Positions 1 through 64,000 of a DNA stretch of 64,000 bases are shown one piece after another. This DNA comes from Candidatus Aerophobetes bacterium Ae_b3b. GTDB lineage: Bacteria > Aerophobota > Aerophobia > Aerophobales > AE-B3A. Below the pieces are notes generated by a model. That model saw nothing but the letters and a program-made list of their open reading frames with translations, was not told the origin of the DNA and made no database searches. Made by a program: the position numbers and the translations under genes. The DNA lies in contig NJBP01000002.1 of assembly GCA_005223085.1 (NCBI GenBank), positions 10,902 through 74,901 on the forward strand. The letters are read 5' to 3'. Each line of letters starts with the position of its first letter. The first letter of the stretch is position 1.

Positions 1-813
1 TATTCCTTGTGCTGCGGCTCTTCCGAATCTTAAATCCTCAAAGGCAGTATAATAAATAAGCAAAGGTAAGTTTCGGGTAGCACCCGCGGGACCTCCCCCT
101 GTAGTGAGGAAAATCAAGTCGAATTGTTTGAAAGACCAGATTGTATCTACCATACCCAAGGTAAGCAGACTGGGAACAATATAAGGTAAGGTAATATAGA
201 AAAATTGCGTAACTTTACCTGCCCCATCTATACTAGCTGCTTCGTAAAGTCGCTGAGGTATACTTTCCATCGAGGCTAAAATAATAACTACAAAAAAAGG
301 CAAGATTCTCCACACATACAATACTATTACTGATGGAAGGGTTAATTTATTATCTCCTAACCATATCCAAGGGTTCTTTAACAAACCAAGAGTCATAAGA
401 ATGCTATTGACAGCTCCAAAAGGATGAAAAATAACGAGCCAAATAGAAGCAGCTACTGCCCCGGCTAAAAGCCAAGGTACTATGATAACAGCGCGAAAAA
501 TTCTTCTTATTCTTTCGAATCCCGCAAACCGCTGATTAAGTAATAGTGCTATGCTTACTCCTAAAACTAAATGTAAAAATACTGCACTTCCACTAAATAC
601 AATAGTTATTAGAAAGGAATTCCAAAATTCAGGTGTTTGTAAGATTTGTAAATAATTGGAAAACCCAATGAAACTCTGTGTTTCCTCAGGTAGATAGTAT
701 CTGCGAAATCCCAATAAAAGAACATAACCAAGAGGTATAGTAGTGATCGCCACGAGGCACGCACCTACAGGAAATACGCTTATCCAACCCGTTGTTTTAG
801 AGCTTAGTTTCAT
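1..813 (-). CDS. Sugar ABC transporter permease, MalF type (partial, runs off left edge)
   Basis: This is the inner-membrane permease of a CUT1-type carbohydrate importer. The reading frame opens with ATG at 813 and is still open at base 1, so the C-terminus is missing. The translation begins MKLSSKTTGW and has several hydrophobic segments. Near its end it carries the cytoplasmic EAA loop (EAASIDGAG, then TLPYIVPS) that docks the ATPase. Its ATG overlaps the TGA that ends the upstream frame (ATGA). The gene follows a degraded binding-protein remnant and an intact binding protein (1225-2517), its likely partner. The fold is clear; the substrate is unknown. Confidence 0.9.
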   Translation of the reverse strand, partial: MKLSSKTTGWISVFPVGACLVAITTIPLGYVLLLGFRRYYLPEETQSFIGFSNYLQILQTPEFWNSFLITIVFSGSAVFLHLVLGVSIALLLNQRFAGFERIRRIFRAVIIVPWLLAGAVAASIWLVIFHPFGAVNSILMTLGLLKNPWIWLGDNKLTLPSVIVLYVWRILPFFVVIILASMESIPQRLYEAASIDGAGKVTQFFYITLPYIVPSLLTLGMVDTIWSFKQFDLIFLTTGGGPAGATRNLPLLIYYTAFEDLRFGRAAAQGI

Positions 814-1110
814 TTTTTAGCTCTTTTCCAAAAATAGTTTGCACTTAATTCGTCGATGGGAGCTATGATTTTCTCACCACTATATTCTATTGCATATCTA
901 ACAAGAAGAGGTATTTGCAGTACATCGGGAGCAGTACCAGCATTTACAGCCACTAATATCTTCTCCTCGTATCTCGGGCCACTAACTCCTATAGTATTTA
1001 AAATCTTCTTATGTTGAGCGTTTCCCTCTACCGAGCAAAGAAAAACTCTTCCCCCGTTTGATTTTTAGCAAGCCTGATATCATCCACTTTATCCAGCGCC
1101 TCTCGAGCTA
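810..1110 (-). pseudogene. Remnants of an extracellular solute-binding protein
   Basis: Two pieces in different frames resemble sugar-binding proteins. Reading leftward, the first (about 1110-1033) encodes AREALDKVDDIRLAKNQ, like the C-terminal helix of this family, and then stops. The second (about 1066-810) encodes YEEKILVAVNAGTAPDVLQI and later KIIAPIDEL, typical of the N-terminal lobe. It stops at the permease start. There is no start codon or full-length frame. The order (C-terminal piece before N-terminal piece) fits deletion across tandem copies. An assembly error is the alternative. Confidence 0.55.
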
Positions 1111-1154
1111 TCGCTCAAAATGAACCTGCTTCATTCCTCACTTATAGTACAGAG

Positions 1155-1197
1155 GCAAAGGAAAGCTGGAAGTTAAATAGCCCCAGCTTTCCTTTGC
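1155..1197 (-). terminator. Stem-loop after binding-protein gene
   Basis: A perfect 15-bp inverted repeat (arms 1155-1169 and 1183-1197) lies 28 bases after the stop of the binding-protein gene. No clear T-tract follows on the minus strand. It may therefore stabilise the upstream mRNA or attenuate read-through into the permease rather than act as a full intrinsic terminator. Confidence 0.6.
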
Positions 1198-1224
1198 TGT
1201 TCTAATCGCTAGTAAATGATTTTT

Positions 1225-2517
1225 TTACTCCTCCCCGTAGGCCTTTTCAAGAACTTCATTATATTTAGCAGCTGCTGCATCCAGGGCTTCCTTCGCTGAC
1301 TCTTCCCCCAGAAATACCTTATGAATTGCAGATACCACTATTCGGTTCATTTGAATCTCCTGAGGAATAGACCCAGTCTGGAAAAAGTTATTCGTGGAGC
1401 CAAATGTTTCAAAAAATCCCTCGTATTCACTCTTGAACTCAGGGAAATCTGCAATTTTCTTAGCCAGGGGCATGTATCCGCTTTTGTACCAGTAATAAAT
1501 TGTATCGTCGCTTGTCATGTACTTAATGAACTCCCATGCCTCGCTTTTATGCTTTGATTGTTTGGGGATACCCAAGTTTCCCCCATTATATACCGTTCCT
1601 ATCGCTTCATCCATTGGCACAGGAGCATTTTTAATGTTCAACTCAGGAGCTTTTGCACCGTACACTGCCCAACACCAAGCTCCATCCAGAACCATAGCAG
1701 CCTTCTCGCCTGCAACCATATCACGCATATCTGCTGCTGTATAAGTTATAGAGCCAGGCATAGTGTATCCTTTTTTCTCCATATTCACCATAAAATCAAC
1801 AGTCTTCACCCCCGGTTCTTCATTGAACACTGCCTTTTTATTTCTAACATATTGGCCACCCATCGAATACAATAAAGGTCCAATAGTACAAACGTTAGCT
1901 CCAGCTACATTCTTTTCGCTAAGGCAGAAAACAGTTGCGTAACGAAATCTAGCAGGTTCTGCAAGCTTCTTGCTCACTTCAACAAAGTCTTCCAAAGTTG
2001 CAGGAGGAAGTAGGCCTTTTTTCGCAAATATGTCTGCGTTATACACCAGGCCTGCAACTCCCCCCCATAAAGGAAATACGTATGTTTTTCCACGAAAGGT
2101 ACCTCGAGCTGCTTCAAAGAATTTATTTTGAAGCTCTTGTGCGTACTCCGGCGATTCCTGGTTTAGATAAGGGTCCAGCGGTTCAATTAACCCAAGTGAA
2201 ACAAATTCCCATAGCCAATTTCTATTCACTGCCAATACATCAGGTAATCTCCCTGCTTGCCACATAGTGATTATTTTGTCGTGAGTGACCGGCCATGGAT
2301 CAGTGATTTGTTTTACGTTAATATCTGGATGTTTTTTTTCGAATCCTTTAATTATATGCTCCATTACCCCTGGTTTAGCTTCTTGACTAACCCATTCATA
2401 CCAGGTGAGGGTTATTTTTTCAGCAGCTGCAGTGCCAAAAGAAATCAATACCAGACAGAAACTTAATAAAATCCCAAAGCTCAACATCCCCATACTTCTT
2501 TGCTTTCCTCCATACAT
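1225..2517 (-). CDS. Extracellular solute-binding protein (family 1), sugar ABC importer
   Basis: Periplasmic receptor of a CUT1 sugar importer, about 430 residues. I place the start at ATG 2517 because AAGGAGG sits six bases upstream; a frame extending to 2541 lacks such a site. The N-terminus is a Sec signal peptide: basic residues, then a hydrophobic stretch ending near GTAAAE. The typical N-lobe pattern follows (FEKKHPDINVKQ, AGRLPDVLAV, GLIEPLDPYL). There is no lipobox Cys. A recurring structured leader lies upstream, and a decayed paralogue plus a MalF-type permease lie downstream. The ligand cannot be told; the sulfatase-like neighbour suggests a modified saccharide. Confidence 0.9.
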   Translation of the reverse strand: MYGGKQRSMGMLSFGILLSFCLVLISFGTAAAEKITLTWYEWVSQEAKPGVMEHIIKGFEKKHPDINVKQITDPWPVTHDKIITMWQAGRLPDVLAVNRNWLWEFVSLGLIEPLDPYLNQESPEYAQELQNKFFEAARGTFRGKTYVFPLWGGVAGLVYNADIFAKKGLLPPATLEDFVEVSKKLAEPARFRYATVFCLSEKNVAGANVCTIGPLLYSMGGQYVRNKKAVFNEEPGVKTVDFMVNMEKKGYTMPGSITYTAADMRDMVAGEKAAMVLDGAWCWAVYGAKAPELNIKNAPVPMDEAIGTVYNGGNLGIPKQSKHKSEAWEFIKYMTSDDTIYYWYKSGYMPLAKKIADFPEFKSEYEGFFETFGSTNNFFQTGSIPQEIQMNRIVVSAIHKVFLGEESAKEALDAAAAKYNEVLEKAYGEE

Positions 2518-2613
2518 CTTGTTCCTCCTTACATAGTTCAACCTTCGGCCAACGTTCCCCAGAGAAGCGGGCTTTCGACACTCCTCTCTTGACGACTTGG
2601 CTCACTTTTCCCT

Positions 2614-2725
2614 GAAAGCTTCTAAAAAGAAATTTAGTTATTTAACGCTTTTCTTCAGAAGCTTTCTCTTGTCCCAGCTACCGGCCTATGTACTTTCTCA
2701 CCCCCCTCCCGCCTTATTTTTAGAC
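2614..2725 (-). promoter_or_regulatory. Recurring structured leader, copy 1 (candidate cis-regulatory RNA)
   Basis: Read on the minus strand, the core (2725-2671) has outer arms GTCT/GGAC (one G-U pair), the A-rich strand AAAAATAA, inner arms GGC/GCC, and a purine-rich loop with GGGGGGTGAGA. A hairpin with perfect 10-bp arms (2657-2666 and 2614-2623) follows. The same order occurs at 8106-8215 and 18043-18155, and the core alone at 19891-19965. A possible promoter just upstream (CATAAT at 2764-2759, CTGACA-like box at 2785-2780) would start the transcript close to the core. This is the weakest-paired copy. Confidence 0.5.
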
Positions 2726-3099
2726 TTCCTTTCAAAAAAGACCTAACCTTGCTAACTAATTATGAGCACATTCATTCTTTGTCAGTAATCATAGTGTGAA
2801 GTACTGTGTCTCTAGTCATGTCTCTTTTCTCATATTTTCTACTACGGGTTTTAAAGCGTATCCTTTGTCATGCCCTTGACGAATTCCTCAAGTTGGAGAA
2901 TAACCTCTCTAGACTGATTCATTTTGACCCTCCCTTCTTGTCCATAGTTTTTCCCTGGAAAGGAGAATAGCAATTTTTCTCCTCCTTAACAAGAAGCAAT
3001 AATTACCGGACACAATATTTTTTATCCTCCTTAGCCTTCGCAAATTTCAATATCAGTTATTTTTCCCAGCTTTCAAATACGCTACAACATCGTATTTTC
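2726..3099. other. Intergenic stretch between sulfatase-like and binding-protein genes
   Basis: No convincing gene was found. Apart from the possible promoter next to leader copy 1, I see only low-complexity pyrimidine-rich DNA and no strong terminator after the sulfatase-like gene. Confidence 0.4.
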
Positions 3100-4518
3100 C
3101 TACTCCACCAAAAGTGGGGTACAGCCGGGCTCACCCTTTAGCTTCCTTAAGAACTCTGGAACCTTGCCACCGGCATCGGCAATTGCCAGATCTTTCATCC
3201 GCTCACAGATGTGAGGATACTCTTGGGCAATATTTTTTTCCAGTTTGGGATCAGCCTCTAAATCATAAAGAAGGGGGCTTTCACCCCAAAGATAAGCGTT
3301 ATACCAATAGTGTCTGTCACGAACCATAACGAATGGTCCCCAGCCACAGGTAACATGATCGTATATCTCTTTTCCTTTGCCTAAGGCTAGAGGCCAAATA
3401 TCTTTTCCATCCATGGGCTTTTCTGGCTCTATTCCTAATCTGGCAAGAATGGTGGCGGGTAAATCAAAGTTGTAAATTAGACTATCGCAGGTTGTACTTG
3501 CCCCTTCTGCTTCTGGATGGCGAATTATCAAAACCAAATCACAAATCTCTCGGCTCATGGGATGGCCTTGCTTTCCGACTATGTTATACTCACCAATGCA
3601 ATGCCCATGATCAGAGATGAGAGCAATGAGAGTATTCTCCATTAATCCAAGATTTCTCATCTTCTCAATAAAATAACCTAGCCATCGGTCTACCAATGTT
3701 ATCTCTCCGGCATAGTTTGCTCTAAGGCGTTTTAATACACGTGAGCTCAGTTGATCAACCGGACCATAAAGAGAGGATAAGAAGTCTATGGTATCATTAT
3801 CAGCATCATAGAGTTTTCTATAAGATTTAGGTGGATCCCAAGGCTCATGAGGATCAAAGGAATCAACCACGAGGAAGAACTTATCGGCATCTTGATTCCT
3901 CTCGAGCCAATTAGTAGCAGCTTTAAAAACCTGAGCAGGAAAATAATCCTCCTCACAATGTCTATCAGCCACATTAGTTAGATACTTGCCAACAAAATCT
4001 GTATAATTTCCAAATTTTTCTATTTTCCCAGATCCTCTTAACTTTGTTCTTAAATTTTCAGGTATGTGATTTTCAATCTCTTCCTCAGGTGGAGCAGGAC
4101 CTGAGCGATAAGGATCATGTTCCTGTCCTCTTATCCAGACCCACTCATCAAAACCACGATGAAAGTTCATTGATGGCTTAAACTGATGGTAAGTGTCGGT
4201 TATGAATGCCGTGCGATATCCATGCTGCTGCAGAATCTCAGTGATAGTATCACGTTCTTCGGAGATAGGCCCCCAGCCAGGTGAACCAATAAAAAGGTTG
4301 CCCCTGGAAGCTTTATGACCTATGAAGGGAAAGATATGACAGCCGGTTTGTAGAACTCTTCGAACCTGTAAAGTAGGAAGTGATTCTGGATAAGCATGGG
4401 TGAAAAGTACCGACTCTTTAGTTAAGGAGTCAAGATAAGGTGTTTTAATCCACTTATTTCCATAACAGCCTACATGATCCTGTCTTAAGGTATCAATGAT
4501 TATCAATACCACATTCAT
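3100..4518 (-). CDS. Sulfatase-like hydrolase (alkaline phosphatase superfamily), Thr at nucleophile position
   Basis: About 472 residues of the sulfatase fold. The N-terminus IIIDTLRQDHVGCYGN supplies metal-binding Asp, and LISDHGHCIGEY supplies the C-terminal Asp-His pair. Where sulfatases have C/S-x-P-x-R for formylglycine formation, this protein reads T-L-Q-V-R (before RVLQTG). It therefore seems unable to form formylglycine and may be a phosphodiesterase, phosphotransferase or other esterase. No signal peptide is seen, so it is probably cytosolic. The start at 4518 has GAGGAGG upstream. It is a paralogue of 11997-13367 and lies between two sugar-transport operons. Confidence 0.85.
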   Translation of the reverse strand: MNVVLIIIDTLRQDHVGCYGNKWIKTPYLDSLTKESVLFTHAYPESLPTLQVRRVLQTGCHIFPFIGHKASRGNLFIGSPGWGPISEERDTITEILQQHGYRTAFITDTYHQFKPSMNFHRGFDEWVWIRGQEHDPYRSGPAPPEEEIENHIPENLRTKLRGSGKIEKFGNYTDFVGKYLTNVADRHCEEDYFPAQVFKAATNWLERNQDADKFFLVVDSFDPHEPWDPPKSYRKLYDADNDTIDFLSSLYGPVDQLSSRVLKRLRANYAGEITLVDRWLGYFIEKMRNLGLMENTLIALISDHGHCIGEYNIVGKQGHPMSREICDLVLIIRHPEAEGASTTCDSLIYNFDLPATILARLGIEPEKPMDGKDIWPLALGKGKEIYDHVTCGWGPFVMVRDRHYWYNAYLWGESPLLYDLEADPKLEKNIAQEYPHICERMKDLAIADAGGKVPEFLRKLKGEPGCTPLLVE

Positions 4519-4891
4519 CCCATTTCCTCCTCGTAGAGCTTTTTTTAAAATTATCAGCCTGCCTACTTATCCTTTGTGTAACGAGCATTACTCTATTAAA
4601 ACTGGCAATTCCCTTTTATGAATATAAAACTTTGGGAGAAGTTATCCTGAAAATAAACTCAAATGCTTGCTAGTATAAACACACTATAGCTGATTACAAA
4701 TTAGCAAGGACAAAAGTCAACGTGACCCGTATCTTTCCTGTCTAATTGGGTGCAGAAAATTTCCGATTCGAGAAAAAATTACAAAGCTTCAAAGAAAATT
4801 GAATTACATTGAATTTTCCATCAAGGCCTTACAAAGAACGAGAAGTCAGGATAGGTGTTTAGCCCTGTCTTTCTATCGCTGTAACAGCACA
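4519..4891. other. Intergenic region upstream of sulfatase-like gene
   Basis: AT-rich, with no gene seen. A TATAGT hexamer on the minus strand near 4690 could be a -10 box for the sulfatase-like gene, but its -35 partner is poor. No intrinsic terminator with a T-tract was found after the permease stop at 4892. Confidence 0.3.
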
Positions 4892-5740
4892 TCATTGCTT
4901 AACAGCCCCCGCCGCAAGTCCCGCAACTAAATGGCGCTGCAACAAAAGGAAGAAAATAACGGTAGGGACAGTAGCCACGACTGAGGCAGCCATCACTACT
5001 CCCCAATCCGTTGTATACTGCCCAAGAAAGTTTGCTACCCCCACCGGTACGGTCTTTTTCTCAGTCTGGGTCATCAAGGTTAGCGCAAACACAAACTCGT
5101 TCCATGTTACTGCAAATGTATATGCTGAAGTTGCCACCAGACCCGGCAGGGAAATGGGCAAAATTACTCGAAAAATGACGCCCAGTGGTGAGCACCCATC
5201 GACAACGGCTGCCTCATCCAAGACTTTGGGAATTGTCTCAAAGTAACCTAATAGCATATATATGGAGAAAGGTACCGTAATGGCGATATAGACAATGATC
5301 AAACCCAGATAGGAGTTCACCAGGCGAAGGGCCCAAAACATCATAAAAACGGGGGTAACTAAGATTACCCAGGGGAACATTTGGGTAAAACCGACCATGG
5401 CCAATATTGAATTTCTCCCCGGGAAATGATAGCGGGAAATGGCATAAGCCGCTGGCGAAGAGATAAGCCAAACACAAACGATAGTAGCAGTCGTGCACAT
5501 AAACACGCTATTTAGAACGAAGCGGAAAAATCCAGCTTCAAGGATTCCCCGGTAATTTTCCAAGGTTAACGAACGACCGATCAATTGGAGTTCCCTGGTT
5601 AATAAATCAGTGGAAGGTTTTAGAGAACTAATAATCATCCAGAAGAAAGGGAATAGTATCAATCCAATGATGGCAAAAGTTACTACTACCACCGGTAAAT
5701 CGCGGATCCTTGAAGACATATTCTCTTCGCTCCATATCAT
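4892..5740 (-). CDS. Sugar ABC transporter permease, MalG type
   Basis: Second inner-membrane permease of a CUT1 importer, 282 residues with about six hydrophobic segments. The EAA loop reads DEAAVVDGCSPLG and then ILPISLPG, and the C-terminus carries the QRHLVAGLAAGAVKG-like tail (here ending AAGAVKQ) common in MalG relatives. Its ATG (5740) overlaps the stop of the upstream permease (ATGA), so the two are translationally coupled; Met8 is an alternative start. It is the last gene of the set 8064-4892, which has no ATPase of its own. Confidence 0.93.
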   Translation of the reverse strand: MIWSEENMSSRIRDLPVVVVTFAIIGLILFPFFWMIISSLKPSTDLLTRELQLIGRSLTLENYRGILEAGFFRFVLNSVFMCTTATIVCVWLISSPAAYAISRYHFPGRNSILAMVGFTQMFPWVILVTPVFMMFWALRLVNSYLGLIIVYIAITVPFSIYMLLGYFETIPKVLDEAAVVDGCSPLGVIFRVILPISLPGLVATSAYTFAVTWNEFVFALTLMTQTEKKTVPVGVANFLGQYTTDWGVVMAASVVATVPTVIFFLLLQRHLVAGLAAGAVKQ

Positions 5741-6675
5741 GCAGTTATATTTCGTTTAAAAAGAGTACTAAAATATACCAATGCGAATCCCATCATTATC
5801 ACCGTCATTATGACCCCAAAGGTTGCCCCGTACCCTACCTTGTAATTGACAAAGCTCTCGAAATACACATTGGTCCCCAGTACATGAGTAAAATCACCTG
5901 GACCTCCTCGGGTAGAGAGCCACACGTAAACAAAATTGTTAAATGTCCAGATTGTGATCATGAAACCCACGATGGTGATAATTGGTTTCAGAAGAGGAAG
6001 TGTGACATAACGAAGTTCATGAAACCAGCCCGCTCCATCGATTCTGGCAACTTCGTATAACTCCTGCGGGATGGATTGAAGCCCAGCAAGAAAACTGACC
6101 ACGGCGAACGGCAGCTCTCGCCATACCACTATTAAAATAATTGATAGCCAGACGACAGAAATATCAGTTAAGAAAAAAATCGGCTGACGTATCAATCCGA
6201 GGTTCTGAAGAGTTAAATTGACCACTCCGTATCTGCTATGAAGCATCCACTTCCAAATGGTTACCGCCACCACAGGAGGAACTCCCCAGGGTACAAAAAT
6301 AAGTATGCGCCCCATTCCGGCTAGGTGCCACCGCTTTAAGGCCTTGGAATTTAAAAGCAGTGCCAGTCCAAGACCCAGTAAAATCCGAAAAACCACCGTG
6401 GCCCCTGTGAGCCACAATACTGTGTTCTTAAGGGCATTATAAAACGCAGGATCCTCCGTGACCTTGATGAAGTTTTCCAGACCGACGAATTCTCCTCTTC
6501 CCTTGGCAGTCTCAAAAAGGCTAATCTTATGCAGACTGAGCTCTATATTATACAGGGAAGGTATGAAGAAAAAGAAGACCAGGAGGGCTACGGCGGGCAA
6601 AATCAACCCATAGGCGTGAAATCTAGGTCGATGAGACCTATGCAGCCTTCCCCAGAGATTATTACTCTTCCCCAT
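5737..6675 (-). CDS. Sugar ABC transporter permease, MalF type
   Basis: Inner-membrane permease, about 312 residues, with the EAA loop YEVARIDGAGWFHELR. I choose ATG 6675 (MGKSNNLWG) because a G-rich ribosome site lies 6-12 bases upstream. The frame stays open to a TTG at 6726, three bases after the binding-protein stop. That longer start would add 17 polar residues. It pairs with the MalG-type gene it overlaps and with the binding protein at 6730-8064. Confidence 0.92.
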   Translation of the reverse strand: MGKSNNLWGRLHRSHRPRFHAYGLILPAVALLVFFFFIPSLYNIELSLHKISLFETAKGRGEFVGLENFIKVTEDPAFYNALKNTVLWLTGATVVFRILLGLGLALLLNSKALKRWHLAGMGRILIFVPWGVPPVVAVTIWKWMLHSRYGVVNLTLQNLGLIRQPIFFLTDISVVWLSIILIVVWRELPFAVVSFLAGLQSIPQELYEVARIDGAGWFHELRYVTLPLLKPIITIVGFMITIWTFNNFVYVWLSTRGGPGDFTHVLGTNVYFESFVNYKVGYGATFGVIMTVIMMGFALVYFSTLFKRNITA

Positions 6676-6729
6676 TTCTAGCCCCCCTGTCTCCTTTTTA
6701 TCCTCACCTACACCATTTTCTTGCAACTT

Positions 6730-8064
6730 CTAGGACTTCCCGGTTGCCTCTTGCAATGCCTCCTCAATAGCCTCCAGGAGATCCTTGCTTGCTCTTTCTA
6801 CTGACTTCTGACCCGAATAAACCGCAGCGAATTCACGGTTCGTAAGGGACCACATCGTCTGTACTCGAACAGGTGAGACAATATACTCATAGAATGTCTG
6901 TGCTTGCGGTATGAGTTTTACATATCCCTCGTATTCAGATGCATAGCTAACTTTTTCCAGAAGCGTTTTTTGGGCGGAGAACTGTTGTCGGTAATAGGTT
7001 TCAAATACATGCTCAGAGCACATCCATTTTAGAAGTTCCCAGGATTCCTTTAGATGTTTGGTATTCTTGTTGATGGCCAGAGTGCGCCCTCCCAAGTGGG
7101 TTCGCCGAGTCACCCTGCCTGCCGGAACCTGGGCAGAGGCTAGGGGTGCCTGGGGATTAGCGTCCATTGCCGCACGAAATGATTGAGGGGGCATGAATCC
7201 CATAGCAAAGTCACCTTTGGCCAGTCCATGGAGTATCTCGGGGTCTCCCCAGGAGTCGACGGCGATTAAGGATCGTGGGGAAATACCTTCCTCAAAGAAA
7301 CTATTGAAATACCGCATGGCTTCCGCAATTGCCTCGGCATCAACTCCAAGTTGCCAGGTACCATCGCCGTTTTGTTTCATAAAGGTATATCCGTGACTCC
7401 AAATAAAGTAGTTAACCAAGAACCACATTCCCCCGGTAGGGCCGCTGCCGGCTGGAAAAGCAAAGCCGTATCGATCTATTATTCCATCTCCATCACGATC
7501 TTCGGTCAGTTTCTTTGCCACCTCTTTGAAATGAGACCAGGAATCGTCCGGAAAGCCAACAATACCCGCTTTGGCAAAGAAATCTTTTCGATATATCATC
7601 GCGAAGGTATCAGTGGTCCAAGGGATTCCATAGACATCATCACCCATCTTTCCAAGCTCTAGCGCGACAAAATCATCAATTCCCCTCGGTAGTGGATATT
7701 TCTCGAACAAGGGATTGAGTTTAACCAATGTACCAGCCTTGGCCAAGTCCATTGTCCATACAAAAGCAAGTTGGAGCACATCGGGGCCTCCACCAACTCC
7801 CGCTTCCCGGACAAATTGAGTAAGAGCATCTGACCAGGGTACTACCTCATATTGGACTTTGATGTTAGGATGCTTCCGGTCAAACTCTTGCACAGCTTCT
7901 GATAGGCCAGTAGCATCAGCCGGAGAATCGTTTTGCCGGAATATCAGACTAATCTTATCTTGGGCAAATCCGGCCATCCCGGTGACCAACGTTAAAGTCA
8001 AACTAAGACCTACTACTAAGACAAGCTCTATTAGTTTTCGTTTCTCAATTCTCATTAATTTCAT
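6730..8064 (-). CDS. Extracellular solute-binding protein (family 1)
   Basis: Periplasmic sugar receptor, 444 residues. GGAGG lies eight bases before ATG 8064. A signal peptide with a basic N-terminus and a long hydrophobic core ends near GFAQDK. The N-lobe shows FDRKHPNIKVQYEVVPW and GGGPDVLQLAFVWT. The middle holds a short Asp-rich loop (EDRDGDGIIDRYGF) like a calcium-binding turn, which some periplasmic sugar receptors have. It is the first gene of an operon with two permeases and is preceded by the best-paired copy of the recurring leader. Confidence 0.93.
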   Translation of the reverse strand: MKLMRIEKRKLIELVLVVGLSLTLTLVTGMAGFAQDKISLIFRQNDSPADATGLSEAVQEFDRKHPNIKVQYEVVPWSDALTQFVREAGVGGGPDVLQLAFVWTMDLAKAGTLVKLNPLFEKYPLPRGIDDFVALELGKMGDDVYGIPWTTDTFAMIYRKDFFAKAGIVGFPDDSWSHFKEVAKKLTEDRDGDGIIDRYGFAFPAGSGPTGGMWFLVNYFIWSHGYTFMKQNGDGTWQLGVDAEAIAEAMRYFNSFFEEGISPRSLIAVDSWGDPEILHGLAKGDFAMGFMPPQSFRAAMDANPQAPLASAQVPAGRVTRRTHLGGRTLAINKNTKHLKESWELLKWMCSEHVFETYYRQQFSAQKTLLEKVSYASEYEGYVKLIPQAQTFYEYIVSPVRVQTMWSLTNREFAAVYSGQKSVERASKDLLEAIEEALQEATGKS

Positions 8065-8105
8065 TTACTTTACCTCCTATATACAGGCATGGTTCAATTT
8101 GCCGT

Positions 8106-8215
8106 CAAATTCTCCAAGGAAATCTTAATTACCAGAGATCCCTTGGAAAATTCTTTGCCTCAAGCTAGCCTGGCCCCTTATCTCTCACCTCCCTCCTGGC
8201 CTTATTTTCTAGCTT
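8106..8215 (-). promoter_or_regulatory. Recurring structured leader, copy 2 (best pairing)
   Basis: On the minus strand the outer stem AAGCTAG/CTAGCTT (8215-8209 with 8168-8162) is a perfect 7 bp. The strand AAAATAA follows, then a 4-bp inner stem GGCC/GGCC (8201-8198 with 8175-8172) closing a loop that contains GGAGGTGAGAG. A second hairpin follows (about 8157-8141 with 8119-8106), then the ribosome site of the binding-protein gene. Core length is 54 bases. Confidence 0.6.
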
Positions 8216-8499
8216 TTGTTCCACCAAGCCAGATCGTGTTCTCCCAACCTCTCGGAAATTGCTTTATCACCTCGTCAGTTTATGGACCTCTTTTTAGATA
8301 TCCCTTTCACCTCCCTTCAATTTCTATTTCTACTCTCTGTCTTCTCGTGATAACAAAAACCTTAATTTTTTTAAACTTTGTTCTCTCAAAACTTTATCTT
8401 AGGATGCGGCTATTAGAAAACCAACACCAGAGAGGTGTAGTTGTTTATCTACTATACCCTGTGATCGGCAGAAAAGCTATATTAAGTCCTTGCCCGTAT
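8216..8499. other. Upstream region of second transporter operon
   Basis: No gene seen. A TATAGT hexamer on the minus strand (8456-8451) is a possible -10 box. The box CTCTCAAAAC (8383-8392, plus orientation) nearly matches two CTCTCAAAAAC boxes at 18214 and 18243 in front of the third transporter operon. These may be a shared operator or RNA element. Confidence 0.35.
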
Positions 8500-9807
8500 T
8501 TAGAAAGACCGACGATAAATTTGCTCCACATCTTCCTCAGTTGCTGGGACAGGATTCTTTTCTACACCTCTCCTCATAGTTTTAAACGCACCTTGGGCCA
8601 TATTCGAAATCTTATTTTGATCGATCTTCAATTGACTAAGATTTACTCTCAAACCCACCTTCTCCAGTAGCTCCTTTACTGCCTGGATACTCTTTTTTGC
8701 CTTCTCCTTAGTGCATTCACGTATCGATTGACCCATAGTTTTAGCTATCTCACAGTACTTATGCACAGTTTTTTTATCCCCGTTATCGATGTTAAACTCC
8801 ATCACGTTAGAGGAGATGGCAGCTAAGGCCACCCCATGATCAACATTAGGATAATGTCCGCTTATCGGATGAGCCATAGCGTGGGGAAGAGCTGCAGATG
8901 CGACGGCAATAGCCCAACCAGCGTAGGTATCAGCGAGGGCCATGTTGAATCTTGCCTCCATGTTATCTCCTTCCCGGTAGGCTGCAGGAAGATAACTGAA
9001 GACAAGTTCAATCGCCTTCAAGCAGTAGCTATCTACAATAGGATTACCCTCCCTGGATACAAAAGCCTCCAAAACATGGGCCAAGGTATCAAATCCTGTA
9101 CGGGCAGTTAGTTCTGGAGACATATTTTTTGCTATATTTAAATCTACAATGGATACCCGGGGATACATATACTCTGAACCGAACCCTGGCTTTTCACACG
9201 TCTCAGGGTTGCTAATCACAGCATATCTGGTTACATGACTTCCAGTACCCGACGTGGAAGTCACAGCAATTACGGGTAATGTGGCCTCGGTTATAGATAG
9301 TGGTTCATCCTGTGTTACCGAGAAATCCCAGATAGAACAGGGGCTACTTTTAGAGTGCCCTGCCACTACTGCTATTACTTTTGCCGAATCCATAGCCGAA
9401 CCTCCACCCATGCCCACTATCACCTCACACTGGTTTTGTAAAGCCAATTTAGCCCCTTCATCCACTATATCTACGGTGGGATTGGGTTCTACCTTCCCAT
9501 AATGGAATACCTTAAGCCCTTCTTGCTCCAGATATTTTCTTGCTTTGTCCAAGAATCCCAATCTCTGCATGCTTTTTCTACCTGTAACCAGTAGGACAGA
9601 TTTACCCAGTTTTCTTGTCTCTTTACCGAGACTTTCCAGCGCTCCCTCTCCAAATATGAGGTTAGTTCGAGGAAATAGGTACCGAAATGTCATTTTCTTC
9701 TCCATCTGTAGTTTATGACTACTTTTGCTTACCCTGTCTTCTATATTTTCCAGCACTCCTTTACCAGACATTAACTCTGTTCTGGGTAGCAGATATTCAA
9801 AATTCAT
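8500..9807 (-). CDS. Iron-containing alcohol dehydrogenase
   Basis: Group III (Fe-ADH) oxidoreductase, probably NAD(P)-linked. The nucleotide-binding part shows GMGGGSAMDSAKV. The iron site is given by DTLAHVLEAF, HAMAHPISGHYPNVDHG and a preceding Asp. The N-terminus is unusual: residues 1-23 (MNFEYLLPRTELMSGKG...) repeat as residues 39-61 (MTFRYLFPRTNLIFGEG...). Family members normally have one such segment, so translation may begin at 9693, where GGAG also precedes an ATG. The 9807 ATG overlaps the stop of the phosphodiesterase gene and has GGAG too. It probably oxidises or reduces a product of the island. Confidence 0.9.
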   Translation of the reverse strand: MNFEYLLPRTELMSGKGVLENIEDRVSKSSHKLQMEKKMTFRYLFPRTNLIFGEGALESLGKETRKLGKSVLLVTGRKSMQRLGFLDKARKYLEQEGLKVFHYGKVEPNPTVDIVDEGAKLALQNQCEVIVGMGGGSAMDSAKVIAVVAGHSKSSPCSIWDFSVTQDEPLSITEATLPVIAVTSTSGTGSHVTRYAVISNPETCEKPGFGSEYMYPRVSIVDLNIAKNMSPELTARTGFDTLAHVLEAFVSREGNPIVDSYCLKAIELVFSYLPAAYREGDNMEARFNMALADTYAGWAIAVASAALPHAMAHPISGHYPNVDHGVALAAISSNVMEFNIDNGDKKTVHKYCEIAKTMGQSIRECTKEKAKKSIQAVKELLEKVGLRVNLSQLKIDQNKISNMAQGAFKTMRRGVEKNPVPATEEDVEQIYRRSF

Positions 9808-11738
9808 TCTTCTTGCTCCACTACATCGTAAAGTACTCGCCCCTCTGCATTTCCCGGTGGGTGTATGCCTACAAGATAAGCTACAGTTGGTGTCACATCT
9901 ATAGTTCTCGCTGGAACCTTACGTCGATATCCCTTTTTAACACCTGGACCCTTTATGAAAAGAATTGCTTTCATCGTCCCCAAGTTCTGCCTAGAAGACG
10001 GAAGATAGGTATGGTGGACGCCAGCGAAGGGATAAATGCCTTCCTCAGACTCATAGGGAGGATCCTCAATAATAGGCAGTCCTTTAGTGAGTATCCAAGC
10101 TGTCTCATCGTTGTACTTTGGATTTAGAGTATATACGATATCTCCCACTCTATCTCCGTGCTGACCAAAAAACGCGGCCTCTTCCTTCTTCAAGATCATA
10201 TTTACGACATTCTCTCTAGTTTCTGGATCTTTGAGATTTCGGAAAAGGTCGATAACCTTCTCTCTTATCTTCTCGTAATCTTTAGGGTCTACAACCCCTC
10301 CTTTTTCTCGTCCGGCGAGGTTAACATAAATATACGAACCAAAGGGAGAAAAGACTTTAGTTTTGGACCAGTCAACTTTCAGGTTACCATCCTCAGTCTC
10401 TTTGTAAGCTATAAGACCTTCTCTCGCCAAAAAGTTATTGCAGTGGAATACCTTCCTTGGAGCCATATGTCCATGGTCTGAGACAACTAAGATAAGGGCC
10501 TCTTCTCCAGCTGCTTTCATAAGTCTTCCTAAGTAGACATCCGCCATCTGATAGACTCTACGGATGACCTCTTCACATTCTGTTGCCCTTTGCTCCTTGT
10601 AGGCAGAACTTTCCGGGTCCATTCCTCCAAGATAGCAGTGATCAGTGTAATCTATTCCGTGCCACTGGGCAAAGAGCATATCCCAGTCCTTATTCTTCAC
10701 AAGATACTCTCCTGCCTCTGCCAACCAGCTCATTTGATTCTCCAGCTCCTCTAGATATGTTTTTGAATCTATCCATCCTCCCAATATAGGACTGTAAATA
10801 TCACAGAGAAGCTGATACGGTCGGCCGATATGCTCTGTGAGCTCTCTGGCAAGACTATCTGGATAAGTCCACCCCGTGGAGGGAAAGATCTGGCTAAAGT
10901 AGAGACGAAACCTTTTCGCATCCTTGGAAAGCTCAATGAGTTTCATACGAAAGTTCCCTTCCTCTTTTCCTTTACTGGTGGTAAATTCTGCCTTCAAAAA
11001 GTTGCTCCACTCCCCTTCAGTTATGCTACATAAAGCTTTTTCTATATCTTTTTCCTCTGAGAGGAAAAATCTGTCGTAACCCTCACCTTTGCTATCTATA
11101 ACCAGAGCATAAAATGCTTTCTCTTCTCCCCCCGGAGGACGGATCTTTAGTATGGTCTCTAGCGGAGGAGAGTTTGAAGAAGGCCTGTTTCCCCATCTCT
11201 GCGCCTCCTTAAACTCTACCTTATAGGCACAGCTTATCTCCTTAGGTCCTGCCCCATAGGCTTCCATGTTTCTTTCTCGCATCTTCTCTGTGGAAAACCC
11301 AAGTCTAGGAGCAATTTGGAAAGGGTTCCAATCTGGATTTCCCACTCCTTCAACCTGTAGACCTTCCTTTATAGTTGGAGGCCAGGAGGCTGGGTAACGC
11401 AAGAGAATTACCTTCTTTCCCTGTCTTTCTGCTGCGTTCCATAGGTACTCTGCCTGACATCTTTCGGTGGTGAAAGACTGAAACCTCTCAGAAAGGGAAG
11501 TTCCGGGAAGATGAAGAGTCATCTCCACAATACCGTGAGTACCTACGTTGGCTCCTGTGGCAATACAGGTCCAGTTCATAGCTGTACCTGTGGGAATAGC
11601 AGGAAAAGTTTCTGAGGTCACTCCCTCTTCCATAAGGCGCTTCATGTTGGGAAGATGACCTTCCTTCACAAATCTTTCCACTAAGTTCAAATTCGCAGAG
11701 TCGAGTCCTAGTAGTATACATTTTTTTACGCGTGCCAT
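9804..11738 (-). CDS. Type I phosphodiesterase / nucleotide pyrophosphatase-like protein
   Basis: Alkaline-phosphatase-superfamily enzyme, 644 residues. It starts with CILLGLDSANLNLV (metal Asp). The nucleophile region NWTCIATGANVGTHGI has Thr, as in phosphodiesterases of this group. Further metal ligands appear as WHGIDYTDHCYLGG, VVSDHGHMAP and FAGVHHTYLPSSR. No signal peptide is visible. Long charged middle segments (about 200-330) make it larger than typical family members. It is coupled by a four-base overlap to the alcohol dehydrogenase. It probably splits a phosphoester or similar bond on an imported molecule. Confidence 0.85.
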   Translation of the reverse strand: MARVKKCILLGLDSANLNLVERFVKEGHLPNMKRLMEEGVTSETFPAIPTGTAMNWTCIATGANVGTHGIVEMTLHLPGTSLSERFQSFTTERCQAEYLWNAAERQGKKVILLRYPASWPPTIKEGLQVEGVGNPDWNPFQIAPRLGFSTEKMRERNMEAYGAGPKEISCAYKVEFKEAQRWGNRPSSNSPPLETILKIRPPGGEEKAFYALVIDSKGEGYDRFFLSEEKDIEKALCSITEGEWSNFLKAEFTTSKGKEEGNFRMKLIELSKDAKRFRLYFSQIFPSTGWTYPDSLARELTEHIGRPYQLLCDIYSPILGGWIDSKTYLEELENQMSWLAEAGEYLVKNKDWDMLFAQWHGIDYTDHCYLGGMDPESSAYKEQRATECEEVIRRVYQMADVYLGRLMKAAGEEALILVVSDHGHMAPRKVFHCNNFLAREGLIAYKETEDGNLKVDWSKTKVFSPFGSYIYVNLAGREKGGVVDPKDYEKIREKVIDLFRNLKDPETRENVVNMILKKEEAAFFGQHGDRVGDIVYTLNPKYNDETAWILTKGLPIIEDPPYESEEGIYPFAGVHHTYLPSSRQNLGTMKAILFIKGPGVKKGYRRKVPARTIDVTPTVAYLVGIHPPGNAEGRVLYDVVEQEE

Positions 11739-11759
11739 ACCATGCTTCTCCCTAGTTCG

Positions 11760-11992
11760 TTAATGTGCCCTTCGCAAAATTCGAAAATCAGCTACTGCTA
11801 CTTTATCTCCTATCTGCTTGCGATAGAGTATCCATCAGTCCAGAGTTTTCTGCTGCAGCATCTTCCGCTTAGATGTAGGAACTCATACAAAATCTCATTC
11901 CTCGATATACTCTTTATTATATTCACCAGCTTTGCTGGAGTGTGCCTTGGTGGAGCTGAAAGGAAAAGATGGACATGACCCCTCATATTGTA
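11760..11992 (-). pseudogene. IS200/IS605-type TnpA transposase remnant
   Basis: The minus-strand frame from 11992 reads NMRGHVHLFLSAPPRHTPAK, then VNIIKSISRNEI and KLWTDGYSIASR, ending in a stop at 11810. This matches the middle of Y1 (HUH) transposases: HVH is the His-hydrophobe-His motif, and SAPP, ISRNEI-like and LWTDGY-like segments are family landmarks. GDKVAVA continues in another frame, so a frameshift is present. The N-terminus and the catalytic Tyr region are missing. It begins only a few bases after the stop of the sulfatase-like gene. Confidence 0.75.
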
Positions 11993-11996
11993 AGAA

Positions 11997-13367
11997 CTAC
12001 CTCACTGAAGTGTGAGATAACTCATACTGAAGCTGCAACATCTTTGTTTTCTGGGAGAAGGTTCTGTTTATCTCTTTTACTTTAAGGGTGAAATACCTGC
12101 CAAGATGGGATAAAAACTCCTCTACTTTTTCCGGATACTCGTCGATGAGGTTTTTTGTTTCTTTAGAATCCCCCTTTAAGTTATAAAGTTCATTTTTCTC
12201 CCCTTCAGGGTGAACAAGTAAGCTCCACTCTTTATCTCGGATGCACCGATGATATGATTCATGGTAACCGGTTATGATAAAATCTCTTATCTTCTCCTTT
12301 TTTCCCCTAACAACGGGCCAGAAGCTTTTCCCGGACATAGCCTGGGTCTCTTTTTTGAGATCCATTGCCTCCAGGATGGTAGGAAGAACATCAGGCATTT
12401 GAATGAGAGTATCAATCCTTTTCCCTGCATAAAGTCCCTCAGGAGGATGAATGAAAAGAGGTATTCTTATAAGCTCACCGTATAGATTATCCGGGGTCTT
12501 CATTATGGAGCCATGATCTCCATGAGGATGTCCATGATCGGAGAGGAGTGCTATAAGAGAGTTATCATAAAGACCACAATCTTTTATCTTCTCTAAAAGG
12601 TATCCCACCCACTTATCCACAAAGCTTACCTCTCCTGCATATAGAGCTTTCACATATTTTAGCTCCTCATCACTCATCCAGTCAACTTTTCCATATTGGG
12701 GATGGATGAGTTTGGGACCTTCATAATTAGGATTGGTATACATCTTATCAAAAGGAGAAGGAGGGTCCCAGGGCTCATGGGGATCAAAGGAGTCCACCCA
12801 GAGAAAGATCTTTTCCTCACCTTTATTGCGTTCCAGCCACCTTACCGCCTCCTGCATGACCTGGGCGGCAAAATAGTCTTCTTCTTTTTGCCAATGTTCG
12901 GTATTTTTCAAGTACTGCTCAAGCATTCCCTCCACAGGATCGCCTTTCATGGCTGGCTTTATATAACCATTGATATTCTTATTTAAAGGGCCTGACACAT
13001 AGGAGTCTGCCTCCTGTCCCCTTATCCAACGAAAGCAGCTAAATCCTCGGTGAAAGTTCATGTCAGGTTTAAATAAATGGTAGGTGTCAGCAATCAAGGC
13101 TGAGGTGTAGCCGTACTCTCTCAATATCTCTGAGATAGTTACATCCTCTTTGGTTAAGGGTTGCCAGGGTCGGTAGGGAAGGCTACTACATCCTGTGAAA
13201 AGCTCAGTTCTAGCCGGAATGGTGGGAAGACCTTCGGTGTAAGCCTCTTCAAAGAGGATACTCTCCTTAGCAAATTTATCTATATTGGGCGTCTTTATCC
13301 ATGTATTCCCATAGCATCCCAGATGATCCTGCCTCAAACTATCCAGCATAATCACAATAAGGTTCAT
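11997..13367 (-). CDS. Sulfatase-like hydrolase, Thr at nucleophile position
   Basis: About 456 residues, paralogous to 3100-4518. It starts at ATG 13367 with AGGAGG seven bases upstream. Landmarks are IVIMLDSLRQDHLGCYGN, VDSFDPHEPWDPP and ALLSDHGHPHGDHG. The would-be formylglycine motif is T-I-P-A-R within EGLPTIPARTELFTG: Pro and Arg are kept, but Cys/Ser is replaced by Thr. No signal peptide is evident. This subfamily is called sulfatase by homology, but its chemistry is uncertain. It sits directly downstream of the ABC ATPase gene of the third transporter set. Confidence 0.87.
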   Translation of the reverse strand: MNLIVIMLDSLRQDHLGCYGNTWIKTPNIDKFAKESILFEEAYTEGLPTIPARTELFTGCSSLPYRPWQPLTKEDVTISEILREYGYTSALIADTYHLFKPDMNFHRGFSCFRWIRGQEADSYVSGPLNKNINGYIKPAMKGDPVEGMLEQYLKNTEHWQKEEDYFAAQVMQEAVRWLERNKGEEKIFLWVDSFDPHEPWDPPSPFDKMYTNPNYEGPKLIHPQYGKVDWMSDEELKYVKALYAGEVSFVDKWVGYLLEKIKDCGLYDNSLIALLSDHGHPHGDHGSIMKTPDNLYGELIRIPLFIHPPEGLYAGKRIDTLIQMPDVLPTILEAMDLKKETQAMSGKSFWPVVRGKKEKIRDFIITGYHESYHRCIRDKEWSLLVHPEGEKNELYNLKGDSKETKNLIDEYPEKVEEFLSHLGRYFTLKVKEINRTFSQKTKMLQLQYELSHTSVR

Positions 13368-13612
13368 CAACTTTCCTCCTGTTTTTTGATCTTATCTACT
13401 TTGCCTCTAGCCATAGTTTGGTTGGATATTCTGGTATTATTCATTACGAAAGGTAACCGTCAAAAAAATTGCAGGATGATCATAAGAAAGAACTAATCTC
13501 CTCGAGAAGAAATTTGAACCACGTCATACTCTCTACCTTTCTTTAAGAGCTCTACCGTAATCAAGTCACCGCTGAAGCCCTGGAAAATACTCATAATTCG
13601 GGATAGATTTCT

Positions 13613-14734
13613 TTATGAAGGTAAACTTTTACCTGTAGTAGGATCGAACAAGTAGATATTTTTTTCTCTAAAAGCAAGGAAAATTTGATCTCCAACCCCA
13701 AGCTCTTCTACCTCCAGAGGAGGAAACACTCCTCTCAATTTTATCCTGTCCCTTTCAAAATGTACCACTATCTCTCGACCAAATTTCTCTATTACCTCAA
13801 CACTCATCTTCAAGCTGCCTATGTATCCTCTCGGAGATCTTTGATTAGCTTTTACTATACAAATATCTTCTGGCCTCATTCCAATTACTACCTTGTCTAT
13901 ATTACTTTCTTTAATAACTTGGGTTAATCTAGGGGACAGCAGAATCTTAAAATCTTTGTTTAAAAGAACTAATCCTCTTCCCTCTTTAAGTTTAAATTCA
14001 CAATCACCAAAGATGTTCATAGGAGGATTTCCAATGAATCTAGCAACAAATTTGTTTTTGGGTCTAAAATACACCTCCATAGGAGATCCTATTTGCTGGA
14101 TCTTTCCTTCATTTATAACAACAATTCGATCACTAATTGACATTGCCTCATTCTGATCATGGGTTACATGAATTATCGTTGCTCCAAGCTTTTGGTTTAA
14201 CCTACGTAACTCTGTTTGGAGTTCTATTCTCAATCGCGCATCTAGGTTAGCAAAGGGCTCATCCATCAGAAAAACTGAAGGATCTCGCACAATTGCTCTA
14301 CCAATAGCTGCTCGCTGTTGCTGTCCTCCACTTAACTCATGAGGCATTCTTTCAAGCAAATGTTCGATTCTAAGCAGGCGTGCAGCATTTTTTACTTTTT
14401 CCAAAATCTGCTCCTTAGAAAACTTCCTCTGCATACGCAGCCCAAAAGCAATGTTGTTTTTGATTGAAAGATGAGGAAATAAGGCAATACTCTGGAAAAC
14501 CATGGCTATATCTCGGTCCTTGGGAGGAAGATGGGTGACCTCTCTTTTCCCTATGAAAACTTTCCCCTGATCTGGCTGTTCGAGACCAGCTACACAATAA
14601 AGAGTTGTAGATTTACCACATCCACTGGGCCCTAGTAAGGTCATCAATTCTCCATCGTTAACCTTCAAATTAAAATCTTTGACCGCTGTTATCTTGCCGT
14701 ATTTTTTGGTCAAATTTTCGAGTCTAGCTTCCAT
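13613..14734 (-). CDS. Sugar ABC transporter ATP-binding protein (MalK/UgpC type)
   Basis: Cytoplasmic ATPase of CUT1 importers, 373 residues. Walker A is GPSGCGKST, the signature is LSGGQQQRAAIGRA and Walker B is VFLMDEPFANLD, followed by HVTHDQNEAM. The C-terminal third is the MOP/TOBE-like regulatory domain. It is the only such ATPase in the window, so it may energise the other two transporter sets as well, a sharing known for MsmK-type proteins. It lies four bases after the upstream permease gene. Confidence 0.95.
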   Translation of the reverse strand: MEARLENLTKKYGKITAVKDFNLKVNDGELMTLLGPSGCGKSTTLYCVAGLEQPDQGKVFIGKREVTHLPPKDRDIAMVFQSIALFPHLSIKNNIAFGLRMQRKFSKEQILEKVKNAARLLRIEHLLERMPHELSGGQQQRAAIGRAIVRDPSVFLMDEPFANLDARLRIELQTELRRLNQKLGATIIHVTHDQNEAMSISDRIVVINEGKIQQIGSPMEVYFRPKNKFVARFIGNPPMNIFGDCEFKLKEGRGLVLLNKDFKILLSPRLTQVIKESNIDKVVIGMRPEDICIVKANQRSPRGYIGSLKMSVEVIEKFGREIVVHFERDRIKLRGVFPPLEVEELGVGDQIFLAFREKNIYLFDPTTGKSLPS

Positions 14735-14737
14735 TCT

Positions 14738-15613
14738 TCATTCCCGTGATCTTGCAACTAATCCTCGTATTATCTGTTTTTGAGCTAATAAGATGACTAA
14801 CAATATGGGGATCATGGACACAACCGAGGCAGCTGTCACTAAATCCCAAGGCTGATAATATCCAACCGCAAATCGAAATATACCAATTGGAGCAGGCTGA
14901 GACGCCTTGGTGTGACTGAACAAGTTAGAAAAGAAAAATTCATTGTAAGTCATTATGAATGTCATTAATCCTACTGAAATAAAGCCCGGTAGGGCTAAGG
15001 GAACAATTACTTTCCAAAGAGCCTCAATCCTTGTGCATCCTTCAACTCGGGCAGCTTTCTCCAGATCCTGGGGTATCTGTTTATAGAACGCCTGAAGGGC
15101 CCAAACTGCTATTGGTAGCAAGTAAGCCGAGTCTGGTAAAATCATGGCAAGATGGGTATCTAACAAACCCCATCTGGAAAACATCTCAAATAGAGGGAAG
15201 AGAAAAGATACTTGAGGAAACATGGAAAGTCCCAGAATTGTGAGCATTATGATCATCTTCCCTTTGAGGCGGGCTCTACCAAAAACATACCCGGCTAAAC
15301 TTCCAGCAAATAAAATAATAATTGTTGTGGAGCCAGAAATAATGACACTATTTAAAAGGTACCTTTCAAAATCCATGAATTTCCATATCTTTATAATATA
15401 TGGGCTAAGGTCAATACTCCTGGGTATAAGGTGTTGGATACGACTGTACAGTTCAGAGGGAGGTTTAACAGAAGACATGAATAACCAGTAAACCGGAAAT
15501 AAAGCCTGAAGAATAAAGATAGACACAAGTATCCAAAATGCTACTTTATAAAGTTTTGATCCATCCCCCTGAAATACTAATTTACTTGCCTTCTTTATTC
15601 CTTTTAAGATCAT
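14738..15613 (-). CDS. Sugar ABC transporter permease, MalG type
   Basis: 291 residues with six predicted membrane segments. The EAA loop reads LEKAARVEGCTRIEALWKV and then PLALPG. Its ATG (15613) overlaps the upstream stop in an ATGA, so it is coupled to the MalF-type partner. The C-terminal tail (QKQIIRGLVARSRE) is typical of MalG relatives. Confidence 0.93.
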   Translation of the reverse strand: MILKGIKKASKLVFQGDGSKLYKVAFWILVSIFILQALFPVYWLFMSSVKPPSELYSRIQHLIPRSIDLSPYIIKIWKFMDFERYLLNSVIISGSTTIIILFAGSLAGYVFGRARLKGKMIIMLTILGLSMFPQVSFLFPLFEMFSRWGLLDTHLAMILPDSAYLLPIAVWALQAFYKQIPQDLEKAARVEGCTRIEALWKVIVPLALPGFISVGLMTFIMTYNEFFFSNLFSHTKASQPAPIGIFRFAVGYYQPWDLVTAASVVSMIPILLVILLAQKQIIRGLVARSRE

Positions 15614-16626
15614 TTTCTTCTTTTCTCCATATATTGAATGAACACCAGGTAGGCCAATATAATAAGAAAAGTAAATATCATTGTCATCGTAGCTATTGCA
15701 CTTCCTTTTCCGATGTTCTTCGCAGTGAAAAAAGTCCTTATCGTTAATAACTGCAAGGTCTCGGTAAGTCTCCCTGGCCCTCCGCCTGTCATAGTCTCAA
15801 TAATGCCATATATCCTCATCGCTGTAATTGCCCGCCATAGCACCACTACTGTTATAGCTGGCATAATAAGGGGAAGGGTAATGTGCCGAAAGATCTGCCA
15901 GGTGTTCGCCCCATTTACCTTAGCTACTTTATAATATTCCGAGGGTATCGACTCCAGAGCTGCAAGTAGTAATAATGTACTGATAGGAATATTTCGCCAT
16001 ACTGCTGCAACAATAACAGCATTCATAGCTACAGCTGAGTACATCCAGTTAAATACATGGGAGTAAGATAGCAACCATGGAATGTATTCTTCTATGAATC
16101 CTGCTGACTTCAACAGATAGTTAATAACTCCATATTCGCTACTATACATTAGTTTAAAGGTTATACCTGCAATAGCTATAGGAGTAGCCCAAGGTACCAG
16201 AAGTGCAGTTCTAATAATAGCCTTTCCTTTAGTTTGTTTGGAGGCAAGAAAAGCACCCATCATTGCAAACAGGAGCATAAAAACAATATTTAAAACAGTA
16301 AAATAAAAGGAATGGAGAAGAGCGGCAAAAAAGATTGGGTCCGTCAAAAGGGAGATGTAATTGGCAAGCCCGGTGAATTTATACTCCAGCCAGGGTTTGG
16401 TCGGTGCATATTGGTGAAAGCTCACCCAAATTGTTCCAAGGAGAGGAACCCCGATTATTACGGTAAGTAATAGGATAAGGGGACTTAATAGGAGAAGACA
16501 AAAGTGCCCCTCCGATAGTCTTTCCACCCATAGACTGAATTTACCGGGTATACCTCTTATCCCATTTATGAAAAGACCCAGGGAAACCGTTCTTAGTTTC
16601 CCTGGGCTGTTTCTCCCTTTTACCAT
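15610..16626 (-). CDS. Sugar ABC transporter permease, MalF type
   Basis: Up to 338 residues, with the EAA-type loop YKVAKVNGANTWQIF. The start is uncertain. The open frame begins at ATG 16626, but its first 20 or so codons run through a perfect 11-bp hairpin (16577-16606) that looks like an intergenic stem-loop. A GTG about 40 codons in, just before the first membrane segment, is an alternative. It is part of the third transporter set 18008-13613. Confidence 0.9.
   Translation of the reverse strand: MVKGRNSPGKLRTVSLGLFINGIRGIPGKFSLWVERLSEGHFCLLLLSPLILLLTVIIGVPLLGTIWVSFHQYAPTKPWLEYKFTGLANYISLLTDPIFFAALLHSFYFTVLNIVFMLLFAMMGAFLASKQTKGKAIIRTALLVPWATPIAIAGITFKLMYSSEYGVINYLLKSAGFIEEYIPWLLSYSHVFNWMYSAVAMNAVIVAAVWRNIPISTLLLLAALESIPSEYYKVAKVNGANTWQIFRHITLPLIMPAITVVVLWRAITAMRIYGIIETMTGGGPGRLTETLQLLTIRTFFTAKNIGKGSAIATMTMIFTFLIILAYLVFIQYMEKRRK
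16577..16606 (-). terminator. Stem-loop between binding-protein and permease genes
   Basis: Perfect 11-bp arms (16577-16587 and 16596-16606) with an 8-base loop are followed on the minus strand by TCTTTTC. It lies about 30 bases after the stop of the binding-protein gene. Such hairpins often let the receptor be made in excess of the permeases, by partial termination or mRNA protection. Confidence 0.65.
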
Positions 16627-16634
16627 ATCACTGT

Positions 16635-18008
16635 TTACTTTTTCCTTCCATACTCTTCCTCGATCTTCCTCATACCGGCTTCAAGACGTTGAACAGCTTC
16701 CTTCACATCGTACTGGCCAATTAGCATAGGCTTAAGTACATCTATCAGCAGTGCTCTCAGCTCCCCGTAGACCGGGCTGAACGGCCGCTCATTAGCGTAT
16801 TGAACTGCTTGCCCAATGGTTCTCGCATAGGGGGCAAGCAAAGGGGAAACTTCTTTAATTTTCTCAGGAGTGAAAAGAGCCGAGTAGGGAGGTAGGGCTC
16901 CCATAGCGTTAATGAGGAAGAGCAATGAATTGGGCTCTGCTGCTGCTTGAATTACCTTTACTGCTGCCCTCTTGTTCTTGGAGTTGGGATTCACTCCCCA
17001 CCACCATCCCCCCATTGAACTGTTGCCATGAGGAGACATTGCCGAGTAAAGTGGTGTCGCTGCCCATTTCTCGGAAGAGAGTCCAGTTACCGGTTCCAAT
17101 TGAGTAATTCCGAAGTTCCAGAGTCTCATAAAAACGGACTTACCGGCACCAAACATCCTCATCGCGTCACTGTTATTCCAACTGATAGCTTCTTTAGGCA
17201 TAATCTTGTGCTTTAAATACAAGTCCTGCCAGGCCTTCAGAGTCATAATAACCTCGGGGGCATCAGCGGTTATGGGACGGTCTCCTACCGGTCCATAGAG
17301 ATACTGTTTTCCTCCGTAGAGATATCCGTCAAAAGCCCGCAAAAGCTCAAAGAAGAAGCCATCAAAACTTCCACCCTCATGGGGAGCGATCCAGCCGTAA
17401 GGAACACCTTCTTTTTCAGAGACCTTTTTAGCAGCATCAATGAGGTTGCCCAAGCTGGGGTTACTGTCAAACTGTAAGGGAGTAACCTTGTATCCATATT
17501 TTCCTAAGAGATCCTTCCGCACGTAGAGAACTCCTACCCCGAACCGCCAAGGAACAGCATAGTACTTGTTACCCCATGCCGCAGCATAAATACTTTGGTG
17601 TACTGGAAAAAGTCGGTTCCAAAAATCTTTGGGCATGTGTTCCATCAGTGCTTCCGCATCTAGCCATCCTGCAGTAACATATTCTGCATAGTCCTCTACG
17701 GTAAGACTGGTGAGGTCCGGTAGTGACTGTCCAGTTATCATAATTGTGGCAACTTCTTCCCTTTCCTTGGGGACACTGACATCAGAACGTCCAGGAACGA
17801 ATTCGACTTTTATATCTTCTCCCATTTTTATTACATTGTCTTGAACGATGGATTTCCACTTCTCCCAGTTCTCATCAGTCATTCCCTTATTAGCCCGGAA
17901 CTGAACTTTAGTGGTAGCCCCAGCGGTACCGAGGCTAATCCCTGCTAGGATAAGGCAACTCAAAGCCAATATACAGAGACTTCTGCAAACATTTGCTTTT
18001 GCTCTCAT
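16635..18008 (-). CDS. Extracellular solute-binding protein of third sugar ABC importer
   Basis: 457 residues. GGGAGG lies six to seven bases before ATG 18008. A signal peptide with hydrophobic core LCILALSCLILAGISLG ends near AGATTK. It diverges from the other two receptors but keeps the pattern of a family 1 binding protein: an early MITGQSLPDLTSLTVEDYAEYV segment (shown here in parts: GQSLPDLTSL, DYAEYVTAGWLD) and a C-terminal helix EAVQRLEAGMRKIEEE. It is the first gene of the best-defined operon of the island, with a strong promoter and leader copy 3 in front. Confidence 0.9.
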   Translation of the reverse strand: MRAKANVCRSLCILALSCLILAGISLGTAGATTKVQFRANKGMTDENWEKWKSIVQDNVIKMGEDIKVEFVPGRSDVSVPKEREEVATIMITGQSLPDLTSLTVEDYAEYVTAGWLDAEALMEHMPKDFWNRLFPVHQSIYAAAWGNKYYAVPWRFGVGVLYVRKDLLGKYGYKVTPLQFDSNPSLGNLIDAAKKVSEKEGVPYGWIAPHEGGSFDGFFFELLRAFDGYLYGGKQYLYGPVGDRPITADAPEVIMTLKAWQDLYLKHKIMPKEAISWNNSDAMRMFGAGKSVFMRLWNFGITQLEPVTGLSSEKWAATPLYSAMSPHGNSSMGGWWWGVNPNSKNKRAAVKVIQAAAEPNSLLFLINAMGALPPYSALFTPEKIKEVSPLLAPYARTIGQAVQYANERPFSPVYGELRALLIDVLKPMLIGQYDVKEAVQRLEAGMRKIEEEYGRKK

Positions 18009-18042
18009 ATTTTCCCTCCCTGAAATATGGTTCGAATTTCTA

Positions 18043-18155
18043 GGAAAGCTCTCATCAAGAAAAAACCATGAGTTAACAACCTACCTCGAGAACTTCCTTT
18101 TCCTGAGCTGACAGCCTACTCATTCTCTCACCTCCTCCTGGCCTATTTTTAGCTC
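18043..18155 (-). promoter_or_regulatory. Recurring structured leader, copy 3
   Basis: On the minus strand, outer arms GAGCT/AGCTC (18155-18151 with 18109-18105) are joined by AAAAATA to inner arms GGCC/GGCT (one G-U pair). The loop carries GGAGGAGGTGAGAGAA. A second hairpin pairs 18097-18088 with 18053-18043, with one bulge. The ribosome site for the binding protein follows. The outer-arm sequence differs from copies 2 and 4, yet pairing is kept. Confidence 0.58.
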
Positions 18156-18274
18156 TTCTCTTACCGACAATCCAGCTTCACTACTACTTGTGAGGATTTT
18201 TCGAGCAGCATTTCTCTCAAAAACTTTCCTTAACAATGTTCACTCTCAAAAACATTGACAAAACATCCATCGAG

Positions 18275-18303
18275 ATTATACCAAAAAAGAGCCGCTTTGG
18301 CAA
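18275..18303 (-). promoter_or_regulatory. Sigma-70-type promoter of third transporter operon
   Basis: TTGCCA (18303-18298), a 17-base spacer and TATAAT (18280-18275), preceded by TGG as in an extended -10. The predicted leader is about 260 bases. It contains two identical 11-base boxes (18243-18253 and 18214-18224) before leader copy 3. Confidence 0.75.
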
Positions 18304-18368
18304 GACCACCCTCGTTTTAGTTTCGCCTTCTAACCTGCATTCCTCATCGATCCAGAAAAGATTGCCCC

Positions 18369-19346
18369 TTACTCTCCCTTCAGCATCTCCCTTCGTTTGT
18401 TGAGCAGAGATTCAATAGCTTCTATATCTTCATTGGAGAGAGTCCACTTTGCTGCAACAACATTTTCCTCAATTTGAGATTGTCGTCGTGCCCCTACGAT
18501 AGCTGCGGTTACCTCGGGACGTCGTAGCACCCAACCAATCGCCACGTGCGCCACAGTGATATCATTCTTTTTGGCAATAGACCGTAGGCCCTCAACCAAC
18601 GCAAGATTAGCGCCTAACTCGGGTTCCTGAAAATGAGGATCTCTATCACGCCGATGGTCATCGTGGGGCAAGCTGTGTATCCACTCCTTGGTGAACTTCC
18701 CGGTCAAAATGCCCTTTTGCAGGGGACTGTACACAATGACACCGATGTTGTTGGCTGCACAATAATCCAGCAGCCCTTCCTCCACACCCCGCTCGAGCAT
18801 ACTGTAGGGCGGCTCGAGTGAAGCCACCGGATGAATGGGCTGGATACGTTGGAGTTGTTCTACGTTGAAATTAGAAACTCCAATGTAGCGGACCTTCCCC
18901 TCTTTTACCAGCTCGGCCATGGCAGCCCAGCCTTCCTCAATATCTTTGTCGGGATCTGGCCAGTGCATTAGATACAAATCAATAACCTCGACCTTTAGTC
19001 GCCGGAAGCTTGCCTCAATTTCGCGGCGGATACTGTCTTTGGTCAGTATGCCAGATATCTTCCCCTTTGAGTCCCACTTCCGACCGCACTTGGTAACAAG
19101 GATCACCCGCTCACGTATTCCTTTGATAGCCCTGCCCACGACCTCCTCTGAGTGACCAAATCCGTATACTGGAGCGGTATCTATCCAATTTATCCCTAGT
19201 TCCACACCTCGCCGGATCACAGCAATCGACTGTTCGTCATCCTGGGGACCCCAACTCCATGTCCACCCGCTTCCTCCAATTCCGGCCGTCCCTAGTCCAA
19301 TGGTTGATAGGCTAAGCCCTGTGTAACCCAGTCTTCTTGTCTTCAC
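18369..19346 (-). CDS. Aldo/keto reductase
   Basis: NAD(P)H-dependent carbonyl reductase of about 325 residues (TIM barrel). The catalytic tetrad is visible: Asp and Tyr in IDTAPVYGFGHSE, Lys in LVTKCGRKW and His in LYLMHWPD. The C-terminus has the cofactor-phosphate segment IVGARRQSQIEENVVA. I use GTG 19346 (VKTRRLGYTG) because GAGGAGG lies seven bases upstream; a TTG at 19364 overlaps that site. It probably reduces or oxidises a sugar derivative imported by the island. Confidence 0.92.
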   Translation of the reverse strand: MKTRRLGYTGLSLSTIGLGTAGIGGSGWTWSWGPQDDEQSIAVIRRGVELGINWIDTAPVYGFGHSEEVVGRAIKGIRERVILVTKCGRKWDSKGKISGILTKDSIRREIEASFRRLKVEVIDLYLMHWPDPDKDIEEGWAAMAELVKEGKVRYIGVSNFNVEQLQRIQPIHPVASLEPPYSMLERGVEEGLLDYCAANNIGVIVYSPLQKGILTGKFTKEWIHSLPHDDHRRDRDPHFQEPELGANLALVEGLRSIAKKNDITVAHVAIGWVLRRPEVTAAIVGARRQSQIEENVVAAKWTLSNEDIEAIESLLNKRREMLKGE

Positions 19347-19406
19347 CACTACGCCTCCTCGCAAGTCTTATAAAGGGTCAATTTTCGATGAGTAAGCGCT
19401 ACCACA

Positions 19407-19427
19407 CCTGAGGTTCTCTTCCTCAGG
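19407..19427 (-). repeat. Short perfect hairpin upstream of aldo/keto reductase
   Basis: CCTGAGG and CCTCAGG arms (7 bp) around a 7-base loop, about 60 bases upstream of the reductase start. It could be an operator or an RNA hairpin. No T-tract follows. Confidence 0.4.
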
Positions 19428-19510
19428 CCAGAAGTATATCTAGCCCCCGAGCCTTGCTTTCTGACCACCAAAAGCATATCTCCTGCCTTACGTTTCTTCC
19501 AATTCTTCTT

Positions 19511-19627
19511 TTACCTGCTCGACACAGCTGCGTCCATAATTCTACTCACGTAAGTAATTATCTCGCCTCCTTTTATTTCCATTTCTCCACGTATGGAGCC
19601 ATCCCCGGCATATAAAATTTTGATCAC
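19511..19627 (-). pseudogene. Short reading frame, probable gene fragment
   Basis: A GTG (19627) with GGGAGG upstream opens a 38-codon frame beginning VIKILYAGDGSIRGE and ending at TAA 19511. The opening strand resembles the start of some Rossmann or amidotransferase-like proteins, but it is too short to assign. A fair promoter (19703-19732) precedes it. It may be a truncated gene or a small peptide gene. I cannot name it. Confidence 0.35.
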
Positions 19628-19702
19628 GCCTCTTACCTCCCATTCTTATTTTTGAGATCCAGCTTGCGATTCTGACAGAATAACAAAGTTCCTTTTATCC
19701 TA

Positions 19703-19732
19703 ATTATGATTTGAACATGGTTGCAGGGTCAA
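19703..19732 (-). promoter_or_regulatory. Possible sigma-70 promoter
   Basis: TTGACC (19732-19727), an 18-base spacer and CATAAT (19708-19703) on the minus strand. It would transcribe the short frame at 19627 and possibly the aldo/keto reductase. Confidence 0.45.
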
Positions 19733-19890
19733 GCAGGCGTGGTATCTTAAGTCTGACCAGTCTGTTTCCACCCTTTTCGTCTGGTGACGCCTCAGCAGCC
19801 ATACCATAGATCTATCTCTTGTTCTCGCCTCTTCAAACTGGACTCGACCTTTTCGGTGACATGGCTTTCCTGGCTACTTCACATATCTCC

Positions 19891-19965
19891 AAGCTGGATC
19901 GGCCCTCCCTACCTGTCGGCGGACTACCTAACTCCTCACCTCCTGTCGGCCCTATTTTCCAGCTT
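19891..19965 (-). promoter_or_regulatory. Recurring structured leader, copy 4 (no adjacent receptor gene)
   Basis: On the minus strand, outer arms AAGCTGG/CCAGCTT (19965-19959 with 19897-19891) form a perfect 7 bp. AAAATAG follows, with inner arms GGCC/GGCC (19951-19948 with 19904-19901). The loop is longer than in other copies but keeps AGGAGGTGAGGAG. No binding-protein gene follows; the next intact gene starts at 19346. This copy may be orphaned by a deletion. Confidence 0.55.
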
Positions 19966-20067
19966 TGCCGCCTTCAAAAGATCTGAAGAACTGGTTTTGT
20001 AGCCAGTGCAAACCGCTTTCGACCTTTCTTTTGCTTAGGATGGAGATTGAGCCATGAAAGAACAATA

Positions 20068-20088
20068 AGGCAGACCCAGGATCTGCCT
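20068..20088 (-). terminator. Intrinsic terminator after iclR
   Basis: A 7-bp stem AGGCAGA/TCTGCCT with a 7-base loop lies 39 bases after the iclR stop. On the minus strand TATTGTTCTTT follows, a T-rich run. Confidence 0.6.
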
Positions 20089-20126
20089 GCACCTTGGAAT
20101 CTAAAAGGGCTGTCTTTCGACTCTGT

Positions 20127-20906
20127 TTATGTTTTATTCTCTAATCTTTCCCAGCCAAGCTTATTTGAAACCTCCCCCGCTGCTCGCTTAACTATCCTGC
20201 CTAGCTCTTCTTTTCGTCCTCGTCTCATACGGAAAGTCGGTCCAGCAATGCCAATAACACCTGCTATCTTTTTTGAATGATCGAATATGGGGGCGGCGAT
20301 GCGTCGGACCCCGAGTCTTACCTCCTGATCATCAAAAGCGTATCCGTTGGCTCGGATTTCTTTTAACTCTTCTTTCAACTTCTCGGCATCGGTGATGGTA
20401 TTTTGCGTAAACTGCTTTAACCCTCTTTCTCTTATAATATACTCAAAGTCTTCCTCAGACATATAGGCCAGAAAAACCTTTCCTACGGCGGTTGGATGCA
20501 AAGTTGAGTATCTGCTCCCAATATGGGCTACCAGTCTTATAGACTCGTAACTTTCGTGCTTGTCGATATAAACTATCTCTTTATCATCAAGAATAGCTAG
20601 TTCTACAGTTTCTTTCGATTTCTCCATCAGCTTCTGCATTGAAGCTCTTGCCTTTTCCCGTAAATCCAGTCTATCTAGAAGTCTATCGCCAAGGGTCAAA
20701 AGCTTTAGAGTCAGTTGATATTTCCTGGTCACAGGATTGTGGCTAACATAGCCCCTTTGCTGCAAATTAGAGAGCAATCGTGAAAGTGAAGGCTTGGGGA
20801 TGTTTAAAGAAGAGCTAAGCTGAGTAAAAGATAGCTCTCCTTGCTCACTCGCCAACAATTCGATAATCTTGAGAACCCTATCTACCGCTGGAATCAGTTT
20901 TTGCAT
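20127..20906 (-). CDS. IclR-family transcriptional regulator
   Basis: 259 residues. The N-terminal winged helix-turn-helix spans about 10-65 (LSFTQLSSSLNIPKPSLSRL), and the C-terminal IclR effector domain about 80-250 (VHIGSRYSTLHPTAVGK-like region, AYMSEEDFEYII, GVIGIAGPTFRMRR). Regulators of this family respond to small organic acids or sugar breakdown products. Its position next to the catabolic island suggests that it controls it, although target sites are not proven. It has its own promoter and an inverted repeat in front. Confidence 0.93.
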   Translation of the reverse strand: MQKLIPAVDRVLKIIELLASEQGELSFTQLSSSLNIPKPSLSRLLSNLQQRGYVSHNPVTRKYQLTLKLLTLGDRLLDRLDLREKARASMQKLMEKSKETVELAILDDKEIVYIDKHESYESIRLVAHIGSRYSTLHPTAVGKVFLAYMSEEDFEYIIRERGLKQFTQNTITDAEKLKEELKEIRANGYAFDDQEVRLGVRRIAAPIFDHSKKIAGVIGIAGPTFRMRRGRKEELGRIVKRAAGEVSNKLGWERLENKT

Positions 20907-20924
20907 CTTTATTAATCCATATAT

Positions 20925-20980
20925 GAAACAAAGGTTCCTTTTTCTTAACTTAATAATAATATGAAAATCTCAAGTGTCAA
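20925..20980 (-). promoter_or_regulatory. iclR promoter and possible autoregulatory operator
   Basis: TTGACA (20980-20975) and TATTAT (20958-20953), 16 bases apart, on the minus strand. Just downstream, an imperfect palindrome AAAGGTTCCTTT sits within 20925-20944, where a bound IclR dimer would block transcription. The rest of the gap to 21253 shows no gene. Confidence 0.6.
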
Positions 20981-21253
20981 CCCCCCCCTTTTTATTTTTT
21001 GATAACCGGATGAGCCAAAAATATTGAGGGGATCGGCTATCTAAGCTACAATGAGTGCGGCGTAAATCAGCGAGTTTCATGGCAATAAAAGTGAAAGATA
21101 CGGAAAGATATATTGTTAAGATTATCCATTTTGGAAGTACCGCTAAAGGAGAAGGAAGCGAGGAGGGATGTATATTCAGTGAAAAAGGGAAATTTAAAGA
21201 AAGTTTTCGCTGACCTCCGTTAAAAGAAAAATAATCTAAAAATCTTTGGTCTT

Positions 21254-21988
21254 TTACCCGTTCTCTATCTCTCTGCTTAAGATTATGGCTTCGGCTACCT
21301 CACGCATGGATTTACGGGTATTCATGCTCTGCCTCTGGATCCTTCGGTATGCTTCCTCTCCAGAAAGCCCTAGCCTTTGCATCAAAATATCCTTGGCCCG
21401 TTCTACCAGCTTACGGGCTTCAAGCTCTTCTTGAATCACCCTTGTCTTTACCATCAGTTCTGTATTCTCGATGGCAATGGCAGCCTCATTGGCAACAGTG
21501 GTGAGAACATCCACCTCCACTTTAGAGAATTTATGGAGACGCGAAGTATAGCAGTTGATTACTCCAATAGTCCGGCCCTTAACGCTCAAGGGAACACATA
21601 GAAGTGATTTTAGACCCTCTTTTTCAGCTATGTCCTTATACTTATACTCTGCCCTCTTCATAACATCAAATACAGCAATGGGCCTACTCTCTTTTATCAC
21701 CTTACCAGCAATACCCTCTCCCACCTTCAAGGGAGGCTTCTTGTTGTACTCTTCACTGATACTCTGAGTAGCCCTGATAATTAACTTTTCGTCTTTCTCA
21801 TCTAACAACATTAAAGAGCAGATTTTAGAATTCATTACCTGAGCTGTCACGGTAACAATTAGCCTTAAGATATCCTCAAGGTAAAGATCAGAGGATATGG
21901 CTTTGCTTATTTTGGAAAGAGCCTCTATCTTTTCCACATAAGAAGGAACTTCTTTATTTCCCGTAGGGGAATTTTTGGATTGTCGCAT
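21254..21988 (-). CDS. GAF-ANTAR antitermination regulator
   Basis: 244 residues. A GAF sensor domain spans about 30-175 (GEGIAGKVIKESRPIAV, LCVPLSVKGRTIGVINCY). A helical linker leads to a C-terminal ANTAR domain (about 185-240): RKLVERAKDILMQRLGLS, EEAYRRIQRQSMNTRKSM. ANTAR domains bind paired hexaloop RNA hairpins and prevent transcription termination. The ligand and target RNAs are unknown. No EutV-like receiver Asp is present; sensing would be through GAF. It is a single gene between iclR and nadE. Confidence 0.9.
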   Translation of the reverse strand: MRQSKNSPTGNKEVPSYVEKIEALSKISKAISSDLYLEDILRLIVTVTAQVMNSKICSLMLLDEKDEKLIIRATQSISEEYNKKPPLKVGEGIAGKVIKESRPIAVFDVMKRAEYKYKDIAEKEGLKSLLCVPLSVKGRTIGVINCYTSRLHKFSKVEVDVLTTVANEAAIAIENTELMVKTRVIQEELEARKLVERAKDILMQRLGLSGEEAYRRIQRQSMNTRKSMREVAEAIILSREIENG

Positions 21989-22065
21989 TTTACTTTCTTA
22001 TAATATTCAACCGCAGAGCACGCCGAGAACGCTAAGAGTAAGACAGTTGCGGTGAACAGTTACAG

Positions 22066-22788
22066 TTAATCCAGTTTAAATACGGGAACCGGGGACCTTT
22101 TATGTTCGGATTTTTTCTTTAACTCCTTTACCCTGGCTACCATCCGGGGAGGAAGAGAATCGGTTTTACCCGATTCTATGGCCAAAATAATTCTATCTAG
22201 ATCCGAGTAACTCAGGCCTATTTCTCCCTCATCGGTCTGTTCTTTCCACAACCCAGCACTTGGCTTTCTTTTTATTATCTCCTCGGGAATTCCCAAACTT
22301 ACAGCCAGCTCCCTCACCTGGGTCTTCAAAAGATCTCCTAGAGGAAGGATATCACATCCTCCATCCCCATATTTGGTAAAGTAACCTATGAGGATTTCAC
22401 TTTTATTTCCTGTCCCGGCCACTAAATAATTCAAATCATTGGCAAAATAATATAGAGTGGTCATTCGCAGTCTCGGTTTCAAATTGGCCAAAGCTAGCTT
22501 CTCGGCGGAAGGGAGGATCTCGAGGAATCTGTCGTAAACAGGGTCAAGAACTATGTGTTCTGTCCTCATACTCAACTTTTTAGCCATCAAGCCAGCGTAG
22601 TGCTCATCCAAAGATTCGCTATAGCAGGGCATAATCAGCCCCAGCACTTTGTCTTTCATGGCCATCCTGGCCAAACAGGCAACTACCGAGGAATCTACCC
22701 CTCCACTCAGACCAACTACCACACCCTCAGCCCCTGCCTCCTGGACCTTTTCCCTAATCCAGTTAGATACCCGATCTTCTAGCCTCAT
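22066..22788 (-). CDS. nadE: Ammonia-dependent NAD synthetase
   Basis: 240 residues, N-type ATP pyrophosphatase. The PP-loop GLSGGVDSSVVACLA opens the protein, followed by AGTGNKSEILIGYFTKYGDGG and KPSAGLWKEQTDEGEIG, both family landmarks. There is no N-terminal glutaminase domain, so it uses ammonia to amidate deamido-NAD. It is co-directional with the HIT gene 27 bases upstream. Confidence 0.95.
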   Translation of the reverse strand: MRLEDRVSNWIREKVQEAGAEGVVVGLSGGVDSSVVACLARMAMKDKVLGLIMPCYSESLDEHYAGLMAKKLSMRTEHIVLDPVYDRFLEILPSAEKLALANLKPRLRMTTLYYFANDLNYLVAGTGNKSEILIGYFTKYGDGGCDILPLGDLLKTQVRELAVSLGIPEEIIKRKPSAGLWKEQTDEGEIGLSYSDLDRIILAIESGKTDSLPPRMVARVKELKKKSEHKRSPVPVFKLD

Positions 22789-22815
22789 TTTTATCCAGTG
22801 CTTAAACCATCAAAA

Positions 22816-23289
22816 TCACATATTCTCCTTTAATTTTTGATAGGTCTTGCGCAAAGACTCTGAGATTATCTTGGTATTTGAAATAACAGGCATAAAATTG
22901 GTGTCCCCTTTCCAACGGGGAACCACGTGAAGATGTAAATGACCGACTATACCTGCCCCGGCTACACTTCCCAGATTCATCCCCACATTGAAACCCTCAG
23001 GGCGTAAAACCTTCTTAAGTAGAGTTATCATCCGGGAGAGAATCTCCATCATATCCCTTGCCTCATCACCCTCTAAATCCTCAACTGAGTCAATGTGCCG
23101 ATATGGAGCTATCATGAGGTGACCATTATTGTAAGGATAGGTATTAAGCATCACCAGGCACCTTTTTCCCCTGAGGAGAATGTAGTTATCCTCGTCCTTC
23201 TCTTGCTTGGGTTTTTCGCAAAATATGCATTTACCCTCCTTCTCACCCAGGATATACTCAATTCGCCAGGGAGCCCATAGTCTCTTCAT
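22816..23289 (-). CDS. HIT-family nucleotide hydrolase or AP4A phosphorylase-like protein
   Basis: 157 residues starting at ATG 23289 (MKRLWAPWRIEYI), a start typical of this subgroup. Cys pairs in CIFCEKP suggest a zinc site near residue 20. The histidine triad is HLHLHVVPRW near residue 115-124, and NTYPYNNGHLMIAPYRH is also typical. A frame extending to a TTG at 23304 is possible but has no better ribosome site. Confidence 0.9.
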   Translation of the reverse strand: MKRLWAPWRIEYILGEKEGKCIFCEKPKQEKDEDNYILLRGKRCLVMLNTYPYNNGHLMIAPYRHIDSVEDLEGDEARDMMEILSRMITLLKKVLRPEGFNVGMNLGSVAGAGIVGHLHLHVVPRWKGDTNFMPVISNTKIISESLRKTYQKLKENM

Positions 23290-23352
23290 CTGATGACCCA
23301 CCAATTGCTTATTTTATGGCTAACCTAGTATAATTATTGAGTTTTGTCAACC

Positions 23353-23380
23353 TTGACATCTAAAATATCCCCTATAAAAT
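23353..23380 (+). promoter_or_regulatory. Possible dnaA promoter
   Basis: TTGACA (23353-23358), a 16-base spacer and TAAAAT (23375-23380). It lies upstream of the DnaA boxes that precede dnaA, so transcription could be autoregulated by DnaA. Confidence 0.5.
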
Positions 23381-23390
23381 AGAAAATAAA

Positions 23391-23521
23391 TTGTGGGTTT
23401 TCTTTTGTGCATAACCCACAAGATGAGCCTGGAGCGTGAGTTTGGGTGAACAAGGGAAGTGCCTTGATAAGATCTTTTTCTTAATCCTGAAGGGTTTTTA
23501 GTTATCCACACCTGTGGATAA
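23391..23521. promoter_or_regulatory. DnaA-box cluster upstream of dnaA
   Basis: A head-to-head pair of perfect boxes, TTATCCACA (23502-23510) and TGTGGATAA (23513-23521), is separated by two bases. A further box, TGTGCATAA (23406-23414), lies within an inverted repeat TTGTGGGTT/AACCCACAA (23391-23421). This is likely the upstream part of a bipartite origin and an autoregulatory site. Confidence 0.8.
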
Positions 23522-23560
23522 CTCTGTGATTAACTTCTGACGGTGAAAAGAGTTTTTTTG

Positions 23561-24886
23561 ATGACCGATCGAGAGAAAAGCGTCTGGGAAGAGCTTCTAT
23601 CCAAGCTAGAGAAAAAACTCAAGCCACAGAACTTTAAGACCTGGTTTAAACCCACCCAATTATATTCAGTTACCTCAGAAAAGCTGACCATTATGGTTCC
23701 CAATGATTTCTTTAAAAAATGGCTAGATAGGTACTATATGGGAATGATAAGAAGAGAGATTGCCAAGATTAGTGGGCATGAAATGGAGGTAGATTTTATT
23801 CTTCCTCCAAAGTACAACAATATCAAAAAGAGAAAAAATGTTGGCTTTAAGAAAAAACGTTCTGTTTCCCGGTTAAACCCTAGATTTCACTTCAATAGCT
23901 TTGTGGTAGGAAATAATAACCGATTAGCCCATGCGGCGGCTCTGGCAGTAGCTCAATCTCCTGCGCGTGCTTACAACCCTTTGTTTATCTATGGGAAGGT
24001 AGGGTTGGGAAAGACTCACCTCTTGCAAGCTATCGGTCACTATATTACGGAAAACAGTGAATTAACCTTTACCTATCTATCTTCTGAACAATTTACCAAT
24101 GAATTAATAAATGCCATTAGGGATGATAAAACAACTGCTTTTAGAAGAAGGTACAGAAATACCGATGTTCTGCTGGTGGATGATATTCACTTCCTGGCCG
24201 GGAAAGAGAGAACTCAGGAGGAGTTTTTTCATACTTTTAATGCCTTACATGAAGCCCACAAACAGATAGTTCTTTCAAGTGATAGACCCCCTATAGAGAT
24301 TCCTACCTTAGAGAAAAGGCTTCAATCACGTTTTGAATGGGGCCTTATTGCTGATATTCAGTCTCCAGACCTAGAAACGAGGATTGCTATTTTAAAAAAG
24401 AAAGCAGAAATCGAAAATATGGAGCTTCCTGATGAAGTGGCTACGTTTATTGCTGAGAGAATAAAAACTAATATTCGTAAGCTAGAGGGCTGTCTGGTAA
24501 GAATAACTGCTCATTCCTCTCTATTCAAAGAAAAAATAGACATGAATTCAGTTAAGGAAATCTTAAAAGGCATTCTTCCTGAAGAAAAACCCAGACCGAT
24601 TACGGTAGAGTTGGTCCAAAAAACAGTTAGTAAATACTATAAGATTAAAGAATCAACAATTAAAGGGAAAAAGAGAAGTAGATCTATTGCTTTTCCCAGA
24701 CAAATAGCTATGTACCTGTGCCGGGAGCTCACCGAGGATTCTTTTCCAGAAATTGGAGCAAAATTTGGCGGCAAAGATCACACAACGGTCATGTACGCCT
24801 ACAGAAAGATAGTCGAACAGGCTAAGAAAGATGAGGTTTTAAGTAATGAACTAAAAGAACTAGAGAACATACTAAAAACCTCTTAA
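23561..24886 (+). CDS. dnaA: Chromosomal replication initiator DnaA
   Basis: About 441 residues. Domain I is N-terminal (VWEELLSKLEKKLKPQNF, TWFKP). Domain II is very short and Lys-rich. The AAA+ domain has Walker A GKVGLGKTHLL and Walker B VLLVDDIHFLAGK. Domain IV ends with the DnaA-box-binding signature GGKDHTTVMYAYRKI. I prefer ATG 23561 (MTDREKSVW); a GTG at 23543 is in frame but lacks a ribosome site. dnaN does not follow; oriC-like DNA and thioredoxin do. Confidence 0.97.
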   Translation: MTDREKSVWEELLSKLEKKLKPQNFKTWFKPTQLYSVTSEKLTIMVPNDFFKKWLDRYYMGMIRREIAKISGHEMEVDFILPPKYNNIKKRKNVGFKKKRSVSRLNPRFHFNSFVVGNNNRLAHAAALAVAQSPARAYNPLFIYGKVGLGKTHLLQAIGHYITENSELTFTYLSSEQFTNELINAIRDDKTTAFRRRYRNTDVLLVDDIHFLAGKERTQEEFFHTFNALHEAHKQIVLSSDRPPIEIPTLEKRLQSRFEWGLIADIQSPDLETRIAILKKKAEIENMELPDEVATFIAERIKTNIRKLEGCLVRITAHSSLFKEKIDMNSVKEILKGILPEEKPRPITVELVQKTVSKYYKIKESTIKGKKRSRSIAFPRQIAMYLCRELTEDSFPEIGAKFGGKDHTTVMYAYRKIVEQAKKDEVLSNELKELENILKTS

Positions 24887-24942
24887 TATTCTGGGTAATA
24901 TTTGGGAATAAAAGTTAATAAGAACTTAAAAAGTTCCTTGAT

Positions 24943-25090
24943 TGTGAATAAGATAGAAAAGTTTAGTTATTATCCTCATACTTATCTTCTTATCCTGAAT
25001 AGGTGGAAGCGTAGCTTTCGCATTTATCCCCATAACTCACAAGTACTACTACTACTACTATTTGTTTATAAAATAATAGTATAAATAAGT
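24943..25090 (+). other. Probable oriC: DnaA boxes, DnaA-trio and AT-rich unwinding element
   Basis: Near-consensus boxes occur at 24943-24951 (TGTGAATAA), 24970-24978 (TTATCCTCA), 24990-24998 (TTATCCTGA) and 25024-25032 (TTATCCCCA). Then comes a TAC run at 25044-25060, which reads TAG repeats on the other strand as in the DnaA-trio. AT-rich DNA (25061-25090) follows directly. This order matches the basal unwinding system described in Bacillus subtilis. Boxes upstream of dnaA would make it bipartite. Confidence 0.75.
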
Positions 25091-25147
25091 AAGTCTTAAT
25101 TAAAGGATATCTGGAGTGAGAGAAATAATACTTTTTAGGAGAATGAA

Positions 25148-25474
25148 ATGAGTCAGGTTAAAGAACTCAAGGAAGAAGATTTTCAAGAAAAAGTACTGGA
25201 AGCCGATAAACCCGTAGTAATAGATTTCTGGGCTAAGTGGTGTAATCCCTGTTTAAAAATGGAACCCATAATTGAAGGGCTAAGTGAGGAATTCAAAGGT
25301 AAGGTCGAGATCTACAAATTAAATGTAGACGAAAATACCTCTAAAGCAGCTGAATATGGAGTACGTGGTATTCCTGCTTACTTTTTTTTCAAAAATGGAG
25401 AAGTAGTTGATCGAGTAGTCGGAATAACATCAAAAAAGGAACTTACGCGACGCTTAATAAAGTTAATAAGATAA
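25148..25474 (+). CDS. trxA: Thioredoxin
   Basis: 108 residues, a single thioredoxin domain. The active site is WCNPC (in FWAKWCNPCLKMEP) in place of the usual WCGPC. The cis-Pro loop is VRGIPAYFFFKNG. An Asn at the variable position may alter redox potential; this is inference. AGGAG precedes the ATG. The ASKHA ferredoxin protein begins seven bases after its stop, so the two are probably co-transcribed. Confidence 0.93.
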   Translation: MSQVKELKEEDFQEKVLEADKPVVIDFWAKWCNPCLKMEPIIEGLSEEFKGKVEIYKLNVDENTSKAAEYGVRGIPAYFFFKNGEVVDRVVGITSKKELTRRLIKLIR

Positions 25475-25480
25475 TGATTC

Positions 25481-27328
25481 ATGAAAAATAGGAAAATAAG
25501 GGTAATTTTCCGACCAGAAAAAAAGGAGATTCTCACCTCTATTAAAAGTTCTCTTAAGGAAGTGATAAAAAGAGCAGGAATTAAGATAAATTTTCCTTGC
25601 GGCGGAAAAGGTATATGTGGAAAGTGTAAAGTTAAAGTCAAAGGGAAACTTTCTCCCTTAACTTCGGCTGAAAAAAAACATCTCCAGCCAGTAGAGAAAG
25701 ATGTTCGCCTGGCTTGCCAGGCAGTTGTTGAAGGCAACATCGAGGTTGAGGTTTACCCTCTTTCCTTAATTTCCTTTCCCAAAATTTTAACTAATAGAAT
25801 AAACAGGGAAATAAAAATCAAGCCTTTAATTAAGAAAACATACCTTTCTCTTCCTCCTCCCAGCCTTAAAGATCAAATTGCTGATCTATCCCGCCTGGAA
25901 AAATATCTAAAGGAAAGAGGAATTAGGTATCCTTTTGCTGATCTTGATTTAGTTAAAAAGCTCCCGAGGGTTATGCGGGAGGCAGATTTCAAGCTTACGG
26001 CCGTATTAAAGAAGCAAAGATTATTGACAGTGGAAAAAGGGGACACCAGAGGAAAAAATTTCGGAGTGGCTTTCGATGTAGGAACTACGACAGTGGTGGG
26101 GACACTAATAGACCTGGACACAGGAGAAGAGCTAGCTACACGCGCTCTCTTAAACCCACAGGCCTCGTTCGGAGAAGATGTGGTAAGCCGAATAGATTTT
26201 CTTCAATCACACCTGGAGGGGCTCAAGATTCTGCAGAAAAGGATAATCGGGGCAATAAACCGGATAATCCAGATGTTGAGCCGAGTAGGTGAAGTAAAAA
26301 GAGAAAACATTTATTTAGCTACCTTTGTAGGAAATACAGTCATGCAGCATCTTCTTTTGGGAGTGAATCCTACAAATTTAGCTCTTTATCCTTATGTCCC
26401 TGTGCTCAAGAGATCTATGGAGTTAAAAGCTAGTGATTTAGGGATTAGAATAAATCCCCAGGGGAGCTTATATTTTTTTCCTAATATCGCTGCTTTTGTA
26501 GGAGGAGATACAGTTGCAGTCATTCTGGCCACCTCCTTATTCGATGATAATAGTCAGAAGGTAAGATTAGCCATAGACATTGGGACAAACGGTGAGATTG
26601 TCCTGGCCAAAGGAAAAAAGTTGGTTTGCGCCTCTACGGCTGCTGGACCGGCCTTTGAAGGAGCGAGGATCTCCCAGGGAATGAGAGCAGAAAGAGGGGC
26701 TATAGAGAAGGTAAAACTTGAAGAAGGGAAGGTAGAGATAGGGGTGATAGGAGGGGGTAGGGCCAGGGGAATTTGTGGCAGTGGATTGATAGATGCCTCC
26801 AGCCAGCTTCTAAAGGAAGAGATCATTGACAGCTCGGGATGGCTCAAGCCTTCTTCCAAAGCAAAAGAAAAATGGTCGAGTAGGATAACAAAGAAAAATA
26901 ACCACAATGGTTTTCTTTTGGTGGAAAGAGAAAAAGCTCAAGATAGAATTCCTATTGTCCTCACCCAGAAAGATATAAGGGAGCTTCAATTGGCCAAGGG
27001 AGCTATTTGCTCGGGGATAAAAATTCTCCTCACTCGTCTTGAAGTAGAAAAAGGCGAAGTAGATGAGGTTCTTCTGGCTGGAGCATTTGGAAGCTACATT
27101 AACCCTGAAAGTGCTCATCTAATTGGTCTAATTCCCAATTTTCCTAAAGCTAAAGTGAGGAGTGTGGGTAATGCGGCAAGTCTGGGTGCAATTATGGCTC
27201 TTGTTTCAGAAGAGGACTGTAAGCAAGCAGAGAAAATTTCTGAAGGGGTAGATTATGTTGAGCTGGCCTCTTTCCCCGAGTTTCCGGATATCCTCACCCA
27301 GGCCATGAGATTTGGGAAGCAGGATTGA
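25481..27328 (+). CDS. ASKHA reductive activator of corrinoid proteins (RamA/RACo-like, DUF4445)
   Basis: 615 residues. The N-terminal [2Fe-2S] ferredoxin domain has Cys in FPCGGKGICGKCKVKV and RLACQ. A linker follows, then a C-terminal ASKHA ATPase-like domain: FDVGTTTVVGTLIDLDTG, IDIGTNGEIVLAKG, STAAGPAFEGARISQGM and LAGAFGSYINPES. Such proteins use ATP to reduce inactive Co(II) corrinoid to Co(I) in methyltransferases. That fits the pterin and homocysteine methyltransferases at 51-54 kb. The partner corrinoid protein is not in this window. Confidence 0.92.
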   Translation: MKNRKIRVIFRPEKKEILTSIKSSLKEVIKRAGIKINFPCGGKGICGKCKVKVKGKLSPLTSAEKKHLQPVEKDVRLACQAVVEGNIEVEVYPLSLISFPKILTNRINREIKIKPLIKKTYLSLPPPSLKDQIADLSRLEKYLKERGIRYPFADLDLVKKLPRVMREADFKLTAVLKKQRLLTVEKGDTRGKNFGVAFDVGTTTVVGTLIDLDTGEELATRALLNPQASFGEDVVSRIDFLQSHLEGLKILQKRIIGAINRIIQMLSRVGEVKRENIYLATFVGNTVMQHLLLGVNPTNLALYPYVPVLKRSMELKASDLGIRINPQGSLYFFPNIAAFVGGDTVAVILATSLFDDNSQKVRLAIDIGTNGEIVLAKGKKLVCASTAAGPAFEGARISQGMRAERGAIEKVKLEEGKVEIGVIGGGRARGICGSGLIDASSQLLKEEIIDSSGWLKPSSKAKEKWSSRITKKNNHNGFLLVEREKAQDRIPIVLTQKDIRELQLAKGAICSGIKILLTRLEVEKGEVDEVLLAGAFGSYINPESAHLIGLIPNFPKAKVRSVGNAASLGAIMALVSEEDCKQAEKISEGVDYVELASFPEFPDILTQAMRFGKQD

Positions 27329-27391
27329 AAAAAAGGGACGTGATTATTTTTTCTTTTATCAGGGAATTGCTGGATAGCTGAACGCTTACAG

Positions 27392-27637
27392 CTATTTTTC
27401 GGTGGAGGGGGGAGTTTCTTTCTCCTGGGACTCTTCCTCAAGACTCTCCGGCTTTAGTTTACCCTCCGCAATCTCCTTTAAAACCAAGATAGGCAGTTTC
27501 TCGTGAGTGTCCTCTAGGGCCCTTTTATCTTTCTCTTTAACAAGTTGTCTGATTCTTCGAATGGCCAAACGGGTAAGCTCGTATTTATCTTCTATCCCAC
27601 TTTTACGTAATAAATCATCAGTAGAGAATTTAATCAG
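27392..27637 (-). CDS. rpoZ: RNA polymerase omega subunit, apparent CTG start
   Basis: 81 residues. The core reads KYELTRLAIRRIRQLVKEKD and LPILVLKEIAEGKL, matching omega. A TAA lies in frame just upstream, and no ATG, GTG or TTG lies between it and the conserved part. CTG at 27637 has AAAGGAG with a six-base spacing, so it is the likely start (the next codon, ATT, is less likely). The gene follows gmk by 23 bases, the usual yicC-gmk-rpoZ order. The C-terminus is an acidic tail rich in Glu, Pro and Ser. Confidence 0.85.
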   Translation of the reverse strand: MIKFSTDDLLRKSGIEDKYELTRLAIRRIRQLVKEKDKRALEDTHEKLPILVLKEIAEGKLKPESLEEESQEKETPPSTEK

Positions 27638-27660
27638 TTTAAGCTCCTTTTAGCTTGATA

Positions 27661-28290
27661 TCAGTGGTCAAAATCTCTCAATTCTCGCACGGGTACTCTA
27701 TTCATGCGACAGCGTTCCGCTCTGATTATGGCGGTCAAGTCATCCAAAGCTCTATTTATATCGTTGTTTATTATTAAATAATCATAATAAGGCGCATACT
27801 CAATCTCTTTTTTTGCCTGTGTTATCCTTTCCTTAACCCTCTCGTAATCCTCGGTACGCCGGCTTTTTAACCGTTTTTCTAACTCCTGCCAAGAGGGAGG
27901 AAGGAGAAAGATTAGCACCGCCTGAGGATAGTTTTTCTTGATTTGGGTTCCGCCCTTGACATCAACCTCCAGCACCACATCTTTTTCCGCTTCTATGGCT
28001 TTATTTAAAAGATTAGCTGAGGTTCCGTAAAGTTGCTCATGCACCTTTGCCCATTCCACGAATTTTCGGTCCTCTATCATTTTTTGGAATTCTGTGGGTG
28101 AGACAAAGCAATAGTCTACCCCTTCTATCTCATTCTTACGAGGATGCCGAGTAGTGAAAGATACCGAACAAGTAAATGAGGGTGAGTTTTGGAGAAGTCT
28201 TTTGCAGAGGGTAGTTTTGCCCGCTCCTGAAGGAGCAGAAATAACCACGATTAAACTCTTCTTTTTAAACAAATTTCTCCTTTTATTCAT
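27661..28290 (-). CDS. gmk: Guanylate kinase
   Basis: 209 residues; phosphorylates GMP to GDP. The P-loop is ISAPSGAGKTTLCKRL. The GMP-binding segment is SFTTRHPRKNEIEGVDYCFVS (in parts), and the LID region includes LKSRRTED. An N-terminal basic extension of about a dozen residues (MNKRRNLFKKKS) precedes the fold. It sits between yicC and rpoZ in a conserved operon. Confidence 0.96.
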   Translation of the reverse strand: MNKRRNLFKKKSLIVVISAPSGAGKTTLCKRLLQNSPSFTCSVSFTTRHPRKNEIEGVDYCFVSPTEFQKMIEDRKFVEWAKVHEQLYGTSANLLNKAIEAEKDVVLEVDVKGGTQIKKNYPQAVLIFLLPPSWQELEKRLKSRRTEDYERVKERITQAKKEIEYAPYYDYLIINNDINRALDDLTAIIRAERCRMNRVPVRELRDFDH

Positions 28291-28385
28291 AGAAAATGAT
28301 TTTTCAGGATTTAGAGTTAAGCACCAGAAACCTAACTAGATTAGCTAAGTTCTAAATTCTCTTTTACTCATAAGTGGTTGGTTAG

Positions 28386-29261
28386 TCATTCGATGTTCTG
28401 AACTTCCTCTCTGATTCTTTCTAGATCCTCTTTAATTTGGACAACAAGGCGAGAGATAATAAAAGAATTAGCTTTTGCTCCCATGGTGTTAATTTCTCTA
28501 TGGAGTTCCTGTAGTATAAATCTTATTTTTTTCCCCACCGACTCTTTCTGCTGCAAAGTGGTTTGCAACTCGCGTAAATGAGATTGAAATCTTAGCTTTT
28601 CCTCGCTGATGTCACCGCGTGAGATAAGGAAGGATAGCTCGCGGGCGACCTTTTCCCTATCTTCTCCTAATGCCAAAAGGTTCTTCAGGCTTTCCTTTAC
28701 CTTCTCTTGATAGAGGTTTTGAGCCGTGGGGATCTCTTCTTCCAGGTCGGAAAGTCTTTTTTGGATTCTCTTCAGGTACCGAAGAATACTTTGAAGATGT
28801 TCTTTTCCCTCCTTTCCCCTCATCTTGAGAACGTTCTTTAAGGCCTTGGTTAAGGCTTTCTCCAACGTGGTCTCTAAACTCTTCTTGATCTGTGGTTTTC
28901 TAGGGGGTGAGATTACACCTCGAAGTGCTAAAAGATGAGAGAGGGTCACTCTGTCATCTAGCCCTAGGTTCTGGCAAAGCCCAGAAAGGGCATTTTTGTA
29001 GGAGGTGACAAGCTCCCGATTTATCACTACTTCAGAGAGGAAGGGGGGTTTCCATTTAGCCTCAACATTAAGACTTACTTTTCCCCGCTTAATTTTTTCT
29101 CTAACCAAATGCCTAATTTTTTTCTCCCAGGCAAAAGGAATCGGTTCAGAAGATTTAACTTCTATTTCTAGGAACCGGTGGTTAACTGTGCTCATCTCCA
29201 CATGGAGATCTACTTCCTTGTTGCTCTCTCTTCCTTCCCCATACCCGGTCATACTGTACAA
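28386..29261 (-). CDS. yicC: YicC-family endoribonuclease-like protein
   Basis: 291 residues. It begins MYSMTGYGEG, a hallmark of the family, has the N-terminal YicC domain and ends in the DUF1732 C-terminal region (RGDISEEKLRFQSHL, GKKIRFILQELHREIN, GAKANS). Family members are linked to RNA turnover. It heads the yicC-gmk-rpoZ operon behind a near-consensus promoter. Confidence 0.95.
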   Translation of the reverse strand: MYSMTGYGEGRESNKEVDLHVEMSTVNHRFLEIEVKSSEPIPFAWEKKIRHLVREKIKRGKVSLNVEAKWKPPFLSEVVINRELVTSYKNALSGLCQNLGLDDRVTLSHLLALRGVISPPRKPQIKKSLETTLEKALTKALKNVLKMRGKEGKEHLQSILRYLKRIQKRLSDLEEEIPTAQNLYQEKVKESLKNLLALGEDREKVARELSFLISRGDISEEKLRFQSHLRELQTTLQQKESVGKKIRFILQELHREINTMGAKANSFIISRLVVQIKEDLERIREEVQNIE

Positions 29262-29291
29262 TTAAAACGCTCCCCCCCCCGACTAATCATT

Positions 29292-29319
29292 ATTATACCT
29301 TGCCCCTCTCCCCTGTCAA
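29292..29319 (-). promoter_or_regulatory. Promoter of yicC-gmk-rpoZ
   Basis: TTGACA (29319-29314) and TATAAT (29297-29292) on the minus strand with a 16-base spacer; both hexamers are perfect. The left end of a dispersed repeat begins immediately upstream of the -35 box. Confidence 0.85.
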
Positions 29320-29321
29320 GA

Positions 29322-29528
29322 GAATCTCGGGACTCTTCCCCTTCGTCGCTGTATATCGACTTTGGATTGTTTCTGCTCGTCTTCTCGTTTCGGGAAAGAC
29401 GTGAAACTCGTCGCTCCGCTCCTCAGACATCACGTCTTTCTTCTTCCTCAACTCGAAGACTCGTTAAGGTGGCTGATATAAGGCTCCTTTGGGGAAAGTC
29501 CCTCGATACGCGTATAAATCTTCTGAAC
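29322..29528. repeat. Dispersed repeat, copy A (short form)
   Basis: This segment matches 40980-41331 in the same order at both ends: CTCGGGACTCTTCCCC..., then GGAAAGACGTGA, GTCGCTCCGCTCCTCAGACA, and GACTCGTTAAGGTGGC through to TACGCGTATAAAT. Copy A lacks three internal inserts present in copy B. Its left end also recurs at 54029-54052 in reverse orientation. It contains palindromic pieces (AAAGACGTGA/TCACGTCTTT). On the minus strand its end encodes IYTRIEGLSPKEPYISHLNE. Confidence 0.75.
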
Positions 29529-29636
29529 AGCTTCCCGCAAAAGTTTAAAAGCCCCCTGGCCGATAGATAACCATATAAACTGGGATCCTTGATAAATCTT
29601 TCTGATCCTTCTAGTCTTAATGACCTGCATACCCAT
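29448..29636 (-). CDS. Short hypothetical frame ending inside dispersed repeat
   Basis: A 62-codon frame overlaps the folK stop by 20 bases and runs into repeat copy A. Its second half (IYTRIEGLSPKEPYISHLNE) is also encoded in repeat copy B with a synonymous change (CCA/CCG), which hints at past coding constraint. The rest (RRIRKIYQGSQFIWLSIGQG) matches nothing I recognise. It may be the decayed end of a gene carried with the repeat. Weak support. Confidence 0.25.
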   Translation of the reverse strand: MGMQVIKTRRIRKIYQGSQFIWLSIGQGAFKLLREAVQKIYTRIEGLSPKEPYISHLNESSS

Positions 29637-30114
29637 TCTCCAGGATTTTGTCCACCTGGTGTGAGTCCTTAAGTCCTTTCAGAATCTCCTTCAAGGATTT
29701 TCCCAGCACCGGATGAACAAGGTGGGAATTGATTTCTACCAGCGGTATAAGGGCAAACCTTCTTTTATGTAGATGAGGGTGGGGAACTATGAGGTCGACC
29801 TTGTCAACTACTGCATCCTCGTAGAGCAAAAGATCGAGGTCTATCACCCGGGGGTTCTTCTTTTTTTCTCTGATTCTTCCCATCCTTTTCTCAATTTGGA
29901 GTAAGGTATCGAGCAGTTTTTCCGGGGACTGTTCTGTTTTCCCTTCCAGAACGCAGTTTACAAACCATCTTCCTTCCATTCCCACTGGCTCGGTAAGGTA
30001 GAAAGAGGATATTTTCTCTACGGCTATCTTCTCTTTGAGGTGATCCAGGGCGACTTTTATATTCTTAAGTCTATCGCCCTTATTTGAACCTAACCCGATA
30101 TAGACGACTGGCAT
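29617..30114 (-). CDS. folK: 2-amino-4-hydroxy-6-hydroxymethyldihydropteridine pyrophosphokinase
   Basis: 165 residues; transfers pyrophosphate from ATP to the pterin alcohol in folate synthesis. Landmarks are YIGLGSNKGDRLKNI at the N-terminus, FYLTEPVG, FVNCVLEG and the signature RVIDLDLLLYED with VPHPHLHKRRF. It stands alone here without folP or folB. Folate synthesis would feed the C1-transfer enzymes at 51-54 kb. Confidence 0.95.
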   Translation of the reverse strand: MPVVYIGLGSNKGDRLKNIKVALDHLKEKIAVEKISSFYLTEPVGMEGRWFVNCVLEGKTEQSPEKLLDTLLQIEKRMGRIREKKKNPRVIDLDLLLYEDAVVDKVDLIVPHPHLHKRRFALIPLVEINSHLVHPVLGKSLKEILKGLKDSHQVDKILENGYAGH

Positions 30115-30177
30115 TTATTTCCTGGCCTCAAAATATCTCCCACCAAACTTCTCATAATCCCCTGTAGTAAGATACCT

Positions 30178-30510
30178 TCAGCAATCCCCGGGAGAAAGAC
30201 AGAAAGCGAATTTTATGGCTTGATTAACTTGACTTATCTTTTCGGCACTTAAAAGACAAACTCTTTCCCTTAGCAGTTCCTTGCGGATAGTAATTATGGT
30301 ATCTAAGTTTGCAACACACCTTTTAGGAAGACCATCCTTAGGACCAAGACATACCTCAACAGGTATGTCTCTGATGGTGGTAGTTACCTCTGCCACCGTA
30401 ACTGCATTTCTTATCGGGTAGGCCTCATCCCGGGAAAGAAGCACTACGGGACGTTTCCTAATAGGTGAAGGCAGTTCAGCCCACCAGATCTCTCCTCTTT
30501 TCATCACCAT
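30178..30510 (-). CDS. mazF: MazF/PemK-family toxin (endoribonuclease)
   Basis: 110 residues. KRGEIWWAELPSPIRKRPVVLLSRDEA is the start of the SH3-like fold with the catalytic Arg region (cited in parts: RGEIWW, RPVVLL). VANLDTIITIRKELL carries the conserved Thr/Ser-containing strand. It overlaps the antitoxin gene by seven bases, the classical layout. Predicted sequence-specific mRNA cleavage; the target is unknown. Confidence 0.9.
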   Translation of the reverse strand: MVMKRGEIWWAELPSPIRKRPVVLLSRDEAYPIRNAVTVAEVTTTIRDIPVEVCLGPKDGLPKRCVANLDTIITIRKELLRERVCLLSAEKISQVNQAIKFAFCLSPGDC

Positions 30511-30758
30511 TCCTCTTTGGTAAGTGCTGTTAAAGAAGCCTTTTCCCAGGCTATCGATTCACCTATGGTCTCCGGCATTTTTTTATATCCTTCCTCGTAT
30601 TTTCTGATAAGCTTTTTCATACTTTTGGACTCTTCCCATAGTTTAACCGCCTGTAAAACAGCTTTACTACGAGTTAATCTCTCCTGCTGCCTGAGCGCCT
30701 CCAGTTTGTTGAAATCCTCTTCAGGAATGCTTATAGCAAATTTCACTACCTTAGTCAT
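30504..30758 (-). CDS. Ribbon-helix-helix antitoxin partner of MazF
   Basis: 84 residues. The N-terminal RHH (VVKFAISIPEEDFNKLEAL, TRSKAVLQAVKLW) would bind the operator as a dimer. The C-terminal acidic/aromatic tail (ESIAWEKASLTALTKEEW) would wrap the toxin. It lies upstream of the toxin, behind a promoter overlapped by a small palindrome. Confidence 0.9.
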   Translation of the reverse strand: MTKVVKFAISIPEEDFNKLEALRQQERLTRSKAVLQAVKLWEESKSMKKLIRKYEEGYKKMPETIGESIAWEKASLTALTKEEW

Positions 30759-30784
30759 GAGGCTCTCCTTTGGAAAATATTTTC

Positions 30785-30819
30785 ATACTCTAGTATAACG
30801 ACATTTTCCCATATGTCAA
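30785..30819 (-). promoter_or_regulatory. Toxin-antitoxin promoter with operator palindrome
   Basis: TTGACA (30819-30814), a 16-base spacer and TATACT (30797-30792). The -10 box lies in the palindrome ATACTCTAGTAT (30785-30796), a likely binding site for the RHH antitoxin and hence for autoregulation. Confidence 0.7.
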
Positions 30820-30874
30820 TCCTATGTACACGCCTAAGTCAAATGATGACGATGACCTAACCCAAATCACACAT

Positions 30875-30903
30875 TTTACAGCCCACCCTTTATCTGTTAG
30901 AAT
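30875..30903 (+). promoter_or_regulatory. Promoter toward aminotransferase gene
   Basis: TTTACA (30875-30880), a 17-base spacer and TAGAAT (30898-30903). A palindromic repeat lies between it and the gene, so the leader would contain the repeat. Confidence 0.55.
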
Positions 30904-30929
30904 AGAGGTAAATACTTAGTGAACCACGC

Positions 30930-31025
30930 CATTGCGAGCGCAAGCGAAGCAATCTCAACCTTCATCAGAGATTGCCACGTCGTCCCGAAGACTTTCGGGA
31001 CTCCTCGCAATGACAGAAGGGAACG
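30930..31025. repeat. MITE-like palindromic CATTGCGAG repeat
   Basis: The left end is CATTGCGAG...GAAGCAATCTCA and the right end is GAGATTGCC...CCTCGCAATGACA, in inverted orientation, about 96 bases in all. No coding capacity. Related ends occur at 52300-52705 and 53950-54023. This repeat type is widespread in anaerobic bacterial genomes. Confidence 0.8.
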
Positions 31026-31201
31026 TACTTCACTGAATTTTTACGAATAGAGGGAGGGTTTTTCGGAATGCGCAGAAAGGGGAGGGATGAATGGAAATAG
31101 TGTTGGGCGAAACCAAGGACTCAGGCATTTATGGAAAAAAGAGTGAAGTAACCAGACTCAATGGGATGAGAGCGGGTTGAACAAAACGAGGAGGAAGAGG
31201 G

Positions 31202-32401
31202 ATGAAAGTCAGTCCGACATATGAGCGCGATTTGGAAATTCATTTACACGGGCCGGGCCCGAGTGACGTGCCGGGAGAGGTTTTAAGAGCAATCTCGATG
31301 ACTACCCTGGGCCACTTAGATTCAGAATTCATCAGAATAATGGACGAGACCCAGGCCATGTTAAGAATGCTGTATCAAACCGAAAATCGAATGACCATTC
31401 CCATTTCCGGCACCGGAAGCTCGGGCATGGAGACCCTGGTAGCTAATCTCATCGAGCCTCAAGATAGAGTAATGGTGGTGAAAAATGGAGTCTTTGGAGG
31501 AAGGATTGCCGATGAAGTATCTCGATTTGGGGCGGAAGTGGTACCGATCGATCTAGAATGGGGAACTGTGGTTACCCCTGATGAGGTAAGAGAAGCTTTT
31601 TCTAGAAAAAGCTGTCAGGCGCTTTTCCTGGTACACGCAGAGACCTCTACTGGTGCCCATCAACAACATATGAAAGAAATTGGTGAGGTTGTTCACCAAA
31701 ATGGCGCCCTATTTCTAGTTGATACGGTAACATCTTTAGGAGGGACCGAAGTAAAGATAGATGAGTGGGGGATCGACGCTGCCTACAGTGGAACCCAAAA
31801 ATGCCTTAGTGTGCCCCCAGGGCTTTCTCCCATTACGTTAAATGAGAGAGCCATGGAAAAGCTCCGGGGAAGAAAGGTAAGAAGCTGGTATTTTGATTTA
31901 GGGATGATCGAGAAGTACTGGAATGAGGGGCATCAAAGAAAATATCATCATACTGCCCCGGTGAATATGATTTATGCCCTCCATGAAGGGCTCAGGTTAG
32001 CCCTAGAAGAAGGGTTTGAGGCAAGATTCCAACGCCACCGAAGAAACGCTGCCACCCTTCAGGCTGGTCTTGAAACCTTAGGTTTCACCTACATTGTGAG
32101 AAAACAGGACCAAAGACTTCCCATGCTTCATGCGGTCTACCTTCCCGAGGGAGCAGAAGAAGGCAAACTTTGGGGAGAAATAAGATCGAGTTACCATATT
32201 GAGATTGGTGGTGGTCTGGGGAAATTCAGTGGAAGGGCCTGGAGAATTGGACTGATGGGTCACTCGTCAACAGAAGACAAAGTATATCGGCTTCTCAATG
32301 CTATTGGAGAGGTATTCGAAAAATATGGTCTTGTAGGTGATCGAGCCGCCGGTGTTCAAGGTGCCAAAGCTATTTACAAGGACGCAAGAAGGCTGAGGTG
32401 A
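31202..32401 (+). CDS. Class V aminotransferase (serine/alanine-glyoxylate type)
   Basis: 399 residues, PLP fold type I. The Schiff-base Lys lies in SGTQKCLSVPPGLSPI. ISGTGSSGMETLVAN near residue 80 and VDTVTSLGGTEVKIDEWGID (in parts) are typical of alanine-glyoxylate and serine-pyruvate aminotransferases. GAGGAAGAGGG precedes ATG 31202. It converges with a glycolate-oxidase-like gene 30 bases away, so glyoxylate may be made by one and transaminated by the other. Confidence 0.92.
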   Translation: MKVSPTYERDLEIHLHGPGPSDVPGEVLRAISMTTLGHLDSEFIRIMDETQAMLRMLYQTENRMTIPISGTGSSGMETLVANLIEPQDRVMVVKNGVFGGRIADEVSRFGAEVVPIDLEWGTVVTPDEVREAFSRKSCQALFLVHAETSTGAHQQHMKEIGEVVHQNGALFLVDTVTSLGGTEVKIDEWGIDAAYSGTQKCLSVPPGLSPITLNERAMEKLRGRKVRSWYFDLGMIEKYWNEGHQRKYHHTAPVNMIYALHEGLRLALEEGFEARFQRHRRNAATLQAGLETLGFTYIVRKQDQRLPMLHAVYLPEGAEEGKLWGEIRSSYHIEIGGGLGKFSGRAWRIGLMGHSSTEDKVYRLLNAIGEVFEKYGLVGDRAAGVQGAKAIYKDARRLR

Positions 32402-32431
32402 TATTTTTGTGGTAATATCCGGTTTCCATCT

Positions 32432-33832
32432 TCAGTCAGGAAGAATTTTTCCCGGATTGAGGATGTTGTTGGGGTCGAAAAGCTGTTTGATGCCCCGGAA
32501 GAGTTTCAGTATTTTCGGGCCCACTGCTTTTTCGAGGTATTTACTCCTCGTGGCACCAACTCCGTGCTCGCCGGTTATCTGCCCACCCAGGGCAAGAGCG
32601 ATATCAAAAATCTCCCCACTGATTTTAGGAATGATTTCCTTCCATTTATCTTCAGGATAATCCTCTTTGAGGATATTAACATGAACATTCCCATCACCTG
32701 AATGGCCGAAACAGATGATTGGATACTCGTATCTTTCCTGCAGTTTCTTTATCTCACGTAGAAAATCGTTTATCCGGGCTCGAGGAACGACGATGTCCTC
32801 CATGTGATTGACTGGGCTTCTCTCCTTCAGTGCCTCAATGATGGCCCGCCTGGCTTCCCATAATTTCTCCTGAGTGGGACGGTCATCGGCAACCAAAACA
32901 TCAATGGCATCGTGCTCAAAACAGACCTCGCCGACAGTCTCACAGAGTGCTTCCACATCTTCTTTCCGATTTCCATCCAGTTTTATGAGGAGAAAGGCGG
33001 CCGCTTCACGTAGAGGGAGTTCTTTCTTAAGGTATTTCTCACAGGCGAGGAGGGAGTCTTGTTCCATAAACTCAATGGAGGTAGGGAGTATCTGTCGTTT
33101 GATAATGGCTGAGACCGTGTCCGCTGCACCTTGAAATTCATTGAAGGCCACCAATAGGTCTATGGTTACCCTGGGAAGGGGAATGAGACGAAGGATTATC
33201 TTGGTTATGATGGCTAAGGTACCCTCGGAGCCGATGAGAAGCCCGATTAAATCATAACCGGTGACGTTTTTGACAAGTTTCCCGCCCAATTGAATTACTT
33301 GACCCGAGGGCAGAACCGCCTCCAGTCCGCAAACGTAGTCTTTGGTCACTCCGTACTTAACGGCCCGCGGTCCACCAGCGCATTCGGCGACGTTGCCGCC
33401 GATAGAGCAGGAGTCCAGGCTGGCCGGATCCGGCGGATAGAAAAGCCCTTCTCTCTCTACGGCTTCATGGATTTTGCTGGTTATAACACCTGGTTCAACC
33501 GTTATCATAAGATTCTTCTTATCAATTTCCAGAATTCGGTCCATTTTTTCCAGGGAGAGAACTATCCCCCCGCAAACAGGGACTGCCCCACCGGAGAGAC
33601 CATAGCCAGCGCCGCGCGGAGTTACGGGAATTCTTTTCTCATTGGCGAATTTCATGACTTTTGAGATCTGCTGGACCGTTGTCGCCCTGACAACTACCTC
33701 CGGTCGGGCCTTCAGGCCAGGGACCTCATCGTGGGCATACATCTCCAGCAGATCTGGATCAAGCAAAACCCTATCTTTACCAAATAGACCGGTTAGGAAT
33801 TCCAGGACCTCATGGTCGACTTTTGCATACAT
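32432..33832 (-). CDS. FAD-linked oxidase, GlcD type (glycolate / D-lactate dehydrogenase-like)
   Basis: About 466 residues; ATG 33832 has GGAGG eight bases upstream, while a longer frame begins with TTG 33862. The FAD-binding PCMH domain shows PVTPRGAGYGLSGGAV, CAGGPRAVKYGVT and GSEGTLAIITK. The C-terminal cap has CFGHSGDGNVHVNI and ITGEHGVGATRSKYL. It would oxidise a 2-hydroxy acid such as glycolate or D-lactate. No Fe-S subunit gene is adjacent, so its electron acceptor is unclear. Confidence 0.92.
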   Translation of the reverse strand: MYAKVDHEVLEFLTGLFGKDRVLLDPDLLEMYAHDEVPGLKARPEVVVRATTVQQISKVMKFANEKRIPVTPRGAGYGLSGGAVPVCGGIVLSLEKMDRILEIDKKNLMITVEPGVITSKIHEAVEREGLFYPPDPASLDSCSIGGNVAECAGGPRAVKYGVTKDYVCGLEAVLPSGQVIQLGGKLVKNVTGYDLIGLLIGSEGTLAIITKIILRLIPLPRVTIDLLVAFNEFQGAADTVSAIIKRQILPTSIEFMEQDSLLACEKYLKKELPLREAAAFLLIKLDGNRKEDVEALCETVGEVCFEHDAIDVLVADDRPTQEKLWEARRAIIEALKERSPVNHMEDIVVPRARINDFLREIKKLQERYEYPIICFGHSGDGNVHVNILKEDYPEDKWKEIIPKISGEIFDIALALGGQITGEHGVGATRSKYLEKAVGPKILKLFRGIKQLFDPNNILNPGKILPD

Positions 33833-34026
33833 TTCTAAACCCTCCCCTTGTTGAGGGATCAAGTTTACCCACTAATGATGCTCAATGCAGAGTTACTTTG
33901 AGTCGTTTATCGATAGAAATCTGTTTTTTTCGATGGATAAGTGTGGCAGTAGAGAAAGCGAGTGTCAAAGAAGGTTAAAAAATTTCTTTTGGCTACAATG
34001 ATACGGGACACATTCAGGCAAAAGGT

Positions 34027-34419
34027 CTACTCAATCTTCACTATTACCTGGCGGTGGCGGGGGCCATCGAACTCACAGAAGTAGATGGACTGCCAGGTGC
34101 CCAGGACTAATTGGCCTTTCTCCACGAATATAGTTTCAGAAGAGCCAACTAAAGATGCCTTTATATGAGCGGGGGAGTTTCCTTCCCGGTGTTGATAATC
34201 ACCGCTCCAGGGGATGATCTTATCCAGTTGATTCAGTATATCTCTTCTCACACTGGGGTCAGCTCCTTCATTGATAAGGATCCCGGCCGTGGTATGAGGA
34301 ACAAATACCTGGCAGGTCCCCTCTTCTACCCGGGCCTCTTTTACAATATCCTCTACTTGAGAACTGATGTCGATTAACTCTGACCGGGAATGGGTAGAAA
34401 GGGAAAATTTTTTTATCAC
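34027..34419 (-). CDS. YjbQ / UPF0047 family protein
   Basis: 130 residues, GTG start (34419) with GGAGG upstream. Landmarks are VPHTTAGILINEGAD, YQHREGNSPAHIKASLVG, LGTWQSIYFCEFDGPRHR. Members show weak thiamine-phosphate synthase activity in other bacteria, but the true role is uncertain. It is the last gene of the argH-lysA/dapF-dapA-PIN operon, starting one base after the PIN gene stop. Confidence 0.92.
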   Translation of the reverse strand: MIKKFSLSTHSRSELIDISSQVEDIVKEARVEEGTCQVFVPHTTAGILINEGADPSVRRDILNQLDKIIPWSGDYQHREGNSPAHIKASLVGSSETIFVEKGQLVLGTWQSIYFCEFDGPRHRQVIVKIE

Positions 34420-34420
34420 T

Positions 34421-34888
34421 TTAGCCTCCTTCTTGTTTCATGAGCTTCTCGGGGGTAGTAATCCTTATGCGGGGATAACCGCTAATCAGATTATAGGCAT
34501 TTATTCTTCTTTCTACCTGGGTTTTGACCAGATGTGCAAAATCCCAGCTAACAAATATATCCACTTTGTTTATCACTGCCAGTGCTAGATGTAGAGCATC
34601 GTTGAAGGCATTTGGGGGGATGATCTTTTCCTCGACATACCTTCTAGCTAGTTTCTCGGCCAAGGGGGAGACCTCCAGGGGAGGAAAATCACTAATTAAG
34701 GAGAGGATGGCCTCTCTTTTATCTTTAGTCTCCAGGGCCTTTATTTCATCAATGGTTAACCTTGAGATTATCACCCGGCAATGAGGAATCCGAACCTTCC
34801 ACCACTGACGAGTGATCCTTCGGCGCTGCGGCTGGGAGGTCTCGCAGCAAGCAGAAGGAATGGAGGGATCAAGATAAACACTCTTCAT
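34421..34888 (-). CDS. PIN-domain protein
   Basis: 155 residues. Acidic residues fit the PIN nuclease site: Asp in VYLDPSIPSAC, Glu in TIDEIKAL, Asp in NAFNDALHLALA and Asp in VSWDFAHLV. There is no paired antitoxin gene next to it. It lies between dapA and yjbQ in a biosynthetic operon. It may be an orphan VapC-like RNase or an annotated-by-fold protein with another role. Confidence 0.8.
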   Translation of the reverse strand: MKSVYLDPSIPSACCETSQPQRRRITRQWWKVRIPHCRVIISRLTIDEIKALETKDKREAILSLISDFPPLEVSPLAEKLARRYVEEKIIPPNAFNDALHLALAVINKVDIFVSWDFAHLVKTQVERRINAYNLISGYPRIRITTPEKLMKQEGG

Positions 34889-34891
34889 AGA

Positions 34892-35761
34892 TTAAAGTAG
34901 TCCATAGTCAGCCAGAGCCTTCTCCAGCCTTTCCTCATTCTCCTTTTTCATCCCATCCAGAGGAAGTCTCCACTCTGGCTCGATCATCCCCAGACGGGCC
35001 ATGGCTGTCTTTACTGGAAGAGGATTGGTCTCTATGAACATAGCCCGGGACAGGGGATATGTCTTGTAGTGAAGCTCCTTTGCTTTGCTGATATTTCTCT
35101 TTAAGTAAGCTTCCACCATTTGAGACATCTCTCCGGGTAAGATATTCGCTAGCACTGATATTACTCCCACTCCACCAAGAGATAGGATGGGCAAAGTATG
35201 AGAATCATTTCCGGAAAGGACAGAAAAGTTAGGGTCGGATAAAGACATAATAGTTGATACCTGGTCCATATTACCACTCGCTTCTTTAATGCCTGCTATG
35301 TGGGTGAGCTTGCTTAATTTAGCCACCAATGCTGCATCAATATTGACTCCAGTGCGTGAAGGGACATTATAGATAATAATAGGAAGGCCAATGGCCTCTA
35401 ATTTCCGGTAATGAGCTTCCAGACCCTTAGGGGTGGGTTTATTGTAATAGGGAGTGATTACCAGGGCAGCATCTGCACCGGCTTCTTTGGCAAATTGAGT
35501 TAACTCTTCGGCCTCATGGGTGCTGTTGGAACCAGTCCCGGCGATTACCGGAACTCGATGATTGACCTCTTTCACAGTTATCTCTACCACTCGTTCGTGT
35601 TCATCAAAGGACAAAGTAGGTGACTCCCCTGTGGTTCCACAAGGAACTATTCCATCCACTCCTTTTTCCAGACAAAACCCGATGAGCTTGCGGAAGCTAT
35701 CCTCATCTACCTCCCCCCCTTTGAAAGGGGTAACTATGGCTACATGACATCCTTTGAACAT
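34892..35761 (-). CDS. dapA: 4-hydroxy-tetrahydrodipicolinate synthase
   Basis: 289 residues; condenses pyruvate with aspartate semialdehyde in lysine/DAP synthesis. VPCGTTGESPTLS binds pyruvate, YYNKPTPKGLEAHY carries the conserved Tyr, and the Schiff-base Lys is in AGIKEASGNMDQV. It overlaps the 3' end of the lysA-dapF fusion by 22 bases, so the two are tightly coupled. Confidence 0.95.
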   Translation of the reverse strand: MFKGCHVAIVTPFKGGEVDEDSFRKLIGFCLEKGVDGIVPCGTTGESPTLSFDEHERVVEITVKEVNHRVPVIAGTGSNSTHEAEELTQFAKEAGADAALVITPYYNKPTPKGLEAHYRKLEAIGLPIIIYNVPSRTGVNIDAALVAKLSKLTHIAGIKEASGNMDQVSTIMSLSDPNFSVLSGNDSHTLPILSLGGVGVISVLANILPGEMSQMVEAYLKRNISKAKELHYKTYPLSRAMFIETNPLPVKTAMARLGMIEPEWRLPLDGMKKENEERLEKALADYGLL

Positions 35762-37923
35762 TGGCTAACCTCCCCTTCCCATTTTCCCTCATATACCACT
35801 TCTGCTTTACCTTCCAGGGAAACTTGAGTAAAATTATGGGTGCCTGATTTTTGAAAATAGACTTTCAGATCTCCCCCGCCGGTTTTTATCTTCACCGGAG
35901 AATTAAGGGCGTAGACTAGATTTGCTGCTAAAGCTGTAGCTACTGCTCCGGTACCACAACTTAGAGTCTCTGCCTCTACCCCTCTTTCGTAGGTTCTCAT
36001 CCTCACGGTATCATCCTTTATTTCTGCAAAGTCAACATTGGTGCCCTCTGGCTGAAACTTTCCATGGTATCTTATTCGGGATCCCATTTTGGGAAGATCA
36101 ATCTTTTCTACCTCCGGGACAAAGAGAACAAAGTGAGGTACTCCCGTATCCAGAAAATGGCCTGTGTAGGAGCCATCCCCCAGGTTTATCTCTAGGTTTA
36201 ACTGAGAAATGGAAGGATCTTTCATTCTTATGCGGACCCGATTCTTTTTTACCTGGGAGAAAATCTTTCCCGATAAGGTCTCAAAAGAACATTTTTCCCC
36301 CACAATTTTCTTAAGGTGGGCAAATCTAGCTATGCATCGGGCTCCATTTCCACACATTGCCGGTTCGCTCCCGTCAGGATTGAAAATGCGCATTTTAAAA
36401 TCAGCTACCCGAGATTTTTCCAGAAGTAGAACTCCATCTGCTCCAATGCCGATCTTTCTGGGACATATGGTTCTGGAAAATTCGGGTCCATTCTTGATAA
36501 ACTGGGAGCGGTTATCAATGACGATAAAGTCATTGCCACTTCCCTGTAACTTGGTGAAAGGGATGGGACCAGAAAGAGCTTTCTTTTCCCCCAGTGGGCG
36601 AGCTGAGCAAGATTTAGAACTCGAGGGAGAACCTCTAAAGGAGGAGAATAATTCCTCAGGGATGGACTCCTCCTTAATCAGATCTTTATAAGTTTCCCTC
36701 TCTCGAATTATCCACCACTGATCCTTCTTTACCAACACTTCTGCTGGTCTGGGTCGAGCATTGTAAGTAAAGCTCATGCTAAAGCAATAGGCTCCGGTAT
36801 CCATGATAGCCAGATACTCTCCTTCCGTGATTTGAGGAAGAGGTCTTTCCCGAGCAAAGAAATCTCCCGACTCACAGACCGGACCTACTACATCTACCAC
36901 TTCAGGGGAACCCGCCCCATGAGGTTCTTTTAGTTTTTTTATCTGGTGATAGGCTCCGTAAAGGGATGGTCTAATGAGATCGTTCATCCCCGCATCTACA
37001 ATGATAAATCTCTTTTTCCCTCTATTCTTTTTATAAAGTACCTGAGTGATTAAGACCCCGGCCGGTCCCACCAGGAATCTTCCTGGCTCAAGGATTAATT
37101 TTGCCCCGGTTTTCTTGATCAATGGATAGATTTTTTCTGCTAGATCCATGATGTTTAAAGGGAGCTTTCCTTCCTCATAGCTAATGCCAAATCCCCCTCC
37201 CATATCCACATATTTTAGGTTCAGTCCCTTTTCTTTAAGCAGTTCAAGAAAATCCAGGATCTTTTCCAGAGCCCTAAGATAAGGCTGAAGGCTGGTTATC
37301 TGGGAGCCGAGATGAAAATGAATCCCTACTGGCTCCAAGAGGGGTGATTTTTTAACCTGGGAGTATAGTTTCTCTGCCTCATCAAAGTCAAGACCGAACT
37401 TATTTTCCCTCTTGCCGGTGGTGATGTAGCGGTGAGTTTTCGGATCCACGTCGGGATTTATGCGTAAGGATATTTTGGCACTCTGGTTCAATTGGCGGCT
37501 GAGCTTTTCTATTAATCTTAACTCTCCTGGTGACTCCACGTTAAAGATAAAGATGTTCTCTCTTAGGGCGTATTCTATCTCCTCTTTATTTTTTCCGGGT
37601 CCCGCAAAAACTATTTTTTGAGGAGGGAATCCAGCCTGAAGCGCTTTGTATAGCTCTCCTCCCGAGAGAATGTCTGCTCCCGCACCTTCAGTAGCCAGAA
37701 TTCGGCAAAGGGTAAGATTGGCATTGGCCTTTACTGAGTAGCAAATTAAGGGGGAGAGTTTGCTGAAGGCGTGGCAGACTTCCCGGTAACCATCGATTAG
37801 GCTATTATAGCTGTAAAGATAAAGAGGGGTCCCTACCTCCTCAGCCACCTGGCCAACTGGTACCTCTTCGCAGAAAAGCTGCCTGGCCTTATAGTGAAAA
37901 TGGCTTTTTCTATTAGCTGGCAA
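35740..37923 (-). CDS. lysA-dapF: Fused diaminopimelate decarboxylase / diaminopimelate epimerase
   Basis: 727 residues in one uninterrupted frame. Residues 1 to about 420 are LysA: PLP Lys in CYSVKANANLTLC, SGGELYKALQAGF, LEPGRFLVGPAG, GPVCESGDFFA and YCFSMSFTYNARPRP. After a short Ser/Gly-rich linker, about 450-727 are DapF: KLQGSGNDFIVID, first catalytic Cys in PAMCGNGARC, second in ETLSCGTGAVATA. The epimerase product (meso-DAP) is the decarboxylase substrate, so channelling is plausible. The start is TTG 37923, overlapping argH. Confidence 0.93.
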   Translation of the reverse strand: MPANRKSHFHYKARQLFCEEVPVGQVAEEVGTPLYLYSYNSLIDGYREVCHAFSKLSPLICYSVKANANLTLCRILATEGAGADILSGGELYKALQAGFPPQKIVFAGPGKNKEEIEYALRENIFIFNVESPGELRLIEKLSRQLNQSAKISLRINPDVDPKTHRYITTGKRENKFGLDFDEAEKLYSQVKKSPLLEPVGIHFHLGSQITSLQPYLRALEKILDFLELLKEKGLNLKYVDMGGGFGISYEEGKLPLNIMDLAEKIYPLIKKTGAKLILEPGRFLVGPAGVLITQVLYKKNRGKKRFIIVDAGMNDLIRPSLYGAYHQIKKLKEPHGAGSPEVVDVVGPVCESGDFFARERPLPQITEGEYLAIMDTGAYCFSMSFTYNARPRPAEVLVKKDQWWIIRERETYKDLIKEESIPEELFSSFRGSPSSSKSCSARPLGEKKALSGPIPFTKLQGSGNDFIVIDNRSQFIKNGPEFSRTICPRKIGIGADGVLLLEKSRVADFKMRIFNPDGSEPAMCGNGARCIARFAHLKKIVGEKCSFETLSGKIFSQVKKNRVRIRMKDPSISQLNLEINLGDGSYTGHFLDTGVPHFVLFVPEVEKIDLPKMGSRIRYHGKFQPEGTNVDFAEIKDDTVRMRTYERGVEAETLSCGTGAVATALAANLVYALNSPVKIKTGGGDLKVYFQKSGTHNFTQVSLEGKAEVVYEGKWEGEVSQCSKDVM

Positions 37924-39304
37924 TGGGATTTTCTCCTTCCTCCAGTTTCTCCCTGGCCAGTTTTATCTGTCTGGCCAGAGACTTTTTTCCGGTACCCCCG
38001 GTTGATTCCTTATTAAAAACAGATTCTTCCAGCTTTATCCTTTGGAAAACATCGGCCTCAAAAAGAGAAGAAATCTTTTGATAGTCCTTCAAGGCTAGAT
38101 CCTCAAAACACTTATTTTCCTTTAAACAGTGTTTAACCAATTTTCCCACCATTCCGTGAGCTTCTCTGAAAGGAACGCCTTTCTCTACCAGATAATCAGC
38201 CAGGTCCGTAGCCGCGAAAAAGCCCTGTTGGGCCTGTTTTCTCATATTCTCATGGTTTAGCTTTATCTTACCTATCATCCTGGGGTACAGTTTTAAACAT
38301 CGCTTGATAATCTTCACCGCTTCAAACAAAGAAGATTTGTCTTCCTGTAGATCTCGATTATAAGAGAGGGGAAGAGCCTTCATGGTGGTGAGAAGAGAAA
38401 AAAGATCCCCATAAACTCTGGCCGTTTTTGCCCGAGTGAGTTCGGCCACATCAGGATTCTTTTTCTGCGGCATGAGACTGGAGCCGGTGGTAAAGGCATC
38501 ACTTATTTCAACAAAGGAGAAGGCAGGAGATGACCAGAGGATGAGATCCTCTGAGAGACGGGAAAGATGCATCATTAAAAGAGCCACACAACATAGAAAT
38601 TCAATAATATAATCACGGTCACTCACGGTGTCCATACTGTTCTTGGTAATGAGGGGAAAATTTAAAAGCCTGGCCACATAGGCTCTATCAATGGGCAAAG
38701 ACGTTCCCGCCAGAGCCCCTACCCCCAGGGGAAGGACATTGACTCGGACATAGCAGTCTTTTAGCCGTAGTTTATCCCTTTGTAGCATCCAAAAATATGC
38801 CAGAAGGTGGTGAGAGAAAAAAACTGGCTGGGCATATTGTAGGTGCGTATAGCCGGGTAGGATAACCTGCCTGTTTTTTTCGGCAAATTCAAGGATCACC
38901 CTTTGGAAATTAGATATAAGATGGAGGATTTCACTTATTTCCTCTCTCAAGAAAAGTCTTTCATCCAGGGCTATCTGGTCATTTCTGGATCTTGCCGTGT
39001 GAAGTTTTTTGCCAGCCTCCCCGGCTCTTCTTATTACCTCCTCCTCTATAGCCATATGAATGTCTTCTTTTCCAGTGAAGTCAAGCTTTCCCTTATCTAA
39101 GTCTTTTTTTATCTCTTCCAGGGCCAGGATGATCTTTTGAGCCTCCTTTTCCTCGATGATTCCCACCTTGGAGAGCATTTTGACATGAGCAATGCTCCCG
39201 ATTATATCGTGGGGGTAGAGTTTTCTATCTACGTCAATAGAGGAGGTGAAGTCCTTCACTAACTCATCGGTCTCCTCACTGAATCTTTCGGCCCAGAGGC
39301 TCAT
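37913..39304 (-). CDS. argH: Argininosuccinate lyase
   Basis: 463 residues; splits argininosuccinate into arginine and fumarate. The fumarase-family signature GSSLMPQKKNPD is present, with HTARSRNDQIALD and YTHLQYAQPVFFSHH. It is first or second in an operon that runs into lysA-dapF, dapA, PIN and yjbQ, and follows an FmdB-type zinc ribbon gene by 16 bases. argG is not in the window. Confidence 0.96.
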   Translation of the reverse strand: MSLWAERFSEETDELVKDFTSSIDVDRKLYPHDIIGSIAHVKMLSKVGIIEEKEAQKIILALEEIKKDLDKGKLDFTGKEDIHMAIEEEVIRRAGEAGKKLHTARSRNDQIALDERLFLREEISEILHLISNFQRVILEFAEKNRQVILPGYTHLQYAQPVFFSHHLLAYFWMLQRDKLRLKDCYVRVNVLPLGVGALAGTSLPIDRAYVARLLNFPLITKNSMDTVSDRDYIIEFLCCVALLMMHLSRLSEDLILWSSPAFSFVEISDAFTTGSSLMPQKKNPDVAELTRAKTARVYGDLFSLLTTMKALPLSYNRDLQEDKSSLFEAVKIIKRCLKLYPRMIGKIKLNHENMRKQAQQGFFAATDLADYLVEKGVPFREAHGMVGKLVKHCLKENKCFEDLALKDYQKISSLFEADVFQRIKLEESVFNKESTGGTGKKSLARQIKLAREKLEEGENPIAS

Positions 39305-39320
39305 AAAAATATTCCCTTAT

Positions 39321-39542
39321 TTATCTATGGCAAGGTGCACAGCTTGGTGCTCGGCAGGTAGAACAGCTACTCGTTCCACCTAGTGTGCCTTCTTTGGTTC
39401 TCCCGCTGATGAATCGAGGAAGAAGTTTTTTCAGTTGGGAGCTACCGCATTTTGCGCATTTAAGTTCATTTTCCTTACCCAGATTTACCAAGCGGGTAAA
39501 CTCTTCCCCGCAACTGCCACATTTGTATCGATATAAAGGCAT
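39321..39542 (-). CDS. FmdB-family zinc-ribbon protein
   Basis: 73 residues. MPLYRYKCGSCGEEF and ELKCAKCGSSQLKK give the paired CxxC zinc ribbon. The C-terminus has extra Cys (SCSTCRAPSCAPC), which is unusual in number but seen in this family. The function is unknown; members often accompany metabolic genes. It is promoter-proximal to argH. Confidence 0.85.
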   Translation of the reverse strand: MPLYRYKCGSCGEEFTRLVNLGKENELKCAKCGSSQLKKLLPRFISGRTKEGTLGGTSSCSTCRAPSCAPCHR

Positions 39543-39624
39543 CTTAACCTACCTCTTCGGGCTTTCCCTCTCTATTAGCGCAATCTGGTGCTTAAGTTTA
39601 GTATAATTCGGTGGAGCTGTCAAA

Positions 39625-39653
39625 TTGACTCTCTTAGAAAAATTGCTTATTAT
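39625..39653 (+). promoter_or_regulatory. Promoter of larA-like gene
   Basis: TTGACT (39625-39630), a 17-base spacer and TATTAT (39648-39653) on the plus strand. A TTGACA on the opposite strand (39623-39618) is probably part of the fmdB/argH promoter, so the region is divergent. Confidence 0.6.
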
Positions 39654-39701
39654 GGTTTAGTGAGCTTATTGGAAACCAAAGTTTTTGAATGATTGAAAAA
39701 A

Positions 39702-40976
39702 ATGAGGAAAAGATTAACTTTAAGGTATAAAGACAAGGAGATTGAGGTAAAAATTCCCCTGGGGAATCTTATGTATGTTATAAAGCCAGAGGATCTTCCT
39801 GGACTAGAGAATGAGCAAAAATCTATTAAGCACTCGCTAGAGAATCCCATAGGCTCAGCTCCTCTATCTCAACAAGTGAAAAAAGGAATGAAGGTGGTTA
39901 TCATGGCAGATGATATTACTCGACCCACACCCCGAGAGAGGATTCTTCCGGCCCTCCTGGATGGATTAAATGAATCTGGCATACTTGATAGAGATATCAC
40001 GGTGTTGATTGCTCTGGGAACTCATCGTTATATGAGCAAAGAGGAGATAGAGCACTGTTTTGGGAAAAGGCTTACGGAAAGAGTAACCATCTTAAACCAT
40101 GAGTGGAAGGCTAAAGCTAATCTTGTCTACCTGGGCTCAACTCCCAGGGGGATACCCGTCTCCATTAATAAGATCGCCCATGAGGCTGATTATTTAATTG
40201 GGGTAGGCAGTATTGTTCCTCATTCTCTTGCTGGTTATGGAGGAGGCGCTAAGATAGTCCAGCCTGGAATTTGTTCTTGGGAGACCACTGGGAAAACGCA
40301 TCTTCTGGCGGTAGAAAGGAATGACTTTCTTGAAGTTGCAGGAAATCCGGAAAATGAGGCCAGGTTGGAGATGGAGGAGGTGGCAAGAATTGCTGGATTA
40401 AATTTCATTGTTAATGTGGTACTCAATGGCAAAGGAAGAATAGTCAAGGTAGTTTCCGGTGACCCAGTGAAGGCCCACAGAGAGGGAGTAAAAGTAGCCA
40501 GGAAAGTTTATGAGCAAAAAATACCCGAGTTAGCTGATGTGATTATAGCAAGTGCCTATCCAGCCAATATAGACTATTGGCAGGGTGCCAAGGCCCTCTC
40601 TTATGCCCAACACGGCCTTAGAGAAAAGGGCACGGTTATCCTTCTAGCTTCCTTCCCTGATGGCATCTCTCCCACGCACTCTGAGTTTGAAAAATACGGA
40701 GATAGGCCATATGAGGAGATAAAGCGGCTAATTAAAGAAAATAAGATTCAGGATCTCGTCTGTGCCTCTATTTTAGTTTGTCATGCGCTGGTTAGAGATC
40801 GCTGTGAAGTTATCTGCGTTTCGGAGGGACTGTCTATAGAACAAAAGGAAAGGCTTGGCTTCAGGCACGCCGATAGCCTGGATGAGGCATGGGAAATGGT
40901 CTTATCAAAGTATGGAAAAGGGGTGAAGATAGGGCTTATAGACCATGGAGGTGATATGCTGCCCAGACCTGGTTAA
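39702..40976 (+). CDS. LarA-family nickel-pincer racemase/epimerase (DUF2088)
   Basis: About 424 residues. GTHRYMSKEEIEHCFG, HSLAGYGGGAKIVQPGICS and ADDITRPTPRERILP match the lactate racemase family, which uses a nickel-pincer nucleotide bound through a Lys. The larB/C/E cofactor genes are not seen here. Relatives racemise or epimerise various 2-hydroxy acids, so lactate is only one option. Start: ATG 39702 is chosen; a TTG at 39693 is also in frame, and neither has a strong ribosome site. Confidence 0.87.
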   Translation: MRKRLTLRYKDKEIEVKIPLGNLMYVIKPEDLPGLENEQKSIKHSLENPIGSAPLSQQVKKGMKVVIMADDITRPTPRERILPALLDGLNESGILDRDITVLIALGTHRYMSKEEIEHCFGKRLTERVTILNHEWKAKANLVYLGSTPRGIPVSINKIAHEADYLIGVGSIVPHSLAGYGGGAKIVQPGICSWETTGKTHLLAVERNDFLEVAGNPENEARLEMEEVARIAGLNFIVNVVLNGKGRIVKVVSGDPVKAHREGVKVARKVYEQKIPELADVIIASAYPANIDYWQGAKALSYAQHGLREKGTVILLASFPDGISPTHSEFEKYGDRPYEEIKRLIKENKIQDLVCASILVCHALVRDRCEVICVSEGLSIEQKERLGFRHADSLDEAWEMVLSKYGKGVKIGLIDHGGDMLPRPG

Positions 40977-40979
40977 GAA

Positions 40980-41331
40980 TATCTCGGGACTCTTCCCCTT
41001 CGTCGCTGTATATCGACTTTGGATTGTTTCTGCTCGTCTTCTCGTTGCCTGCGGCACCTTAACGGCCGGGAAAGACGTGAGGATCTCGAGGGGGGAAACA
41101 TCCCCCCTCGACGCTACGCTGCTCCCCCCAATCCAAAAACAGGCAGAGCACGTCGCTCCGCTCCTCAGACAACACGTCTTTCTTTTCCTCAACTATTCTT
41201 GAGGGGGAAAATATTCCCCCTCAACGCTCGCTTCGCTCACTGCTCCCCCTAAATTCGAAGCCTGCAGAGCTGACTCGTTAAGGTGGCTGATATAAGGCTC
41301 CTTCGGGGAAAGTCCCTCGATACGCGTATAA
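40980..41331. repeat. Dispersed repeat, copy B (long form)
   Basis: Same ends and core blocks as copy A (29322-29528), but with three inserts: about 41047-41063 (CCTGCGGCACCTTAACGGCC), about 41081-41149 and about 41199-41266. The inserts contain their own inverted GAGGGGGGAAAC/CCCCCCTCGACGCT-type blocks (AGGGGGAAAATATTCCCCCT is self-complementary). It therefore looks like a modular palindromic element. No full gene was found in this 421-base gap. Confidence 0.75.
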
Positions 41332-41398
41332 ATATCTTCCTGGTACTGGTAGTTTAGCCCGTTTTTGAAAAAGCTAAAGAGCGAAAGGAGAAAATGGT

Positions 41399-42430
41399 TT
41401 GAAGGCGATTTTAAAAAATAAGGAGGCCGTAGGTTTTGATCTTGAGGAGATACCTGTACCTGAGCCCAAGTCCAAAGAGGTTCTGGTTAAAGTGAAAGCT
41501 GCTGCTATATGCGGCTCGGATTTGAAAATTTTTAAGTGGATACCCTGGTGTAAAAATGTGGTTAAGTCTTTGCCCTTTATTCCAGGGCATGAATGTGCCG
41601 GTGAGGTGGTGGAGGTTGGAAAGGAGGTTAAAAGGATAAAAGTAGGGGATAAAGTAGCAGCGGAAACCCATATTACCTGTGGAAAATGCTGGCAATGTCG
41701 GCATGACCGCTCTCACACCTGCCAGAATATGGAACTTTTTGGTCACACTGTAAACGGCTGTTTTGCTGAATACTGTATAATACCCCTGGTCTCTACCAGG
41801 AGGGTGCCTGAGGATCTACCTTTTGAGAAGGGATGTCTTCTCGAACCAATGGGAATCCCCTTGAGGGCTGTATACGAAGGAGAAGTAGAGGGAGATTCAG
41901 TAGTGGTTATAGGATGTGGGCCTATCGGGCAATTTGCGGTAGGGATTTCGAGGATAAAAGGAGCCGAAAAAATTATCGCTACCGATATTAACGAGAAAAG
42001 GCTAAACCTAGCCAGGAGAATGGGAGCGACTCATCTGGTTAATGCTCAAAAAGAATCTCTCGTAGATAGAGTTTTATCCCTGACCAACGGAAATGGAGCA
42101 GGAGTGATAATCGAGGCTTCGGGTGATGCTCAAGCCTTAGAGAAAGCATTTAATTACTTAAGGACTGGGGGAAAGTTATTTATGATAGGTCATCCTGAGG
42201 AGCTTTTAAAGATTGATGGATCTCCTCAGATTATTCTCAAGGAAGCCAGAATCAGAGGACTGTTCGGAAGGGAAATATGGAGAACCTGGGAGATAGCCGA
42301 GAATCTACTTTCCGCGGGAAAACTCAATATAGATCCTATAATTACTCATAAATTTTCCTTAGAAGATTTCGAGAAGGCCTTCGATATAGCAATTTCGGGC
42401 CAAGGATGCAAGATACTTCTCATTCCTTGA
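41399..42430 (+). CDS. Zinc-dependent medium-chain dehydrogenase (polyol/threonine dehydrogenase type)
   Basis: 343 residues, TTG start (41399) with AAAGGAG upstream. The catalytic zinc region has AICGSDLKIF and GHECAGEVVEVG. The structural zinc lobe is CGKCWQCRHDRSHTC, and the NAD fold shows VVIGCGPIGQFAVG. Sorbitol-, threonine- or other polyol-dehydrogenase relatives are likely. It heads a three-gene operon with an epimerase and a FGGY kinase, so it probably oxidises a sugar alcohol. Confidence 0.92.
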   Translation: MKAILKNKEAVGFDLEEIPVPEPKSKEVLVKVKAAAICGSDLKIFKWIPWCKNVVKSLPFIPGHECAGEVVEVGKEVKRIKVGDKVAAETHITCGKCWQCRHDRSHTCQNMELFGHTVNGCFAEYCIIPLVSTRRVPEDLPFEKGCLLEPMGIPLRAVYEGEVEGDSVVVIGCGPIGQFAVGISRIKGAEKIIATDINEKRLNLARRMGATHLVNAQKESLVDRVLSLTNGNGAGVIIEASGDAQALEKAFNYLRTGGKLFMIGHPEELLKIDGSPQIILKEARIRGLFGREIWRTWEIAENLLSAGKLNIDPIITHKFSLEDFEKAFDIAISGQGCKILLIP

Positions 42431-42451
42431 TAGCTTTAAAGGAGTAATTCA

Positions 42452-43399
42452 ATGGCTGTTCTTATTACGGGAGGTTACGGACAATTAGGGTCCTGGCTTA
42501 CCTACCAGTTTGCTGGGGTGGGAAAAGAGGTTATAGTTCTCGATGTGGTAGGTAAAGACCTTGATTATCTTAAGGAAATAAAAGATAAGATTAGATTTGT
42601 TCGGGCAAGTGTGCTCGATTTCCCAAAACTGGTGGAAGTATTTATCCGGTACAAGGATAAAATTGAGGGAATTATACATACAGTAGCGATAACTGCCGAC
42701 CCCTCTCTTGAGGGAAACCCTCACCAGGCTCTTATGATAAATCTCACCGGGACAGTCAATATGCTCGAGCTGGCTAGACTCTTTAAAATTAAGAAATTTC
42801 TCTTTGCTAGCTCAGGAGCAGTATATGGAGAGGTAAAAGACAACCCTTCTGAACTTACTCATCCTCTTCATCCTAGTGACTTATATGGCGCCAGCAAGGT
42901 GGCCGGGGAGCTCATTGGTCAGCAATATGAGCATCACTATGGTCTTGATTTTCGGAGTGCTCGTCTTTACTTTTTCTTTGGTCCGGGAAGGCTTCCTTCC
43001 CAGCAAACTGAGCTGTTTAAAAATCTTCTAGGGCCTCTTGAGGGTCTTCCTGGTCTAAAACTGGAGAAGGGTGCCGATCAGAAACTGGGATTTACTTACG
43101 TTAAAGATATCGCCTATGGAACTTATCTTCTCTACCAGGCTGAAAATCTCAAGCACAAATCGGTAAATATCTCTTCCGAACAACCGATTTCTTTCCTCCA
43201 GATGGTGAGCTTAGCTCAAAAGTATAGTGATAAACCTACTCAGGTGGAGATAGGCCCGGGCAAGCTCTTTCCTCGAGGAGAGACTTTGGATATCTCTCTT
43301 GCCAAAGAGGAGCTTGGATTTTATCCCCAATATACTGTGGAGGAAGGTATGCGCGAATACGCCCGGTGGGTAAAGAAAAATGCGATGAGGAAGGATTAG
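42452..43399 (+). CDS. NAD-dependent epimerase/dehydratase (extended SDR)
   Basis: 315 residues. LITGGYGQLGSWL is the nucleotide-binding GxxGxxG, and FASSGAVYGE with DLYGASKVAGE gives the catalytic Ser and YxxxK. The C-terminal part has TLDISLAKEELGFYPQYTVEEG, common in sugar-nucleotide epimerases. The catabolic operon around it suggests a free-sugar or sugar-acid substrate instead; this is undecided. Confidence 0.9.
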   Translation: MAVLITGGYGQLGSWLTYQFAGVGKEVIVLDVVGKDLDYLKEIKDKIRFVRASVLDFPKLVEVFIRYKDKIEGIIHTVAITADPSLEGNPHQALMINLTGTVNMLELARLFKIKKFLFASSGAVYGEVKDNPSELTHPLHPSDLYGASKVAGELIGQQYEHHYGLDFRSARLYFFFGPGRLPSQQTELFKNLLGPLEGLPGLKLEKGADQKLGFTYVKDIAYGTYLLYQAENLKHKSVNISSEQPISFLQMVSLAQKYSDKPTQVEIGPGKLFPRGETLDISLAKEELGFYPQYTVEEGMREYARWVKKNAMRKD

Positions 43400-43412
43400 A
43401 GAGGACGATAAG

Positions 43413-44966
43413 ATGGCTAGATATGTCATTGGCGGTGATGTGGGCTCATCCGGGTACAAAGCAGTCCTTCTGGATATGGAAACCGGTGAGGTTAAGGCAA
43501 CTGCTAGTGTGGTTTATGAAGTGAACTGGGTTAAGCCAAGCTGGGCTCAACAAGATCCTATTCTCTGGAAAAGAGCATTTATAAAGGCAACTAAAAGGCT
43601 ATTAAAAAATGCAGGAATTGCAAGTAAAGAAGTTGAGGGGATTGCTTTTTCCGGTCAGCAGCACGGAGCAGTGGTAGTGGATAAGGATAATCAACCTTTG
43701 TATGAAGCCATTTTATGGTGTTGTCAAAGGAGTGCTCAGGAATGTAAGGATATAGAAGAAAGTGTAGCTAAAGAGACTGCCAGAACAGATGCTTATGTTG
43801 AAGAGATTGGTATGCATGCTATGCCTGGTTTTCAAGGACCAAAGGTGCTCTGGATCTACAGGCACCTACCTCAGGTTTATAAAAGGACAGAACAACTTTT
43901 ATTTCCCAAGGACTGGCTAAAGACAGAGATCAGCCGAGAAAAAAGGTGGGCAACAGAACTTTCTGATCTTTCTGGCTCGGGCTATCTAAGGCTAGATGGC
44001 ACATTGTCGGAATTAGTAATGAAGGTTATGAAATTAAATTCTCGCTGGGTACCGGAGATTCTTCCTTCTACTTCTCAAGTAGGTACTGTTTCAGAGGGAA
44101 TAGCTAAAAAGACAGGCTTAGATGTAGATACCAGAATCTTCGGTGGAGGAGGAGATAATCCGTGTAGTATGCTAGGCAATAATGCCTATCTTCTAGAGAG
44201 TGTAGGTACCTCAGGTACCTTTTCCGTCAGGGTTAAACAGCCCATCGTGGATGGAACCCTACATCCTTTCATTCTTCCTGACGATAGATTTAATCATCCC
44301 CGGGGACCAAGACAGCCCTTGCACTGTATTATTGATGCGGCCAGTGCCATAGATTATATCGCCGAGAAGGTTTATGGAAAAGGTAGGTTTACTTACGAGA
44401 TGCTTAACAGAGTTGCCAGAAATACGCCGGCAGGCTCCAATGGCAAAATCATTATTCCTTTTATCCATGGACAAAGGGTTCCCTATGCGCCTCAGGGTAA
44501 ACTCTACATCAAGGGATATGATCCGACTAAGGATAAAAAGGAAGATTTGATTCGTGCGGTAATGGAGGGAGTAGCCTATGCTATGAAGTATGGCTTTGAG
44601 CTCTTACAAAGAGGTATGCAAAAGCAGAAAATAGCTGAGCCGAAAAGAATTACCATTACCGGGGGCGGTTCTAAAGGCGAAGAAGCTAGCCAGATAAGAT
44701 CGGATGTTTACGGCAAGGAGCTTATCAATCCTCATACTGAGGGTGCCGCGGTTGGTGCTGCCTACATTGCTGCAGCAGGAGTGCTTGATGAGCCAGTAGA
44801 AGAGGTATCAGCCAGGTTATTTGAAAGAGGGATTCAACTCAGCCTGCAAAAACCCACTTTTGTAATTCCCCGGGATGAAAACATCAGGCTGTATGAAGAG
44901 GGCTATCAAAGATATTTAGAAATTCTTGAAGAGGCTATTGAAAATAACTTTGAGCAAAAATGGTAG
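43413..44966 (+). CDS. FGGY-family carbohydrate kinase (xylulokinase-like)
   Basis: 517 residues. GGDVGSSGYKAVLLDMETGE is the N-terminal phosphate loop, AFSGQQHGAVVVD and VGTSGTFSVRV follow, and ITGGGSKGEEASQIRSDVYG is the C-terminal FGGY signature. Closest in layout to xylulose kinases, but the substrate could be another ketose. It starts 13 bases after the epimerase stop and converges with the TPR gene. Confidence 0.92.
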   Translation: MARYVIGGDVGSSGYKAVLLDMETGEVKATASVVYEVNWVKPSWAQQDPILWKRAFIKATKRLLKNAGIASKEVEGIAFSGQQHGAVVVDKDNQPLYEAILWCCQRSAQECKDIEESVAKETARTDAYVEEIGMHAMPGFQGPKVLWIYRHLPQVYKRTEQLLFPKDWLKTEISREKRWATELSDLSGSGYLRLDGTLSELVMKVMKLNSRWVPEILPSTSQVGTVSEGIAKKTGLDVDTRIFGGGGDNPCSMLGNNAYLLESVGTSGTFSVRVKQPIVDGTLHPFILPDDRFNHPRGPRQPLHCIIDAASAIDYIAEKVYGKGRFTYEMLNRVARNTPAGSNGKIIIPFIHGQRVPYAPQGKLYIKGYDPTKDKKEDLIRAVMEGVAYAMKYGFELLQRGMQKQKIAEPKRITITGGGSKGEEASQIRSDVYGKELINPHTEGAAVGAAYIAAAGVLDEPVEEVSARLFERGIQLSLQKPTFVIPRDENIRLYEEGYQRYLEILEEAIENNFEQKW

Positions 44967-44979
44967 AATTCAGGAAAAC

Positions 44980-46203
44980 TTATTCTGGAGGTTGAGAACC
45001 CTGAGATTTTAGCTGGGCGGCTTTTTCATGGTGATCCGCTGCCTGTAAATACATTCCTTTCTCTGCGTACAGGTCCCCTAGTAGCTCATGGGCCTGAGCA
45101 TCCTGCGGGTTAATCTGTATTACCTTCCTCAAGTTTTGTTCAGCAAGATCGTACTTTTTCTCTTCAAAATAAATAAGGCCTAAATTGAAATAGGCATCTG
45201 GATTGTCGGGATGATGCTGGGTCTCTTTCTCATAACACTCAATGGCTTGCTCGTTTTTACCTTGCTTGTAGTAAATACTACCCAGATGAAAGTAGGTGTC
45301 CTGAAAAACAGGTTTCAGTTTTAGGACCTCTTGAAACTCCTCAATTGCTTGTGCGTACTTTTGTAGCTGGACGTAGGTGTGAGCTAAATTATAATGGAAG
45401 AAAGGCTCATCTGGTTTTATTTTTACTGCTTTTTCCAGCTCGGCTTCTGCTTTAGGATACTCTCCTTGTTCCATATAAATGTTAGCCAGATAGGCATGGG
45501 CATAACTATTTTTGGGTTCCAGCTCTATCACTATCTGCAACTCCTTCTCTGCTTTTTCATAGTTTTTCTGTTCAAGATGGACCCTTCCTAAATAAAGATG
45601 AGAATCTACGTGTTTAGGGTTCTGAGTGACCGCTTTCTGGAGTGATTCCAAAGCCTTGTCCCAACGATGGAGCTTAAAATAACTCATTCCTAAACTCGTA
45701 TACGCTCTCTTTAAATCAGGGTTAAGATCAATAGCTTTTTCAAAGTTCTCCATCGCTTTTTCGTATTCCCCCTGCCAGTAAAGGATTTGGCCTAAATTGT
45801 ACCAGGCTAGAGCATCGGAAGGATTAATGGTTATTTCTTTCTCATATTCAGTTATAGCTTTTTCAGGCAGTTGCTGATAGGAAAATAGGTTTCCCAATAG
45901 CAAGTGAATCCCTGGATAGGCTGGTTTAAGTTTTACGCAGACCATAAGCTCCTCAGTAGCTTCCTCGTATTCTTTGAGTTCGAGGTCGGTGAGAGCTAAG
46001 TTATAGTGGGCTTCAAAGTTGTCCGGCTCCAGTTTAACAGCCTGCTCGAAGGCTTGCCTAGCTTTGGTGTACTCCTTCAAGTGATAATAATCCAGTCCGA
46101 GCTTAATATATGGTGCCGAGTTTTGTTCTGGATATGCCAATCCTGAAGAAAATAAGATTATCCCCAGGCCTATCAGAAATGAAAACACTACTATTTTCTT
46201 CAA
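44980..46203 (-). CDS. Secreted TPR-repeat protein
   Basis: 407 residues. A signal peptide (MKKIVVFSFLIGLGIILF..., ending near GLAYPEQ) precedes ten or so tandem 34-residue TPR units spanning almost the whole protein (for example AWYNLGQILYWQGEYEKAME and AHAYLANIYMEQGEYPKAEA). It is probably a periplasmic scaffold. Its ATG overlaps the tonB-like stop by four bases. A place in the btuB-tonB operon suggests a link to the uptake apparatus, unproven. Confidence 0.9.
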   Translation of the reverse strand: MKKIVVFSFLIGLGIILFSSGLAYPEQNSAPYIKLGLDYYHLKEYTKARQAFEQAVKLEPDNFEAHYNLALTDLELKEYEEATEELMVCVKLKPAYPGIHLLLGNLFSYQQLPEKAITEYEKEITINPSDALAWYNLGQILYWQGEYEKAMENFEKAIDLNPDLKRAYTSLGMSYFKLHRWDKALESLQKAVTQNPKHVDSHLYLGRVHLEQKNYEKAEKELQIVIELEPKNSYAHAYLANIYMEQGEYPKAEAELEKAVKIKPDEPFFHYNLAHTYVQLQKYAQAIEEFQEVLKLKPVFQDTYFHLGSIYYKQGKNEQAIECYEKETQHHPDNPDAYFNLGLIYFEEKKYDLAEQNLRKVIQINPQDAQAHELLGDLYAEKGMYLQAADHHEKAAQLKSQGSQPPE

Positions 46204-47672
46204 TCTCTATCCTCCTTGATCAAAGTAGATTCCTCTAGCTGATAAACAATTTGTAGTTCTACAGTGAGAGAATTTTTCTGCCAGGAAGAGGGAAAAGGAG
46301 GAAAAGGTGAGGTATCTTTTATCAGTTTTTCTGCGGCGCGATTGAGCACTTCGTAACTACAGGGAGACGAAACTTCAGTCTTTATGACTCTGCCACTGGA
46401 ATTAATCGTGAATCTGACCTTTATTCTTCCTTTCCATCCGTGTTGCCTGGCAACCGATGGATATTTTTTGTTGGCGTTGATTAACTTTCGAGTCTTTTGT
46501 GCATATTCTCTTAGCCAAAGGCTCTCGGTAAGGCGCTCTGTATCTTCCTTCAGGATCCTGATTTCTTCTCGGTGAAAATCTGGCTCAGTGGTCAGAGGTG
46601 AGAATTTCTTTTTTTCTACGATGGGGGAATAACCACGAGTCCTTGGCTGCACAATCGGATCTAAGGAAGTGGACAAAATTTCGCGCCTAACCTTTTCCTT
46701 AGCTTTACCGAGGGATATTCTCGGGAGCGGATTTGGTTCCCTCAAAGCGGCTTTTTTATAAGGGAAAACTCGTGAAGCTCTTGAGATTATGATTTCGGGT
46801 CGTATACCTTCTTCTGTGATTCTTACCTGGTGAGGATAGTAGTTCTTTTCACTTTTCCTCATAGGGAAAGCGTTAAGGTTCCTTTCCGTGGGTAAATAAG
46901 AAGCTGACATAGGTTCCGATTTCTTTTCCTCGAAAAGAAGACCCAGGAAAGCCAGGCTTCCCTCCCTTTGTCTTAGCGGTAGAGTCTGGTTTAAACCTAC
47001 AGGCTCAGTAGCTAAACTCGGGGTATGATCGGCCAACCTTTTTTGGCTCAAGTTTTCCTCCCTCGCAAGGTAAACGCTTGCTTCAATTTTCCTGAGGAGA
47101 GGAGATTTTTCCACTTGGGTTAAGGGTGAGAAAGACGAGGAGATGGCGGCTTTGTCAACTGAAAGATTCACTCCCGGGATCTTACTCACCATCTTGGATG
47201 TTCCTTCTCTGAGAGGGTTAGATTCCATGGTCGATTCACGTACCTTTGTTGGTGGGGAAAAAAGGGATAGAGATTTTCTTTTCCTGTGGTTAGATGTCTC
47301 TTCGGGAGAAAGGATTCTCTCCTGAGATCTCAGATTGGAAGAAATAGAGGGCTTTATCGTGCGAATCGAAGATGGCTTGAGTAGCTCCCTATTCTTTCTT
47401 TTGAATGCAATGGTTAAGGGAGAGATTATGGATTTTCCCGATGATTCCCTCAGGTGATGATTTATTTTAGGCAAAGAGATAATGTAGTCTACTTTTATAC
47501 TTTTGACATATTTGACAGACTTCGGGGGAGAAAGGAAAATGGGGGCTGCAAGAAGTCCCAAATGAATGAGTATGGAAATGAGAAGAGAAAATGTCTCTAC
47601 TTTCAATTTACCCACTCTATTTTTCTTACCAGTCCCTAATTTCCCCCTTTTTACTTTCTTTCTAGAGGCCAA
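46200..47672 (-). CDS. tonB: TonB-type energy transducer with long linker
   Basis: 490 residues, long for TonB. A basic N-terminus is followed by one membrane span (about 27-50, FSLLISILIHLGLLAAPIF). A long, charged, low-complexity periplasmic linker follows (about 55-390). The C-terminal TonB domain reads YPSVARQHGWKGRIKVRFTI and SSGRVIKTEV. The start is probably TTG 47672, overlapping the btuB stop. It would couple the proton-motive force to BtuB. exbB and exbD are not in the window. Confidence 0.85.
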   Translation of the reverse strand: MASRKKVKRGKLGTGKKNRVGKLKVETFSLLISILIHLGLLAAPIFLSPPKSVKYVKSIKVDYIISLPKINHHLRESSGKSIISPLTIAFKRKNRELLKPSSIRTIKPSISSNLRSQERILSPEETSNHRKRKSLSLFSPPTKVRESTMESNPLREGTSKMVSKIPGVNLSVDKAAISSSFSPLTQVEKSPLLRKIEASVYLAREENLSQKRLADHTPSLATEPVGLNQTLPLRQREGSLAFLGLLFEEKKSEPMSASYLPTERNLNAFPMRKSEKNYYPHQVRITEEGIRPEIIISRASRVFPYKKAALREPNPLPRISLGKAKEKVRREILSTSLDPIVQPRTRGYSPIVEKKKFSPLTTEPDFHREEIRILKEDTERLTESLWLREYAQKTRKLINANKKYPSVARQHGWKGRIKVRFTINSSGRVIKTEVSSPCSYEVLNRAAEKLIKDTSPFPPFPSSWQKNSLTVELQIVYQLEESTLIKEDRD

Positions 47673-49548
47673 TTTTCATCCCCAGATTGATTCTTCTACC
47701 CGGCATGGGGTAATCCCTGAACACCTGGTATGACTCATCCAGTAAATTCTCCCCCGTGGCAAAAACCTCAACTTTCTTGGTTAACCTTTGAGAAAGCCTG
47801 GCGTTAAGGAGATTATAGCCCTTTAATTTCTGGGTGTTTTCTCTATTGGTATATTGCTCACTTACCTTCTCTGTCTCTATGCGGATGCCTAATCCAAAAT
47901 CTGTTTCATATTCCAGACTCAAGCCCATTTTGTATTCAGGTGTATATGCCAGATAATTTCCTTTATACTCCTCACCCTCATCCTTAGCTTGTTGATAGAG
48001 ATAATTTAATCCGAGAGATAACCTCGAGGTCAACTGTAATCTGAGCTCCGATTCTATACCCTGGTTATGGGCCTTGTCTACATTGGTAGCCTGCCAGTGC
48101 CAGGGTGAAATCTCCACCCAGCTAATTAGCTGCTCAGTTTTTCTATCAAACCAACTTATTCTGGCTAGTAGAGGCAGGCTAAACTGATGCTCCAATCCCA
48201 ACTCATAGCCTCTAGATTTTTCTGGTTTAAGGTCTTCATTTCCAAATAGACCCATTCCCCATCCCCAATCCTCATACCAGTAAAGTTCATTTACCGTAGG
48301 GGGCCTGAAAGCCTGACCATAGGAAGCACGAAGGCGGGTATTGTGTCCTAAAAGGTAAAGGAGACTCACTCGAGGACTGCATTGGGAAGCGTAGGCGGAG
48401 GGATTGTCGTACCTCAGTCCCGGGAGGAGGACTAAGCGGGAAGAAGGATTTATCTCGTCCTGAAGATAAAGAGAAATCGTATCTAACTTCCGGGGGTCAC
48501 CAATTCTGGAAGCTCCATCAATGGTTGTGACTTTGACCCGATCCTGTCTTAGCTCCAAACCTATCGTGGGGAAATGTCTTCCCCAGGGGAGGCTATACTG
48601 CATTTGCACACCACTGGCAAGATTTTCTGTTGTATCTTTCATCGGACCGCCCCAGGCCTCAGGGTCTTGGTAACATATTTCATATTGTTCGATAAAAGTT
48701 TTAGTAAGAAGACGAGCTCCTCCTTTTAAATCCTTGTGGTAGGAAAGATCCAAGAAGTTCCTTTTGTCCTCTTCCCGGGCACCAGGAGTGGGATAAGTGG
48801 TGGAGCCGGGAACCCCGCTGTCTCGATGAGAGTAACCAGCCAATAAAGAGAACCCCGATGAATCATTGACTTCATAAGTGAGCTTGGCTGTCGCATGTGT
48901 CTCGTTACAGCCACTATTTTCTCTGTCTCCGGCTGAGTCTCCCAGCTTAGCGGTGAGAAAGTATCCAGTCTTGTCTAGCTTTCCACCATGGGTAAGAGTG
49001 TATCCACTGGTTTCATAGGTGCCATAGGAAGCTCTGATCTCGGTCTGCCTCTTTTCAGGAGCAGGTTTGGTAATGATATTGATAACGCCGCTCAGGGCGT
49101 TAGCTCCGTAGAGAGAGGAGAAGGGACCTCTAACTACCTCGATCCTTTCGATGTTTTGTACCGGAAGGAAACCCAGATCTATGGTTCCGGAAGCGGCAGG
49201 ATTTAATTCTCGTCCATCCATTAAAACTAAGACTTGATCTGCGGCAGAACCGCGAATATGTGCTGTAGTCAGTGAACCCGGACCCCCGTAAGCGGTCACT
49301 CTCATTCCCGCTACATTCTCTAATGCCTGAGCCACCGTGGAAGCACCGGTTTGTTCGATCTCTTTTTCAGTGATGACCGTGGTGCTCACCGGAACATCCT
49401 TTAATAAATGGGGAGTACGGGTAGCGGTAATAACTATTTTTTCTAGCTCTAGGATGCTTTCTTCTTTATTTTCCTCAGCCTCTGTCCAACCGGAAAAGAT
49501 AAGCACTAGACCCAAGGTTACCATAAGTAATCTGCTAAATGAAGACAT
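47662..49548 (-). CDS. btuB: TonB-dependent outer-membrane corrinoid receptor
   Basis: 628 residues. A signal peptide ends near GWTEAEE. The TonB box is KIVITATRTP. The plug has VPVSTTVITEKEIEQTGAST, VLVLMDGRELNP and RIEVVRGPFSSLYGANALSGVINIIT (cited as landmarks, in parts). The beta-barrel ends in RRINLGMKIGL, with Leu rather than the usual Phe at the C-terminus. A cobalamin riboswitch upstream makes corrinoid the likely cargo. It is the first gene of btuB-tonB-TPR. Confidence 0.93.
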   Translation of the reverse strand: MSSFSRLLMVTLGLVLIFSGWTEAEENKEESILELEKIVITATRTPHLLKDVPVSTTVITEKEIEQTGASTVAQALENVAGMRVTAYGGPGSLTTAHIRGSAADQVLVLMDGRELNPAASGTIDLGFLPVQNIERIEVVRGPFSSLYGANALSGVINIITKPAPEKRQTEIRASYGTYETSGYTLTHGGKLDKTGYFLTAKLGDSAGDRENSGCNETHATAKLTYEVNDSSGFSLLAGYSHRDSGVPGSTTYPTPGAREEDKRNFLDLSYHKDLKGGARLLTKTFIEQYEICYQDPEAWGGPMKDTTENLASGVQMQYSLPWGRHFPTIGLELRQDRVKVTTIDGASRIGDPRKLDTISLYLQDEINPSSRLVLLPGLRYDNPSAYASQCSPRVSLLYLLGHNTRLRASYGQAFRPPTVNELYWYEDWGWGMGLFGNEDLKPEKSRGYELGLEHQFSLPLLARISWFDRKTEQLISWVEISPWHWQATNVDKAHNQGIESELRLQLTSRLSLGLNYLYQQAKDEGEEYKGNYLAYTPEYKMGLSLEYETDFGLGIRIETEKVSEQYTNRENTQKLKGYNLLNARLSQRLTKKVEVFATGENLLDESYQVFRDYPMPGRRINLGMKIGL

Positions 49549-49652
49549 TGCCTTCTCCCTTCCTTTTATTCTCTGTATCTAACGGTGCTAACCTACATGC
49601 CTCATCCTTCTGAGGGTACTCCTCAGTTATTCAAAAAGCTACTTCCTATAAA

Positions 49653-49955
49653 AAACCCCAGCCTTCCCGATAAAGAAAGCTGGGGTTCTATTGTTCGACA
49701 AAAACCCTCATTACCTTTTATGCGAAGAAGGAGGGTACACACACATAGGCAGGTCTTCTGGCTCCCGGTGACCTCAATCTTGAGTTTTTCTACTCTCCGC
49801 GCCTTCCCATCTCACTGGCTCATCAAAATTACTACATCAAGAGACAGTGGCCTAGTGCGGATTTCGCTACCGGTTACAGCGGCGCAACCGCGAGGGTTTC
49901 TCACCCTCTTCCCTTTTAAGCCCACATAGGGCACCTATATACTTCAACCAGGACA
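49653..49955 (-). promoter_or_regulatory. Cobalamin riboswitch with terminator, upstream of btuB
   Basis: The minus strand carries the class I landmarks in order: AAGGGAAGAGGGTGAGAAACC, GCGCCGCTGTAACCGG, GCCACTG, GGGAAGGCGCGG and AGCCAGAAGACCTGCC. An expression-platform hairpin follows (ACCCCAGC/GCTGGGGT, about 49656-49688) with TTTTTATA after it, so ligand binding probably causes transcription termination. Confidence 0.92.
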
Positions 49956-49973
49956 TTAAAGAGCAGATATTTT

Positions 49974-50001
49974 ATAATACTGTATCAAGAATTTTTGTCA
50001 A
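49974..50001 (-). promoter_or_regulatory. Promoter of btuB-tonB-TPR operon
   Basis: TTGACA (50001-49996), a 16-base spacer and TATTAT (49979-49974), immediately upstream of the riboswitch. Confidence 0.8.
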
Positions 50002-50034
50002 ATTGAACGTTCCAAGATTCCCTCATTTAGTGAA

Positions 50035-51363
50035 CTATTTTTTTTCCTTTCCGTTAAAGATCCTTCTATAGCTTAGGTTTAAAATGAGGGCAGGAAGTGA
50101 ATATTTCCACCTTCTTCCTCCGGATAAACTGGTCAGTCTCTTAAAAATAGAAGAAAGACGATAGATTCTCTGATAGGCCCAGTCAAATCCTTGTTTTAGC
50201 TCCTGAGGAGTCATTGATTTTGGTTTAAAGACCGCATGGGCCAGGTCATAATTTGACCAATTTCTATCTATGATTCTATCTTCTTTTTCTAATTTTTCAT
50301 ATAATTTTGTCCCCGGCAAAGGGGTGAGAATGCTGAATTGAACGACATCTAACTTCACTCTCTCTATGAATTCTACTGTTTTTTTGAAGATACTCTTATC
50401 ATCATGATCAAAGCCAAAGATAAAGGCCCCTTCAATTGATATCCCAAACCGGTGGATTTTTTCAATAGCCTTCTCGTAGAATTTTATCTTATTTTGAGAT
50501 TTATCAGCTTCCGCCAGGGAGGCTTCAGAAATTGATTCAAAACCAATGAATAGTCCTTTGCATCCGCTGGCTGCTGCCAGTTGCAGAACGTCTTCGTGCC
50601 GGGCTATGTTGATAGAAGATTGCCCTATCCATAAAAGCTTATAGGGTACCAAAGCCTTAAACAGCTCCCGGGCATAGGCAATATTCCCGACAATGTTATC
50701 ATCGAGAAATCCCAGGAAGCGCGTTTTTAGGGGTTTACTTACCATACCTTTGATTTCTTCTATGACTTTTTTTACCGGACGAAAGCGATATTTCTTGCCG
50801 AAAAATTTAGAGACCGAACAGAAACTACAATCAAAGGGACAGCCCCTGGTCAATTGCAAGAAACGACTGAGAAGATAGCCTTTATCCTTAACGAGCTCTC
50901 TTCTGGGAATAGGTATCTTCACCGGATCCGGCCTCTGGGAATTTCGGTAGAACTTGGCCAGTGCTTGCTTTCCTCCCCTTTTAAAATCCTCAATTAGCCT
51001 CTCCCATAATCCTTCTGCCTCTCCTATTACTACTGCATCTGCATGTTTAGCTGTTTCCTCGGGCAAAACTGTCGCATGTATCCCCCCAAAGACCACCAGA
51101 ACCCCTCTTTCTCTAAATGTATCCGCTATTTCGTAAGCACGGGGACTGGAGGCGGTCATAGTAGTTATCCCTACCAGGTCAACCTTCTTATCAAAATCTA
51201 TCTCTTCAATATTCTCATCAATTATCTCCACTTTTACATCCTTAGGAGTTAAGGCAGATACAATAAGAAGATTATGGGGGGGAACTTTAAAGATTCTACC
51301 TCTGCCCATTCTCTTAATTTTTGTCTCTTTTTTCCAGGTAGGTGAAATCAACAGTATTTTCAT
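50035..51363 (-). CDS. B12-binding-domain radical SAM protein
   Basis: About 442 residues. I place the start at ATG 51363 (MKILLISPTWKKE) because GAGGAAAT precedes it; a longer frame begins at 51396. The N-terminal B12-binding-like Rossmann domain has VDLVGITTMTASSPRAYEIA and VVFGGIHATVLPEE. The radical SAM site is GCPFDCSFCSVSKFFG (CxxxCxxC). The C-terminus has the typical LTPLPGTKLYEKLE segment. Class B members methylate unactivated carbons or act in other cobalamin-assisted reactions. The substrate is unknown. Confidence 0.9.
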   Translation of the reverse strand: MKILLISPTWKKETKIKRMGRGRIFKVPPHNLLIVSALTPKDVKVEIIDENIEEIDFDKKVDLVGITTMTASSPRAYEIADTFRERGVLVVFGGIHATVLPEETAKHADAVVIGEAEGLWERLIEDFKRGGKQALAKFYRNSQRPDPVKIPIPRRELVKDKGYLLSRFLQLTRGCPFDCSFCSVSKFFGKKYRFRPVKKVIEEIKGMVSKPLKTRFLGFLDDNIVGNIAYARELFKALVPYKLLWIGQSSINIARHEDVLQLAAASGCKGLFIGFESISEASLAEADKSQNKIKFYEKAIEKIHRFGISIEGAFIFGFDHDDKSIFKKTVEFIERVKLDVVQFSILTPLPGTKLYEKLEKEDRIIDRNWSNYDLAHAVFKPKSMTPQELKQGFDWAYQRIYRLSSIFKRLTSLSGGRRWKYSLPALILNLSYRRIFNGKEKK

Positions 51364-51436
51364 ATTTCCTCTTCCTTTTTTTGAATGATTTTCCATTTTA
51401 TGCCTGTCTTTTCAAAGTATAGCTAGCTTCGTCATC

Positions 51437-52237
51437 TCACCTCAACCTCCCTTGGCGATAGGCAGAAATATAATCCATACAGTATTCATCCAATCCAAGA
51501 GCTGCTTGAGCTGAGAGTAGAATATTCATCATCCCGCGCTCACAGGGGTCAATAATTATCCCATCACATCCGGCTGCCATAAGCATAGCCAGAAAAACTT
51601 TATTTAAGTTATTCCGTAAGGGAAGCCCGAAGGAAATATTTGATAATCCAAGAGCAATGTGAGCTTCAGGGAATTCTCTTTTGGTAGCAATAATAGCATC
51701 TAAGATAAATCTTGCCTGTCCCGGATTGGTTGAGGCGGGACGGACAAGATGATCAAAATAAACTTTATCCAGAGGAATCCCTTCTTCTTCAATTATCTTT
51801 GCTAAGTTCCTGGTGATCTTCATCCTTCCCTCATAATCTTCAGGCATACCGTTATCATCCATGGTTAATGCAATTACACCTGTTCTATATTTCTTTACCA
51901 AAGGTAGGATATCTTCAATGCGCTTTTTTTCTCCGGTAATAGAATTTATTATAGTTCCCGGTCTATTGCACAGCTTCAGCCCTTCTTCCAGTGCTAGGGA
52001 GTTAGCTGAATCAAATACAAGGGGAAGCTTTGTTGCCTTAGATACTACCTCTGTTAACCATCTCATATCATCTACTTCCTTTGCTGGATCACCGCCGGCA
52101 TTAACATCTATATGAGTGGCACCTGCTTCAGTCTGTTTACGTGCTTCCAACATAATAAAATCAGCATCTCTTTCCCATACCTTTTCTTTAATTTTCTTTC
52201 GCGTCATATTAATGCGTTCTCCAATGATTGTGAACAT
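51437..52237 (-). CDS. Pterin-binding methyltetrahydrofolate:corrinoid methyltransferase
   Basis: 266 residues, TIM barrel of the pterin-binding family. FTIIGERINMTRK at the start, GATHIDVNAGGDPA, LPLVFDSANSLALEEGL and LGLSNISFGLP are shared with AcsE and MtgA-type enzymes. It moves a methyl group between tetrahydrofolate and a corrinoid protein. No corrinoid protein or CO dehydrogenase gene is in the window, so the pathway (Wood-Ljungdahl, methylamine/betaine use or methionine synthesis) is open. The ASKHA protein at 25481 is a functional fit. Confidence 0.9.
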   Translation of the reverse strand: MFTIIGERINMTRKKIKEKVWERDADFIMLEARKQTEAGATHIDVNAGGDPAKEVDDMRWLTEVVSKATKLPLVFDSANSLALEEGLKLCNRPGTIINSITGEKKRIEDILPLVKKYRTGVIALTMDDNGMPEDYEGRMKITRNLAKIIEEEGIPLDKVYFDHLVRPASTNPGQARFILDAIIATKREFPEAHIALGLSNISFGLPLRNNLNKVFLAMLMAAGCDGIIIDPCERGMMNILLSAQAALGLDEYCMDYISAYRQGRLR

Positions 52238-52299
52238 AGCTTTTTCTCCTCCTAGTTAGTTCCCAGTTCATAATTTACAAAATAATATTGTATTTAGCC

Positions 52300-52705
52300 T
52301 GTCATTGCGAGGGACAAGGTCCCGAAGCAATCTCAAGACAGACTCGGAACAGGCTCCGTAATCTCTTATAGTTCCCCATACAAATCCCGCCATTCCTTAT
52401 TCATACTATTGATTAACTCAATCTTCCTCTGCCTTGAGCCAGCTTTGATCTGTTTCTCTTTCAAAATGGCACTCTCTATATCCTCAAATACCTCATAATA
52501 CACAAGTTTAGTAATGTTATATTTTTTTGTGAATCCATCGACAAGTTTTTCTTTGTGCTCATAAACCCTTCTTTTTAAATTGTTGGTAACACCTGTATAA
52601 AGTACAGTGTTCCTTTGGTTGGTCATTATGTAAATATAGTACTGTTTATTCATTTATTTATAGATGCCATTGGATTGCTTCGTCGCTTCGCTCCTCGCAA
52701 TGACA
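52300..52705. mobile_element. Palindromic-repeat unit carrying GIY-YIG gene
   Basis: Perfect 13-bp terminal inverted repeats TGTCATTGCGAGG (52300-52312) and CCTCGCAATGACA (52693-52705), with inner GAAGCAATC (52324-52332) and GATTGCTTC (52673-52681), flank a single nuclease gene. The unit separates two methyltransferase genes that are otherwise co-directional. Whether it moves is unproven. Confidence 0.55.
52366..52653 (-). CDS. Single-domain GIY-YIG nuclease (YhbQ/UvrC-like)
   Basis: 95 residues. YYIYIMTNQRNTVLYTGVTN is the GIY-YIG core (YIY...YTG), with NNLKRRVYEHKEKL carrying the conserved Arg and His, and ILKEKQIKAGSRQRKIELI the Glu-containing helix. Small stand-alone members are widespread, and their substrates are poorly known. 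It lies inside a pair of inverted repeats. Confidence 0.9.
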   Translation of the reverse strand: MNKQYYIYIMTNQRNTVLYTGVTNNLKRRVYEHKEKLVDGFTKKYNITKLVYYEVFEDIESAILKEKQIKAGSRQRKIELINSMNKEWRDLYGEL

Positions 52706-52742
52706 GTAAATCACACAAGTTAATCCGGAGACGAATAATAGG

Positions 52743-53672
52743 TTAACCAGAAAATTTAATCACTGTTTCCAGATATTTTTTAGCTATATCAATGTAACTG
52801 GGGACTTCTTTAGCAATTAAACGAATATGCTCAGGGGTAGTTCCGCAACATCCTCCAATCATACTTATTCCTGCTTTTATCAAATCAGGAATCAACCTTG
52901 CCATCTCTTCTGGAGTTTCCCGATAAACAGTTTTTCCCTCTTCCAGTTGAGGAGATCCTGCATTTGGTTTTATCCACAAAGGCAGGGTAGTAGCAGAACG
53001 TATAATACAGGCTATTTCAACCATATTTTCTATTCCAGAGCCACAATTTGCTCCTACTATGTCTGCTCCAGTTTTTTCTAATTCGACCACTGCTTTTCTT
53101 GGAGTTACGCCCATCATTGTAGCGTATCCCCTTTCTCCTTTGTTAAAAGTCATTGATACCGCTACCGAAAGATTAGAATTCTCTCTAACAGCTTTTAGAG
53201 CACACTTGGCCTCATTAAGATCTGTCATTGTCTCAACGATTACACCATCGGCACCTCCTTCTACAAAAGCCTTAACTTGCTCTGAAAAACAAGAAATCAT
53301 CTCATCCTCTGCAGTCATGCCTAAAGGCTTCAGAAATTCACCAGTAGGGCCGATAGAGGCAAATACTAAGGAATCTTCCGCGATCTCCTTAGATAACTCC
53401 ACACCTTTCCTGTTTATCTCTCTTACTTTCGATGAAACACCGGCTTTTTTCAATTTAAAATAATTGCCGCCAAATGTATTGGTCAATATAATATCAGCTC
53501 CAGCTTCTCGATAAGCTCTGGCAATGGCCCGGATATCATCAGGGCGGTCTAGATTCCACAGCTCTGGACATTCGCCAGGCACAAGTCCTCGCTTTATCAT
53601 TTCTGTTCCCCAGGCTCCATCCAGAACTAGGATTCCCCTGGAAAACAGCCTTTTCTTCCAGTCTCTTGTCAT
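52743..53672 (-). CDS. Homocysteine S-methyltransferase (MetH N-domain/BHMT-like)
   Basis: 309 residues, equal to the homocysteine-binding domain alone. LVLDGAWGTEMIKRGL and TNTFGGNYFKL open it. Zinc-binding Cys residues lie in VGANCGSGIENM and IGGCCGTTPEH. Without B12 or folate modules of its own, it may work with the pterin methyltransferase downstream and a separate corrinoid protein as a split methionine synthase, or be a methylcobalamin-dependent demethylase component. Confidence 0.9.
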   Translation of the reverse strand: MTRDWKKRLFSRGILVLDGAWGTEMIKRGLVPGECPELWNLDRPDDIRAIARAYREAGADIILTNTFGGNYFKLKKAGVSSKVREINRKGVELSKEIAEDSLVFASIGPTGEFLKPLGMTAEDEMISCFSEQVKAFVEGGADGVIVETMTDLNEAKCALKAVRENSNLSVAVSMTFNKGERGYATMMGVTPRKAVVELEKTGADIVGANCGSGIENMVEIACIIRSATTLPLWIKPNAGSPQLEEGKTVYRETPEEMARLIPDLIKAGISMIGGCCGTTPEHIRLIAKEVPSYIDIAKKYLETVIKFSG

Positions 53673-53813
53673 CTTTCTTTCCTTTTTATTTTATCTGATT
53701 TTCTTCTAACGAGCCTTTAATGTCAAGACCCATTTTTTGCTGGGCTTTCCCCAAAATTTTTAAAAGGAGAAAGTCCAGGGAAGTATTGGAGCTGATAATA
53801 TCTTTGTCAAAAA

Positions 53814-53900
53814 AATCCCAAACCACAAATTGGTTTGGGGATTCCTCTAACTTAAAGACCATTCTGCAGATATTATTAACACATTGTTACTTTTTGTCAA
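53814..53900 (-). promoter_or_regulatory. Promoter followed closely by intrinsic terminator in leader of homocysteine methyltransferase
   Basis: On the minus strand TTGACA (53900-53895) and AATAAT (53877-53872), 17 bases apart, predict a start near 53865. About 20 bases later a strong hairpin begins: arms 53843-53832 and 53824-53814, followed by seven T. A transcript from this promoter would end after about 55 bases unless the terminator is bypassed. This could be an attenuator or a small RNA. Confidence 0.5.
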
Positions 53901-53949
53901 CCCAATTGTGACGTTAAGGCTTATATTCCCTGCAGTCCTTGCATTTCCT

Positions 53950-54058
53950 GGAAGACAGGCTCGGAACAAGCTCCACAATCCCATAAGATTGCCACGGTTG
54001 TTTTCAACAACCTCGCAATGACAGCGACGGAGGGGAAGAGTCCCGAGATATCCTTGAC
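53950..54058. repeat. Partial CATTGCGAG element joined to end of dispersed repeat
   Basis: CCTCGCAATGACA (54011-54023) is a right terminus with no left partner. GACAGGCTCGGAACAAGCTCC nearly repeats 52337-52357. Directly after it, 54029-54052 is the reverse complement of the left end of the 29322/40980 repeat. It looks like a mosaic of two repeat families. Confidence 0.55.
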
Positions 54059-54082
54059 AAATCTGTCTTGATAACGTAAATT
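54054..54082 (+). promoter_or_regulatory. Promoter of cob-btu operon
   Basis: TTGACA (54054-54059), a 17-base spacer and TAAATT (54077-54082), just upstream of the riboswitch. Confidence 0.65.
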
Positions 54083-54094
54083 GGAGACGATTTG

Positions 54095-54300
54095 AAAATT
54101 AGGTTACGTATGAGATGAGCAGATGAAGGGAATTGGGTGAAAATCCCAAGCAGTGGCGCTGCTGTAATGGGAAACGAAACCTCACAAACCACTGGAACGT
54201 GAAGTTCTGGGAAGGGAGGGAGTAGGCTGTCCCTAAGCCAGAAGACCTATCTGCTTTTCTAGCCATTCTTCCTTTGCGCATCACAAAGGAGGTGTTTTTT
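54095..54300 (+). promoter_or_regulatory. Cobalamin riboswitch upstream of cobU
   Basis: Landmarks in order: GAAGGGAATTGGGTGAAAATCC, AAGCAGTGGCGCTGCTGTAATG, ACCACTGG, GGGAAGGGAGGGAGTAGGC and AAGCCAGAAGACCTATCTGC. The 3' part pairs CCTTTG with CAAAGG next to the cobU ribosome site AAAGGAGG, so control is probably at translation initiation. A T7 run after the site leaves some room for termination. Confidence 0.9.
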
Positions 54301-54301
54301 T

Positions 54302-54865
54302 ATGAAAGTTGAATTAGGAGGAGAATCTCTCCACAAAATGGCTAAACTTATCTTTATTACTGGAGGGGCCAGGAGCGGGAAAAGCAGATTTGCCGTAAAA
54401 CTGGCTAAACAGTTGGCCAGTAAGGTGACCTTTGTAGCTACAGCTATGGCAAAGGACGAAGAAATGCGGGAGCGCATCCGACGGCATCAAAAGGATCGTC
54501 CTAGCCATTGGAGATTGGTGGAGGAAGGAAAAAACCTCTCTCTCGTTCTCTCCCAGCTTGATGCTTCCTGCGAGCTGGTGATAATAGACTGCTTGAGTTT
54601 TCTCATCTCCAACCTTCTTCTCGATAATACCGAGGAAGATACTATCATCAAACAGGTGAGGGAGATAGCTGACGAGGTAATTCATCTTCGGCCTACTTTC
54701 ATCGTGGTCTCTAATGAGGTAGGTTATGGAGTGGTACCTCCTACCAGATTAGGCCGGAGGTTCAGAGATATCTGTGGTCAAGCTAATCAAATAATGGCTG
54801 AGCAAGCCCAGGAAGTCTATTTTATGATATCAGGAATTCCCATGAGGATAAAGAGGAACCTATAA
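54302..54865 (+). CDS. cobU: Adenosylcobinamide kinase / cobinamide-phosphate guanylyltransferase
   Basis: 187 residues. The P-loop is ITGGARSGKSRFA. VVSNEVGYGVVPPTRLGRRF and FRDICGQANQIMAEQA are family signatures. It phosphorylates and guanylylates adenosylcobinamide for nucleotide-loop assembly. ATG 54302 has AAAGGAGG upstream and adds 12 residues before the usual start; Met13 has a poorer spacing. First gene of the operon. Confidence 0.95.
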   Translation: MKVELGGESLHKMAKLIFITGGARSGKSRFAVKLAKQLASKVTFVATAMAKDEEMRERIRRHQKDRPSHWRLVEEGKNLSLVLSQLDASCELVIIDCLSFLISNLLLDNTEEDTIIKQVREIADEVIHLRPTFIVVSNEVGYGVVPPTRLGRRFRDICGQANQIMAEQAQEVYFMISGIPMRIKRNL

Positions 54866-54888
54866 GAAAATAAACAAAGGAGAGCTTT

Positions 54889-55950
54889 GTGAGAAAGATC
54901 ACCGAGACTATAGGGAAGATAAAACCGATTGACGCTAGAATTCTCAAAGAGGCTCAGCGTCGACTGGATAACCTCACTAAACCTGAGAGAAGTCTGGGGA
55001 GATTGGAGGAATTAGCCAAAAAGGTGGTAGCCATCACCGGCAGAGAAAACCCCACCCTGGATAGAAAAGTTATCTTTACCATGGTGGGAGATCATGGGGT
55101 AGCCAGGCAAGGAGTGAGTGCTTTTCCTCAAGGAGTTACGGTTCAGATGGTTCATAACTTTCTTCAGGGAGGAGCAGCCATAAATGTTCTAGCCAGGGGA
55201 GTGGGAGCAAAAGTTCTAGTTGTAGATATGGGAGTAGCTCACAAGATAAAGTCCAGCAAGAATCTGATTAACAAAAAGGTGGCCTCTGGAACACAGGATA
55301 TGATGAAGGGTTCAGCTATGAGCCGGAAACAGGCTCTTGAGTCCATCAGAGGGGGAATAGAGATTTTTGAGGAGGAATGGGCTATGAGTGGCGTTGATAT
55401 AGCCGGTACCGGAGATATGGGGATCGCTAATACCACCTCTAGCAGTGCCATTGTAGCCTGCATAACCGGGTGTAAAGTTCAAGATGTTACTGGTAGAGGA
55501 ACGGGGATAGATGATGAGAGGCTTAGGAGAAAGATGGAAGTCATCGAGAAGGCTCTTAAAATCAATCAGCCCGACCCTCACGATCCCATTGATATTTTGA
55601 GTAAGGTGGGAGGATTTGAGATAGGGGGATTGGTTGGTTGTATTCTAGCGGCTGCTGCCCACAGGGTCCCTATAGTCATAGATGGCTTCATCTCTACCGC
55701 CAGTGCTCTCATAGCCTGTGAGCTTTGTCCTTTTCTAAAGGATTATCTCATTGCCGCGCATAGATCCCAGGAGAAAGGACACCAAATTGCCCTTAATCAT
55801 CTGGGTAAGACTCCCCTGCTGGACTTGAATATGCGACTGGGTGAGGGCACAGGGGCAGCTCTGGGTATGAAACTGGTGGAGCTGGGAGTCAAAGTTCTCA
55901 ATGAGATGGCTACCTTTGAAGAAGCCCGCGTATCCCGGGAAGGAAATTAA
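54889..55950 (+). CDS. cobT: Nicotinate-nucleotide-dimethylbenzimidazole phosphoribosyltransferase
   Basis: 353 residues, GTG start with AAAGGAG upstream. GDHGVARQGVSAFPQGVT, MVHNFLQGGAAINVLA and LGEGTGAALGMKLVELG (near the catalytic Glu) are typical. It activates the lower-ligand base as its alpha-riboside phosphate. Its stop lies one base before the cobS start. Confidence 0.96.
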   Translation: MRKITETIGKIKPIDARILKEAQRRLDNLTKPERSLGRLEELAKKVVAITGRENPTLDRKVIFTMVGDHGVARQGVSAFPQGVTVQMVHNFLQGGAAINVLARGVGAKVLVVDMGVAHKIKSSKNLINKKVASGTQDMMKGSAMSRKQALESIRGGIEIFEEEWAMSGVDIAGTGDMGIANTTSSSAIVACITGCKVQDVTGRGTGIDDERLRRKMEVIEKALKINQPDPHDPIDILSKVGGFEIGGLVGCILAAAAHRVPIVIDGFISTASALIACELCPFLKDYLIAAHRSQEKGHQIALNHLGKTPLLDLNMRLGEGTGAALGMKLVELGVKVLNEMATFEEARVSREGN

Positions 55951-55951
55951 A

Positions 55952-56707
55952 TTGAAAAGCCTTCTAACCGCCTTTCGTTTCCTAACTATTCTTCCTCTCA
56001 GAGTAAAAATAGAGGAGAGTGATGAGCTTTTGGCCTCCTCTATGGCTTTTTTCCCCCTGGTGGGACTCTTTATTGGGGGCTTTCTCTTTCTAGTCTATCG
56101 AATTAGCTCCATCCTCTTCTCTCCTCTTCTGATCAATGCGCTGGTGCTTATAGCCTGGGTTTTTATCACCGGGGCCCTGCACCTGGATGGGTTCATGGAC
56201 ACCATTGATGGACTGTCCGGGGGTAAAACTAAAGAGGAAAGACTGAAAATAATGAAGGACCCCTCCAGTGGCGCTAAAGGTACAGTTGGTCTGGTGGGCC
56301 TTCTGGGGCTGAAATTCCTCTTGCTTCTAGAAATAGAGCCTTTCCTCAAGACGGGGACTCTTCTTCTAACACCGGTGGTTGGCAGGTGGTCTATGGTTAC
56401 GGCAGCTTATCTGGCCCCTTATGCCCGCGGGGAAGGGCTGGGGAAAGCCTTTATCACCCGTAAGGGGGAAGGAACCATTTTTTGGGCAAGTCTAACTGTA
56501 ACTCTTCTGGGTCTGATTATATTCAAATTTCCTTTCCTCTATATTATAGGAGTATGTTTGGGGATAACCTATCTCTCCACGCTCTATTTTAAGAGTCGAA
56601 TGGGAGGAATTACCGGCGATACCCTGGGAGCCCTCAATGAAATTATTGAACTTACTGCTCTTTTTTCCATCTACAGTTTAAGCAAAGCTGGAGTCTTTTT
56701 GAGCTGA
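55952..56707 (+). CDS. cobS: Adenosylcobinamide-GDP ribazoletransferase (cobalamin synthase)
   Basis: 251 residues, inner-membrane enzyme that joins the two halves of the cofactor. I use TTG 55952 (LKSLLTAFRFLTILPL) because AAGGA lies upstream and the alternative in-frame ATG is inside cobT. LHLDGFMDTIDGLSGGKTKE and MKDPSSGAKGTVGLV are the catalytic Asp-rich landmarks. At least five membrane spans. Confidence 0.94.
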   Translation: MKSLLTAFRFLTILPLRVKIEESDELLASSMAFFPLVGLFIGGFLFLVYRISSILFSPLLINALVLIAWVFITGALHLDGFMDTIDGLSGGKTKEERLKIMKDPSSGAKGTVGLVGLLGLKFLLLLEIEPFLKTGTLLLTPVVGRWSMVTAAYLAPYARGEGLGKAFITRKGEGTIFWASLTVTLLGLIIFKFPFLYIIGVCLGITYLSTLYFKSRMGGITGDTLGALNEIIELTALFSIYSLSKAGVFLS

Positions 56708-56753
56708 AGGATATACTTGGTGTTCTCTCTAATAGCCTGCAAGAGGGGTTCCG

Positions 56754-57677
56754 ATGGAAGTCTTAATCGATGAAATAAGAAAAAGACTTACCCGTGCCGT
56801 GGATGAGAGTGGCGCCGAGGGGCTTCTACTTTCCGGTGGTCTGGATTCAAGCATCCTCGCCGCACTTGCTCCCGGGGTTAGTGCATTTACAGTTACTCTG
56901 GCACCGTATGGAGAAGATGGAGAGTATGCTAAGATAGTTACTCAAATCCTCCCTATTAAATCCTATCACAGGATGATTGGTATTGAGGAAGCAGTCGATT
57001 CGATACCCGCCGTAATCGGTATTTTGAAAAGCTTTGATCCTGCTATCCCCAATGATATAGCTACTTACTTTGGACTGAAACTGGCCAAAGATAAAGGAGC
57101 AAAAAACGTGATGACCGGCGATGGGGCTGATGAGCTCTTTGCCGGCTATAGTTTCATGTTTGATTTACCCAATCTAGAAAGTTATATCCGAAGACTTAAG
57201 AACAAGATCTATTTTTCCTCCAATATTCTGGGTCAGAAGTTGGGAGTAGAAATAAAGCAGCCTTATCTCTCCCATGAGATAATCGAGCTGGCTCTAGAGA
57301 CACCGAAGGACCTTAAAATAAAGGTTGAGGGGGAAAAGAAATGGGGCAAATGGATTCTTCGCAAGGCTTTTGAAGATGTCCTGCCACCAAAAATTATATG
57401 GCAGGACAAAAGACCTCTGGAATATGGCTCAGGGACAAGAAGGCTTCGCAGGATTATCTCGGAGAAGATTTCCGATGAAGAGTTTGAAGAAAAAAGAGGG
57501 CTTTATCCGGTGAGATTTATGAGTAAAGAGCATCTTTTCTATTACCAGGTATATCGAAAAGTGGTAGGAGAGATTCCAGCTCCTGAAAAGGGCGACGCAG
57601 CTTGTGCTGGATGTGGAGCAGGAATAGAAAAAAAGGCAAACCACTGCCGCATTTGTGGGGCCATTCAGAATGAGTAG
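56754..57677 (+). CDS. Asparagine-synthase-like PP-loop protein with C-terminal zinc ribbon
   Basis: 307 residues. The PP-loop LLLSGGLDSSILAAL and TGDGADELFAGYSFMF match the synthetase half of asparagine synthase. The N-terminal glutaminase domain is absent. The C-terminus adds CAGCGAGIEKKANHCRICG, a zinc ribbon. The location between cobS and cbiB suggests an amide-bond-forming or -remodelling step in corrinoid salvage, not asparagine synthesis. Its exact reaction is unknown. The next gene overlaps it by eight bases. Confidence 0.85.
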   Translation: MEVLIDEIRKRLTRAVDESGAEGLLLSGGLDSSILAALAPGVSAFTVTLAPYGEDGEYAKIVTQILPIKSYHRMIGIEEAVDSIPAVIGILKSFDPAIPNDIATYFGLKLAKDKGAKNVMTGDGADELFAGYSFMFDLPNLESYIRRLKNKIYFSSNILGQKLGVEIKQPYLSHEIIELALETPKDLKIKVEGEKKWGKWILRKAFEDVLPPKIIWQDKRPLEYGSGTRRLRRIISEKISDEEFEEKRGLYPVRFMSKEHLFYYQVYRKVVGEIPAPEKGDAACAGCGAGIEKKANHCRICGAIQNE

Positions 57678-58356
57678 TGTATTTGTTTCCTGGAGTGGAG
57701 GAAAGGAAAGCTCTCTTGCCTGCTATAGGGCGAAGGCTAACGGACTCACCCCTTCATATCTTCTCAATATGACCGTTGAGGATGGTTCAAGATCAAGAAC
57801 CCACGGGCTAGCTCGAGAAGTTCTATCACTTCAAGCAGGGGCGATAGGCATCTCTCTTATTCAGAGAAAGACAAGCTGGAAGAATTATGAAGATAATTTC
57901 AAAAAGACAGTGCTGGAGCTAAAGGAGGCGGGGATAGAGGGAGGGGTCTTCGGAGATATAGATTTGGAGGAACATCGGAGATGGGTGAAGAGGGTTTGTA
58001 AAGAAATAGGCATTCGACCATATCTACCGCTCTGGGGAAAATGCCAAAAGAAAGTTATCGAGGATTTTATAAATTTAGGATTCCAGGCAGTTGTAGTGGC
58101 GATAATCTCAGACACTTTAGATGAGACGTGGCTTGGTCGCAAAATTGATCGCAAGTTCCTTAAAGACATAACTCGTATCGAGAACATTACCCCCTGTGGT
58201 GAAGCCGGCGAGTATCACACCTTGGTCACCGATGGTCCCATATTCAAAAAGAGGATGAGAATAGTTGAGACCAAAACTCATCAAAGAGGAGAGCAGCGGT
58301 TTCTGGATATTTCAAGATGTATTCTGGAAGATAAAGATTACCTAGGTCAGTTATGA
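57670..58356 (+). CDS. DUF71/COG2102 ATP pyrophosphatase (diphthine ammonia ligase-like), B12-associated
   Basis: 228 residues from ATG 57670, overlapping the previous stop. PP-loop VSWSGGKESSLACYRA and the family signature GEAGEYHTLVTDGP. Eukaryotic and archaeal relatives amidate diphthine. Bacteria lack diphthamide, and comparative genomics has tied a bacterial subgroup of this family to B12 salvage. Context here (cobS, cbiB neighbours) agrees. It and the preceding PP-loop protein may act together. Confidence 0.88.
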   Translation: MSSVFVSWSGGKESSLACYRAKANGLTPSYLLNMTVEDGSRSRTHGLAREVLSLQAGAIGISLIQRKTSWKNYEDNFKKTVLELKEAGIEGGVFGDIDLEEHRRWVKRVCKEIGIRPYLPLWGKCQKKVIEDFINLGFQAVVVAIISDTLDETWLGRKIDRKFLKDITRIENITPCGEAGEYHTLVTDGPIFKKRMRIVETKTHQRGEQRFLDISRCILEDKDYLGQL

Positions 58357-59303
58357 AGTTATTAAGTATTATCTTAGCCTATTTGTTAGATTTGATTTTT
58401 GGTGACCCAAGATGGCTGCCCCATCCGGTCAGGGGTATGGGGAAGCTCACCGAGTATCTAGAGAAGAAGTTAAGAGGCTCCATTTCATGTCAGATCTTAT
58501 CCGGAGCAGTTTTAGCCATAACAGTAGTGGGACTAGCCTATCTGGGTAGCTTTTTTGCTATTCGGCTCGCCGGGCAAATTAATAGATGGACAGGATTTGC
58601 CATCAGCACCGTCCTCATCTTCACTACTCTTTCTAGTAGAAGTTTGAGCAAAGAAGCAAGATCTGTTTACCAGTCATTAAAATCAGGAAGCATCAAAGAT
58701 GCCCGAAAAAAACTCTCTCTCATAGTGGGAAGAGACACCCAAGTATTAAATCAGGATGAGATTATCAGGGCTACAGTAGAAACAGTTGCTGAAAATAGCG
58801 TTGATGGTATTATTTCACCTCTATTCTATGCTGCTCTCGGTGGAGCTCCGCTTGCCATAGCTTATAAGGCTATTAACACCCTGGACTCTATGATTGGTTA
58901 TAAAAATGAGAGATACCTTTATTTTGGCTGGTTTTCGGCAAAGCTAGATGATATAGCCAACTATATTCCCGCTCGTCTCAGCATCCTACTCGTTCCTTTA
59001 GCTAGTCTTATCTTGAGGAAGCGACCATTGAACACTCTCTGCACCATCCTGCGAGATGGGAAAAAATCTCCCAGTCCTAACGCTGGTATACCAGAAGCTG
59101 CTTTTGCCGGCGCCTTAGGAATCCAACTGGGCGGGGTAAATTACTATCAAGGGAAAAAAGTTTCCCAGCCTATATTAGGGGTCGAGGCAAAGCAAAGAGG
59201 GGAAGAGCATATTATTGAGGCAATTCATCTAATGTGGGTCATCTCAAGCATCACTTTTTTAGGGGAAATACTCATTCTATGGTATCTTTCGGGCTTATTT
59301 TAG
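58353..59303 (+). CDS. cbiB: Adenosylcobinamide-phosphate synthase
   Basis: 316 residues, membrane protein. FGDPRWLPHPVRGMGKL is the N-terminal signature, with VAENSVDGIISPLFYAALGG and INTLDSMIGYKNERY. It attaches aminopropanol (or its phosphate) to adenosylcobyrate, so the cell can start from cobyric acid. It overlaps the DUF71 gene by four bases. The threonine-phosphate decarboxylase it needs is encoded at 62663. Confidence 0.95.
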   Translation: MKLLSIILAYLLDLIFGDPRWLPHPVRGMGKLTEYLEKKLRGSISCQILSGAVLAITVVGLAYLGSFFAIRLAGQINRWTGFAISTVLIFTTLSSRSLSKEARSVYQSLKSGSIKDARKKLSLIVGRDTQVLNQDEIIRATVETVAENSVDGIISPLFYAALGGAPLAIAYKAINTLDSMIGYKNERYLYFGWFSAKLDDIANYIPARLSILLVPLASLILRKRPLNTLCTILRDGKKSPSPNAGIPEAAFAGALGIQLGGVNYYQGKKVSQPILGVEAKQRGEEHIIEAIHLMWVISSITFLGEILILWYLSGLF

Positions 59304-59351
59304 AAAAATCTATTTTTGCGATGGTATAAAACACGAAGGGAAGAGGAGGTT

Positions 59352-60287
59352 ATGAAAAATAAAAGATCAAGGTTGTCCTCATTGATACTAATGGGTATTC
59401 TGATGTTGAGCGGTCTCGGTGGACTGAGTGAAATCTCGTTGGCTAGGGAATTCCCCTTGGCCGTTACCGACGATTTGGGAAGGAATGTGACTGTAAGCAG
59501 TGAACCGCAGAGCATAATATCGCTTGCTCCTTCAAATACAGAAATACTTTTTGCCTTGAGACTAGGAGATAGGCTCATGGCAGTTTCAGGATATTGCAAT
59601 TATCCATTAGAAGCTCAAAATAAAATAAAAATCGGGGGTTTTTCCACGGTTAACATCGAAAAAGTTGTCAGCTTGAAACCAGATTTGGTTCTTGCCACTG
59701 GTGGTGTACAGGAAGCTGTTGTTGAAGAATTGGAAAGACTTGGCCTGACGGTGATAGCCTTGAATGCCAAGAGCATCGAGGAGGTATTTGAAAACATAAG
59801 ATTGGTGGGGAAGGCTACCGCACAACTGGAAACTGCTAGAGAGTTGACGACTAAGCTAGAACAAAGGACTAAGGCTGTGACTGACAAGGCCAAGGATCTA
59901 CCTGACAGTCAAAGACCAAGAGTATTTTACGAGATTCAATATGAACCTTTGATGACAGCAGGTCCAGGAACATTTATTGATAACTTAATTCATCTGGCTG
60001 GAGGAGTTAATATTGCCTCGGATGCTGCAGCTAAATATCCTGTATATAACTTAGAGATGCTAATCGAGCGCAATCCGGAGGTGATTATTATTTCTTTCTG
60101 GCACGGTAGCATCGCAGCATCAGTAGAAGCAGTAAAAAGTCGAAAAAGATGGCAAATCATAGATGCAGTTAAGAATAATCGGGTGTATGGGATTAATGCA
60201 GACCTCGTCTCTCGTCCTGGACCCCGAATAGTAGATGGAATAGAAGAGATGGCCAGGTTCATACATCCAGATCTTTTTAAAGAATGA
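59352..60287 (+). CDS. btuF: Corrinoid-binding periplasmic protein of BtuFCD importer
   Basis: About 311 residues from ATG 59352, next to AGGAGG. A signal peptide ends near GLSEISLARE. The helical-backbone receptor fold shows DLGRNVTVSSEPQSIISLAP, TEILFALRLGDRLMAVSGYC and GAGGVNIASDAAAKYP-like sequence (LAGGVNIASDAAAKYP). Family members bind B12 or iron siderophores; the cob/cbi operon favours B12. Confidence 0.92.
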   Translation: MKNKRSRLSSLILMGILMLSGLGGLSEISLAREFPLAVTDDLGRNVTVSSEPQSIISLAPSNTEILFALRLGDRLMAVSGYCNYPLEAQNKIKIGGFSTVNIEKVVSLKPDLVLATGGVQEAVVEELERLGLTVIALNAKSIEEVFENIRLVGKATAQLETARELTTKLEQRTKAVTDKAKDLPDSQRPRVFYEIQYEPLMTAGPGTFIDNLIHLAGGVNIASDAAAKYPVYNLEMLIERNPEVIIISFWHGSIAASVEAVKSRKRWQIIDAVKNNRVYGINADLVSRPGPRIVDGIEEMARFIHPDLFKE

Positions 60288-60305
60288 AGCTCCAGGCGGT
60301 GAGGA

Positions 60306-61355
60306 TTGTATAAAAATTACCTCAAAAAATTCTTCCATTGGAAGTTAATTATAGCTTACCTTACAGCAATCTTAGGACTAACTGTTGTCTTAACCACAAC
60401 TGTGGGTGCTGCACATATACCTCCACTTGTTGTTTTAAAAATATTGTTCACCAAATTACCTTTAATAAACCATCTAATTATTCCTTCCTGGTCAATTGGT
60501 GAAGTCACCATAATCTTGGAGATTCGACTGCCGAGGATTATCCTGGGAGTCCTGGTGGGAGCAGCTCTTGCTGTTGCAGGAACAACTATGCAGGGACTGT
60601 TCAAAAATCCCATGGCAGATCCCTATATAATGGGAATCTCATCTGGCGCTGCTCTAGGTGCGATCCTTACCATAGTTTTTGGACTGAACATATTTGGCAT
60701 GTACACCATACCTTTAATGGCTTTCATATGTGCTGCCGCTGCTATTTTCTTAGTTTATAACATTGCTTCTGTTAGAGGAAAGCTGCCTGTCAGTACCCTG
60801 CTACTTGCTGGAATAGCCATGACTCTTTTCTTATCAGCCATTATCTCTTTTTTGATGTATACAGCCGGTGAAAAGCTACACGGAATTGTATTTTGGTTGA
60901 TGGGAGGACTTTGGGGACGCAACTGGAATCATGTTATGATGGCATTTCCTTTCATATTTTTAGGTACAATTCTCATTCATATCTTTGCCAGGGATTTGAA
61001 TGTAATGCTTATTGGTGAGGAACCGGCCCAGCATCTGGGAATAGAGGTAGAAACCCTGAAGAAAATCATAATACTTTCAGTTTCTTTGATTACCGCCGCT
61101 GCTGTATCAGTGAGTGGAATAATCGGATTTGTGGGTCTCGTAATACCCCATATTATGAGGATTTTGGTAGGCCCTGATCATCGAGTCCTTTTGCCAAGCT
61201 CTGCCTTAGTAGGGGGAATTTTCCTGGTTTGGGCTGACACCCTGGCAAGAACAATCATTGCTCCTACAGAAATACCGGTAGGCATAATCACAGCACTTTT
61301 TGGTGCTCCCTTCTTTATATACCTTCTACGAACAAGAAAGAGGTCGATGTTTTAA
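60306..61355 (+). CDS. btuC: BtuC-type permease
   Basis: Up to 349 residues with about ten membrane spans. EIRLPRIILGVLVGAALAVA, TTMQGLFKNPMADPYIMGIS and GFVGLVIPHIMRILVGPDHR are hallmarks of the FecCD/BtuC family. The start is probably TTG 60306; GAGG is very close to it, so the exact start is uncertain. It lies between btuF and btuD. Confidence 0.93.
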   Translation: MYKNYLKKFFHWKLIIAYLTAILGLTVVLTTTVGAAHIPPLVVLKILFTKLPLINHLIIPSWSIGEVTIILEIRLPRIILGVLVGAALAVAGTTMQGLFKNPMADPYIMGISSGAALGAILTIVFGLNIFGMYTIPLMAFICAAAAIFLVYNIASVRGKLPVSTLLLAGIAMTLFLSAIISFLMYTAGEKLHGIVFWLMGGLWGRNWNHVMMAFPFIFLGTILIHIFARDLNVMLIGEEPAQHLGIEVETLKKIIILSVSLITAAAVSVSGIIGFVGLVIPHIMRILVGPDHRVLLPSSALVGGIFLVWADTLARTIIAPTEIPVGIITALFGAPFFIYLLRTRKRSMF

Positions 61356-61361
61356 GAGGTT

Positions 61362-62627
61362 ATGATAATGCAGTCAGTCACCCTCCGAATTAACAATATT
61401 GCCTGTCGCTATGACGCCGCAAATGTTTTAGAGAATATTGATTTTTCAGCTAAGGGAGGTGATTTTATAGGAGTTGTAGGACCAAATGCCTCTGGCAAAT
61501 CAACTTTGCTTAAGAGTATCAGTAAGGTATTAAAGCCGCATACGGGGGTGGTCCTTCTGAATGAAAGGGATGTCCACACTTTAAAGAGTGCTGAGATAGC
61601 CAAAAATTTAGCGGTGGTCCCTCAGGAATCTGTGATTAGTTTTGCCTTTACAGCATTGGAAGTCGTTCTTATGGGAAGGACTCCTCATCTTAATAGATTT
61701 GAAATGGAAAGCACGCAAGATCTCATCATTGCCCAAAAATCGATGGAGCTAACTAATACCTGGTACCTTGCCGAAAGACCTATTGATACGTTAAGTGGGG
61801 GCGAAAAACAAAGGATTATTATTGCCAGGGCTCTTACTCAGGAGCCTAGAGTTCTTTTGCTTGATGAGCCAACAGATCATCTGGACATAAACCACCAGAT
61901 AGAGATATTGGACCTCATTAAGAGATTGAGTAAAGAAAAGGAAATGGTGGTCATAGGTGTTTTCCATGATCTCAATATTGTCTCACAGTATTGCGACAGA
62001 TTGATCCTGCTTCACAAAGGGAGGATATTTGCCGCCGGTGGAGCAGGAGATGTTCTTACTGGAGAAAACATAGAAAAGGTATATGGAGTAAAAGTTACTG
62101 TTAAACAGGATGATATTTCAGGTAAATTGCTTATTCATCCTCAAAGAAAAAGGATGATTAAAGAAGCTAAGGCCAAAGTCCATGTAATAGCAGGTTCTGG
62201 TAGTGCAGTCTCATTAATGAACGAGTTGGTGGATAATGGTTATAATGTTAGTCTGGGTGTAATAAATATAGGAGACTCTGATTATGTTGCTGCAAAGGCT
62301 TTAGAACTAGACATTGTTGAAGAAAAGCCTTTTTGCCCTATAGGCGAGAAAAATTATGAGAAAAATCTTGAATTAATTAAGCAAGCAGATTATGTGATAT
62401 TAACAAATATACCCATCGGGTTTGCCAACATAAAGAATCTAAAGGCAGCCGGAGAGGCTCAAAATTTGATCATTGTAGAAAAAGAACCAATTGAGAAAAG
62501 AGATTATACTGAAGGAGAAGCAACCAAGCTTTACCATGAGTTAAAAGCCAATGCTACTCTGGTGAAAAATTCGCATGGTGTCCTGGACACGTTAAAGTCA
62601 ATGGAAAGTGGGGTTAATTATGAGTAA
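61362..62627 (+). CDS. btuD: BtuD-type ATPase with C-terminal extension domain
   Basis: 421 residues. The ABC ATPase occupies about 1-255: Walker A VVGPNASGKSTLL, signature LSGGEKQRIIIARAL, Walker B VLLLDEPTDHLD. The remaining 165 residues form a separate Rossmann-like domain (VHVIAGSGSAVSLMNELV, LGVINIGDSDYVAAKAL, ADYVILTNIPIGFANIKNL). A similar extension occurs in some archaeal BtuD proteins; its role is not known to me. It may sense a nucleotide or corrinoid intermediate. Confidence 0.92.
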   Translation: MIMQSVTLRINNIACRYDAANVLENIDFSAKGGDFIGVVGPNASGKSTLLKSISKVLKPHTGVVLLNERDVHTLKSAEIAKNLAVVPQESVISFAFTALEVVLMGRTPHLNRFEMESTQDLIIAQKSMELTNTWYLAERPIDTLSGGEKQRIIIARALTQEPRVLLLDEPTDHLDINHQIEILDLIKRLSKEKEMVVIGVFHDLNIVSQYCDRLILLHKGRIFAAGGAGDVLTGENIEKVYGVKVTVKQDDISGKLLIHPQRKRMIKEAKAKVHVIAGSGSAVSLMNELVDNGYNVSLGVINIGDSDYVAAKALELDIVEEKPFCPIGEKNYEKNLELIKQADYVILTNIPIGFANIKNLKAAGEAQNLIIVEKEPIEKRDYTEGEATKLYHELKANATLVKNSHGVLDTLKSMESGVNYE

Positions 62628-62662
62628 AAGGCAAAGATTCTCGCTAAGGGAGTAGTATTAAG

Positions 62663-63739
62663 ATGAAAAGCAGTAGCTATTTCCATGGGGGTAATCACAG
62701 GGAAGTAGCAAGAAGATATGGCCTCTCACCAAATGAGATTCTCGATTTTAGTGCCAACATAAATCCCTGGGCAAACTCCCTGGAGATAGAAAAGATAGTG
62801 AGAGCCAATTTAAAGGAGATTTACCATTATCCTGATCCTCAATGTGCAGAGTTAATCAAACAGATTAGCCAGTATTTAGGTGTTGATAGAGAAAATATTC
62901 TGGCTGGCAATGGGTCAACGGAACTTATATATCTGGCAGCTCGTGCTCTCCTGCCCCGAAGAGCTCTCATCTTTGCCCCCACTTTCTTCGAATATGAGCG
63001 GGCCTTAAAAGCATGCGGAGGAGAGCCAAAATTCTTATTCCTTAAAGAAAGCCAGGGGTTTTCTGTCAACATCCAAAAAATCATCGAGGCGATAAAAGAT
63101 GTTGAGGCTGTTTTTATCTGCAACCCTAATAACCCTACCGGTACTTTTTTTCCCGAAGAGGAGCTGCTTGAGCTGGTAAAGATAACTGAAGAAAGGAAGA
63201 TAACCCTTATTTTAGATGAAAGCTATCTTGATTTTAAACATTCCGGGGAAAGTCTGGTAAAAGAAGCACAGAATAGCAATCACCTTCTTGTCTTAAGATC
63301 GTTCACTAAATTTTTTGCCCTGGCCGGTTTGAGACTTGGCTGTGGGGTTGGAGGCAGGCATTTAATTGAAAAATTGGTTGGTTTAAAAGAACCCTGGACA
63401 GTCAACTGTTTAGCCCAGGCTGTCGGTGCCTATCTTTTGAGGGCTCAGCAGAAAATAAAAGAAATACGAGAAGCTGTAAATAAAGAAACAGAATTTTTAT
63501 TTGGCCAGCTTTCGCGAATTGGAGGCCTGAAGCCCTATTCTCCAGAGGCTAACTTCATTCTGGTCAGGATAGAAACAGACCTTTCTTCAACAAAGCTCCA
63601 GGAGGATTTGGCCAAAAAGGGTATTCTTATCCGGGATTGTAGCAATTTTGCTGGCCTTAATGATAAATTTTTTAGGATTGCAGTTAGAAAAAGAGAAGAA
63701 AACTTGAGATTAATTGACAGTCTTAAAGAAGCGATCTGA
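62663..63739 (+). CDS. cobD: L-threonine-O-3-phosphate decarboxylase
   Basis: 358 residues, PLP fold type I related to histidinol-phosphate aminotransferase. FHGGNHREVARRYGLSPNEI and DFSANINPWANS are typical of CobD. The Schiff-base Lys is in RSFTKFFALAGLRLG. It makes aminopropanol phosphate for CbiB. HisC is the alternative, but the operon and N-terminus favour CobD. Last gene of the operon. Confidence 0.93.
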   Translation: MKSSSYFHGGNHREVARRYGLSPNEILDFSANINPWANSLEIEKIVRANLKEIYHYPDPQCAELIKQISQYLGVDRENILAGNGSTELIYLAARALLPRRALIFAPTFFEYERALKACGGEPKFLFLKESQGFSVNIQKIIEAIKDVEAVFICNPNNPTGTFFPEEELLELVKITEERKITLILDESYLDFKHSGESLVKEAQNSNHLLVLRSFTKFFALAGLRLGCGVGGRHLIEKLVGLKEPWTVNCLAQAVGAYLLRAQQKIKEIREAVNKETEFLFGQLSRIGGLKPYSPEANFILVRIETDLSSTKLQEDLAKKGILIRDCSNFAGLNDKFFRIAVRKREENLRLIDSLKEAI

Positions 63740-63741
63740 GG

Positions 63742-63779
63742 CTTAAAGCCTGGGACCTTCACTTACCATAAGCTTTAAG
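63742..63779. terminator. Possible bidirectional terminator
   Basis: Perfect 8-bp inverted repeat CTTAAAGC (63742-63749) and GCTTTAAG (63772-63779) between the convergent cobD and glutamate dehydrogenase genes, overlapping the latter's stop. The loop is long (22 bases) and there is no strong T-tract. Confidence 0.35.
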
Positions 63780-64000
63780 GATAAAGACCTCTGAGGCGCG
63801 TAGCTTCTGCTACTCTTTTTACTGCTACCATAAGGGCAGCAGTCCTCATATCTACCTTTTCTTGAAGAGAGACATCAAGCACTCTGTGAAAAGCTCGGGT
63901 CATAATATCTCTTAGCTTTAAATTAACTTCTCTTTCACTCCAGAAATACCCCTGCATTGCCTGAACCCATTCAAAATAAGATACAGTGACTCCTCCGGCA
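63775..64000 (-). CDS. Glutamate dehydrogenase, C-terminal part (runs off right edge)
   Basis: The minus-strand frame is open from base 64000 and ends at TAA 63775. It reads AGGVTVSYFEWVQAMQGYFW, then DMRTAALMVAVKRVAEATRL and RGLYP. This is the C-terminus of Glu/Leu/Phe/Val dehydrogenases; SYFEWVQ and the final RG-YP favour glutamate dehydrogenase. It interconverts glutamate and 2-oxoglutarate. The rest lies outside the window. Confidence 0.93.
   Translation of the reverse strand, partial: AGGVTVSYFEWVQAMQGYFWSEREVNLKLRDIMTRAFHRVLDVSLQEKVDMRTAALMVAVKRVAEATRLRGLYP

Follow-up and report, generated by a model that had tools for sequence, protein, structure and literature searches.

The four leaders and their genes

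Four copies of a hairpin leader lie on the minus strand of the window (the whole 64,000-nucleotide stretch analysed), and direct reading of the sequence confirms each of them at the position claimed in the initial annotation. A 24-nt core pattern, allowing up to 3 mismatches, matches three of the four copies and nothing in 100 dinucleotide shuffles of the window. The features are given below; P1 is the core hairpin, P2 is the second hairpin, and the copy E-values, from the covariance model R1 described in the following section, are on the whole-genome scale.

1225..2517, minus strand: solute-binding receptor gene (SBP_bac_1) after copy 1 (Pfam; ORF 1225-2541)
2594..2604, minus strand: copy 1 box TGAGCCAAGTC (box alignment with 43 other leaders)
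2614..2666, minus strand: copy 1 second hairpin P2 (predicted 20-bp hairpin)
2674..2727, minus strand: copy 1 P1 core hairpin, degenerate stems (R1 match, E 1.2e-3)
2697..2706, minus strand: copy 1 SD-like loop GGGGGGTGAG (sequence and core pattern)
6730..8064, minus strand: solute-binding receptor gene (SBP_bac_1) after copy 2 (ORF and Pfam)
8086..8097, minus strand: copy 2 box TTGAACCATGCC (sequence and box alignment)
8101..8158, minus strand: copy 2 second hairpin P2 (predicted 20-bp hairpin)
8161..8215, minus strand: copy 2 P1 core hairpin (R1 match, E 6.5e-8)
8184..8192, minus strand: copy 2 SD-like loop GGAGGTGAG
16635..18008, minus strand: solute-binding receptor gene (SBP_bac_1/8) after copy 3 (ORF and Pfam)
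18022..18035, minus strand: copy 3 box TCGAACCATATTTC (sequence and box alignment)
18042..18098, minus strand: copy 3 second hairpin P2 (predicted 20-bp hairpin)
18104..18155, minus strand: copy 3 P1 core hairpin (R1 match, E 1.7e-7)
18127..18135, minus strand: copy 3 SD-like loop GGAGGTGAG
19890..19965, minus strand: copy 4 P1 core hairpin, enlarged loop, no adjoining receptor gene (R1 match, E 3.8e-4)
19935..19943, minus strand: copy 4 SD-like loop GGAGGTGAG

Copies 1, 2 and 3 each run on into a second hairpin and then a receptor gene, as had been described at the outset. The receptor gene after copy 1 likely starts at the ATG at 2517, judging by an SD at 2521-2530. Copy 4 is followed by no clear second hairpin, and the next full gene, encoding an aldo/keto reductase, starts about 525 nt away. 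The stems pair as first described (outer stems AAGCTAG/CTAGCTT, AAGCTGG/CCAGCTT and GAGCT/AGCTC; inner stems GGCC/GGCC or GGCC/GGCT), but the proposal that all four copies share one architecture needs correcting in two places: the loop of copy 4 is enlarged, and copy 1 is degenerate, with an inner stem GGC/GCC, an outer stem of only about 3 good pairs, and the loop GGGGGGTGAG.

The P1 family in Aerophobetes

R1, a covariance model of the P1 core hairpin built from 18 copies, finds 31 matches at E<=0.5 in the 2.04 Mb draft genome to which the window belongs. In 16 relatives it finds about 120 at E<=0.05, with every relative contributing at least one; the initial view of a recurring leader is thus borne out. 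In a search of 242 genomes with stricter filters, R1 matches at E<=0.01 are present in 16 of 17 Candidatus Aerophobetes genomes (drafts, from which genes or copies may be missing) and in one of the 225 others, with about two chance matches expected at this threshold. A strict core pattern occurs 7 times in the window's genome and not at all in the reversed control, and among 84,980 species genomes it matches nine stretches, eight labelled Aerophobetes and one Clostridia. The Clostridia-labelled sequence corresponds to a genome assigned to the same family as the window, and the label is therefore probably wrong. On these sequence comparisons, the four window copies are members of a conserved 5'-leader RNA of Aerophobetes.

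P1 is built from a 5-7-pair outer stem, an AAAAUAR strand facing 1-3 nt, an inner GGCC/GGCC stem, and a purine-rich loop of about 20-30 nt. Rfam covariance models run on the window at the gathering threshold return nothing relevant, only two cobalamin riboswitches elsewhere in the window, and on positions 1-21000 there are only chance-level matches up to E 5, in keeping with the earlier impression that this is not a known riboswitch. None of the papers searched names both Aerophobetes and riboswitches, and a published orphan motif outside Rfam could exist.

The outer stems had been noted to differ in sequence yet stay paired, and this covariation stands up statistically. When 100 copies are aligned by fitting to the covariance model, two-sided changes are seen in all 11 P1 pairs, with 45 such cells, whereas shuffles give 11.6 and slid controls never exceed 17; the slid controls weigh more, because shuffles ignore relatedness. 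Before any model fitting, an 18-copy sequence alignment contains 4 pairs with two-sided changes, a number reached in none of 500 shuffles. The stems hold 78 G-U pairs versus 32 A-C mismatches, and this excess favours folding of this strand as RNA.

A same-strand gene starts 22-190 nt past nearly all copies, with a median of 97 nt from P1 to the next start. The 136 downstream proteins include 67 SBP_bac_1, 24 SBP_bac_5, 7 Peripla_BP_4, 5 DctP, 4 Peripla_BP_6 and 2 TctC, counts that overlap somewhat between related families, and a hydrophobic N-terminus is present in 123 of 141 downstream proteins. Among the other downstream genes are short-chain dehydrogenases, a permease and, in one genome, groES and groEL. 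Receptor genes are thus usually downstream, as the initial annotation held, but its description of sugar-receptor operons is too narrow, since receptors of all types and some other genes are represented. ABC, TRAP and tripartite receptors have no common substrate, which argues against a substrate sensor.

Of 142 copies, 16 have a sigma-70-like promoter site upstream (TTGACA, 16-18 nt, TATAAT, one mismatch allowed), compared with 0.4 in shuffles that preserved only base content. Most of these sites end about 14-40 nt before P1, and the other copies have a weaker site or none that is recognisable. A DNA-level repeat or operator, either a mobile element or a repressor site, would account for the many copies per genome, for upstream flanks that are alike in some pairs (L005 and L007), and for the transposase-like ORF that runs into one copy (L006). 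Nonetheless, this explanation is hardly credible given the clear promoter-like sites upstream of some copies, the same-strand gene beginning just past nearly all of them, the G-U excess in the stems, and the placement of copies from seven families at receptor-gene starts.

A second hairpin of at least 18 bp starting no more than 14 nt from P1 is predicted in 71 of 145 copies, compared with 15.5 in dinucleotide shuffles. P2 as proposed here rests on single-sequence folds (mean z -2.1); RNAalifold gave no useful structure on the P2 sequence alignment, because the inner helix slips in register. The P2 loop is often near GUGUUGAAARAUUA, and the box UGAACCAUGUC is often next. An intrinsic attenuator was considered and rejected, with a U-run after P2 in 0 of 45 cases.

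The SD-like loop and the receptor genes

The most constant stretch of the leader is the loop GGAGGUGA, a complement of the 16S tail. Of 150 copies, 105 have GGAGGTGA exactly and 146 have it with no more than one mismatch. The 16S rRNA of this genome has the 3' end GGATCACCTCCTTT, so the loop could pair with it over 8 nt, and the loop octamer is predicted to be more open than in shuffles (0.60 vs 0.46, p 7e-4, n 37). No sequestration is predicted for the gene's own SD, whose predicted unpaired value is 0.47 compared with 0.50 in shuffles.

The loop could in principle initiate a short leader peptide and control the gene through its translation. In roughly half of the copies, the frame opened by the GUG of GGAGGUG reaches a stop no more than four codons on, and TAA/TAG is somewhat commoner in the GUG frame (82 vs 57 and 50). 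However, the spacing between the SD and this GUG is nil, and among the 115 cores having GGAGGTG a start codon lies 4-11 nt past GGAGG in 17, leaving 98 with none usable. The frame lengths vary widely (1-67 codons) and, as first reported, no peptide is shared across copies, all of which makes a leader peptide very improbable.

A more general relationship is seen among the receptor genes of the window's genome, which has 41 SBP_bac_1 matches. P1 lies directly upstream of 20 of these, and most of the remainder have a AAAGGAGGTGA-like sequence 25-190 nt before the start, with weak P1 remnants in some and none in others. A fixed pattern for this upstream SD (GGAGGTG or GGGGGTG at -200 to -25), taken from P1 and adopted after reading these very genes, is present in 38 of 40 SBP_bac_1 genes in this genome, as against 3 of 51 other genes with intergenic upstream regions and none of 41 operon-internal genes (Fisher p 1.2e-19). 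One of the two pattern-negative receptor genes (L190) is a P1 copy with GGAGGCGA. We note that the three pattern-positive genes outside the receptor set resemble exported receptors, and that one is a set receptor read from another start.

None of 15 receptor genes carried by plasmids of alphaproteobacteria, Enterococcus, Pantoea, Deinococcus and Actinomycetes has the upstream SD. The element is also missing from the ribosomal-protein genes inspected as a control, and it is thus not a general high-expression device. Codon adaptation, taken to stand in for expression level, does not differ between receptors with and without P1, a comparison that is moot because nearly all of both sets carry the upstream SD. 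The initial annotation had suggested control of translation or a decoy ribosome site; the loop is indeed the most conserved part and a non-starting ribosome site is now the best of those ideas, since 38 of the 40 receptor genes carry the upstream SD, most of those lacking detectable P1 among them.

Like a riboswitch, the element has a conserved, covarying fold in a 5' leader. A substrate-specific riboswitch is nonetheless unlikely, and sensing of a substrate is not supported because there is no common ligand, P2 lacks a following terminator-like U-run, and sequestration of the gene's SD is not predicted, although an expression platform of another kind may exist. An aptamer for one general signal, such as a nutrient-status metabolite, could control the uptake receptors jointly at translation, and would accommodate the conservation of P1 internal-loop bases beyond the SD-like loop, the conserved P2 loop and downstream box, and targets of one functional class, uptake. 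We consider this doubtful: receptor genes that lack P1 retain the upstream SD, groES carries the element in one genome (L030), no Rfam family is matched, and the three points raised against substrate sensing apply here also.

The strong conservation of both unpaired and paired parts is also what a binding site for an RNA-binding protein, acting as a global regulator of receptor mRNAs, would have, and positions 21254-21988 encode a GAF-ANTAR protein that could be an RNA-binding regulator. This explanation is unlikely too, with no candidate protein linked to the leader. A CsrA/RsmA target was rejected, as CsrA is found in 0 of 17 genomes. ANTAR targets are defined by two hairpins with six-base loops having A1 and G4, followed by a terminator (PMC3369931); paired loops of this kind are absent here, the P1 loop being about 20-30 nt and the P2 loops 4-15 nt without the motif, and no U-run or terminator follows P2, so that an ANTAR target was likewise rejected.

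Proposed working and known systems

We lean modestly towards a reading in which the leader core is a second, upstream, non-initiating SD (AGGAGGUGA), where docking of a 30S subunit would stabilise the mRNA, feed translation, or both. What the sequence shows is the covarying fold, its conserved loop, its link to receptor genes and the upstream SD of 38 of 40 of them; docking and its effect are inferred. A plausible scenario is that the bulged hairpin P1 would hold the upstream SD open in its loop, with P2 and the box UGAACCAUGUC often following and then the gene's own SD. A 30S subunit would bind the loop through the 16S rRNA 3' end and stay near the mRNA 5' end, from where it may shield the message from decay, may act as a standby site loading the nearby true start, or both. 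The standby role is as compatible with the observations as stabilisation. The pattern suggests that ribosome docking far upstream may help to set receptor production. Cells need solute-binding receptors in larger amounts than the matching permeases, and this would explain why receptor genes carry the element.

Any protection would be against a different enzyme from the RNase J1 blocked in STAB-SD, as RNase J is not over its model cut-off in any of 17 Aerophobetes draft genomes, RNase E/G is not over its cut-off in this phylum, and RNase Y is over its cut-off in 7 of 8 genomes, making RNase Y the decay enzyme found here. These bacteria thus seem to be without both RNase J and RNase E. AAAAUAR, the GGCC stem, the P2 loop and the box are conserved in a way that docking alone does not account for, and a protein or ligand may act in addition to docking. 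A wider and more tentative proposal, which we regard as improbable though worth stating, is that nearly all nutrient-receptor genes may form one regulon across the phylum, tied to the free 30S pool through a folded, non-initiating docking RNA that sets stability and translation with no substrate-specific sensor.

These leaders add a structured RNA family outside Rfam that is spread through an uncultured and barely known phylum, and in the genome studied an upstream, apparently non-initiating SD is a near-universal mark of one functional gene class. If docking is true, ribosome binding away from the start would here serve expression on a genome-wide scale, which is rarely seen. The leader is transferable to laboratory strains, and the idea is therefore directly testable.

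Among known systems, riboswitches and other Rfam leaders are similar in being covarying leaders with conserved internal-loop bases before transport operons, but the Aerophobetes leader has no Rfam match, no common ligand and no recognised expression platform. ANTAR targets share the two consecutive leader hairpins, and a GAF-ANTAR protein is encoded nearby, but the paired six-base A1/G4 loops and the following terminator are lacking.

A closer relationship is with STAB-SD, the 5' mRNA stabiliser of Bacillus thuringiensis cry3A, in which 30S on a 5' SD blocks RNase J1, and which is described as a short stretch close to the 5' end in Gram-positive bacteria (PMC4113751). In both, the 5' UTR holds an SD-like sequence well away from the start codon, which matches the 16S 3' end and is non-initiating (here as predicted from the sequence). 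They differ in that the Aerophobetes SD usually lies in the loop of a covarying hairpin that is accompanied by a second one, and marks one gene class, and the exact STAB-SD form, a block to RNase J, does not apply because RNase J is not found in the 17 draft genomes. Ribosome standby sites, at which 30S may wait upstream of the true start, are usually single-stranded and not a conserved SD. The Aerophobetes leader would similarly be an upstream place where 30S may wait, but its loop is a near-perfect complement of the anti-SD, repeated before dozens of genes.

Genes between the receptor genes

3100-13370 (minus strand), two sulfatases, a phosphodiesterase-like protein and an iron alcohol dehydrogenase, interspersed among receptor genes

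Because these enzymes are encoded between the receptor genes, the gene content of this region suggests that the organism uses sulfated sugars.

A leader copy and a weak match lacking a receptor gene

19550-19630 (minus strand), short reading frame, downstream of copy 4, that is interrupted and has an SD of its own
38786-38844 (plus strand), weak match to the covariance model of P1, the core hairpin (E 0.065 for the whole genome), with no adjoining receptor gene

Copy 4 of the leader may be what remains after its gene decayed, and the plus-strand P1 match is probably a chance occurrence.

Unusual leaders elsewhere

Among other copies from this genome and its relatives, the full leader L030, in a relative, is followed by the non-transport genes groES and groEL. 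In L006 (L049) a truncated transposase-like frame extends into the leader, downstream of which lies a short-chain dehydrogenase gene. A flagellin gene is located downstream of a weak P1 match in L177 (L035; E 0.02), the inner stem of which is TGGCA/TGCCA. The leader of L121 contains a second AGGAGGTGAGAAGAGTAAGTAGGCC segment after P1 and the second hairpin, P2, as if P1 had been partially duplicated.

Known and possible regulatory elements in the window

49731-49953 (minus strand), cobalamin riboswitch, strong match
54084-54268 (plus strand), cobalamin riboswitch, strong match
21254-21988 (minus strand), GAF-ANTAR domain protein, a few genes away from leader copies

No ANTAR-type target was seen in the leaders. 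The GAF-ANTAR protein itself is a possible RNA-binding antiterminator.

Follow-up and report, generated by a model that had tools for sequence, protein, structure and literature searches.

The first of two overlapping PP-loop genes in a corrinoid-salvage operon of a Candidatus Aerophobetes genome, here named AsnL, seems on balance to encode a non-orthologous replacement for CbiP/CobQ in such operons, with the asparagine-synthetase fold and an ATP-driven amide-forming activity. This reading is based on which genes are present and where they lie in the operon, on the absence of any locus read with both AsnL and CbiP, on an intact PP-loop and on the position of the catalytic lysine. The recurrence of AsnL across phyla in B12-salvage operons and its alternation with CbiP are new here; literature searches on AsnL-like proteins in B12 salvage or on non-orthologous CbiP returned nothing relevant beyond one study of the DUF71 family (PMC3541065). 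The other half of the finding, the DUF71 protein encoded by the second gene, belongs to a family whose part in B12 salvage was already predicted, though not proven.

The operon lies in a stretch of 64,000 nucleotides, hereafter the window, and is headed by a cobalamin riboswitch followed by genes for CobU, CobT, CobS, AsnL, DUF71, CbiB, BtuF, BtuC, BtuD and CobD (Table 1). An earlier note on this DNA described two overlapping PP-loop genes between cobS and cbiB of a B12-salvage operon, and profile matches bear this out. The overlap is real but only 8 nt long: the note had begun DUF71 at a GTG at 57655, a start that was rejected because the homologues begin at the ATG at 57670 (ATGAGTAG), and the nearest relatives have the same overlap. 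On the minus strand, a second cobalamin riboswitch (49731-49953) precedes a TonB-dependent receptor that is probably BtuB (region 47662-49953), with a TonB-like protein downstream of it. The same strand carries, next to the salvage operon (50035-53672), genes for B12-binding-type radical SAM, MtrH/methyltetrahydrofolate methyltransferase-like and homocysteine methyltransferase-like proteins, which by their sequences are likely corrinoid users.

Table 1. Position of each feature of the salvage operon within the window and the evidence for its assignment.
Feature	Position	Strand	Evidence
Cobalamin riboswitch RF00174, operon head	54084..54268	+	Rfam 89.5 bits, gathering 31.5
CobU, cobinamide kinase / guanylyltransferase	54302..54865	+	NF004469 over cut-off
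CobT, DMB phosphoribosyltransferase	54889..55950	+	TIGR03160 over cut-off
CobS, cobamide synthase	55901..56707	+	TIGR00317 115.6 bits, cut-off 110
AsnL, stand-alone asparagine-synthetase (PP-loop) domain with C-terminal Cys4 ribbon; proposed CbiP replacement	56754..57677	+	PF00733; AlphaFold2 model; nearest folds
AsnL PP-loop SGGLDS	56832..56849	+	nearly invariant, 28 relatives
AsnL ribbon CxxC...HCxxC	57603..57656	+	in 34/39 AsnL ORFs
DUF71/PF01902 protein, B12 subgroup	57670..58356	+	PF01902 E 1.2e-54; nearest solved 3RJZ/3RK1, 2D13
DUF71 motif GEAGEYH, His at place of Dph6 catalytic Glu188	58198..58218	+	motif defined in PMC3541065
CbiB, adenosylcobinamide-phosphate synthase	58353..59303	+	TIGR00380 over cut-off
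BtuF-like corrinoid-binding protein	59316..60287	+	PF01497
BtuC-like permease	60306..61355	+	PF01032
BtuD-like ATPase	61362..62627	+	PF00005; best NCBIfam PRK09536 corrinoid ABC ATPase
CobD, threonine-phosphate decarboxylase; source of CbiB's aminopropanol-phosphate	62663..63739	+	TIGR01140 343.8 bits, cut-off 290.55

De novo corrin synthesis was rejected for this genome (88.6% complete, 86 contigs), in which the only match to PF00590 (TP_methylase) was RsmI. The earlier note had named cbiP/cobQ together with cbiA as genes whose presence would speak against its proposal; profile searches of the genome found neither CbiA nor CbiP, with PF07685 retrieving only a PurQ-like protein. A search with PF01955 gave no match to CbiZ. 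CbiP amidates four side chains to yield cobyric acid, to which CbiB then adds aminopropanol (PMC7242693). The genome has CbiB and CobD, which need cobyric acid, and therefore some supplier of cobyric acid must exist.

AsnL is a protein of 307 amino acids with PF00733 (Asn_synthase) as its sole domain match (E 1.6e-41, 143.6 bits, cut-off 21). The ORF starts at the synthetase domain, and a profile search detected no glutaminase domain, so AsnL probably uses free ammonia. Scores against the asparagine synthase B equivalogs fall well below their cut-offs (PRK09431, 141.6 versus 499 bits; TIGR01536, 115.3 versus 267.1), and the CbiP/CobQ families TIGR00313 and PF07685 gave no match. The GDGxDE motif and K219, which occupies the position of AsnB K449, are conserved, and the C-terminal ribbon is missing only from five truncated, broken or frame-fused sequences. 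The AsnB TIRAS segment surrounds Arg325, which stabilizes the adenylation transition state; in AsnL it is replaced by a conserved FDPAIPND, which fits another substrate. The AlphaFold2 model (pLDDT 94.1) is closest to the solved structures of ASNS, AsnB and beta-lactam synthetase (Z 24-28). These features suggest that AsnL is a functional adenylating ligase whose substrate site has changed.

AsnL genes were surveyed with the patterns LKSFDPAI and PNDIA, by which divergent members may be missed. The first scan found 27 loci, spread over Aerophobetes, Omnitrophota, Deltaproteobacteria, Elusimicrobia, Nitrospirota, Auribacterota and others, the close relatives of the window protein being from Aerophobetes metagenome-assembled genomes (MAGs). 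Altogether, 39 AsnL loci from many phyla were examined, and nearly all lie in B12-salvage operons beside DUF71. DUF71 is the next gene in 26 of them and is parted from AsnL only by the radical SAM gene cbpB in six more, a repetition that is not due to chance; in most loci the two genes overlap or abut. In the remaining seven, DUF71 is not downstream: four reach a contig edge, L086 has CbpB but lacks DUF71, and L030 and L033 continue straight to BtuF. In the genomes of the first scan, which like the others counted here are mostly incomplete MAGs, DUF71 was found in 24/27 and CbiZ in two (L015 and L024), each time within the AsnL operon. Three of the 27 have a strong PF07685 match, one long GATase_3 protein each. 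Two of these proteins were read, and both belong to the CbiA/CobB type; no CbiP was seen in this search. One of these CbiA/CobB-type proteins adjoins what seems to be a gene for a dissimilatory sulfite reductase subunit and may thus be a sirohydrochlorin amidase. A cobalamin riboswitch is present at the window operon and at nine of the ten AsnL loci scanned with Rfam; none was found at L022, the contig of which begins just before the operon. One locus encodes a tandem BtuF-BtuF double-domain corrinoid-binding protein (L023:11574-13265).

In several operons, though not in the window, genes for a precursor peptide, CbpA, and a radical SAM/SPASM protein, CbpB (TIGR04164/TIGR04163), lie between AsnL and DUF71. 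CbpA has the core RKKCKA-GTGLSHY and directly follows AsnL in L028 (on a closed Omnitrophota chromosome, with CbpA and CbpB at 11054-12521), L014, L019, L032, L086, L088, L090 and L091. In L086 (7851-9041) the AsnL frame runs without a stop into CbpA, an apparent AsnL-CbpA fusion, and no DUF71 was detected in that genome. CbpB is found in 33 of 384 Omnitrophota genomes, CbiP operons included. Two more small radical SAM activase-like genes lie between DUF71 and BtuF in L014 (5632-6369), L032 (5153-6061) and their relatives. A literature search on CbpB/TIGR04163 found nothing relevant.

Co-occurrence was counted mainly in one phylum, the Omnitrophota (384 genomes); the 17 Aerophobota genomes in the collection were too few for statistics. 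AsnL is present in 17 Omnitrophota genomes and DUF71 in 126, with both in 15 (Fisher p 2e-6); AsnL is thus absent from 111 of the DUF71-bearing genomes. Two AsnL genomes have no detectable DUF71 although their contigs continue beyond AsnL (L033 in genome G037; L086 in genome G181). Neighborhoods were read for the AsnL loci and for 60 DUF71 loci without AsnL. Among 100 loci, 39 have AsnL, 18 have CbiP and none has both; for the 76 from Omnitrophota the counts are 16, 18 and zero, with neither amidase in 42. The CbiP assignments are secure (598-641 bits, cut-off 273). CbiB and CobD accompany 13/16 AsnL and 12/18 CbiP Omnitrophota loci but 0/42 of those without an amidase, although with phylogeny respected the comparison of amidase and CbiB comes down to only two independent pairs; three AsnL and six CbiP loci have no CbiB/CobD nearby. 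Nine of the 42 loci without an amidase have no further salvage gene of those scored and may represent other DUF71 functions; some have BtuB or CobO.

Three types of operon can be distinguished, all with cobalamin riboswitches: CobC-U-T-S-CbiB-CobD-AsnL-DUF71-BtuFCD-CobO-BtuB; CobC-U-T-S-CobD-CbiP-CbiB-DUF71-BtuFCD-CobO-BtuB, or CbiP-DUF71 without CbiB; and BtuFCD-CobC-U-T-S-DUF71-BtuB, lacking an amidase as well as CbiB and CobD. L095 and L173 share an unusual order, CobS-CobC-CobU-CobT-CobD-CbiB-X-DUF71-BtuFCD-CobO, in which X is AsnL in L095 and CbiP in L173. In the DUF71 tree, CbiP-linked sequences are nested twice, with strong support, in the AsnL-linked clade (L173 with L094/L095; L174/L176 with L093), and a single clade of CbiP-linked DUF71 was rejected (AU p 0.0064). 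Flanking genes in the swap pairs are of the same kinds, are 41-73% identical and largely keep their order, gene for gene in L095/L173. CbiP thus occupies the AsnL slot of matching operons, the pattern expected when an unrelated enzyme of equivalent function takes over the position of another, although CbiP may instead have its ordinary role in the Omnitrophota loci.

The window DUF71 protein matches PF01902 (Diphthami_syn_2), and its GEAGEYH is an ENGE(F/Y)H-type motif, kept in relatives as GE.GE(Y/F)H. Identity with the diphthine-ammonia ligase Dph6 was rejected: the TIGR03679 score is 134.7 against 197.3 bits, and the EGG(E/D)xE motif differs. The protein fits the context of the DUF71-B12 subgroup, since CbiB is the next gene, followed by BtuFCD; that subgroup adjoins btuCDF and cbiB, and in 2012 it was predicted to act in the salvage of pseudo-B12 in the manner of CbiZ or in a related one, on the basis of an anti-correlation with CbiZ reported as strict in bacteria (PMC3541065). 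In one AsnL operon CbiZ directly follows DUF71 (L015), and in another a BtuF-CbiZ fusion lies directly upstream of AsnL-DUF71 (L024:1665-3713). Coexistence with CbiZ, together with DUF71 operons that have no CbiB nearby, argues against a simple CbiZ substitute, although cbiB may lie elsewhere in genomes of the type without an amidase. We propose that DUF71 acts in the same salvage segment as AsnL without depending on it.

The position of AsnL in the slot of CbiP, its company with CbiB and CobD and its amide-ligase fold are most simply explained if AsnL does the job of CbiP. Corrinoids would be imported via BtuB/BtuFCD; AsnL would adenylate their free side-chain carboxylates, converting ATP to AMP and PPi, and amidate them with ammonia to give (adenosyl)cobyric acid or an equivalent. 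CbiB would then attach aminopropanol-phosphate supplied by CobD, and CobU, CobT and CobS would complete the cofactor. We infer this reaction, its ammonia source and the free carboxylates on imported corrinoids; candidate substrates include cobyrinic acid a,c-diamide and corrinoids that have lost some of their amides. We know of no member of the fold that takes a substrate of corrinoid size, and AsnL would need one far larger than aspartate. A more tentative and rather doubtful extension is that AsnL restores the b, d, e and g amides and DUF71 the a and c amides (or another), so that the two PP-loop proteins would do the amidation otherwise shared by CbiA and CbiP and would let corrin auxotrophs salvage corrinoids at the cobyrinic acid level or deamidated ones. 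Among the salvagers of cobinamide and of tetrapyrrole precursors in PMC6461909, salvage at this level is not described. The earlier note had assigned amide formation in corrinoid salvage to both proteins; for AsnL the context supports this well (the in-place swap with CbiP and no CbiP seen in AsnL genomes), and for DUF71 it is undecided. Degraded corrinoids, the substrate that the note named, are conjectural.

It is also conceivable, but unlikely, that the pair extends the 2012 prediction for DUF71-B12 and performs CbiZ-like remodeling, in which imported cobamides would be stripped of the nucleotide loop or aminopropanol arm and CbiB would rebuild the resulting cobyric acid. The predicted role for DUF71 (PMC3541065), the lack of CbiZ in the window genome and in 25/27 AsnL genomes and the usual presence of CbiB and CobD are consistent with this. 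Weighing against it, AsnL swaps with CbiP and not with CbiZ, CbiZ shares an operon with both proteins in L015 and L024, and the 42 Omnitrophota loci without an amidase have DUF71 without CbiB or CobD nearby. PP-loop enzymes, moreover, normally form amides rather than hydrolyze them. The earlier note's own model, an obligate two-subunit enzyme that re-amidates corrinoid side chains, is favored by the overlapping or abutting genes, the co-occurrence in 15 of the 17 AsnL Omnitrophota genomes and the AsnB-DUF71 fusions of three archaea (PMC3541065). We regard it as improbable because most DUF71 genomes have no AsnL; in addition, DUF71 pairs with CbiP too, and the AsnL operons of G037 and G181 have no DUF71, with none found elsewhere in either genome.

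Lasso-peptide cyclases share the asparagine-synthetase fold, and this, with CbpA directly after AsnL in eight loci and the continuous L086 frame, could suggest that AsnL serves the CbpA/CbpB system by joining or amidating a radical-SAM-modified peptide; however, most AsnL loci, including the window, have no CbpA/CbpB, and CbpB also occurs without AsnL in CbiP-bearing B12 operons, making this role very unlikely. An ordinary ammonia-dependent asparagine synthetase that lies in the operon by chance would suit the nearest solved structures of AsnL, which are asparagine synthetases, but is just as hard to credit given a B12-operon location that persists over many phyla, the conserved FDPAIPND and the low asparagine synthase B score.

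If AsnL does replace CbiP, cobyric acid synthases come in two unrelated forms, and corrinoids with free carboxylates are within reach of genomes now classed as plain cobinamide salvagers. The question about DUF71-B12, standing since 2012, would then concern a protein that partners an amide-forming enzyme, is found together with CbiZ and can lack a nearby CbiB.

Compared with CbiP/CobQ (TIGR00313, EC 6.3.5.10), AsnL shares the operon slot by CbiB, CobD and DUF71 and is predicted to make the same product for CbiB, but the folds are unrelated: CbiP combines a BioD-like ATPase with a class-I glutaminase, whereas AsnL has a PP-loop synthetase domain and no glutaminase. With AsnB/ASNS (PF00733) it has in common the fold, PP-loop, GDGxDE motif and catalytic lysine position; it differs in the missing N-terminal glutaminase, the extra C-terminal Cys4 ribbon, the altered aspartate/PPi segment and the B12 operon setting. 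As proposed for AsnL, CbiZ (adenosylcobinamide amidohydrolase, PF01955) provides cobyric acid to salvagers that have CbiB, but it is not homologous and is absent from the window genome. The window DUF71 resembles the DUF71-B12 subgroup in its motif and its CbiB and BtuFCD neighbors; the published description of the subgroup (PMC3541065) has no AsnL or CbiP neighbor, and DUF71 stands beside CbiZ in two of our loci, contrary to the reported strict bacterial anti-correlation. Beta-lactam and carbapenam synthetases (Z 23-27) are, as proposed for AsnL, AsnB-fold ligases recruited to new substrates; unlike AsnL, they form an intramolecular amide, retain the N-terminal domain and have no link to B12.
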